28,497 bases of DNA from a virus. Shown piece by piece: positions 1 to 28,497 of this stretch. Position numbers and translations under genes: made by a program. Each line of letters opens with the position of its first letter. Position 1 is the stretch's first letter. The notes beneath the pieces were generated by a model. It had not been told where the DNA came from. It saw only the letters and a list, made by a program, of their open reading frames with translations, and did no database searches. The stretch is taken from positions 1-28,497 of IMG/VR virus record IMGVR_UViG_3300027721_000057; one strand, given 5' to 3'.

Positions 1-103
1 AGTACAAAAAAAGTACTTAAATATTTTTTAGTCTCGGTATTAATTATTATATTTGATATGTAAACAAATTAAAAAAGGAGGTAAAAATGCAATTTCAAAG
101 AGG
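1..103. repeat. Inverted repeat IR-L, copy 1 (103 bp, perfect)
   Basis: Bases 1-103 equal the reverse complement of 22163-22265 without a mismatch. The repeat carries a palindromic AGTAC-A7-GTACT box (1-17), a TATATTTG promoter-like box (48-55), an AAGGAGGT ribosome binding site (75-82) and the first 17 bases of the gene starting at 87. Identity stops at base 104, inside codon 6. The left edge is cut by the window, so the true repeat may be longer. Confidence 0.97.
48..82 (+). promoter_or_regulatory. Promoter-like box and strong Shine-Dalgarno for the 221-aa gene
   Basis: TATATTTG at 48-55 fits the Bacteroidota -7 consensus TAnnTTTG, with a T-run about 20 bases upstream in place of a clear TTTG box. 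AAGGAGGT at 75-82 lies 4 bases before the ATG at 87. Other genes in the window have A/T-only leaders, so this site stands out. The same signals occur in inverted orientation before the gene at 22179. Confidence 0.55.
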
Positions 104-752
104 CGGAAACACTTTATCCACAATAGGAATAGGCCGATTAACACAGATTAAGTCTTCTCAGATATTTAACGCAAACGAACTTTGTAATAACTTCTCAGAA
201 GAAGAAATGAAAATTATGTTTGATAAAGTACATAATCGAATTTCAGGAATTTCGCTTGATGGAGTTGATATTAATGACCTATCGAACCACGACCAGGTAT
301 ATTTTAATAATCAGCTCGTAAAGGGACTTAAAGCAGCACGTCGAAGAGCAGCAAAAATAGTTGCAAAATCAGAATTTGTTGAAGGAGACGTAATAGAGAT
401 ATTATTAAATGGAACAAAGGAAATAATGAACGTCTCATTTAAAAGCAAAGGCAGACCTCATATTGATAATAAAGGAAGAATAAGAGGATGGAATAACCAA
501 TACAGAATTTCAGCATATCTTAAAAATGGATACCGTAAACTTGAAGGAGAAGAAAAAGAGACCTGGATTAAAGAACAAAAATTAGAAATACTTAAAGGAG
601 ATCAGAAAACATTCGAACAAGAAATAAAATGGCATAAGAACTTATTAGATGGAGAAACAAAAGAGGATAAAATAAGACAGTATACAGAATACTTAGAAAG
701 AGCAGAAGAAAAATTACGTAATAACCTCGAAGAACAGCAGAACTTAAAGTAA
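87..752 (+). CDS. Hypothetical protein sharing promoter and first codons with the 111-aa gene
   Basis: This 221-aa protein of unknown function starts at an ATG placed 4 bases after a full AAGGAGGT. Its first six residues, MQFQRG, are the same as those of the gene starting at 22179 on the minus strand because both starts lie in the inverted repeat. Past the repeat the two still share a loose pattern (a Leu, then an Ile-Gly pair, then a basic residue) within about 18 residues, so the N-terminus may be a functional module. The middle (about 85-150) is basic and may bind nucleic acid; the C-terminal 60 residues are Lys/Glu-rich and likely a coiled coil. It precedes the packaging genes and is followed at once by a terminator, so it is probably its own transcription unit. 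I do not recognise the family. Confidence 0.8.
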   Translation: MQFQRGGNTLSTIGIGRLTQIKSSQIFNANELCNNFSEEEMKIMFDKVHNRISGISLDGVDINDLSNHDQVYFNNQLVKGLKAARRRAAKIVAKSEFVEGDVIEILLNGTKEIMNVSFKSKGRPHIDNKGRIRGWNNQYRISAYLKNGYRKLEGEEKETWIKEQKLEILKGDQKTFEQEIKWHKNLLDGETKEDKIRQYTEYLERAEEKLRNNLEEQQNLK

Positions 753-775
753 TATTACATCATATAAAAGATATA

Positions 776-807
776 AATGAGGAGTTAAAATTAGCTCCTC
801 ATTTTTT
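776..807 (+). terminator. Rho-independent terminator
   Basis: A nine-pair stem AATGAGGAG/CTCCTCATT (776-784 with 795-803) has a 10-base loop, and the 3' arm runs into a T tract (802-807). It closes the 221-aa gene and separates it from the packaging operon. Confidence 0.85.
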
Positions 808-810
808 ATT

Positions 811-828
811 AGTATATATAAATAAAAA
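811..828 (+). promoter_or_regulatory. Recurrent leader motif (GTATATATAAATAAAA)
   Basis: This is one of several copies of a GATATATAAATAAA-like element found before genes in both arms. Here it follows the terminator and precedes the small terminase ATG at 837, where a new promoter for the late operon is expected. It could be a phage-specific promoter or an A-rich translation leader. Confidence 0.4.
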
Positions 829-836
829 TATGTATT

Positions 837-1166
837 ATGCTTAAAGATATGTTAATTAAATATCTCGAGGATCAGGGATTATACCATGAGTCAGATGACA
901 TACTTATTGATGAGTTGGTATTCAATATCGAGATACTTAATAAAGCAAAAAAAGACATTAGAGATAACGACATTAAAATAGATGTCACAAAAAACCCAGA
1001 GAAGGGATCATTTTACCAAAAGAACCCCGCAATTAGTGTATACTCACAAACTCTTAAACAATTAACTATGATATTTAGAATGCTTGCACTCTCCCCATCA
1101 GAAAGGCAAAAACTTAAAATTGCCATACAAGAGGCAAACGACCAATTTGAGGATACATTCAATTAA
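837..1166 (+). CDS. terS: Terminase small subunit (P27-like)
   Basis: This 109-aa protein is the likely DNA-recognition subunit of the packaging motor. An acidic N-terminal half is followed by NPAISVYSQTLKQLTMIF (about 64-81) and a short LSPSERQKL segment (about 86-94). This closely matches the end of P27-type small terminases, where an N-P-A/x-Y-x-Q-x-L-K-x-L helix is followed by L-[GS]-[LM]-[ST]-P-x-x-R. The ATG at 837 is the first in frame after the motif at 811-828. The gene lies upstream of the large terminase with two small genes between. The family call rests on motif recognition only. Confidence 0.82.
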   Translation: MLKDMLIKYLEDQGLYHESDDILIDELVFNIEILNKAKKDIRDNDIKIDVTKNPEKGSFYQKNPAISVYSQTLKQLTMIFRMLALSPSERQKLKIAIQEANDQFEDTFN

Positions 1167-1177
1167 AAATAATAATT

Positions 1178-1402
1178 ATGGAAAACGAAACAATAAGACT
1201 TGAAGAATGGACGATAGTCGATGCACCAATTTATAGAAGAGTTTCAGACATACGCAATAAGATTAATAATATGCTTATCGATAAACTTGTAGAAAAAGGT
1301 GCTGAAAGAGATGACGTACAAATACTCGTAGAAAAAGCTGATAATGGAAGCAGCTGTTGCGAAAGTTATAAGATAACCGTGTTTGTAGAATATAAAGAAT
1401 AA
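1178..1402 (+). CDS. Hypothetical 74-aa protein in the packaging operon
   Basis: This acidic 74-aa protein of unknown function starts 12 bases after the small terminase stop, with an AATAATAATT leader typical of this genome. It has a predicted helical centre (about 20-42) and a C-terminal part ending in a beta-like ITVFVEYKE. A Cys-Cys pair lies near residue 60. No catalytic motif is visible. Its place between the terminase subunits and its tight spacing support a real gene. A longer antisense reading frame over it (1244-1504) lacks context and is rejected. Confidence 0.7.
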   Translation: MENETIRLEEWTIVDAPIYRRVSDIRNKINNMLIDKLVEKGAERDDVQILVEKADNGSSCCESYKITVFVEYKE

Positions 1403-1403
1403 T

Positions 1404-1562
1404 ATGAACAAATACTCGAGAAGAAGTCTTTTATTAAATTCATTCGACCAATTTGACCAGAAGAAGATGTTGTGGATGATAGCTCTTCTTAAAGTTAAAA
1501 ACAAGTACCACCAAGGATTAGGATATTGGTATATTCAGGAGTATGAAGCAAGACTTAATTAG
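1404..1562 (+). CDS. Small hypothetical protein (52 aa) overlapping terL
   Basis: I read an ATG at 1404, one base after the preceding TAA, and an open frame to TAG at 1560-1562. It begins MNKYSRRSLLLNSFDQFDQK and ends in YWYIQEYEARLN. The frame fills the whole gap before the large terminase and overlaps its start by 20 bases, the layout of translationally coupled phage genes. The product is basic and probably helical. The function is unknown. The alternative is a non-coding gap of 140 bases, which would be unusual in this packed operon. Confidence 0.6.
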   Translation: MNKYSRRSLLLNSFDQFDQKKMLWMIALLKVKNKYHQGLGYWYIQEYEARLN

Positions 1563-3231
1563 CATAGACGATTATCTTCGTCGATGTTGGAAATACGTTG
1601 GCGATTACATAGAGGGTGTTGAGGATGGAAGTATAAAGACGAATTATTATATTAAAAAACAGGTAGAGTTATTTAAAAAGGCACTCCATAGAGACGACCT
1701 CGAATTTAAAACGTCTGAAGTTGATAAGGTATTTAATTTTGGATATTTCGTAAACCTCATTCATAATAATAAAGTAGAGAGATTTCATTTATTACCATAT
1801 GAGTGTTTCTTTCTTGCAAGCATATATGGATTTTATTATAAAGGTACTGATAATAGAAAAGTAAGAGAGGCAATTTTATTCATAGGAAAAGGAAATGGCA
1901 AGTCTCCATTAGCAGCATTCCTCGTCACGTATACTTTTTTAGTTGATGGCAAAATAGATCCAGAAGCGCTGTTGCTTGCAAATACAAGACGACAGGCAGG
2001 AATATCTTTAGGATTTGTACGTAAAATGATATTCACGTCTCCGACACTTGATAAAAGATTAGAACCATATAATTATAAAATAAAATTCAGAAATAAAAGA
2101 AAGTCTGGATTTATAGAGATACTCTCGTCAGATATTAAATCGATGGATGGATATGCAGCAAACATAGGCATACTCGACGAGGTGCACGAATATGATAATG
2201 CCGATATTTATAATATGATAAAAGGAGCGTGTCAGAAGAAGCACAACTCTCTTTTATTACTTATAACAACAGCTGGAACAAACATAAAAGGATTTCTTTA
2301 TAATAAATTAAAGTATTATAAAGCTGTGCTTAATGAAGTTATTAAAGATGACTCAGTATTCGCAGCTCTTTATTCATTAGATGATGGAGACGATTATAAT
2401 GATAAGAAGAACTGGTATAAGGCAAATCCTGGATTGGATTACATATTCCCACTCTTCGATTTAGAGAAATTATTTGAGTCTTCGAAATTCTCATTATCTG
2501 AACTTAATAACTTTTTAACGAAAAGACTTAACGAATTTAGAGATGCAGAAACAACATGGATTCCAATAGACCAGTTAAATAAAGTATTTGTTGATAAAAT
2601 AGATGATGACCTCATAGGAGAGGATTGTTATATTGGTGTAGACTTATCTGAGAACAGAGACTTAACATCGATTGTATGTACATTTTATAAAAATAATAAA
2701 TGTTATATTAAACCATTATTCTTTATGCCGAATAATGAGGAGAAGTTTGTTAGAAGTGGAGGTGTTAGTATAATAGACTGGATTAAAGAGGGATTGATAA
2801 TTAAATCAGACCATTCGACGATAGATTATGACCAGATAACAGAAAAAATTGCAGAACTTAATAAATTATACAATATACGATTATTATATTATGACCCAGC
2901 AAATAGTGCAATATTTTTAGATAAATTACTTAATGCTGAAATAGGCATACGTGGAAAATGTAAACCGTTTCAGCAAAAGGCAATTACATTTAATACTCCT
3001 CTTAAATATTTAGAGAAAATTATATACGACGAAAGTATAGTTATTGAGAACCCAGCACTTAAATGGCAATTTGGAAATGCAATACTTTATACTGACGGAA
3101 ATAATAATATAAAGATAATGAAAAATAAGAGTAATGACTCTGTGGATGGGGTCGTTGCACTTGGTATGTCGATAGGAGCTTATTTAGATATTAATAAGGG
3201 ACTTAAATCGATTAAAGAGTTGTATTCTTAA
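1543..3231 (+). CDS. terL: Terminase large subunit (ATPase-nuclease)
   Basis: This 562-aa protein is the motor that drives DNA into the prohead and cuts it. The ATPase domain shows Walker A GKGNGKS (about 115-121), Walker B IGILDEVHE (about 208-216, with acidic D212 and E213) and a coupling-type LLLITTAGT segment (about 238-246). The C-terminal RNase H-fold nuclease has YIGVDLSENRDLT (catalytic-type D367), LLYYDPAN (D451) and a terminal DSVDGVVALGMSIGAY (about 532-547) supplying the last acidic residue. Length and layout fit the HK97-type Terminase_1 family. The start at 1543 overlaps the small upstream gene. The portal follows after 31 bases. Confidence 0.96.
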   Translation: MKQDLISIDDYLRRCWKYVGDYIEGVEDGSIKTNYYIKKQVELFKKALHRDDLEFKTSEVDKVFNFGYFVNLIHNNKVERFHLLPYECFFLASIYGFYYKGTDNRKVREAILFIGKGNGKSPLAAFLVTYTFLVDGKIDPEALLLANTRRQAGISLGFVRKMIFTSPTLDKRLEPYNYKIKFRNKRKSGFIEILSSDIKSMDGYAANIGILDEVHEYDNADIYNMIKGACQKKHNSLLLLITTAGTNIKGFLYNKLKYYKAVLNEVIKDDSVFAALYSLDDGDDYNDKKNWYKANPGLDYIFPLFDLEKLFESSKFSLSELNNFLTKRLNEFRDAETTWIPIDQLNKVFVDKIDDDLIGEDCYIGVDLSENRDLTSIVCTFYKNNKCYIKPLFFMPNNEEKFVRSGGVSIIDWIKEGLIIKSDHSTIDYDQITEKIAELNKLYNIRLLYYDPANSAIFLDKLLNAEIGIRGKCKPFQQKAITFNTPLKYLEKIIYDESIVIENPALKWQFGNAILYTDGNNNIKIMKNKSNDSVDGVVALGMSIGAYLDINKGLKSIKELYS

Positions 3232-3262
3232 TTACGAATAAATATAAAAATAAACATTAGAT

Positions 3263-4534
3263 ATGTTAGAAAATCTTAAAAGGTCTTTTAGCGATATTTT
3301 TGGTCTTCAGACTTTTGACAGAGTGTACTTGGGAAACGATACAGCTTATGAAGAGCAGGTCGTAATTCCGTTGCAATCTGGATTAAAGAAGAATACATTC
3401 CAAAACTCAGACGCAGAAAAGATCGGAACAGTAATGACTTGTATAAAAGTCTTAGGAGATACCATATCGCGCATTCCAGTAAACATATACCAAAATTCAC
3501 AAACTGGAAACATCGTCGATAAAGAGGATTATAGATATGACTTATTACATTTCTCTCCGAATGGTATTATAACCTCACAATCATTCTTCTCAGCTCTCGA
3601 ATATAATCGAAACCTTAGAGGAAACTCTTTCGCTCGAATAGTTAGAAATAGAGAGACTGGTAGAGTTAGATCATTAGAACTTATCCCCTCCAATCTTGTT
3701 GGTGGGTATAAAATGGTGCGCGGACAATTGTATTATATTGTATACAACAAACTCGAAAATGGAAAAACAAAAGAGGAAGTTGTTAATGCAAATGATATGT
3801 TGCACTTTAAAATGATAACCAAAAATGGTATATGGGGTATTAACCCGATAGAGGCACAACGTCTTAATTTATCCACACTTTGGAAGTCGAAAACAACAGT
3901 TGATAACTTTTATGAGAATAACGCATTCTCTCCAAAAGTACTTAAATCACAAATTCCTGATGTACAGTTTCAAGAAGCCTTCGCTGAAGCAATGAGGGAC
4001 TGGAATAAAAATAACGTCGGACCAGCAAACGCAGGAGAAGTTATTAAATTACCTCCATTCACAGAGATTCAGGAGTTAACTCTTGATCCAGTTGATGCAA
4101 AATTCATAGAGAGTCAGAAATTCGATACAGCACAACTCTCAGCATTTTATGGTGTGCCACCTGATATGGTAGGTGTATACGAATATTCGAAATATAATAA
4201 TGTCGAGCAGAAACAACAGGAATTTATTGCAAATACAATAGCTGGAATAACTCGTATGTATAGGCAAGAGTTAGAATTTAAATTACTCACAGCTGAAGAG
4301 AGAAAAACTGGAAAGAGTATAGAGTTTGTCACACAAGCACTTATCGAAACTGATATAGCCACTCGAAGTAATTATTATAAAACTATGCAGGATTTAGGTG
4401 TTATGACCCCAAACCAGATAGCATTACTTGAAGGATTACCAACATTCCCAGAGGGAGATAAACATTATATGAGCTCGCAAACTATGCCGATAGAGGATAG
4501 AGATGCAAATAATAAAAACCCAAACGTGGAATAA
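3263..4534 (+). CDS. Portal protein (HK97-type)
   Basis: This 423-aa protein forms the twelve-subunit ring at the capsid vertex through which DNA passes. Family hallmarks seen are an early VMTCIKVLGDTISRIPVNIY segment (about 57-76), a NRNLRGNSFARIVRN stretch (about 114-128), a DMLHFK motif (about 178-183) and the late AFYGVPPDMVG segment (about 290-300), which is very typical of HK97-family portals. The C-terminus is polar and likely disordered. The order terminase-portal-protease-capsid supports it. The ATG at 3263 follows an A-rich leader with no Shine-Dalgarno sequence. Confidence 0.95.
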   Translation: MLENLKRSFSDIFGLQTFDRVYLGNDTAYEEQVVIPLQSGLKKNTFQNSDAEKIGTVMTCIKVLGDTISRIPVNIYQNSQTGNIVDKEDYRYDLLHFSPNGIITSQSFFSALEYNRNLRGNSFARIVRNRETGRVRSLELIPSNLVGGYKMVRGQLYYIVYNKLENGKTKEEVVNANDMLHFKMITKNGIWGINPIEAQRLNLSTLWKSKTTVDNFYENNAFSPKVLKSQIPDVQFQEAFAEAMRDWNKNNVGPANAGEVIKLPPFTEIQELTLDPVDAKFIESQKFDTAQLSAFYGVPPDMVGVYEYSKYNNVEQKQQEFIANTIAGITRMYRQELEFKLLTAEERKTGKSIEFVTQALIETDIATRSNYYKTMQDLGVMTPNQIALLEGLPTFPEGDKHYMSSQTMPIEDRDANNKNPNVE

Positions 4535-4561
4535 ATAGAATATATGAAAATAAGTTAACTT

Positions 4562-5194
4562 ATGAAAGATTATAATAAAATACAGGAGAGAGTCTATGAT
4601 ATAAAAGACCTCCAATTCAGAGCTGTTGAAGAGAATGACCAGAAAATATTAGAGGGATATGCAGCTCTTTATAATACTCGCTCGAAGTTGTTATTTAATT
4701 CTTTTTATGAAGTCATTGAAGCTGGTGCATTCGATGAACTCCTAAGAAGCGATGAACTCGATGTTGTACTGAACTTTAATCACGACAATTCACTCGTAAT
4801 GGGTCGTACAACAAATGGTACACTCGAACTTCGCTCAGACGAAAAGGGATTATTTTTTAGAGCAGTATTACCAGACACTTCGTATGCATCTGATGTATAC
4901 AAGTTAGTACAACGAGGAGACATATTTCAGAACTCATTCGCATTTATGCCAGCAGCAGATGGGTACAAAATTGAGAAAATCGATGGAACAAAACATGAGC
5001 TCGTCACAATAACAAAAGTCGAAAGACTTAGAGATGTTAGTGCGGTCACATTCCCAGCTTATGCAGAAACAAAAGTCGAGGCTCGAGATGATGACCAAAA
5101 TGTTGTAGAGCAAATAGATGAGAAAAGAGTTGAAGACAATAAGTCTCGTACCGAAATATATAGGTTGAAGACCAAATTATTAAAAATAAAGTAA
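4562..5194 (+). CDS. Prohead maturation protease (HK97-type serine protease)
   Basis: This 210-aa protease cleaves the capsid scaffold domain and itself during head maturation. It has the herpes-assemblin-like fold signatures: EGYAALYN (about 31-38), a catalytic His in NFNHDNS (H74), GLFFRAVLPDTSYA (about 96-109) and the nucleophile in QNSFAFMP (S125). The late motif RLRDVSAVTFPAYAET is also family-typical. The C-terminal 40 residues are charged and probably removed by self-processing. It sits directly between portal and major capsid genes. Confidence 0.95.
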   Translation: MKDYNKIQERVYDIKDLQFRAVEENDQKILEGYAALYNTRSKLLFNSFYEVIEAGAFDELLRSDELDVVLNFNHDNSLVMGRTTNGTLELRSDEKGLFFRAVLPDTSYASDVYKLVQRGDIFQNSFAFMPAADGYKIEKIDGTKHELVTITKVERLRDVSAVTFPAYAETKVEARDDDQNVVEQIDEKRVEDNKSRTEIYRLKTKLLKIK

Positions 5195-5209
5195 AATTAT
5201 ATTAAAACT

Positions 5210-6337
5210 ATGAAAATCACCGATTTAAAAGAAAAAAGAAACCAGTATATTGTTAGGATGGAAGAAATTACATCCAATGATACTATGACTGATGAACTTC
5301 GTGCAGAATGGGAAAATCTTGATGCAAAAGTGCAGACTATCGATAAGGACATTAAAATTGCCGAAAGACAAGAGACCCTTAATGTACGTATGGTAGAAAA
5401 GATGAAGCCAGAAACTGAAGATGCAGAAGAAGAAACCAGATCAGTTATTGAAGGACTTCAGGAATTTTTTAGGACTGGAAATGTACCTTCAGAATTTAGA
5501 GGTGCAAACGGAGGATTCCTCCTAAGAACTGACCTTACTCTTACTCAGCTTGGCGCTGATAACAAGAACAAGACAGTTGAGAACTCTCTTTCGATTGCAA
5601 AATCTCCAGCAGAGGGACTTATGGAAGCAATGGGAGTTGTTAAATTCACTGGCTTAACAGGCGATTTAGTATTGCCATCGATGCCACAAGTTTCAGCAGG
5701 ATTCGCATCAGAAGCAGCAGCTGTTTCAGATGCATCAGCAGATCCAGCAAGCTTAAAACTCTCAGCAAGACGTCTTGGAGCTTATAACGTTGTCACGAAA
5801 GAAGTACTTAATAACTCACAACCAGCAATATGGGCAGGTGTTATTCAGGACATTCGCGATGCATGGTACAGAGCTCAGTTAGCAGACCTCTTTGACCAGA
5901 TTCAGACAGACGCAGTTGATGCAAGCACAATCATTGCAGGTAGCACATTAGCATATGCTGACATTGTTAATCTTCAGGCAAATGTGCCTTACGATATGGC
6001 AAGACCAGTATACGTTGCAACTCCAGCAATTGCAGCATTCCTTAAACAAGCAGCAACCGTTGCATCCATTAATGGACCAGTATGGAACGGACCTCTTATG
6101 AACGGAACAGTTGATGGTATACAAGCATACGCAACTTCACTTGCAAATACTGACCACCTCCTTTATTTCGACGCACAGGCAGCTGTAGTTGGAGAATGGG
6201 GCCCAGGCATCGAACTCCTTGTTAACCCTTATACTTACGATTCTGAAGGAAAAATTAAAGTCACGATTAGCGGCTTAACCGACACAGGATTCCGTAATTA
6301 TAGATTCGCATCTTGGATTGCAGACGTTTCGATTTAA
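5210..6337 (+). CDS. Major capsid protein (HK97 fold)
   Basis: This 375-aa protein builds the icosahedral head. Residues 1-75 form a charged coiled-coil delta domain acting as a built-in scaffold, as in HK97. The shell domain begins near FRGANGGFLLRTD (about 96-108), so cleavage by the neighbouring protease probably falls between about residues 75 and 100. The A-domain end (GISGLTD-like segment near VTISGLTDTGFRNYRFASWI) is typical of the family. Codon choice is the most uniform in the window, as expected for the most expressed gene, and a strong terminator follows. Maturation by cross-linking cannot be judged from sequence alone. Confidence 0.95.
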   Translation: MKITDLKEKRNQYIVRMEEITSNDTMTDELRAEWENLDAKVQTIDKDIKIAERQETLNVRMVEKMKPETEDAEEETRSVIEGLQEFFRTGNVPSEFRGANGGFLLRTDLTLTQLGADNKNKTVENSLSIAKSPAEGLMEAMGVVKFTGLTGDLVLPSMPQVSAGFASEAAAVSDASADPASLKLSARRLGAYNVVTKEVLNNSQPAIWAGVIQDIRDAWYRAQLADLFDQIQTDAVDASTIIAGSTLAYADIVNLQANVPYDMARPVYVATPAIAAFLKQAATVASINGPVWNGPLMNGTVDGIQAYATSLANTDHLLYFDAQAAVVGEWGPGIELLVNPYTYDSEGKIKVTISGLTDTGFRNYRFASWIADVSI

Positions 6338-6364
6338 TTTAATTAATCGAATTTAAATAAAAAG

Positions 6365-6396
6365 AAGGAGGTGGATCTTATCCTCCTCCTTTTTTT
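6365..6396 (+). terminator. Rho-independent terminator after the capsid gene
   Basis: Bases 6365-6376 pair with 6380-6391 (AAGGAGG/CCTCCTT outer, one T-T mismatch, GGAT/ATCC inner) around a three-base loop. A seven-T run (6390-6396) follows. It lies 28 bases after the capsid stop and splits head genes from the connector and tail genes. Confidence 0.9.
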
Positions 6397-6417
6397 AAAT
6401 TAAAAAAAGAGAAAATT

Positions 6418-6960
6418 ATGTCTTTAGCAGTAAAAACAATAACGTCTTGGCCTGTTTCTCTTTATGAAGCAAAGCGACACCTAAGGGTAGAAGAGGACTT
6501 CACTGATGATGACGATTATATCCAGAATTTAATTTATGCAGCAACACAAATTGCTGAAAATTACATAGGAAAAGATATTGCTGAGACATCGAATGTACAA
6601 AGATTATTCGATTTTTGTGGACAATACTTAAATATTCCAAAAGGAAACTTCATAGAATTCACTCAGGGAATAATTGAGGATTCATCGACATTAGTTAGTG
6701 CAATAGATACTCAGATATTCAATAATTATGCTTATATTAAATTAAACTCATCAGTCTCGACTGGAGAATTCACACCATTCACAATATATTATAAAACAGG
6801 ATATGCAGAATTAAATGTGCCTGAGTCAATAAAACAAGCAGTATTGATAAAAATTGCAGATTTGTATGATGTCGATAGGCAGAGTGCAAATATATCTTCA
6901 CTTAGGGAGACAAAAGCATTTGAAAACCTCCTTAACGCATACCGAAAAGTATTTTTTTAA
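6418..6960 (+). CDS. Head-tail connector (gp6-like)
   Basis: This 180-aa protein is the likely adaptor ring under the portal. It opens with a WPVSLYEAKRHLRVEED segment (about 11-27) followed by acidic residues and an IQNLIYAATQIAENYIGKDI helix, the classic pattern of gp6-like connectors in which a helix pair with conserved L-x-x-A-K-x-[HQ]-L-R begins the fold. The late part VPESIKQAVLIKIADLYDVD is the matching C-terminal helix. It follows the capsid gene as in other HK97-like siphophages. The next gene starts two bases after its stop. Confidence 0.88.
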   Translation: MSLAVKTITSWPVSLYEAKRHLRVEEDFTDDDDYIQNLIYAATQIAENYIGKDIAETSNVQRLFDFCGQYLNIPKGNFIEFTQGIIEDSSTLVSAIDTQIFNNYAYIKLNSSVSTGEFTPFTIYYKTGYAELNVPESIKQAVLIKIADLYDVDRQSANISSLRETKAFENLLNAYRKVFF

Positions 6961-6961
6961 A

Positions 6962-7288
6962 ATGTTATCCAGCTTATTAAATAAGAGCATAGTAATAGAG
7001 AAAGAGACCACAACAACAAATGATGTTGGTACTCCAAAAGAGACTTATGTCTTTTTAAAAGAGACCTGGGCAGATAAAGTACCAAAATCAGGCACAACCC
7101 AGTATAATGAAAACGGACAGTCTCCATTCTCCACTGACGACTTTATTATTCGTTATGATGATAGAGTAGATTATAAATGCAGAATTATATACGACAATAG
7201 TTATTATAAGATAGAACATATAGAGAAATTAGGAAGAAACCACTGGATTAAATTGCAGTGTATTGTTTGGGATAGATCAGTATATTAA
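6962..7288 (+). CDS. Head closure / head-tail adaptor protein
   Basis: I place the start at the ATG at 6962, two bases after the connector stop; a longer frame opening at 6854 would overlap the connector by over 100 bases and has no leader. The 108-aa product has a beta-rich pattern: SIVIEKETTTTND, PKETYVFLKETWADKVPK, DDFIIRYDDRVDYKCRIIY and YYKIEHIEKLGRNHWIKLQC. This is the usual order in siphophage head-tail joining proteins (Phage_H_T_join / SPP1 gp16-like), where T-x-D-x-x-G-x-P and a W-A-x-[VI] follow each other. Gene order supports the call. Confidence 0.82.
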   Translation: MLSSLLNKSIVIEKETTTTNDVGTPKETYVFLKETWADKVPKSGTTQYNENGQSPFSTDDFIIRYDDRVDYKCRIIYDNSYYKIEHIEKLGRNHWIKLQCIVWDRSVY

Positions 7289-7290
7289 TT

Positions 7291-7737
7291 ATGGAAGGCG
7301 AACTTGAAGGATTTAAAGAGTACTTGGATATTTTAAATACCCTTGGAAACGATAAAGAGATGCAGAAGTTGCTTAAAGCAACAAATAAGGATTCTCTTAA
7401 AGACATCGAGGGAGCTATGAGGACCTCATTACCATTTAGTAAAAGACTTCTTAGTAATGTTAGAATAGGTGCAACAAAAGTTGATGGAAAAACACATCCA
7501 AATGCACAAGCAGTAGGACCAACATCTGATAGTTATATACTGAGATTTCTCGAAAAAGGAACAGTAGAAAGATATACAAAAGAGGGAGCAAGTAGAGGAG
7601 CAATAAAAGCTCGTAATGCAATAACTCCATTCTTAAATACAGAAGGAGAAAAATTACAAAACAAAATTCCAGAAATATACGGAGAGAAACTCGTCGAACT
7701 TACAGCAAGAAAAGTTAAAAAAATTAATAAGAAATAA
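7291..7737 (+). CDS. HK97 gp10-like tail completion/neck protein
   Basis: This 148-aa protein has an acidic helical N-terminus with a KALKATNKD-like region, then a beta core, a RFLEKGTVER segment (about 85-94) and IKARNAITPFLN (about 103-114). The pairing of [RE]-F-x-E-x-G-T and A-R-N-x-[IL]-x-P-x-L is diagnostic of the HK97 gp10 family, which works at the head-tail junction. Its stop overlaps the start of the next gene by one base (TAATG), which suggests translational coupling with the tail terminator. Confidence 0.85.
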   Translation: MEGELEGFKEYLDILNTLGNDKEMQKLLKATNKDSLKDIEGAMRTSLPFSKRLLSNVRIGATKVDGKTHPNAQAVGPTSDSYILRFLEKGTVERYTKEGASRGAIKARNAITPFLNTEGEKLQNKIPEIYGEKLVELTARKVKKINKK

Positions 7738-8132
7738 TGTCTTTCGCAACTGATATAAAAACAGTAATGAACGCTGATCCGTCATTAAATTCATACATTA
7801 ATGGAGGTATTCATTATGAGAACTTAAAGGATAACTGGATTGGCGAGCAATCGAATAGTACTTGGCTTGTATACGAATTTAATAAATCGCAAGTCGATTG
7901 CTTAAATGCAAAAAATGTATATACAAATTATACCTTAAAAGCTGTTGTAATTCAACGAGATACAAACGATTTGATGGAGACAGTATCCAATCGTCTTATA
8001 GAGTATTTAAATGGATATTCATATAATGATATAATTGATATTGGATTCACGAATGATACTCACGGATTTAATCAGCAACAGGGTGTATATACGAATACTT
8101 TAGAATTCAATGTAATATACATAGAAAATTAG
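7737..8132 (+). CDS. Tail terminator protein
   Basis: This 131-aa protein is placed where siphophages encode the ring that ends tail-tube growth. A helical start with LNSYINGGIHYENLKDNW (about 17-34), a central beta strand with VYEFNKSQVD and a helix with LMETVSNRLIEYLNG (about 80-94) fit the small alpha/beta fold of the tail-terminator family. The C-terminal NTLEFNVIYIE is an edge strand. The family assignment relies mainly on size, order (gp10-like before it, tail tube after it) and general shape. Confidence 0.72.
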   Translation: MSFATDIKTVMNADPSLNSYINGGIHYENLKDNWIGEQSNSTWLVYEFNKSQVDCLNAKNVYTNYTLKAVVIQRDTNDLMETVSNRLIEYLNGYSYNDIIDIGFTNDTHGFNQQQGVYTNTLEFNVIYIEN

Positions 8133-8165
8133 AATAAATATTAAAATTAAAATTATAATTATATT

Positions 8166-8591
8166 ATGGCACAAACTCCTTTATTTAGTAAAAGTATGTC
8201 AATTGTTATAGATGGAAGTACTCTTGGTTGCGCGACGGACTTCTCGTTATCTGTCACAAAAGATATGATCGAAATTGCTTGCTTAACCGCAACTGGCGCA
8301 AAGCAAAATGTACCTGACCTTTATGGCTGGACAGTTTCATTCTCTGGACTTAGAATGCAGAGTGCAACTATTGAGAGTGGCAAAATGTCTTATGACGATT
8401 TAGTTAATACACTCGTCACAAGCGACGCATCAGTAGCAATTTATATCTTACCAGATGTCTCTTCGAATCATTATATGTCTGGTTGGGGATACTTATCTTC
8501 AATCTCTATGGAGGGTGGAGTTGGATCTCCTGTCACATTCTCAGGCGAAATTGCAGGCTCAAGCGCTCTTAGTCAGTTAACGACTTCATAA
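8166..8591 (+). CDS. Major tail (tube) protein
   Basis: This 141-aa, mostly beta protein is the probable tail-tube subunit. It opens with GSTLGCATDFSLSVTKDMIE (about 18-37), which matches the phage tail-tube pattern of an early strand containing C-x-T-x-[FL]-x-[LI]-x-[VT], and continues with YGWTVSFSGL (about 57-66) and a C-terminal GGVGSPVTFSGEIAGSSAL. Gene order (tail terminator before, tail chaperones and tape measure after) is canonical. The synonymous choices resemble those of the capsid gene, in keeping with high expression. Confidence 0.88.
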   Translation: MAQTPLFSKSMSIVIDGSTLGCATDFSLSVTKDMIEIACLTATGAKQNVPDLYGWTVSFSGLRMQSATIESGKMSYDDLVNTLVTSDASVAIYILPDVSSNHYMSGWGYLSSISMEGGVGSPVTFSGEIAGSSALSQLTTS

Positions 8592-8610
8592 AAGTTAAAA
8601 CCATTTGGGA

Positions 8611-8631
8611 TTTTAGATATATAAATAAAAT
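8611..8631 (+). promoter_or_regulatory. Recurrent leader motif (TTTTAGATATATAAATAAAAT)
   Basis: A clear copy of the repeated GATATATAAATAAA element lies 19 bases before the tail chaperone ATG at 8650. It is shared in core sequence with 9341-9356 and with copies in arm B, so it may be a phage promoter or translational leader. Confidence 0.42.
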
Positions 8632-8649
8632 ATCTTAAATCTCATAATT

Positions 8650-8955
8650 ATGGATTATTTAACTTACAAAGGTCAGAAACTCCCGATAAGAGTCTCTTAT
8701 TATGCAATTAAGCAGTACCAAATCGAGACTGGCAAAACCATTGACAGCATTGATGAAAATATTTCGAACCTCGAGATACTTTTATATTATGCGATTATTG
8801 CTGGTTGCAGAGCAGAGGGAAAAGAAGTTAGTATTAAACGAGAGGATATGGAATTTATACTCGATGAAGAGTTGCCCACATTCAATCGTATTTTAACTGG
8901 CTCATTCCCTGAGGCAACAAGCACGCCGGGAGCAACGAAGAGTAAAAAAAAATAA
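8650..8955 (+). CDS. Tail assembly chaperone, short form (gpG-like)
   Basis: This 101-aa protein occupies the position of lambda gpG between tail tube and tape measure. It has LTYKGQKLPIRVSYYAIKQY at the N-terminus and an ATSTPGATKSKKK tail that ends on AAA AAA AAA TAA. The nine-A run (8944-8952) is at the very end of the frame. The frame -1 from it stays open into the next coding segment. The G-like protein is expected to coat the tape measure during tail assembly. Part of its translation likely continues as the GT-like product. Confidence 0.86.
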   Translation: MDYLTYKGQKLPIRVSYYAIKQYQIETGKTIDSIDENISNLEILLYYAIIAGCRAEGKEVSIKREDMEFILDEELPTFNRILTGSFPEATSTPGATKSKKK

Positions 8956-9335
8956 CAATTGAGGAGTTATTCGGCATAGCAGTAGCGAATGTTGGAATAG
9001 CTCCTCATCTTTTTTGGGACCTTACTCCTAAGGACTTTTATTACATTTCATTAGCATATGCTGAAAACCAAGAGGCAATTATGAGATCCTCTTGGGAGCA
9101 GACGCGTGTAATCGCTTATTACATATATTGCTCGTATCCGAAAAAAGGCAGAAACCCGACAATGGATAAATTCAAGAAAGAACATATACCATTTAGTTGG
9201 GATAAGTTAAAAAATGAGAATGATGAAGAGTATATGTCATATGAACAACCAATATCCCCAGACGAATGGAAAGACCGTATTTCAAGAATGCAAAACGGAA
9301 TACCAATAAAGGCAGAAAGTGTTAAAGGTATTTAA
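8650..9335 (+). CDS. Tail assembly chaperone, -1 frameshift product (gpGT-like)
   Basis: A slip of one base back on the nine-A run at 8944-8952 continues the 101-aa frame through about 127 more codons to the stop at 9333-9335, giving about 228 residues. The continuation reads ITIEELFGIAVANVG, then FWDLTPKDFYYISLAYAENQ and EQTRVIAYYIYCSY. The L-T-P-x-[ED]-F segment followed by a Trp/Arg-rich helix is typical of the T part of siphophage chaperones. The segment has no suitable ATG until 9081, which lies inside the conserved region, so an independent gene starting there would be truncated. Gene order and slip site agree. The exact slip position and efficiency cannot be read from sequence. Confidence 0.8.
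8944..8952 (+). other. Slippery A9 site for programmed -1 frameshifting
   Basis: Nine A residues read as three Lys codons in the zero frame directly before TAA. Such a run lets two tRNA-Lys slip back. The downstream segment GAGGAGTTAT to AATAGCTCCTC (8961-9007) can pair (GAGGAG with CTCCTC), which could form a stimulatory stem. Confidence 0.72.
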
Positions 9336-9340
9336 AATAT

Positions 9341-9356
9341 GATATATAAATAAAAT
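9341..9356 (+). promoter_or_regulatory. Recurrent leader motif (GATATATAAATAAAAT)
   Basis: An exact copy of the 16-base core also found at 8616-8631. It is followed by ATGGCATAA, a three-codon Met-Ala-stop frame at 9358-9366, and then by a near repeat of the same leader with the true tape-measure ATG at 9370. Confidence 0.45.
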
Positions 9357-9369
9357 TATGGCATAAATT

Positions 9370-11475
9370 ATGGCAAAAATATTAACCGACCTTGCTCTTA
9401 GATTATATGCACAGACCTCAGAATTAAAAAAGGGATTAAGCGAAGCAACATCATCAGTAAAGAAATTCAATAGCGATACTGGTGCAGCAAGTAAATCAGC
9501 ATCGAAGAGTTTCGGAGATTTACAAAAGAATGCTGTTGGTGGATTATCGCAAATGACTGGTGGATTAGGTGCATTTGGTAATCAGATACCAGCAGCAGTT
9601 GGTGGATTTAAATCACTTGCTGGTGGAGCAACAATGCTTAATGCCGCACTTGGGCCAGTTGGAATAATTATAGCAGCAATAGCACTTGTTATAAAAGCAC
9701 TTGCAAGTTATTTTAAAGGATCAGTTGATGGTGCTGAAAAATTCGCAAGTATAATGGGATTTATTAAAGGTATACTTGCTGGACTTGAGGATATTTTTAT
9801 AAAACTCGGACGAGGTATTGTAAAAGCATTTGAAGACCCTAAGCAGGCAATAGCAGACTTATGGGAAGCAATAAAACAAAATCTTGTTAACAGATTTCAA
9901 GGACTTTTAGAATTTTTTGAGAGCGCATTCAGTGCACTTAAAAATGGATTTAAAGCACTTGGCAATGCAGTAGCTGGTGTATTTGATAAAGATAAACGAG
10001 CAGTAGCAGAGAAGTATTTTAAAGAAATGCAGCAGGACCTTATTGATACAGGAAAAGCCGCATTTAAAATGACGACTGGACTTGATGCTGAAAAAGTTAT
10101 TGCAGCAGTTGGTGCAGAGTTAGAAGAGGTACGTAAAAAAGCAAAAATACTTCAAGAAATTGAGCAAGCAACTTTTAAATTACGATTAAAAAGTATAGAG
10201 ACAGCTCGTTTCGAAAGTAATGCAAGAAGAGAGGTTGCTGACTTAATGCTTAAAACTCGAGATTTTGAAAGTACGTCGAATGAAGAAAGGAAAAAAGCAC
10301 TTGATGATCTTAAAAAGATAGAAGGAGAAATTGCAAATAGAAGACTTGCAGATGCAGCAGAAGCTGTTAAATTAAAGAAATTAGGTAATGATAGTACAGA
10401 AAGCTCAGTAGAGGACCTTGAAGAATTACAAAAACTCGAAGCAGCATATAATGAAGTACTTAAAACAAGAGATGATAAATTACGAGAAATAACAAATCAG
10501 CAGAACGAATTTAGAGAGTCGACAAAAAAATACATAGAAGCAGGTATTATTGGATGGGAAAAAATGTCTCGAGTAGAGGCTGAAGCAGCATATTCAGCAT
10601 ATGTTGATCAGAAGAAGTTAATAGACCAAGCAGCAAAAGAGAAGCAGGATATGCAAAAGAAGGCTGAAGAGTCTTATGCAAATTATCTTCTCGATAAACA
10701 AAAAGAGACAATTCAGGGACAAAAAGATGCACTTAAACAACAACTCGACGAGGGATTAATTTTATACCAGGAGTATGCAGCAAGGATAAAAGATATAGAT
10801 GATGATGTTGCAAAGAATAGAAAAGAAAAAAATCAGGAGTCTTTTGATAATATAATATCTTCGTCATCGAGTGGAATAGACCAATTAATAACAGGGTGGA
10901 AGACTTATTTCGACGCAATAAAGACTGGTACAGTTGAGGTTGGTACATCTCTTAATGAACTCATAGTTAATTCAGCAGAAGCAATACAGGGTGTCACAGA
11001 CAGTCTTTTAGGAGCTCTTAGTGGTATGTTTGAAGCATCCAAAAATAAAGAACTTGCCGCAGCTGGAGATAATGCAAAGAAGAGAGAAGAGATAGAGAAG
11101 AAGTACGCACAAAAGCAAAAGAAGATAGCAATTGCACAAGCAATTATAAATGGTGCACTTGCAATTGTTAAAGGATTCGCTCAGTTAGGACCAATCGGTG
11201 GAGCAATAACAGCTGTACTCACAGCAGCAACAACAGCAGCACAAATAGCAGTTATATCTTCACAGAGTTTCGCAAAAGGTGGACTTGTATATGGCCCGAC
11301 ACTTGGACTTGTTGGAGAATATCCAAACGCTCGAAGCAACCCGGAAGTTATAGCACCTCTTGATAAATTAGAGAATATACTCAGTAAGCAGAATGGGCAA
11401 GTTATATTTAAAATAGAGTATGACCAGTTAATTGGAGTACTCGAAAACGGAACACAAGTTAAATCAGCATTTTAA
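9370..11475 (+). CDS. Tail tape measure protein
   Basis: This 701-aa protein sets tail length and is probably ejected with the DNA. It shows an N-terminal polar/Ala-rich segment, a hydrophobic stretch ALGPVGIIIAAIALVIKAL (about 93-111), long Lys/Glu/Ala coiled-coil regions (about 230-460), a second hydrophobic region GPIGGAITAVLTAATTAAQI near 605-624, and a C-terminal FAKGGLVYGPTLGLVGEYPN segment, a frequent ending of tape measures that keep an F-A-x-G-G-x-[VT]-x-G-P motif. By the usual 1.5 angstrom per residue rule the tail would be about 105 nm. The first nearby ATG at 9358 is followed by a stop after one codon, so the start is 9370. Confidence 0.95.
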   Translation: MAKILTDLALRLYAQTSELKKGLSEATSSVKKFNSDTGAASKSASKSFGDLQKNAVGGLSQMTGGLGAFGNQIPAAVGGFKSLAGGATMLNAALGPVGIIIAAIALVIKALASYFKGSVDGAEKFASIMGFIKGILAGLEDIFIKLGRGIVKAFEDPKQAIADLWEAIKQNLVNRFQGLLEFFESAFSALKNGFKALGNAVAGVFDKDKRAVAEKYFKEMQQDLIDTGKAAFKMTTGLDAEKVIAAVGAELEEVRKKAKILQEIEQATFKLRLKSIETARFESNARREVADLMLKTRDFESTSNEERKKALDDLKKIEGEIANRRLADAAEAVKLKKLGNDSTESSVEDLEELQKLEAAYNEVLKTRDDKLREITNQQNEFRESTKKYIEAGIIGWEKMSRVEAEAAYSAYVDQKKLIDQAAKEKQDMQKKAEESYANYLLDKQKETIQGQKDALKQQLDEGLILYQEYAARIKDIDDDVAKNRKEKNQESFDNIISSSSSGIDQLITGWKTYFDAIKTGTVEVGTSLNELIVNSAEAIQGVTDSLLGALSGMFEASKNKELAAAGDNAKKREEIEKKYAQKQKKIAIAQAIINGALAIVKGFAQLGPIGGAITAVLTAATTAAQIAVISSQSFAKGGLVYGPTLGLVGEYPNARSNPEVIAPLDKLENILSKQNGQVIFKIEYDQLIGVLENGTQVKSAF

Positions 11476-11477
11476 CA

Positions 11478-13892
11478 ATGGCATACGGAACGAAATATTA
11501 TCTCGAACATTTCTCGAATAGAGGAATACCTTATTATGTACAATTGCAAAAAGAGGACTATGCTGGAGACCAGTATAAACTTAAATTCAACGATAATGGA
11601 TTAGTAATAGATTATAATTTAAAAGCTTGGGAAGAGTCAATAATGACACTCGTTGTTAAAATGAGTATACTTAATGACGCAAGCAACTGGTATGCTTATG
11701 AGGACTTATTCACACTCGAGGATAAAGAATTTAAATTAATAATAGATGCAAGTTATTCAGGAGAGAATAAAAGAATATTTGATGGATGGGTAAACTCTTC
11801 ACCCGTGCAGCAAAAATACTTGCACAATAGTACAATTAACATAACAGGTAGCAACTTTATACAAAAGATGGGTGCACTCAGCCCAGCAATACTTTATTCA
11901 GGCGATGCAAGCTCAGGAGACGCAGTAAGCTTAATAGACCTCATTAATGATTCACTTAAATTAACAGGAAAAGAGGATAACATATATGTTAATTGCAGAT
12001 TAGAACCTTCAATAGGACCGATTACAAATACAACAACACTCTTTAATAAAGCAGCTCTTAACCCGACATTATTCTTTAAAGACAACCAAAATAAAGCATC
12101 TGGATTAGAAATAATAGAGAGTATATTACAACCATTAAATTGTTATTTATACTGGTGGGCAGGAGACTGGTATATCGAAAGATATAGAGACTTATTCCCA
12201 GCAAATTACCAGAAGAAATACGTAAGATATAGTTATGATGTTAGTTATGGATTTGATACAAATGGTACATATTCATTAACAACAGACGCAAGTCATATAT
12301 TGCCGTTAGAACAAGAGGATGGTAGTATGATATTTGTTGGTAGCTCGCAGAAAATTACAATGATTCCTGGTATTAAATATTTAGAATTAGATTTAGAAGA
12401 GTCATATACTCCAAACTTAACAACAAATGATTTTAGAAATATAGGATGGCATTACCAGCCATCATTACAATATCCAACGAAACTTAAAGGATGGTGTGCA
12501 TCGAGATTTATATTCACAGGTACTCCGGGATACGATTATCCTGGATTTAATACAGACATATCGAATACAGAAGTCTCTTTAGGATATTCATTCACAGAGG
12601 TATATCCTCTTAGATACCCATCAGCTCCACCAGCAAGCACTCCTCAGCATAATTATAAAGTAGGACCTGGAAACTCTGTCTTTGGAATACAGAATGCAAT
12701 TTATAGATTTGGCGCACCTAAGTATTGGTATAACTTTGGTGCATCAGCAAAATGGGAACCGACATACGCAGGAATAAGTACTCGAATAGCTTATACAATT
12801 AATAGCACAGATACAAAATTACGAGTACAATGGAAATTCAAGCCTGACCATATTAACGAATGTACATCGAATGAGACATTACATAATGTAAGAGATTATG
12901 ATTATAAGTGTCATTATATGATAAGACCATTAGAGAGTGGTATTGGAGGAGCAATATGGATAACATATAATGAAGAGGACGATTACTGGTATAAACATAC
13001 ATCTGGAGACTTTAACACTTATGCAAATTATGTAATAGTTAATGGTGCAGATTTAAATGATCAGGGATGGGCAGAAGTTTCAGCAGAAATTCCAATAGGA
13101 GACGTTAGTGGATATATTACATCAGGAGATGGTGCAATGATATTCATAATAGGTATGGAGAAAATTAAAAAGAGTATAGATACGGATTTTAGAAGTTGGA
13201 CCTTCGCTGATATGTATGGTACAGGATATATTTGTGATTCTCCAATAGCATCACAATTACCGCAATTTTGTTTCTCAGCATATTATGGAGACGTATACAT
13301 TACAGGAGACCCCGGTGGGGATAAAGCACATAATAAAATAATTGCACAAATTAACACAAATGTGCTTAACATAGAAAAAGTCACATTTAGTATGTACGAT
13401 GCAAGCTCTTTATTTTTAGATAATGGAATACGAAGTGGTGGATTGCCATATAACAGATATGGAGAAAGAACAGCAAAATGGAACGAAGAGGATGCATCCG
13501 TAAGTATTTCATTAGTAGAATGGTATATTCACGATAGATTTCAATTATACAGTACAAATAGAAGAGAAATTCAGGGAACAATATTATATCCTGGATATTT
13601 AAAGCCTATGAGTATGTGGTATGATGAGTATGATCCGACACCAAAAAAATACATTTTATCCTCATATTCATATAATGTTGGAAAAGACATATACGATTGC
13701 ACTTGGATGGAATATGATAATACAACACAAATTAATCTTGGACAGCCAGCAAGAAGAGAAGCAGGTATTATTGACCCAGCATTACCAGCAAGCAGACGAA
13801 CAGTAGAACGTACAACACGAACTGGTACAACTCCAACAAGAAGAGACACTCCTCCAACAACAACGCGAACAACAACAGATAGAAGAAGATAA
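11478..13892 (+). CDS. Large tail-tip / baseplate hub protein
   Basis: This 804-aa protein directly follows the tape measure, the place of distal-tail and hub proteins in siphophages. The N-terminal ~110 residues are beta-rich, with DYNLKAWEESIMTLVVKMS and a KRIFDGWVNS segment, resembling a distal-tail/hub domain. Residues near 190-225 carry SGLEIIESILQPLNCYLYWW followed by AGDWYIERYRDL, a helix-strand pattern often seen in tail hub proteins. The middle (about 330-640) is aromatic-rich and beta-like, possibly carbohydrate binding. The last ~45 residues are Thr/Arg-rich and disordered (for example TTRTGTTPTRRDTPPTTTR). It may combine roles split among several genes in other phages. No catalytic motif is visible. 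Confidence 0.68.
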   Translation: MAYGTKYYLEHFSNRGIPYYVQLQKEDYAGDQYKLKFNDNGLVIDYNLKAWEESIMTLVVKMSILNDASNWYAYEDLFTLEDKEFKLIIDASYSGENKRIFDGWVNSSPVQQKYLHNSTINITGSNFIQKMGALSPAILYSGDASSGDAVSLIDLINDSLKLTGKEDNIYVNCRLEPSIGPITNTTTLFNKAALNPTLFFKDNQNKASGLEIIESILQPLNCYLYWWAGDWYIERYRDLFPANYQKKYVRYSYDVSYGFDTNGTYSLTTDASHILPLEQEDGSMIFVGSSQKITMIPGIKYLELDLEESYTPNLTTNDFRNIGWHYQPSLQYPTKLKGWCASRFIFTGTPGYDYPGFNTDISNTEVSLGYSFTEVYPLRYPSAPPASTPQHNYKVGPGNSVFGIQNAIYRFGAPKYWYNFGASAKWEPTYAGISTRIAYTINSTDTKLRVQWKFKPDHINECTSNETLHNVRDYDYKCHYMIRPLESGIGGAIWITYNEEDDYWYKHTSGDFNTYANYVIVNGADLNDQGWAEVSAEIPIGDVSGYITSGDGAMIFIIGMEKIKKSIDTDFRSWTFADMYGTGYICDSPIASQLPQFCFSAYYGDVYITGDPGGDKAHNKIIAQINTNVLNIEKVTFSMYDASSLFLDNGIRSGGLPYNRYGERTAKWNEEDASVSISLVEWYIHDRFQLYSTNRREIQGTILYPGYLKPMSMWYDEYDPTPKKYILSSYSYNVGKDIYDCTWMEYDNTTQINLGQPARREAGIIDPALPASRRTVERTTRTGTTPTRRDTPPTTTRTTTDRRR

Positions 13893-13909
13893 TAAAATAA
13901 ATTAATTTA

Positions 13910-14980
13910 ATGGCAATAGATGTTAGCATAACAACAGTACGAATTGATGATGGATATTATTCGACAGTCGCTGGTGGAACGATATTGCAGATTGGTGCAA
14001 CACCATATACTGAGTCATTACAATCGTCTGGAGGTACAGTTAGTGGAGTTGTATATCTTGCTGGAGACCAACGAATAACAGGATATAAAATATTCGATAA
14101 TAGTATTAATATAACAAAAGATGTAAGTATAGGTGCATCATTAACAATAAATTCAGACACAAGTATATTTGGAGACTTATATGTTATAGGACATACAGAC
14201 TTAGATGATGTAAGTATAGCTGGAGACTTATATGTTGAAGGAACAATAAATGGCGGAGAATTAGAATTAACAAACTTGCACGTTAGTAATGATGTTTCAA
14301 TTGATGGTAATTTATATTTAAATGGCACACTCTTAGGATTTAATTTAGAAGACTTAAATGATGTTTCAATATCTTCTTTAACTTTAGGAGATACAATAGT
14401 ATGGAATGGAACAATATGGATAAATCAGGAAGCAAGCACAGCTGGAACAACAACATACGAATACGTCGATGGATCACTTGCACAAAGAGACGTAAGTATT
14501 GCACAAAATGACTCATCGATACAGTGGTTATACACAAATATGGCAGATGTATGGTTAGATTATGTTGATGGATCGCTTGCTGAAAGAGACTCTTCAATAC
14601 AATGGTTAGATGATAACTTATTACATGAAGCAAGTCTTGGAACAGATTTTTATTGGTTAAATGGATATTTAGAAGTAAGTACGAATTTAGGAATTAGATT
14701 GTCTGACTTAGCAGATGTAAGTATTTCAAGCGATGTTTCGACATTTGATGTATTAGAATACGACGGAAGTATAGGTAAGTGGATTAATAAGCCGACAATA
14801 CAAGTAGACCCATCTGATAACGGTGTCACACCAAACGACTTTATTGTACCAAATTACCAATATATGGGTGCAGCAGATGCAAGTGGATCCTGGAGATTTT
14901 TTATAGATGAAAGTACGAATTTACGTTTTGAGTATTATAACGGAACTTCTTGGAATTATAAATATGCAATTCAATCATAA
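13910..14980 (+). CDS. Tail fibre protein, D-x-S-rich
   Basis: This 356-aa protein is a probable trimeric fibre. Residues about 45-145 are a beta-structured region with short repeats such as GDLYVIGHTDLDDVSIAGD. Two copies of YVDGSLA-[QE]-RD-[SV]-SI (near 180 and 212) start helical linkers, followed by beta segments. The tripeptide D-[VAST]-S occurs over ten times. The C-terminal region (about 310-356) with SGSWRFFIDESTNLRFEYYN and SWNYKYAIQ resembles small phage-fibre ends. The gene starts 17 bases after the hub gene, and its stop overlaps the next start (TAATG). Its receptor cannot be deduced. Confidence 0.78.
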   Translation: MAIDVSITTVRIDDGYYSTVAGGTILQIGATPYTESLQSSGGTVSGVVYLAGDQRITGYKIFDNSINITKDVSIGASLTINSDTSIFGDLYVIGHTDLDDVSIAGDLYVEGTINGGELELTNLHVSNDVSIDGNLYLNGTLLGFNLEDLNDVSISSLTLGDTIVWNGTIWINQEASTAGTTTYEYVDGSLAQRDVSIAQNDSSIQWLYTNMADVWLDYVDGSLAERDSSIQWLDDNLLHEASLGTDFYWLNGYLEVSTNLGIRLSDLADVSISSDVSTFDVLEYDGSIGKWINKPTIQVDPSDNGVTPNDFIVPNYQYMGAADASGSWRFFIDESTNLRFEYYNGTSWNYKYAIQS

Positions 14981-15954
14981 TGGCAACATGGTGCGAGAAA
15001 AAATATAATAGATGTTTATTTAGAAATAAGAATAATCTTCTTATGCTAAGAAAAGGGTTGTATTTACTTAGAAAAGATGTTGACTTAGAATATGGGCAAT
15101 TACAACACGCTTGGTTTAAAAATATTTATACAAGAACTGATTCTCCAGCATATGGAAAATATTATATATCTGATGCAAGTGTTTCAGCAACAAGTGGAAC
15201 AGGTGGTGGAGATACGTTATTATTTAGATTAACAGAAAAATACGACGCATATTGGAGCCCATCATGGCCAGAATATGAAAAAATATTCGATTTCAACGAT
15301 TATGGACCAAACTCATCATATAAATCGATTAATATAGAAGGACGTACACCAGCTGTTGGAGGAGAATACTCAGGATCAGGAGATTTAAAGTATACATTAT
15401 TACAAATGTGCGGAAATGGAAACTTTAACCCGAACAATCAATGGAATAGTATTTTTTCGAATACTGGAGTAGGAGGATCAGCAGCATTCTCGTTTTGGTT
15501 TAAAAGTCAGCAAAATAGTACTGATGATCAGCATATATTTAATGTTAAAGGTGGAACAATGGGTTTAATGCAAAAAGCCTCTGACAATAAAATATATTTT
15601 AATTCATCAGTCACAGGATCAGTAGATTTAGGATTAACAAATGATAATAGTTGGCATAATTTCATATTTACTCATAATGGAAATGAAGAATATATGAAAT
15701 TAGTTTTAGATAATGAAGTTGTACATACACAAGATGCATCGGCATCGACATATGGAGTAGAGTATATTACAACAGAATTAACAAATAGTTTATTATTTGG
15801 AGCAAGCAGATTATACGATTATACTCCACCACCGTATAATGCGTATTATACAGCAGCAATTGGTAGTTGGCCTGGATTTTTATTCTCCTGGAGATTATAC
15901 AATAGGCACTTAAATTCAGAAGAACGCCTTGCAATATGGGAATGTAAGATATAA
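14980..15954 (+). CDS. LamG-like (concanavalin A-fold) tail protein
   Basis: This 324-aa protein begins with a Cys/Arg/Lys-rich ~35-residue segment and continues into a beta-sandwich. GVGGSAAFSFWFKSQQ (near 160), NSWHNFIFTHNGNEEYMKLV (near 225) and the end LFSWRLYNRHLNSEERLAIW match the LamG/concanavalin A-like pattern, in which a F-x-[VF]-W strand, a W-H-x-[VIF]-x-x-[TS]-x-[ND]-G strand and an R-x-[YF]-N-R-x-L-[ST]-x-x-E ending are hallmarks. It probably binds host surface glycans. It is coupled to the upstream fibre gene through TAATG. It is one of two LamG-type genes here, the other starting at 18432. Confidence 0.8.
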   Translation: MATWCEKKYNRCLFRNKNNLLMLRKGLYLLRKDVDLEYGQLQHAWFKNIYTRTDSPAYGKYYISDASVSATSGTGGGDTLLFRLTEKYDAYWSPSWPEYEKIFDFNDYGPNSSYKSINIEGRTPAVGGEYSGSGDLKYTLLQMCGNGNFNPNNQWNSIFSNTGVGGSAAFSFWFKSQQNSTDDQHIFNVKGGTMGLMQKASDNKIYFNSSVTGSVDLGLTNDNSWHNFIFTHNGNEEYMKLVLDNEVVHTQDASASTYGVEYITTELTNSLLFGASRLYDYTPPPYNAYYTAAIGSWPGFLFSWRLYNRHLNSEERLAIWECKI

Positions 15955-15983
15955 GTTGAGGTATTAATAGATTAGAATAAATA

Positions 15984-16000
15984 GAATATAAAATAAAATA
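15984..16000 (+). promoter_or_regulatory. A/T leader resembling the recurrent motif
   Basis: GAATATAAAATAAAATA lies just before the ATG at 16006 in a 51-base gap. It is a weaker copy of the GATATATAAATAAA element. Confidence 0.25.
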
Positions 16001-16005
16001 TAATT

Positions 16006-18384
16006 ATGTCTCAGATACAAGGAAGAGTTTTTGATTCGTCAGTATATGGATGGGTTGCAGACGTTGCAGCAAACTTTGGAGTTGCTGGATATGCAACAAT
16101 AATATATGTTGATGCAAGTTTAGTAGCTCGAGATACCCTTATAAATCAGAATATAACAGATATTGAAGATGTCAGTGCAAGAGTAGCAGCAAACGATAGC
16201 TCGATAGTTATATTACAATCAGATGTCTCGTCTTTAAATTATGATGTAAGTACATTACAAGCTAATATTTTAATTACTGATATTTCAGTAGCTCAGAATG
16301 CAGCAGATATTGAAGACGTTAGTGCAAGAGTATATGTTAACGAGACATCGATTTATACAATAGAGGCAAGTTTAAATGTCGCAACACCAGATGCAAGTTA
16401 TCCAGATTTTTATACAGCGAAACAATATATCGAGGATACAGCAATGGCTGGTAGAATTTATGGAGGAGTAATAACAACAAATGGAGATGGAACAATAGAT
16501 GTAAGCGCTGGATATGGTATTGTACATTCAATAACAGCATCTCCAACATCTTATGCTGATGACCCAGGATTAACATCTCCAATGCAATATGTCTCTTGGC
16601 CTGATACAGTTAATATAGAATTACAAGATAATGCTTATAATTATATTTACTGGAATTATGATACAGGAACAATACAAGCAACAACAGATTTTTATTCAAT
16701 AGACTTCGCAAGAGAATTTACAATAGGACGAGCATATCGTACTGGTAATGATGTTGTTGCAAGATTATGTGGAACAAATACTTGGATGTTTAACAGAAGA
16801 GTACAATTATTCGGCGAAGAGGTATTCCCAGTGCAACGAGCAACAGGTCTCGTTATCGGAGACGCTGGAGATAGAAAGATAACTTCGACAGCAGGTATAA
16901 TCTGGGCAGAGTTAGTTAATAGATTTGTAATTGAAGCATTCGATAGCTCAGCAGGAGATACTTTTACAAATTGGTACCACGTTGCTGGAGTTTGGGATAG
17001 CTCAGCTGGTCAGACACAGGTCGATAATACAAATTACGACAATGGCACAGGTTTAGCAACACTTGGAAATAATGACTTTGGAGTATATTATATTTACATC
17101 GTACACGATGGAACAGTACATATGGTATACGGCTCAGAAAGTTATAATACACAAACAGACGCAGAAGCAGTTGGCACACCAAGCAGTTTACCAGGACTTT
17201 TAAATTCATATGCAACATTTTGTGCAAAAGTAATTATAAAAAAATCAGCAACTCAGATAAATGAAATACAGAGTGCCTGGGATACAGTATTTCAAGTAGG
17301 TGCAACAGAGTACCATAATGACTTATCTGGATTACAGGGTGGAGCAGCTGGAGAGTATTACCATTTAACATCAGCGCAGTCTTCTGATTTCGTTGGAAAG
17401 ACATATGTTGATGGCTCTTTAAGTTTAAGAGATACATCGATTAACTGGTTAAAGGATAACGCATTACAAACAATTACGCTTGTTGGAGGTAAGAATGGAT
17501 GGCTTAATGGTACAGGTGCTGGAACAAATACAATAGGAATGTATACATTCGAAGCAAGTAGCGGTATTGCAATGAACTTCGGATTCCCAGCAGGAGTTTG
17601 GTATTTTGGTCTCGATGCAAGTTTATCTCTTATTAAAGATATATCTTTAGGAAATATAGGAGTAGCACAAGATGGCAGCGCACTTGTATACAACTCAGAT
17701 GGATATTGGGAATATGGAGTTGCAGGAGAAACAGCAGACGTCACAAAAGCATATGTCGATGGATCTTTATCTCTTAGAGACACAAGTATTGCTTGGCTTA
17801 ATTTAAATAAGCAGAATACGATAGCAGATGGAACTTATGTTAAAGAGGCAAGTTTAGGAGATACATTATATTGGGAAGCAGGACTTTTAGAGGCAAGCAC
17901 AGGTACAACAATTAATACACTTGATGACATAGGGGACGTTTCTGTAAGTGGCGCAACATCAGGTCAAGTGCTTGCTTGGAAAGGCACTTATTGGGAGCCA
18001 GAAGACGTTAGTACAGCTGGAGTTTCTTTTAATTATGTCGATGGATCTTTATCTCTTAGAGACACAAGTATTGCTTATTTAAATACAAATAAGGCAAACT
18101 TAAATACATCGTTTACAGAAGTTTCAACAGCTTATACAGTTATGTCATCAGATAATAATAAAGTCATAAAATGCGATGCATCATTAGTTATTACATTGCC
18201 AAATAATTTGTCGACAGGATTTCAATGTACAATTCTTAATGCATCAACTGGATATGTTAAATTAGATGCATCAATTTTGAGAACAACAGACAGCTCAGTA
18301 CAGTTAAGGAATTTATATGCTGGAGCATCAGCAGTACATTACGGCTCAGGTACTTGGTATGCTTGGGGTAATTTAAAAGGTTAA
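16006..18384 (+). CDS. Large tail fibre, repeat-containing, D-x-S-rich
   Basis: This 792-aa protein is likely the main side or tip fibre. Residues about 35-140 are coiled-coil-like heptads containing IEDVSARVAANDSSI and a near copy IEDVSARVYVNETSI. A beta-rich centre (about 150-470) follows. Three copies of the linker YVDGSLSLRDTSI occur near 467, 583 and 677; the last two are encoded by an exact 43-base repeat. The C-terminus (about 705-792) contains YTVMSSDNNKVIKCDAS and LVITLPNNLSTGFQCTILNA, typical of a beta-domain that ends many phage fibres. Over twenty D-x-S tripeptides are present, encoded with varied synonymous codons. The repeat structure suggests modular exchange of receptor-binding parts. 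Confidence 0.82.
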   Translation: MSQIQGRVFDSSVYGWVADVAANFGVAGYATIIYVDASLVARDTLINQNITDIEDVSARVAANDSSIVILQSDVSSLNYDVSTLQANILITDISVAQNAADIEDVSARVYVNETSIYTIEASLNVATPDASYPDFYTAKQYIEDTAMAGRIYGGVITTNGDGTIDVSAGYGIVHSITASPTSYADDPGLTSPMQYVSWPDTVNIELQDNAYNYIYWNYDTGTIQATTDFYSIDFAREFTIGRAYRTGNDVVARLCGTNTWMFNRRVQLFGEEVFPVQRATGLVIGDAGDRKITSTAGIIWAELVNRFVIEAFDSSAGDTFTNWYHVAGVWDSSAGQTQVDNTNYDNGTGLATLGNNDFGVYYIYIVHDGTVHMVYGSESYNTQTDAEAVGTPSSLPGLLNSYATFCAKVIIKKSATQINEIQSAWDTVFQVGATEYHNDLSGLQGGAAGEYYHLTSAQSSDFVGKTYVDGSLSLRDTSINWLKDNALQTITLVGGKNGWLNGTGAGTNTIGMYTFEASSGIAMNFGFPAGVWYFGLDASLSLIKDISLGNIGVAQDGSALVYNSDGYWEYGVAGETADVTKAYVDGSLSLRDTSIAWLNLNKQNTIADGTYVKEASLGDTLYWEAGLLEASTGTTINTLDDIGDVSVSGATSGQVLAWKGTYWEPEDVSTAGVSFNYVDGSLSLRDTSIAYLNTNKANLNTSFTEVSTAYTVMSSDNNKVIKCDASLVITLPNNLSTGFQCTILNASTGYVKLDASILRTTDSSVQLRNLYAGASAVHYGSGTWYAWGNLKG
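17752..17794 (+). repeat. 43-bp direct repeat, copy 1
   Basis: Identical to 18034-18076 over 43 bases, 282 bases apart and in the same frame. It encodes YVDGSLSLRDTSIA. Synonymous positions are conserved too, so the copy is recent or kept alike by recombination, while a third copy near 17404 encodes the same peptide with different codons. Confidence 0.95.
18034..18076 (+). repeat. 43-bp direct repeat, copy 2
   Basis: Second exact copy of the repeat at 17752-17794, encoding the same linker peptide of the large fibre. Recombination between the copies would delete 94 codons in frame. Confidence 0.95.
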
Positions 18385-18431
18385 AATATGTTAATTAATA
18401 GATCTTTATAAAATTAAGATTGTATAAAAAT

Positions 18432-19160
18432 ATGATTACTTTACGACACGGAATAATAGATCAGAAAATAGCCTCAGTAGCAGCAACATATCCAACTGAT
18501 GGTTTATTAGCAAGATACGCTCTTGACAATAATTTAGAAGATTCATATGGACCTTATTCTGATTTAGTTTCTGTTTCAACACCAGCAGAATGGGAATATG
18601 GAACTGGAAAAGTTAATCAGGATTTCAAGACAAATTATGTTTCTGGACTTTATAACGGAAAAAAAGTCATTCAGAATACAACAGATGCAAGTGTATATAA
18701 ATTATGTCATGGAACAGGAAAAAATTGGGGAATTTCATTTTGGGCAAAAGTCACGGATTCAGCTTTATCTTTAGGATATGGTTTAGTATTCCAGAATACA
18801 GTTGATGGACATAGCAACCCTAAGTTTGGATGGTACAACCCTGGAACACCACAATTTATAGGATTTGGAGACGATGGAGTAGGATACTGGTTTTTTGTTA
18901 ATGAGGATTATAGAGATAGTCAATGGCATCATTATGCAATATATGCAAATGATTCATCTACAGTGTGTTATATCGATAACACATATAAGACAGCAGCAGC
19001 AAGAAAAAATATAACATTGACAATAAATGCAACAGGGATAGGTGGAATAATTGGAATTGGTCAGCAACTCCCTGGAGAGATTGACCAAATATATTTATAT
19101 AATAGAGCCTTAACAGTAAATGATATAGCTCAATTATATAATGATGGAAACGGAGTTTAA
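18432..19160 (+). CDS. LamG-domain tail adhesin
   Basis: I choose the ATG at 18432 after a GTATAAAAAT leader; a TTG 12 bases upstream (18420) is in frame but less likely. The ~242-aa protein is almost wholly one LamG-type beta-sandwich: LLARYALDNNLEDSYG (near residue 25), an NWGISFWAKVTDSALS strand (near 98), QWHHYAIYANDSSTVCYID (near 160) and the ending GEIDQIYLYNRALTVNDI followed by LYNDG. The [YF]-x-L-x-[NG]-[NT]-x-x-D start, W-H-H-x-A and I-D-x-[IV]-x-[IL]-Y-N-R-A-L end are textbook. It should bind host glycans and decorate the tail tip. Confidence 0.88.
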   Translation: MITLRHGIIDQKIASVAATYPTDGLLARYALDNNLEDSYGPYSDLVSVSTPAEWEYGTGKVNQDFKTNYVSGLYNGKKVIQNTTDASVYKLCHGTGKNWGISFWAKVTDSALSLGYGLVFQNTVDGHSNPKFGWYNPGTPQFIGFGDDGVGYWFFVNEDYRDSQWHHYAIYANDSSTVCYIDNTYKTAAARKNITLTINATGIGGIIGIGQQLPGEIDQIYLYNRALTVNDIAQLYNDGNGV

Positions 19161-19182
19161 AAACAATTTAAAATATCCAAAA

Positions 19183-19377
19183 ATGGAAAAAACTCAATTA
19201 AAAGCATGCGACTTACTTCAATTACTTTCTGAAATTCAATTAACTTTAGCAAATTCTGATAATGAGAATTTAAGGGGTTTAGGATTTAAAGCACTTGTAA
19301 TAAGGGAAGAAATGGTACCTAACGGAATGGATGACTTTAGAAATACAAATAAAGACCTATTGTCTTTATTAATATAA
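19183..19377 (+). CDS. Hypothetical protein in the methyltransferase cassette
   Basis: I place the start at the ATG at 19183, after an A-rich stretch; an in-frame ATG pair at 19141 would overlap the LamG gene by 20 bases and is the alternative. The 64-aa product begins MEKTQLKACDLLQLLSEIQL and is mostly helical, with no motif I know. It uses AGG and GGG codons, which the flanking tail genes avoid. It is followed after 11 bases by the methyltransferase, so the pair appears to be a unit inserted between tail genes. Function unknown. Confidence 0.62.
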   Translation: MEKTQLKACDLLQLLSEIQLTLANSDNENLRGLGFKALVIREEMVPNGMDDFRNTNKDLLSLLI

Positions 19378-19388
19378 ATAATAAAAAT

Positions 19389-19973
19389 ATGATACCTCAA
19401 GGACAGCTATCTCATGACGAAAGAGATTATTTAAGAAAAACAGTTATAGGGCTAAGCCCTGAAATTATATTAGAAAGCGGGACCTGGTATGGAGGGGGAT
19501 CGACATATTCGTTGGCCTCAGCATTAAGGTCTATTTATAAAGGATTTTTATATACATGGGAGGAGAATTTTAATTTTTATAATGTTGCAAATAATTTCTA
19601 CAGCAATGATGGTTGGGAACAATATGTAAAATGTATAAATGGGGACTTTATATCAGGCGTTGCTGATTTCGAAAGCGACCTTATGAAAAATGTCTCTATG
19701 GTTTTTTTGGATGGTGGTGATGAAAATGAAAGAGGCACTCTGAAACTACCAGAAAATATGTATCCAGAATATTCAGAAAATCTTGCGTCTTTTAAAATTC
19801 TCGAAAAGAGATTATCTATAAATTCCCACGTATTATTACACGATTGGGAGGTAAAGGGTGGAAGAGGAACTTTTGTTAAATGGTATTTGGATAATAAAAA
19901 CTGGTATGGATGGGAGCTTATAAATATTAAGAAAGGCTCTACGGGGTTAGCTCATCTTATTAAAAATAAATAA
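19389..19973 (+). CDS. Class I SAM-dependent methyltransferase in the tail region
   Basis: This 194-aa enzyme probably transfers a methyl group from S-adenosylmethionine. Motif I is IILESGTWYGGGSTYSLA (about 26-43), the E-x-G-[TS]-x-x-G-[GT]-S pattern of the Methyltransf_24-like group; SMVFLDGGDE (about 103-112) and HVLLHDWEVKGGRGTFVKW (about 147-165) supply the later loops, with a Gly-Gly-Arg-Gly stretch. There is no NPPY, so it is not a typical DNA adenine methylase. GGG codons (at least five) contrast with the GGA preference of neighbours and suggest separate acquisition. A small-molecule, glycan or protein substrate is possible; its place within the fibre cluster hints at modification of tail proteins or host surface sugars, but that is inference. 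Confidence 0.76.
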   Translation: MIPQGQLSHDERDYLRKTVIGLSPEIILESGTWYGGGSTYSLASALRSIYKGFLYTWEENFNFYNVANNFYSNDGWEQYVKCINGDFISGVADFESDLMKNVSMVFLDGGDENERGTLKLPENMYPEYSENLASFKILEKRLSINSHVLLHDWEVKGGRGTFVKWYLDNKNWYGWELINIKKGSTGLAHLIKNK

Positions 19974-19978
19974 ATAAG

Positions 19979-21043
19979 ATGCCATTAAAGACTCTCTTTA
20001 GAAATAATAATATATTACAATATCGTGCAAAAGACCATCAGATAGATGCATATTTGTACGACCAAAATGGATATATTTCTGAAGCAATAATGAGTGTTGC
20101 TGGAGCAAACTTTTATGCAAAGAGATTCCCAGCACTCGAGGAGTCTCCATTAGATGTAAGCATAAGGTACTCTTCGAAAGATATAACAAAAGGAAAGTTT
20201 ACATTCGATATACAAGCGTGGGAAACAGATATTTCAGTTGGAGACTATGTTTACGAAATAACAATGGACACAGATATTGCTGGGCAGCAATACTCGATTA
20301 CAGTTGCACAGGATATTTTTAGAGTTGTGGACAGTCTGACTCCTCATTTTACATTTTTAGATGCAAGTGGCGGAACAATAACATATGATGGAGACTTTAA
20401 AATACATACATTCGATTCTTCTGGAACTTATGAGTTTATAGTATATTATGGAGGACTTGCAGATATATTAATTGTTGGTGCTGGTGGTGGAGGTAATTAT
20501 AGAGTAAGTAATAGTATAGTTGGAGCGCAAGCTGGTGGGGGTGGTTATGTATATTATGCAAATAATTTATATCTCGATTCAAGCACATATGAAATAATTG
20601 TAGGAGCTGGAGAACAAAATACTGATGGAAGTAAGTCTTCTTTCTTTGGTATTGATGCAAGCGGAGGACTCATGGGTGGAAATACATATGGCGGTACATC
20701 TGGAAGTGGATATGCTGGAGGATTACGAGCACTTTATGGTCATGGAGGTGGCGGAGGAGGACATACATCAATAGGTGTTGCAGCAAATGGTGGAGCAGGA
20801 TATTCAAGCAACATAAGTGGAGAAGCACTCGGTTATGGAGGTGGCGGAGGAGGTGGTTATAAAGGTATTGGTATAGATGGAGGTGGAGACGGATCCAAAG
20901 AAGGACATCAGGAAGGATATGATGGAGTTAGAGGCGGAGGAGGTGGCGGAGGAGCTAACGGTGGTACTTATGGAAATATAACAGCTCCTCCTGGAAAAGG
21001 AGGAGACGGCATTGTAATAATACGATATAGATATTTAAAATAA
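19979..21043 (+). CDS. Tail adhesin: BppU-like N-domain plus glycine-rich domain
   Basis: The 354-aa product has two parts. Residues 1-120 form a small beta-domain (QIDAYLYDQNGYISEAIMS, then ESPLDVSIRYSSKDITKGKF and SVGDYVYEITMD) that is clearly related to the next gene product. From about 130 on, TFDSSGTYEFIVYYGG leads into ADILIVGAGGGG and many Gly runs, ending GKGGDGIVIIRYRYLK. This matches the glycine-rich phage-tail domain in which Gly runs may pack as polyglycine helices, as in T4-type adhesins. The N-domain probably docks onto the fibre and the Gly-rich part contacts the receptor. It starts 6 bases after the methyltransferase. Confidence 0.82.
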   Translation: MPLKTLFRNNNILQYRAKDHQIDAYLYDQNGYISEAIMSVAGANFYAKRFPALEESPLDVSIRYSSKDITKGKFTFDIQAWETDISVGDYVYEITMDTDIAGQQYSITVAQDIFRVVDSLTPHFTFLDASGGTITYDGDFKIHTFDSSGTYEFIVYYGGLADILIVGAGGGGNYRVSNSIVGAQAGGGGYVYYANNLYLDSSTYEIIVGAGEQNTDGSKSSFFGIDASGGLMGGNTYGGTSGSGYAGGLRALYGHGGGGGGHTSIGVAANGGAGYSSNISGEALGYGGGGGGGYKGIGIDGGGDGSKEGHQEGYDGVRGGGGGGGANGGTYGNITAPPGKGGDGIVIIRYRYLK

Positions 21044-21051
21044 ATAATAAT

Positions 21052-21393
21052 ATGAGTACAATATATTATAATAATAAATTAGAGGGATTCTCCGGAAATT
21101 CGAAAGAGATAACTTGTTTCGTTTACGACGCAAGCAGCTCTCTTATGGATATTACAAATTATAATGGTTATTATTATATGCAGAAATACCCGATAAGAGA
21201 GGGCAACCCAATAGATGTTTCAGTACTCCATACAAATAAAGATGCAAGTAATGGTGCATTTTATTTTAATTTATCCACGATGGATTTGGATTTAAGTGTT
21301 GGAGACTATGTATATGAAATTATAATAGATAACGGAACTCTTAGGTATACAGTCGTACAGGATAAATTCAATTTAAAAAAATCAATCGTATAA
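21052..21393 (+). CDS. Paralogue of the adhesin N-domain (baseplate/fibre accessory)
   Basis: This 113-aa protein is a stand-alone version of the N-terminal domain of the preceding gene. Shared landmarks are a [FY]-x-YD-x-x-[SG] strand, an MQKYPIREGNPIDVSV segment aligned with AKRFPALEESPLDVSI, a [NS]-[TS]-KD-A/I-[ST]-x-G-x-[FY]-x-F turn, LSVGDYVYEI and TVVQDKF. It keeps a BppU-N-like layout, though that fold assignment is only inferred. A tandem duplication of this domain is the simplest origin. It may assemble with the adhesin or with the fibres as a spacer. Confidence 0.72.
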   Translation: MSTIYYNNKLEGFSGNSKEITCFVYDASSSLMDITNYNGYYYMQKYPIREGNPIDVSVLHTNKDASNGAFYFNLSTMDLDLSVGDYVYEIIIDNGTLRYTVVQDKFNLKKSIV

Positions 21394-21395
21394 TT

Positions 21396-21734
21396 ATGGC
21401 ATTTACATCAGACGACAAGGAGTATCTCCAGATGCTTATGGCTCCAATTAAGCAAGACATGTGTTTGTGCAAAGACCAATTAACAAAAATTAATGGTCGA
21501 ATTAATAAGCACGACGAGCAAATAAGCGAGGCATTAATAGAGAGGGCAAAGAATAGAGAACATCAATCAGATGTTGAAGAGAATGTTAAAGTATTAAAAG
21601 TTAAGACAGCAAAAATAGAGGATGAACTTATGGAGTACCAATTCTTCAGGAAATATCCAAAAAGTCTCTTTTATTTAACTGGAATAGTTTCATTATTATT
21701 AGTATATGAAGTTTTGGATAAATTCTTATTTTAA
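21396..21734 (+). CDS. Coiled-coil protein with C-terminal membrane segment (lysis candidate)
   Basis: This 112-aa protein has a long charged helix (about 5-85) with heptads such as VEENVKVLKVKTAKIEDELM, and one membrane segment SLFYLTGIVSLLLVYEVLDK near the C-terminus (about 89-108). This is the build of XhlA-type lysis accessory proteins and of some holins. It closes the late operon, after the adhesins, where lysis genes are common in Bacteroidota phages. No endolysin lies next to it. The alternative is a tail-associated membrane anchor or a superinfection-exclusion protein. The start at 21396 is two bases after the previous stop. Confidence 0.55.
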   Translation: MAFTSDDKEYLQMLMAPIKQDMCLCKDQLTKINGRINKHDEQISEALIERAKNREHQSDVEENVKVLKVKTAKIEDELMEYQFFRKYPKSLFYLTGIVSLLLVYEVLDKFLF

Positions 21735-21789
21735 TCAGATATATACTTTGTACGTAATACCATATATTCGTTAAATTATTTTTTCTCTT

Positions 21790-21818
21790 GAAGAGGATCC
21801 CCATAAAGGATCCTCTTC
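21790..21818. terminator. Convergent terminator-like hairpin
   Basis: An 11-pair perfect stem GAAGAGGATCC/GGATCCTCTTC (21790-21800 with 21808-21818) with a seven-base loop lies between the convergent ends of the late operon and the minus-strand 111-aa gene. It lacks a clean T run on either side (T run before the stem only), so it may act with a partner or as an RNA-stability element. Confidence 0.65.
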
Positions 21819-21843
21819 TCGATTTATGGAATTAATTATTACC

Positions 21844-22179
21844 TTATAATTCCATCTCAGTAAGCCATTCCCCTCCGGATCCTTTCTGTATCCATTTCCA
21901 AAGTACAATGCCGCAAGGGTCTTCCAATCTGTCTTCGTAATAACCATAAGAACTTATATAAAGTCCATCATCTTCGATTATATCGATAATCGGAAAGGAT
22001 AAGTCCATTAACGGGAATGCTGTCTTCCAATAAGGGTCTTCTCTTCCCTCGTCAAGTGCGTCCCATATTTCCAAGGCGACAGGATATTTAATTCGTAAAG
22101 ACAGTATTTTATCCTTTAAGGCTCTTTCCTTTCCAATATCCAAGGCTTTTAAAGGGTCCAGTCCTCTTTGAAATTGCAT
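21844..22179 (-). CDS. Hypothetical protein with duplicated promoter and start
   Basis: This 111-aa protein starts in the inverted repeat, so its promoter, ribosome binding site and first residues MQFQRG match those of the gene at 87. It continues LDPLKALDIGKERALKDKIL, then an acidic, aromatic middle with EGREDPYWKTAFPLMD and a C-terminal WKWIQKGSGGEWLTEMEL. The motif F-x-R-G-x-D-P-x-x-A-L-x-I-G looks like a short conserved N-terminal element. Codon use is richer in G/C than in arm A. It faces the late operon and ends before the convergent hairpin. No function can be assigned. Confidence 0.75.
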   Translation of the reverse strand: MQFQRGLDPLKALDIGKERALKDKILSLRIKYPVALEIWDALDEGREDPYWKTAFPLMDLSFPIIDIIEDDGLYISSYGYYEDRLEDPCGIVLWKWIQKGSGGEWLTEMEL

Positions 22180-22265
22180 TTTTACCTCCTTTTTTAATTT
22201 GTTTACATATCAAATATAATAATTAATACCGAGACTAAAAAATATTTAAGTACTTTTTTTGTACT
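22163..22265. repeat. Inverted repeat IR-L, copy 2 (103 bp, perfect)
   Basis: Reverse complement of 1-103 without a mismatch. On the minus strand it supplies the TATATTTG box (22211-22218), AAGGAGGT (22184-22191) and start codon (22177-22179) of the 111-aa gene. It is the left edge of the proposed long repeat block 22163-23260. Confidence 0.97.
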
Positions 22266-22291
22266 TTTTAACATTTTTTAACATTTAATAT
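22266..22291. repeat. Paired TGTTAA boxes beside the inverted repeat
   Basis: On the minus strand this reads TGTTAAAAAATGTTAAAAA (TTAACA at 22268-22273 and 22278-22283, 10 bases apart). The spacing and core match the four-box array at 25961-25996, suggesting one DNA-binding protein for both. Confidence 0.5.
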
Positions 22292-22305
22292 AATATCTCT
22301 TATAC

Positions 22306-22321
22306 ACGTACGCGCGCACGT
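22306..22321. other. GC-rich imperfect palindrome in an AT-rich gap
   Basis: ACGTACGCGCGCACGT pairs at seven of eight positions around its centre. It lies in the 286-base gap (22180-22465) between divergent genes and is unlike the surrounding sequence. Operator or origin element is possible; no direct evidence. Confidence 0.4.
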
Positions 22322-22395
22322 ATACCCTCAGGCACTCCTTATTTACAATGAGTATAAATAAGCAATTTTATCCAAAATAGTCTCCTAAATATTTT

Positions 22396-22423
22396 TTTGT
22401 TTCGTTTTTTATAGTTATATTTA
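22396..22423 (+). promoter_or_regulatory. Putative Bacteroidota-type promoter of the 97-aa gene
   Basis: TTTG at 22396-22399 and TATATTTA at 22416-22423 resemble the TTTG / TAnnTTTG pair, with a 16-base gap that is slightly short. The ATG follows 42 bases later at 22466. Confidence 0.4.
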
Positions 22424-22465
22424 CTCTACAATTAACAATCGTTCTTTAACTTAATACAAATTAAA

Positions 22466-22759
22466 ATGAGTACAACAAAAAAGATTATCGCATTAGGCAC
22501 TGGAATCCAGAAGCTTAAAAAATCTGAAACTGAATTTAACCTTCAGATTTTACGTACAAATCGCAGGTACCGCAAAGCCTGTACCTCTCTTTACCCCGAA
22601 CTTAAAGGGTATAAGATATACCTCGACCCCTCCACTGGAGTAGAGATACCAGAAAGTATTCCATCAGTCGAAGTAGAAATTGACCTCGAAGCAGCAAACG
22701 AGGAGTACCAAAGAATCCTTGCAATAAAAGAGGCAAAACCAATTAAAATTAAAAAGTAG
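22466..22759 (+). CDS. Hypothetical 97-aa protein inside the repeat block
   Basis: This basic protein begins MSTTKKIIALGTGIQKLKKS and contains a Tyr/Arg-rich TNRRYRKACTSLYPELKGYK stretch (about 31-50), then an acidic IPSVEVEIDLEAANEEYQ helix and a Lys-rich end (IKEAKPIKIKK). No known motif is seen. Its own promoter and a hairpin right after the stop suggest a single-gene unit. Because it sits between the two inverted-repeat edges it may be present twice in the true genome. A small DNA- or RNA-binding regulator would fit its charge, but this is inference. Confidence 0.7.
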   Translation: MSTTKKIIALGTGIQKLKKSETEFNLQILRTNRRYRKACTSLYPELKGYKIYLDPSTGVEIPESIPSVEVEIDLEAANEEYQRILAIKEAKPIKIKK

Positions 22760-22768
22760 TACAAACAA

Positions 22769-22805
22769 CACAACAGCAGGAGTCCAAAAGTCTCCCACTG
22801 TTGTG
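22769..22805 (+). terminator. Hairpin after the 97-aa gene
   Basis: CACAACAG (22769-22776) pairs with CTGTTGTG (22798-22805), and inner GGAG (22779-22782) with CTCC (22792-22795), across symmetric CA internal loops. It starts 10 bases after the stop of the 97-aa gene. There is no T run, so it may be an RNA-stabilising stem rather than an intrinsic terminator. Confidence 0.5.
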
Positions 22806-23026
22806 AGTGCAGTATAGTATACTAAAGGTGCTCTTAAATTATATACGTAGAGGCTCCTTAGGAGACGTATAGAGTACTTTTATAATATAGTCAATAGTTA
22901 TTATAGCTCATCATTATAGTCTCTTATACATTAATAGAGTAATTTGTATACCTGTGGAATCAGTAGAGGAATCCTGAAGTACTCAGGCGTACTCCCTTAT
23001 TATAGTGCAGAGACATACCTGAAAAA

Positions 23027-23046
23027 TCTCGGGTCCCCTCCCGAGA
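23027..23046. other. GC-rich perfect hairpin
   Basis: Seven perfect pairs TCTCGGG/CCCGAGA enclose a six-base TCCCCT loop in the centre of the non-coding region. It is the most stable of the elements there and a good anchor for an RNA fold. Confidence 0.6.
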
Positions 23047-23161
23047 AATGGCGGTGATATAGAGGCGGGGAGTGGGCTATCATTTACAGCACCCCTTTGT
23101 GGGCAGCGTGCCTGAGTATAGGGGAGTGCACAGAGTATACGGGCATAACGGGATGTGCCAG

Positions 23162-23260
23162 TGTACGTTAGGTGTCTCCACTTAAATCTCTGATGTACAT
23201 AGAGACATAGGGTACATAGGTATTATAGTATAATGTATATGGTATATAGGTAGAGGTCCA
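23162..23260. repeat. Inverted repeat IR-R, copy 1 (99 bp, perfect)
   Basis: Identical to the reverse complement of 28399-28497. Identity ends at 23261, giving the right edge of the block 22163-23260. The copy at 28399-28497 runs off the window end, so the repeat is probably longer than seen. Confidence 0.97.
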
Positions 23261-23266
23261 CACAAA

Positions 23267-23292
23267 CCTCGGCAGCCATGAAACTGCCGAGG
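23267..23292. terminator. Perfect 9-bp hairpin at the end of arm B
   Basis: CCTCGGCAG pairs with CTGCCGAGG around CCATGAAA, six bases outside the repeat edge and about 80 bases after the stop of the last minus-strand gene. For that operon the T run precedes the stem and only TTTG follows, so termination would be atypical, but position and stability suggest an operon end. Confidence 0.55.
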
Positions 23293-23374
23293 AAAAAAAA
23301 AGTTGAAATGCAATTTTTAATAAATGTATTGAACAACATTCGCATAGATTGGAGTCGTATGCATAGTATATATC

Positions 23375-23866
23375 TTACTTTATATCGAAGAATTTGTATC
23401 CTTTATATGTCGTCTCATTGTCGACATTCTTTCGTATTGTTGCGTTATCAGTACGAAAATAATTAGCTGCATCAGTTAGTCTGCGGAAATATATTTTATC
23501 TCCCTCATCAATACCAATAGCTTTTATAGGATTGGCCTTACCGCTGTTGACTTGTGTCTTATGTATCCATCTTAAATTGTCGATATGATTGTTAGATTTA
23601 TCTCCATCGATATGGCTTATACGATAGTCTCTCTCTGGATAGGGTCTCTTAGGTCCCCATGTTAGCATCACGAGCTGATGCACAAGATGGGTCTTTCTGT
23701 CTCCCTCATTAGAGATATTTACAATTTCATAATCGTATACCTGCTTAAATGTATTAAGCTTTTTAGGCTCCTCGTAATTAGTTGCAATTATATCTCCATC
23801 TTTAGATATGGAATAATTAGGATAACCCGGTATCTTTCTTAGCTCTTTAGTCTCTTTTTGGCTCAT
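23375..23866 (-). CDS. NUMOD4-HNH-NUMOD1 homing-type endonuclease
   Basis: This 163-aa protein has the three parts of free-standing HNH homing nucleases. An N-terminal NUMOD4-like segment reads IPGYPNYSISKDGDIIA (about 12-28). The HNH core has HLVHQLVMLTW (His 60 and 63), ISHIDGDKSNNHIDNLRW (about 83-100, with H85 and the N-N-x-x-x-N-L signature). The C-terminal NUMOD1-like part (about 115-150, with FRRLTDAANYF) is a DNA-binding helix. Such genes are selfish mobile elements that cut alleles lacking them. It overlaps the upstream HNH gene by 20 bases and is the last gene of the early operon. Confidence 0.92.
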   Translation of the reverse strand: MSQKETKELRKIPGYPNYSISKDGDIIATNYEEPKKLNTFKQVYDYEIVNISNEGDRKTHLVHQLVMLTWGPKRPYPERDYRISHIDGDKSNNHIDNLRWIHKTQVNSGKANPIKAIGIDEGDKIYFRRLTDAANYFRTDNATIRKNVDNETTYKGYKFFDIK

Positions 23867-24203
23867 TTTTTGGTATATTTAATGGTTGTACATCCCACTT
23901 ACGATTTAATATGTGCATATCTCTTTCAGAATTAACAGCATCTCTTGTCGACTTTTTATCGTGGCAACTCTTACATAATGGTTGTATATTAGTTATTGTT
24001 AGTCTTAGGTCTGGTCGTATAGCTATGTCAACTTTATGGTCGCATACAGTTGCCACAGTTGTAATACCTTTAGCTGAACAATACTCGCACAATGGCTTTA
24101 GTGAGAGTATATAGTCTCTTAGGAGTCTCCATTCTCTGCTCTGGTAGAACTTCTGCCTTACATCTCTTAATGAGAAATCGTAATTATTTAACTGCGCTGC
24201 CAC
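23847..24203 (-). CDS. HNH endonuclease (phage packaging-type)
   Basis: This 118-aa nuclease has a zinc-binding knuckle LCEYC (C39, C42) and LCKSCH (C77, C80) around the HNH triad VCDHKVDI (H56), TNIQPL (N72) and H81. An N-terminal FYQSREWRLLRDYILS helix is the usual opening of phage HNH proteins of the HK97 gp74 type, which assist terminase cleavage during packaging. Here it lies in the early arm rather than beside the terminase. It overlaps both neighbours by 20 bases, so the three genes are probably co-translated. Confidence 0.92.
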   Translation of the reverse strand: MAAQLNNYDFSLRDVRQKFYQSREWRLLRDYILSLKPLCEYCSAKGITTVATVCDHKVDIAIRPDLRLTITNIQPLCKSCHDKKSTRDAVNSERDMHILNRKWDVQPLNIPKNEPKRD

Positions 24204-24387
24204 GTTTTGTTAGATTAGAGTATAATTTAATAAGTCCCCTATGCCCACCTATGAGAAATACGAATAGTCCGATTATCGAAACCGTTATATACATAAGAGC
24301 ACCGAGTAATAACCCAGAGATAAATGTTAGTAGGAACGATAATACAATATCGATTATCTTTAGGGATTTATTAAAAAAGTCTTTCAT
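24184..24387 (-). CDS. Small membrane protein with two TM segments (possible holin)
   Basis: This 67-aa protein has a short charged start (MKDFFNKSLK), a first hydrophobic segment IIDIVLSFLLTFISGLLLGA, a second, YITVSIIGLFVFLIGG, and a basic tail. Size and layout fit class II holins and also other small phage membrane proteins. The recurrent GATATATA leader is located upstream (24391-24410), so it may begin a sub-operon with the HNH genes. There is no endolysin next to it. I prefer a general membrane protein call with holin as one candidate. Confidence 0.68.
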   Translation of the reverse strand: MKDFFNKSLKIIDIVLSFLLTFISGLLLGALMYITVSIIGLFVFLIGGHRGLIKLYSNLTKRGSAVK

Positions 24388-24390
24388 AAG

Positions 24391-24410
24391 TATATTTATT
24401 TTATATATCT
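24391..24410 (-). promoter_or_regulatory. Recurrent leader motif before the membrane-protein gene
   Basis: On the minus strand this reads AGATATATAAAATAAATATA, preceded by TTTTAA and ending 3 bases before the ATG at 24387. It is an arm-B copy of the element found at 8616-8631 and 9341-9356. Confidence 0.42.
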
Positions 24411-24415
24411 TTAAA

Positions 24416-24544
24416 ATGGCAAATGTTAAAAATTACAAAAAGAAATTCTCCTTTAGGAAATTCGATGAGGTCTTTAACGATAAGAAGATTAGATTAGAGG
24501 CTTACATAGCAAAGAAGACTGCTCAGTCCTCTCAGGATAAGTAA
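24416..24544 (+). CDS. Possible small basic protein (42 aa)
   Basis: An ATG at 24416 opens a frame to TAA at 24542-24544. The product begins MANVKNYKKKFSFRKFDEVF and is strongly basic. It is the only possible plus-strand gene in arm B, divergent from the membrane-protein gene (28 bases apart) and overlapping the end of the 135-aa gene by 56 bases. The amino-acid makeup looks protein-like and the leader TTTAAA is acceptable, but the antisense overlap argues for caution. Confidence 0.35.
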   Translation: MANVKNYKKKFSFRKFDEVFNDKKIRLEAYIAKKTAQSSQDK

Positions 24545-24896
24545 TTGCACATTGTCTCTTTATAGAGTTATATACTTTCGTCTGAGCTGATATACGCTCT
24601 TCGAGAGACTTCATAAATGTAATATACTCTTTCTTATTAACTGCAACAAAGAAACCATTCTTACAGCTGCATAGGCCGTATACGAGATTGTTTGTACGAA
24701 TATAGTGTATACATTTACGTATACGATTGTCATCAGCTTTTATACCAATACTGGATAGGCGTATTTGTATTGACGCTGCTGTTATAGCATATTCTTTACC
24801 TTTCTTAATGGTATTGAATGCGTTAGCAAGTACTTCAGCAACTCTTATCTCTGTTGGAGATAACGGCATTGTATACTCTTCGAAATCTGTTATCAT
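24489..24896 (-). CDS. Winged-helix-like DNA-binding protein (putative)
   Basis: This 135-aa protein has an N-terminal helical region with LSPTEIRVAEVLANAFNTIK (about 12-31), then AASIQIRLSSIGIKADDNRI followed by RKCIHYIRTNN (about 40-70), a helix-turn-helix-like arrangement ending in a wing-like strand NGFFVAVNKKEYITFMKSLE (about 80-99). A C-terminal helix with ERISAQTKVYNSIK follows. This pattern of a DNA-binding head plus a Y-x-x-[FY]-x-x-S-L-x-x-R-I helix recurs in phage early proteins of Bacteroidota as I recall them. The role may be regulation of early or replication genes. The start at 24896 is preceded by a GAGATATATT leader. Confidence 0.6.
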   Translation of the reverse strand: MITDFEEYTMPLSPTEIRVAEVLANAFNTIKKGKEYAITAASIQIRLSSIGIKADDNRIRKCIHYIRTNNLVYGLCSCKNGFFVAVNKKEYITFMKSLEERISAQTKVYNSIKRQCAITYPERTEQSSLLCKPLI

Positions 24897-24910
24897 AATA
24901 TATCTCTTAT

Positions 24911-25105
24911 TTAAAATAACTGTTTACTCTCTTCTTTTAATACAACTCTATCGATTGAGTTATCTTTACTTATCCACTTTATCCAATGACCGTTTCTGCA
25001 ATACATTCCAATATGCTGGCCATCATTAAATTGCTTAATACGAAATACGACTTTATCTACCGTCCTGCATTTAGTACAATAATAATAATCTTTAATCTCT
25101 TTCAT
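24911..25105 (-). CDS. Zinc-ribbon small protein
   Basis: This 64-aa protein contains CTKC (C10, C13) and MYCRNGHWIKW (C36, H40), a likely zinc site, with strands between them (VVFRIKQFN). It overlaps the end of the replication gene by 14 bases and is probably translated with it. Zinc ribbons of this size in phage replication operons often bind nucleic acid or partner proteins. Specific function unknown. Confidence 0.7.
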   Translation of the reverse strand: MKEIKDYYYCTKCRTVDKVVFRIKQFNDGQHIGMYCRNGHWIKWISKDNSIDRVVLKEESKQLF

Positions 25106-25919
25106 AGTTAATACCGTCTTTAATAAAGAAATGTATACCGTTTATATCTTCTTCAGATATTGTTATACCACCCCCATATACGAGTGAGTGACTGTTATTT
25201 GGTTGCTGTGCAACCTGAGAGTTTTTTGAAGCAAAAAATGATTTATCATTTTTTGTTATAAAAGATGTGTTTACCACCTCTACCGTTTCAGGCAAGCCAG
25301 GCCTTTCTTTCTTCTTTACATTCTTGTATGTGTCCAACTGATGTCCACTTGTTGTTATTTTAAGCTGTAATTCATCTATTAACATATTGTCTTTGTTATT
25401 GTTAACGTCATCATTACTGTTGTCCACTATTTCTGGTACTCTATCAGAGACTGTTAACATGTTATCTATTATACTGTTAACAGCTTTCATACTCTCTTTG
25501 GTACCACTCTTAGTTGTTCCTAACTGCTTATGAGAGTGCATACTCGCTTTTACGGTCCTGTTGTCCAACTCTTTGTTGTCCACTTTAGTAATTAAATGAG
25601 TTGTCTGGTACTCGTTCCACTTCGTTATCGATATGAGAGAGAATTTGTTAGTCGATGTAATGTATATCATCTTTAGTTGTTCAAGCTTCTTTATCTTTCT
25701 CCAAAATGTGCTTGGAGGATAGCCTATTTCTTTAGCTCCTTCAAATCTCCCTGTTATTAATGATCCTGGTAATAATCGTATTGATGTACCATTAAAGTGA
25801 AATCTTGTCTCCTTATGAGCTGCATTAAGTAGGCACCACATCCAAGTTTTACATAACTTATCATCAGACCAAACTTCGGATTCAATTATCTTTCGATGTA
25901 ATTTTATCCAACCTTGCAT
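25092..25919 (-). CDS. Replication initiation protein (winged-helix, DnaD/replisome-organiser-like)
   Basis: The N-terminal 115 residues start MQGWIKLHRKIIESEVWSDD, the W-I-K-L-[HY]-R-x-[IL]-x-x-[SW]-x-x-[WF] opening typical of phage replisome organisers, and continue with LLPGSLITGRFEGAKEIGY, STFWRKIKKLEQLKMIYI and a final SITKWNEYQ strand, together a winged helix. The rest (about 120-275) is low-complexity, Asn/Asp/Lys-rich linker with no recognised helicase-loader domain. The coding sequence of this linker carries repeated TGTTAAC and TGTCCA boxes, as initiator genes that contain the origin often do. It follows an array of TGTTAA boxes, which may be an operator or iterons. The protein probably opens the origin and recruits host replication proteins. 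Confidence 0.78.
   Translation of the reverse strand: MQGWIKLHRKIIESEVWSDDKLCKTWMWCLLNAAHKETRFHFNGTSIRLLPGSLITGRFEGAKEIGYPPSTFWRKIKKLEQLKMIYITSTNKFSLISITKWNEYQTTHLITKVDNKELDNRTVKASMHSHKQLGTTKSGTKESMKAVNSIIDNMLTVSDRVPEIVDNSNDDVNNNKDNMLIDELQLKITTSGHQLDTYKNVKKKERPGLPETVEVVNTSFITKNDKSFFASKNSQVAQQPNNSHSLVYGGGITISEEDINGIHFFIKDGINYERD
25331..25583. repeat. Cluster of TGTCCA[AC] and TGTTAAC boxes inside the replication gene
   Basis: TGTCCA[AC] occurs at 25331, 25342, 25421, 25562 and 25577. TGTTAAC occurs at 25400, 25452 and 25475, the last two as TGTTAACA 23 bases apart. They all lie in the low-complexity linker of the initiator gene. This resembles origins located within initiator genes (lambda O). 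The boxes partly encode repeated V/L-D-N peptides, so protein-level repetition is the alternative explanation. Confidence 0.42.
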
Positions 25920-25927
25920 ACAATCTT

Positions 25928-25945
25928 TTTATTTTATATATCTCT
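25928..25945 (-). promoter_or_regulatory. Recurrent leader motif before the replication gene
   Basis: Minus-strand AGAGATATATAAAATAAA lies 8 bases before the ATG at 25919, between the TGTTAA array and the start codon. Confidence 0.42.
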
Positions 25946-25960
25946 ATAATGTACGTGTTT

Positions 25961-25996
25961 TGTTAAATATGTTAAATATTGTTAAAATTATGTTAA
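25961..25996. repeat. Four phased TGTTAA boxes (operator or iterons)
   Basis: TGTTAA starts at 25961, 25970, 25980 and 25991, at 9, 10 and 11 base spacing, about one helical turn. They fill the 73-base gap between the methyltransferase and the replication gene. Two matching boxes occur at 22268-22283. Confidence 0.6.
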
Positions 25997-26568
25997 TTAA
26001 TCCATTTAATAACTGTTTCTCCTGTATACCCTTTCTCCCATACATACCATGCATAACACGCTGCTCCACTACCACACTTATCGAAATCCCCATTTCTTGC
26101 AGGTCGAAATCGTCCACTTGCAACGTATAAGACTTTTGGAGGATGCACTTTATAAAATTCCCTTCGTTTTTTACCTTCAAGAAATTGTATTCTCAATAAG
26201 AATGCGATTTTATTTCCTGTATTAACAATCTCTATTGCTTTATTAATAAATTCATAAGCATATTCATACGGAGGGTTTGTTATAATATCTCCATTCCAGG
26301 TATTTGTACATTTTAAGAAATCAGTTATTTCGTCCTCATATCCTCTCTTTATTAAATCAGTCGAATATACATTATATCCATAACTCTTTAGTACTTCAGA
26401 TATATGGCCCTCTCCACAAGCGGGTTCCCATATATCTTTATTAAAAGTCTCAACTCTGCATAATTCGTGCGACGCTTTTGGAGGTGTTGCGTAATAATCG
26501 TAATCAGCACGTTCCTCTTCAGCGAATGTCGACGAGGATAATAATGTGTATACAACAGATCTCTTCAT
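25993..26568 (-). CDS. DNA adenine (N6) methyltransferase
   Basis: This 191-aa enzyme has the SAM-binding motif WEPACGEGHISEVL (about 47-60), a DYYATPP segment before it (about 24-30), an acidic strand end YSTDL (D71) and the catalytic DIITNPPYEYAYEFI (NPPY at 98-101), the set expected for phage N6-adenine methylases. It may protect phage DNA from host restriction or mark it for another role. Its ATG overlaps the previous stop by one base (TAATG), so it is coupled to the ATP-pyrophosphatase. No target-recognition domain is evident; specificity cannot be read. Confidence 0.88.
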   Translation of the reverse strand: MKRSVVYTLLSSSTFAEEERADYDYYATPPKASHELCRVETFNKDIWEPACGEGHISEVLKSYGYNVYSTDLIKRGYEDEITDFLKCTNTWNGDIITNPPYEYAYEFINKAIEIVNTGNKIAFLLRIQFLEGKKRREFYKVHPPKVLYVASGRFRPARNGDFDKCGSGAACYAWYVWEKGYTGETVIKWIN

Positions 26569-27656
26569 TACGTTAATTTATTAAATGCGTTAGCAAGAGA
26601 AATAAGCATCTTTATCTTATCCCTTGATTCAAAATCATTTAGTGTTATCTTGCTATTTTGTACAATATCTCTCAAAAGAGACTCATCATAATACTCGTCG
26701 AGTACCTCAAGCATATCAGCTCTTTCTACTTTAAGAGCCTTTTTAACGAAATTAAAATCGGTATACTCTTTCATTATCTCTTTAAGATAATATTTACGAT
26801 AATGTCTGTGCAACTCTTTACACGATAAGGTATATTCAAAAAGAGTACGATTGATGTATGGTAGGTATATACGTTGGTCGAGGTACCTGTCGATAAAGTA
26901 TTGGTATTTAGCGTGGTAATAATACCTTTGGTCGTGTATAACCGAGAAGAGCATCATATTCTTTATCTGGTCATCATCAGAGTATTTCCATAACTTATTT
27001 GGTCTAATTATATCCACGTCGTGCTTCGAGATATATTCATTACTATACTCTCCTGCGTCGAGTGTTGCAATCTTCTTCTCGAATGATGGTGCGAATATTG
27101 TATCTGCACCATCTCCAGCAATAATATGCTTATCAGAGTATTTAGCGAGATAATAACTCAGGAGTACGGATCCCTTCTCATAAGGTGCGGGCATTGCGAA
27201 GAGTATATAAAAGAGGTCCTCTTTAAGGTTCTCTTTAGTTATTCTAACGAATTTCATATCCTCATCTTTAAGATGGAGTACATTTTTACCGACATCGTAT
27301 GCGAATTGGTCTTCGGAATAACTCTCGTAAGATAACGTAAGAGTATTATATTTAATATCTAATTCGTTTAATAATATACCTAAGAGTGTGCTATCCATAC
27401 CTCCAGAGAATAATAATGTAATACCTCCTTTAGCATCCTTTAGCCTCGATAATTGGTTCTTTATCTTTCTTTTAATATAATCGAGGTCGACTGTTGCAAT
27501 TGTACGATTATATGCTACTATTGCCTCATCATCCTTTAAGCAATTTCTCCAACTATCTGTTGTGCTATTAATGTGTAAGTCATTAAATCCTTTACCTGAT
27601 GGATAATACCCATAAGTAATTAACTCTTTATACTTGTTTCGAATTTGTTGGTTCAT
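26568..27656 (-). CDS. Asparagine-synthetase-like ATP-pyrophosphatase (no glutaminase domain)
   Basis: The 362-aa protein has the PP-loop ITLLFSGGMDSTLLGILLNE (about 79-98, with SGGMDS at 84-89), a TLSYES strand (about 107-112) and IAGDGADTIFAP (about 179-190), which parallels the [GE]-[DE]-G-[AS]-D-E-x-F motif of asparagine synthetase B. Near 280-300, IYLPYINRTLFEYTLSC and a following RHYRKYYLKEIMKEY match the AsnB C-terminal pattern. The usual N-terminal Cys-starting glutaminase domain is missing; the first 75 residues are different. It should adenylate a carboxylate and transfer an amine or ammonia. In phages such enzymes can join base-modification pathways, peptide or cofactor amidation. 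Substrate unknown. Confidence 0.84.
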   Translation of the reverse strand: MNQQIRNKYKELITYGYYPSGKGFNDLHINSTTDSWRNCLKDDEAIVAYNRTIATVDLDYIKRKIKNQLSRLKDAKGGITLLFSGGMDSTLLGILLNELDIKYNTLTLSYESYSEDQFAYDVGKNVLHLKDEDMKFVRITKENLKEDLFYILFAMPAPYEKGSVLLSYYLAKYSDKHIIAGDGADTIFAPSFEKKIATLDAGEYSNEYISKHDVDIIRPNKLWKYSDDDQIKNMMLFSVIHDQRYYYHAKYQYFIDRYLDQRIYLPYINRTLFEYTLSCKELHRHYRKYYLKEIMKEYTDFNFVKKALKVERADMLEVLDEYYDESLLRDIVQNSKITLNDFESRDKIKMLISLANAFNKLT

Positions 27657-27813
27657 TAACGTATATTTTAAGAATTATACCATATTTCGTTTCAGCTTCA
27701 TACAGCCATCCACGGTTAAATAAGCCATTAAGCTTTTGTTCATATTCTTCTGCTGGGTTTTGTACAGTATCCCGCGAGGAATAATACCTCAAAAAGTAAT
27801 AACGTAATCTCAT
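27628..27813 (-). CDS. Hypothetical 61-aa protein
   Basis: This basic, Tyr/Arg-rich protein starts MRLRYYFLRYYSSRDT and continues NPAEEYEQKLNGLFNRGWLYEAETK. It fills the gap between the kinase (6 bases after it) and the ATP-pyrophosphatase, with a 29-base overlap with the latter. Size and spacing suggest a real gene of the early operon. No domain recognised. Confidence 0.6.
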   Translation of the reverse strand: MRLRYYFLRYYSSRDTVQNPAEEYEQKLNGLFNRGWLYEAETKYGIILKIYVNEPTNSKQV

Positions 27814-27818
27814 AATTT

Positions 27819-28322
27819 CTAATTTTTAAGTTTATAAAAGTATTCATCGAGTACTCGTACAGCAATATCGAATACGCCATCCATATTATGGTGTGCCGTA
27901 TTAATTTTATACTTATCGAGTATTGATTCTTTATAATAATGTTCATATACCTCAAGGTCCCCTTTAACATCTATACGAGGTCCCTTCTCCTCTTTAATAC
28001 GTTTCTCTATCGTATTAATGTCAGCATAAAGATATAACATATATGCCTTCAATTTACGAAATGAGCTCTCCATTAAATCGTAATAAGCCTCTCCAACATT
28101 ACGTTTATAAATGTGGTTATAAGCCTTTAGTCCTACGGGTCCACGTACAATTACGAGGTGCGCGTAATCGTAATGTCTCTTTAGTCTCTCCTGAAGTGTT
28201 GTCTTTCCTGTGCGGTCGACACCTTCAATAATAATTATTCGTCCCTGAGATCTATGGCGAAAGTTATCCATATTAAGATTCTCGTCGAATGGTACTTCAA
28301 ATGAGTGATTGTCTGCATTCAT
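27819..28322 (-). CDS. P-loop nucleotide kinase (thymidylate-kinase-like)
   Basis: This 167-aa protein carries a Walker A IIIIEGVDRTGKTTLQERL (about 29-47, G-x-x-x-x-G-K-T-T), an RGPVG turn near residue 60, a LYLYADINTIEKRIKEEKG helix with lid-like basic residues (about 110-128) and a C-terminal helix. E-G-x-D-x-x-G-K-[ST]-T is the signature of thymidylate and related deoxynucleotide kinases. It is shorter than cellular thymidylate kinases (about 200 aa). The product likely phosphorylates a nucleotide for phage DNA synthesis or a modified base. The first 27 residues are an extension; an internal Met at residue 18 is an alternative start. It is the first gene of the early operon. Confidence 0.85.
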   Translation of the reverse strand: MNADNHSFEVPFDENLNMDNFRHRSQGRIIIIEGVDRTGKTTLQERLKRHYDYAHLVIVRGPVGLKAYNHIYKRNVGEAYYDLMESSFRKLKAYMLYLYADINTIEKRIKEEKGPRIDVKGDLEVYEHYYKESILDKYKINTAHHNMDGVFDIAVRVLDEYFYKLKN

Positions 28323-28350
28323 AATTTTTTTTTAATTAATTTATTTAGTC

Positions 28351-28368
28351 TTTTTATATATATATCTC
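28351..28368 (-). promoter_or_regulatory. Early-operon promoter candidate (GAGATATATATATAAAAA)
   Basis: The minus-strand element GAGATATATATATAAAAA, followed by GACTAAATAAA, resembles the recurrent GATATATAAATAAA motif. It lies between the repeat edge (28399) and the kinase start (28322), where a promoter for the early operon is expected. The 76-base gap holds no reading frame. Confidence 0.42.
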
Positions 28369-28398
28369 CAAAGAGTTTTGCATAATTAAAAATATTTT

Positions 28399-28497
28399 TG
28401 GACCTCTACCTATATACCATATACATTATACTATAATACCTATGTACCCTATGTCTCTATGTACATCAGAGATTTAAGTGGAGACACCTAACGTACA
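28399..28497. repeat. Inverted repeat IR-R, copy 2 (99 bp, perfect)
   Basis: Reverse complement of 23162-23260. It runs to the last base of the window. On the early-operon side it ends 76 bases before the kinase start, so it would place a shared control region upstream of arm B. Confidence 0.97.

Follow-up and report, generated by a model that had tools for sequence, protein, structure and literature searches.

The window, the whole 28,497-nucleotide stretch of DNA analysed here, is best interpreted as nearly all of a circular phage genome of about 29.4 kb, in which a control block is duplicated in inverted orientation around a 5.1-kb early arm and the second copy is full-length (probability roughly 0.7). 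It is very likely that the block, or at least its edges, is present in two copies. Active flipping of the early arm between these copies is proposed more tentatively.

Inverted edges and layout of the window

Bases 1-103 of the window are the perfect reverse complement of 22163-22265, and bases 28399-28497 are that of 23162-23260, as determined by exact string comparison; the matches end at base 104 and at 28398, respectively. No other inverted repeat in the window comes close in length to these 103- and 99-base pairs; second in size is a 50-nt repeat with 74% identity that corresponds to a promoter-like element within the internal block. Chance cannot account for perfect matches of 103 and 99 bases in 28.5 kb. 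The initial annotation had described both ends as perfect inverted copies of the edges of an internal block, and this was reproduced exactly, including the 99-base overlap at the right end; the order and orientation that it gave for the outer copies also hold, as both fit the edges of a single reversed 22163-23260. With the block denoted R, its inverted partner R', and the late and early arms A (22.1 kb) and B (5.1 kb), the contig reads edge of R', A, R, B, edge of R'.

1..103, - strand: left edge of R', with a promoter-like element, leader, ribosome-binding site and the first codons of gene 87-752 (at least 20 bases more in contig L007)
104..22162, + strand: arm A, late genes (PHROGs matches)
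22163..23260, + strand: block R, about 1.1 kb, the sole complete copy of the proposed inverted repeat (both edges recur reversed at the window ends)
23261..28398, - strand: arm B, early genes (PHROGs, Pfam, NCBIfam)
23847..24203, - strand: HNH endonuclease (PHROGs/Pfam match)
28399..28497, - strand: right edge of R' (exact match to 23162-23260)

The outer copies comprise 103 and 99 bases of R', and the remaining 896 bases in its middle lie outside the window; the circle would measure 29,393 bases if a complete reversed block were used to close the contig. The record is classed as linear in IMG/VR. The two ends are not inverted copies of each other, as those of a protein-primed phage would be; each matches the opposite edge of the internal block. 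Additionally, no polymerase was found among the 30 window proteins scanned against PHROGs, with up to about 0.9 kb of the genome lying outside the window.

Gene content of the two arms

Arm A encodes, in order on the + strand, the small and large terminase subunits, portal, protease, capsid, connectors and tail proteins (PHROGs). The large terminase, portal, protease and capsid genes stand in the order of an HK97-type tailed phage (Caudoviricetes). Arm B encodes, on the - strand, two HNH proteins, a DnaD-like helicase loader, a DNA methyltransferase, and asparagine-synthase-like and dNMP-kinase-like proteins. A PHROGs scan of 30 window proteins recognised no serine or tyrosine recombinase. GC skew tracks gene direction in both arms and does not separate the two possible orientations (isomers) of arm B.

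A Prolixibacteraceae MAG and Gaoshiqia sediminis, both Bacteroidota, carry relatives of the terminase, and the contig is probably a nearly complete genome of a tailed phage of Bacteroidota. The phage is represented by metagenome sequence only.

Two further features of the arms were observed. The asparagine-synthase-like protein of this small phage (26568-27656) matches TIGR01536 with an E-value of 3e-9, a match that falls far short of the family cut-off. DVS/DAS/DSS triplets abound in the tail proteins (13910-18384), where a 60-nt unit encoding YVDGSLSLRDTSI recurs.

Block R as a candidate control region

The left edge of R contains a leftward promoter-like element, a leader, a ribosome-binding site and six codons (MQFQRG) of a gene. 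The features in and around the block are as follows.

87..752, + strand: first late gene, 221 aa, MQFQRGGNT..., starting in the repeat edge (positive coding score in its own frame only)
21844..22179, - strand: 111-aa gene, MQFQRGLDP..., read leftward out of R, with its first codons in R (coding score)
22206..22261, - strand: leftward promoter-like element with TATATTTG (identical copy at 5-60 on the + strand)
22373..22422, + strand: diverging rightward copy of the promoter-like element, 74% identical (sequence comparison)
22466..22759, + strand: 97-aa gene inside R (coding score)
22762..23260, no strand: non-coding structured part of R, about 500 nt (no coding frame; folding z -2.5 and -2.9)
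23267..23292, - strand: terminator-like hairpin with a weak T tract, immediately beyond R where the early operon ends (sequence)

The TATATTTG box is presumably a Bacteroidota-type -7 box (TAnnTTTG); matches to the promoter motif are, on their own, near chance level. The 97-aa protein matches no known family in PHROGs, Pfam or NCBIfam, and its predicted fold is of low confidence (pLDDT 61). The region 22762-23260 folds better than its shuffles and has a G+C content somewhat above that of its surroundings; it is possibly a leader or an origin. No Rfam family was matched by this region at gathering score. The hallmarks of a mobile element (a transposase, terminal inverted repeats and target duplications) were not found: R lacks inverted repeats at its termini, and its sole gene is that of the 97-aa protein of no family. 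At base 1, the late operon (gene 87-752) begins from this left edge of the block, which makes the block look like an early/late control region.

The proteins of 87-752 and 21844-22179 are similar at their N-termini over 17 residues (9/17 identical, E-value 4e-4). The repeat boundary falls in codon 6, and a loose similarity of both proteins goes on to residue 17; a recent duplication or gene conversion up to this point would account for the likeness. The N-terminal pattern common to these otherwise unrelated proteins is MQFQRGxxxLxxxxIG, for which no family was found in Pfam, PHROGs or NCBIfam.

Junctions and assembly

The left end of arm A was found in one other IMG/VR contig, L007, which is 7.2 kb long, comes from a separate assembly and is 99.99% identical to window 1-7174. 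It begins 20 bases beyond base 1, and the added stretch carries on as the reverse complement of R (window 22285-22266), such that the left overlap with the block is 123 bases in L007 versus 103 in the window. Because L007 runs further into a reversed R, a one-off chimera does not account for the left junction, and base 1 is no physical end.

One MEGAHIT k-list used at JGI is 23, 43, 63, 83, 103 and 123 (PMC6243002). The left overlaps of 103 and 123 bases equal consecutive values of this list, which is assumed to have applied to the window's own assembly as well. In a noise-free de Bruijn graph of a circle A-R-B-R', three unitigs (A, R and B) were obtained with overhangs of exactly k at any k, and the result was the same for both isomers; a modelled circle with a single R gave no contig end at this place. 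The overlaps equal to k values are thus good evidence of a repeat at the left junction.

Two details depart from this model. The right overhang, at 99 bases, is 4 bases shorter than the left one, and no single k yields both. Moreover, the modelled graph keeps A, R and B apart, while the real contig has them joined once. The A-R-B join may stem from a chance join at low coverage or from later merging of contigs, either of which would leave A, R and B present once apiece, flanked by two overhangs, the form expected if R is used once. The proposal in the initial annotation that the breaks mark an assembler's stop at an unresolved repeat therefore agrees with the left overlaps; it does not extend to the 99 bases on the right by one k, and joining A-R-B across a repeat present twice is not what a plain de Bruijn assembler would usually do.

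Other assembly settings were considered for these details. The default MEGAHIT k-list includes 99 and 119, and k values of 99 and 119 with 4 extra bases on the left are possible, yet the JGI list fits both left ends exactly. An older JGI pipeline used SOAPdenovo with k in steps of 4 followed by merging with minimus2 (PMC5688640). This pipeline is a plausible source of both the 4-base gap and the A-R-B join, but the k values given for it are 101 and 105 rather than 99 and 103.

Duplication of the edges alone would produce the same ends in the modelled graph as a full copy. In such a partial inverted repeat, two stretches, no shorter than 123 and 99 bases and perhaps reaching a few hundred, would enclose other sequence, such as a regulatory gene, in what would still be a circular genome with inverted edges. 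The edges are indeed the portion seen, and shorter repeats would ease the passage of an assembler through A-R-B. This arrangement requires, however, two separate duplicated stretches, each ending inside the block and placed in matching order, and a distinct middle could have extended one of the contig ends past the repeat. A partial repeat is therefore considered unlikely.

An artefact, in which a normal genome with a single block acquired chimeric or fold-back joins at its ends, is very improbable. The contig does join R in a manner that a plain graph would not. Against an artefact stand the recurrence of the left junction in the independently assembled L007 and the position of two different junctions at block boundaries with compatible orientations. 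The left edge also supplies the late operon with the promoter-like element, leader and start codons that it needs.

Relatives and orientation of arm B

The closest complete relative is IMGVR_UViG_3300027719_000039 (L012, G006), a record of 32398 bases classed as linear. Its ends overlap by 156 bases (155/156 identical), indicating a complete circular genome of about 32.2 kb. L012 and the window have a collinear late arm, with 40% identity for the terminase and 45% for the portal, and an HNH homologue diverging from the late operon. L012 differs from the window in having no inverted repeat of at least 30 bases. None of this length was found in the related loci either, L046 and L047 among them. 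As the closest complete relative is without the repeat, the duplication looks like a feature of the window's lineage. L012 does contain an exact 104-base direct repeat (10561-10664 and 19801-19904), located at the 3' ends of two genes.

The edges of the window are consistent with closure into a circle, and the closest complete relative is circular. A linear genome, with termini inside the second copy and contig ends caused by falling coverage near a cos cut in R', has in its favour the linear class of the record and a terminase set (HNH, small and large subunits) that resembles that of cos-type phages, but it is the least probable alternative, since the left end differs between two assemblies by 20 bases, one k step, which leaves base 1 no fixed terminus, since L012 closes to a circle, and since a cut in R' should cut R too.

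In 12 of 13 relatives, the large terminase gene is preceded, at a distance of 0.6-1.8 kb, by an HNH homologue on the same strand, a comparison that includes some weak matches and two records (L021 and L022) that look like one phage. In L012, the HNH gene is in the opposite, divergent orientation to the terminase gene. By coordinate arithmetic, filling in R' places the HNH gene of the drawn contig about 6.7 kb from the terminase gene and on the other strand; with arm B flipped, it is about 3.5 kb upstream of the terminase gene and on the same strand. The usual gene order of the relatives thus appears to match the isomer that is not drawn, which is suggestive rather than proof of flipping. The modelled graph is identical for both isomers, and the drawn orientation of arm B is therefore arbitrary. 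HNH was the only arm-B protein matched in the relatives. Points that count against a circle with two blocks include the absence of the repeat from the closest relative, the opposed orientation of HNH and terminase there, and the outcome of the following IMG/VR searches.

Searches of IMG/VR with the right edge, the 97-aa gene, arm B and the right end of arm A returned no other contig containing R or arm B, and hence none that crosses R'. A blastn search of R in INPHARED also gave no match.

Proposed genome form

The circular or permuted molecule of about 29.4 kb with two inverted blocks put forward in the initial annotation gains support from the left junction in two assemblies, the k-sized overlaps and the gene order of the relatives. 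Its scope is narrower than claimed there, as R' is known from its edges only (123 and 99 bases) and its middle is inferred.

In the two-block form, the molecule would be circular, or would circularise, with arms A and B parted by the inverted R and R'. The block would fire outward, one edge toward an A-side gene (the late operon at R' and the 111-aa gene at R) and the other edge facing B. The middle of R' would have dropped out of the assembly because a 1.1-kb repeat is too long for short reads to place. By recombining homologously, R and R' would flip B (or A), such that the B operon would always start beside the right edge of a copy and the late operon always at a left edge. With identical sequence on both flanks, no operon would be separated from its promoter in either orientation. 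As no recombinase was recognised, the agent would presumably be host or general homologous recombination over 1.1 kb. A conceivable extension, regarded as somewhat less likely than not, is a quadripartite, chloroplast-like phage whose early arm flips freely by general recombination, with both isomers expressed, the copies kept identical by gene conversion and the dose of the control sequence or origin doubled.

If this is correct, the window would represent a phage genome whose early arm can be inverted without harm although no recombinase is dedicated to the task. Such phages would be stored as "linear" records, with an arbitrary arm orientation, because end-repeat tests overlook contigs whose ends match an internal block; screening contig ends against the opposite edges of an internal block would reveal more of them.

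Comparison with known systems

A narrow search of open papers found no description of a phage in which the early/late control region is duplicated in inverted form on either side of the early arm. Inverted repeats with segment inversion are known in eukaryotic systems, namely the yeast 2-micron plasmid and herpesvirus genomes; in the 2-micron plasmid, inversion is carried out by the Flp recombinase and plays a part in amplification. In the C segment of phage P1 and the G segment of phage Mu, genes start at or within the repeats. These segments are flipped by the Cin or Gin recombinase, which switches the host range (PMC12529663). The window is like them in containing a phage segment between inverted repeats that would be able to flip. 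It is unlike them in that no recombinase was recognised in the scanned proteins and that a flip would be silent. Arm B carries early genes, and does not swap alternative tail-fibre genes.

Chloroplast genomes contain two unique regions between inverted repeats and occur as flip-flop isomers, both functional, that short reads cannot distinguish; as a caution, species with repeats of 399-440 bp show a single isomer (PMC7145664). The chloroplast repeats are 10-30 kb long and belong to an organelle, whereas the block in the window is about 1.1 kb, belongs to a phage, and its isomers are proposed. With these differences, the window genome would in kind resemble the flip-flop genomes of chloroplasts more than the invertible segments of P1 and Mu.
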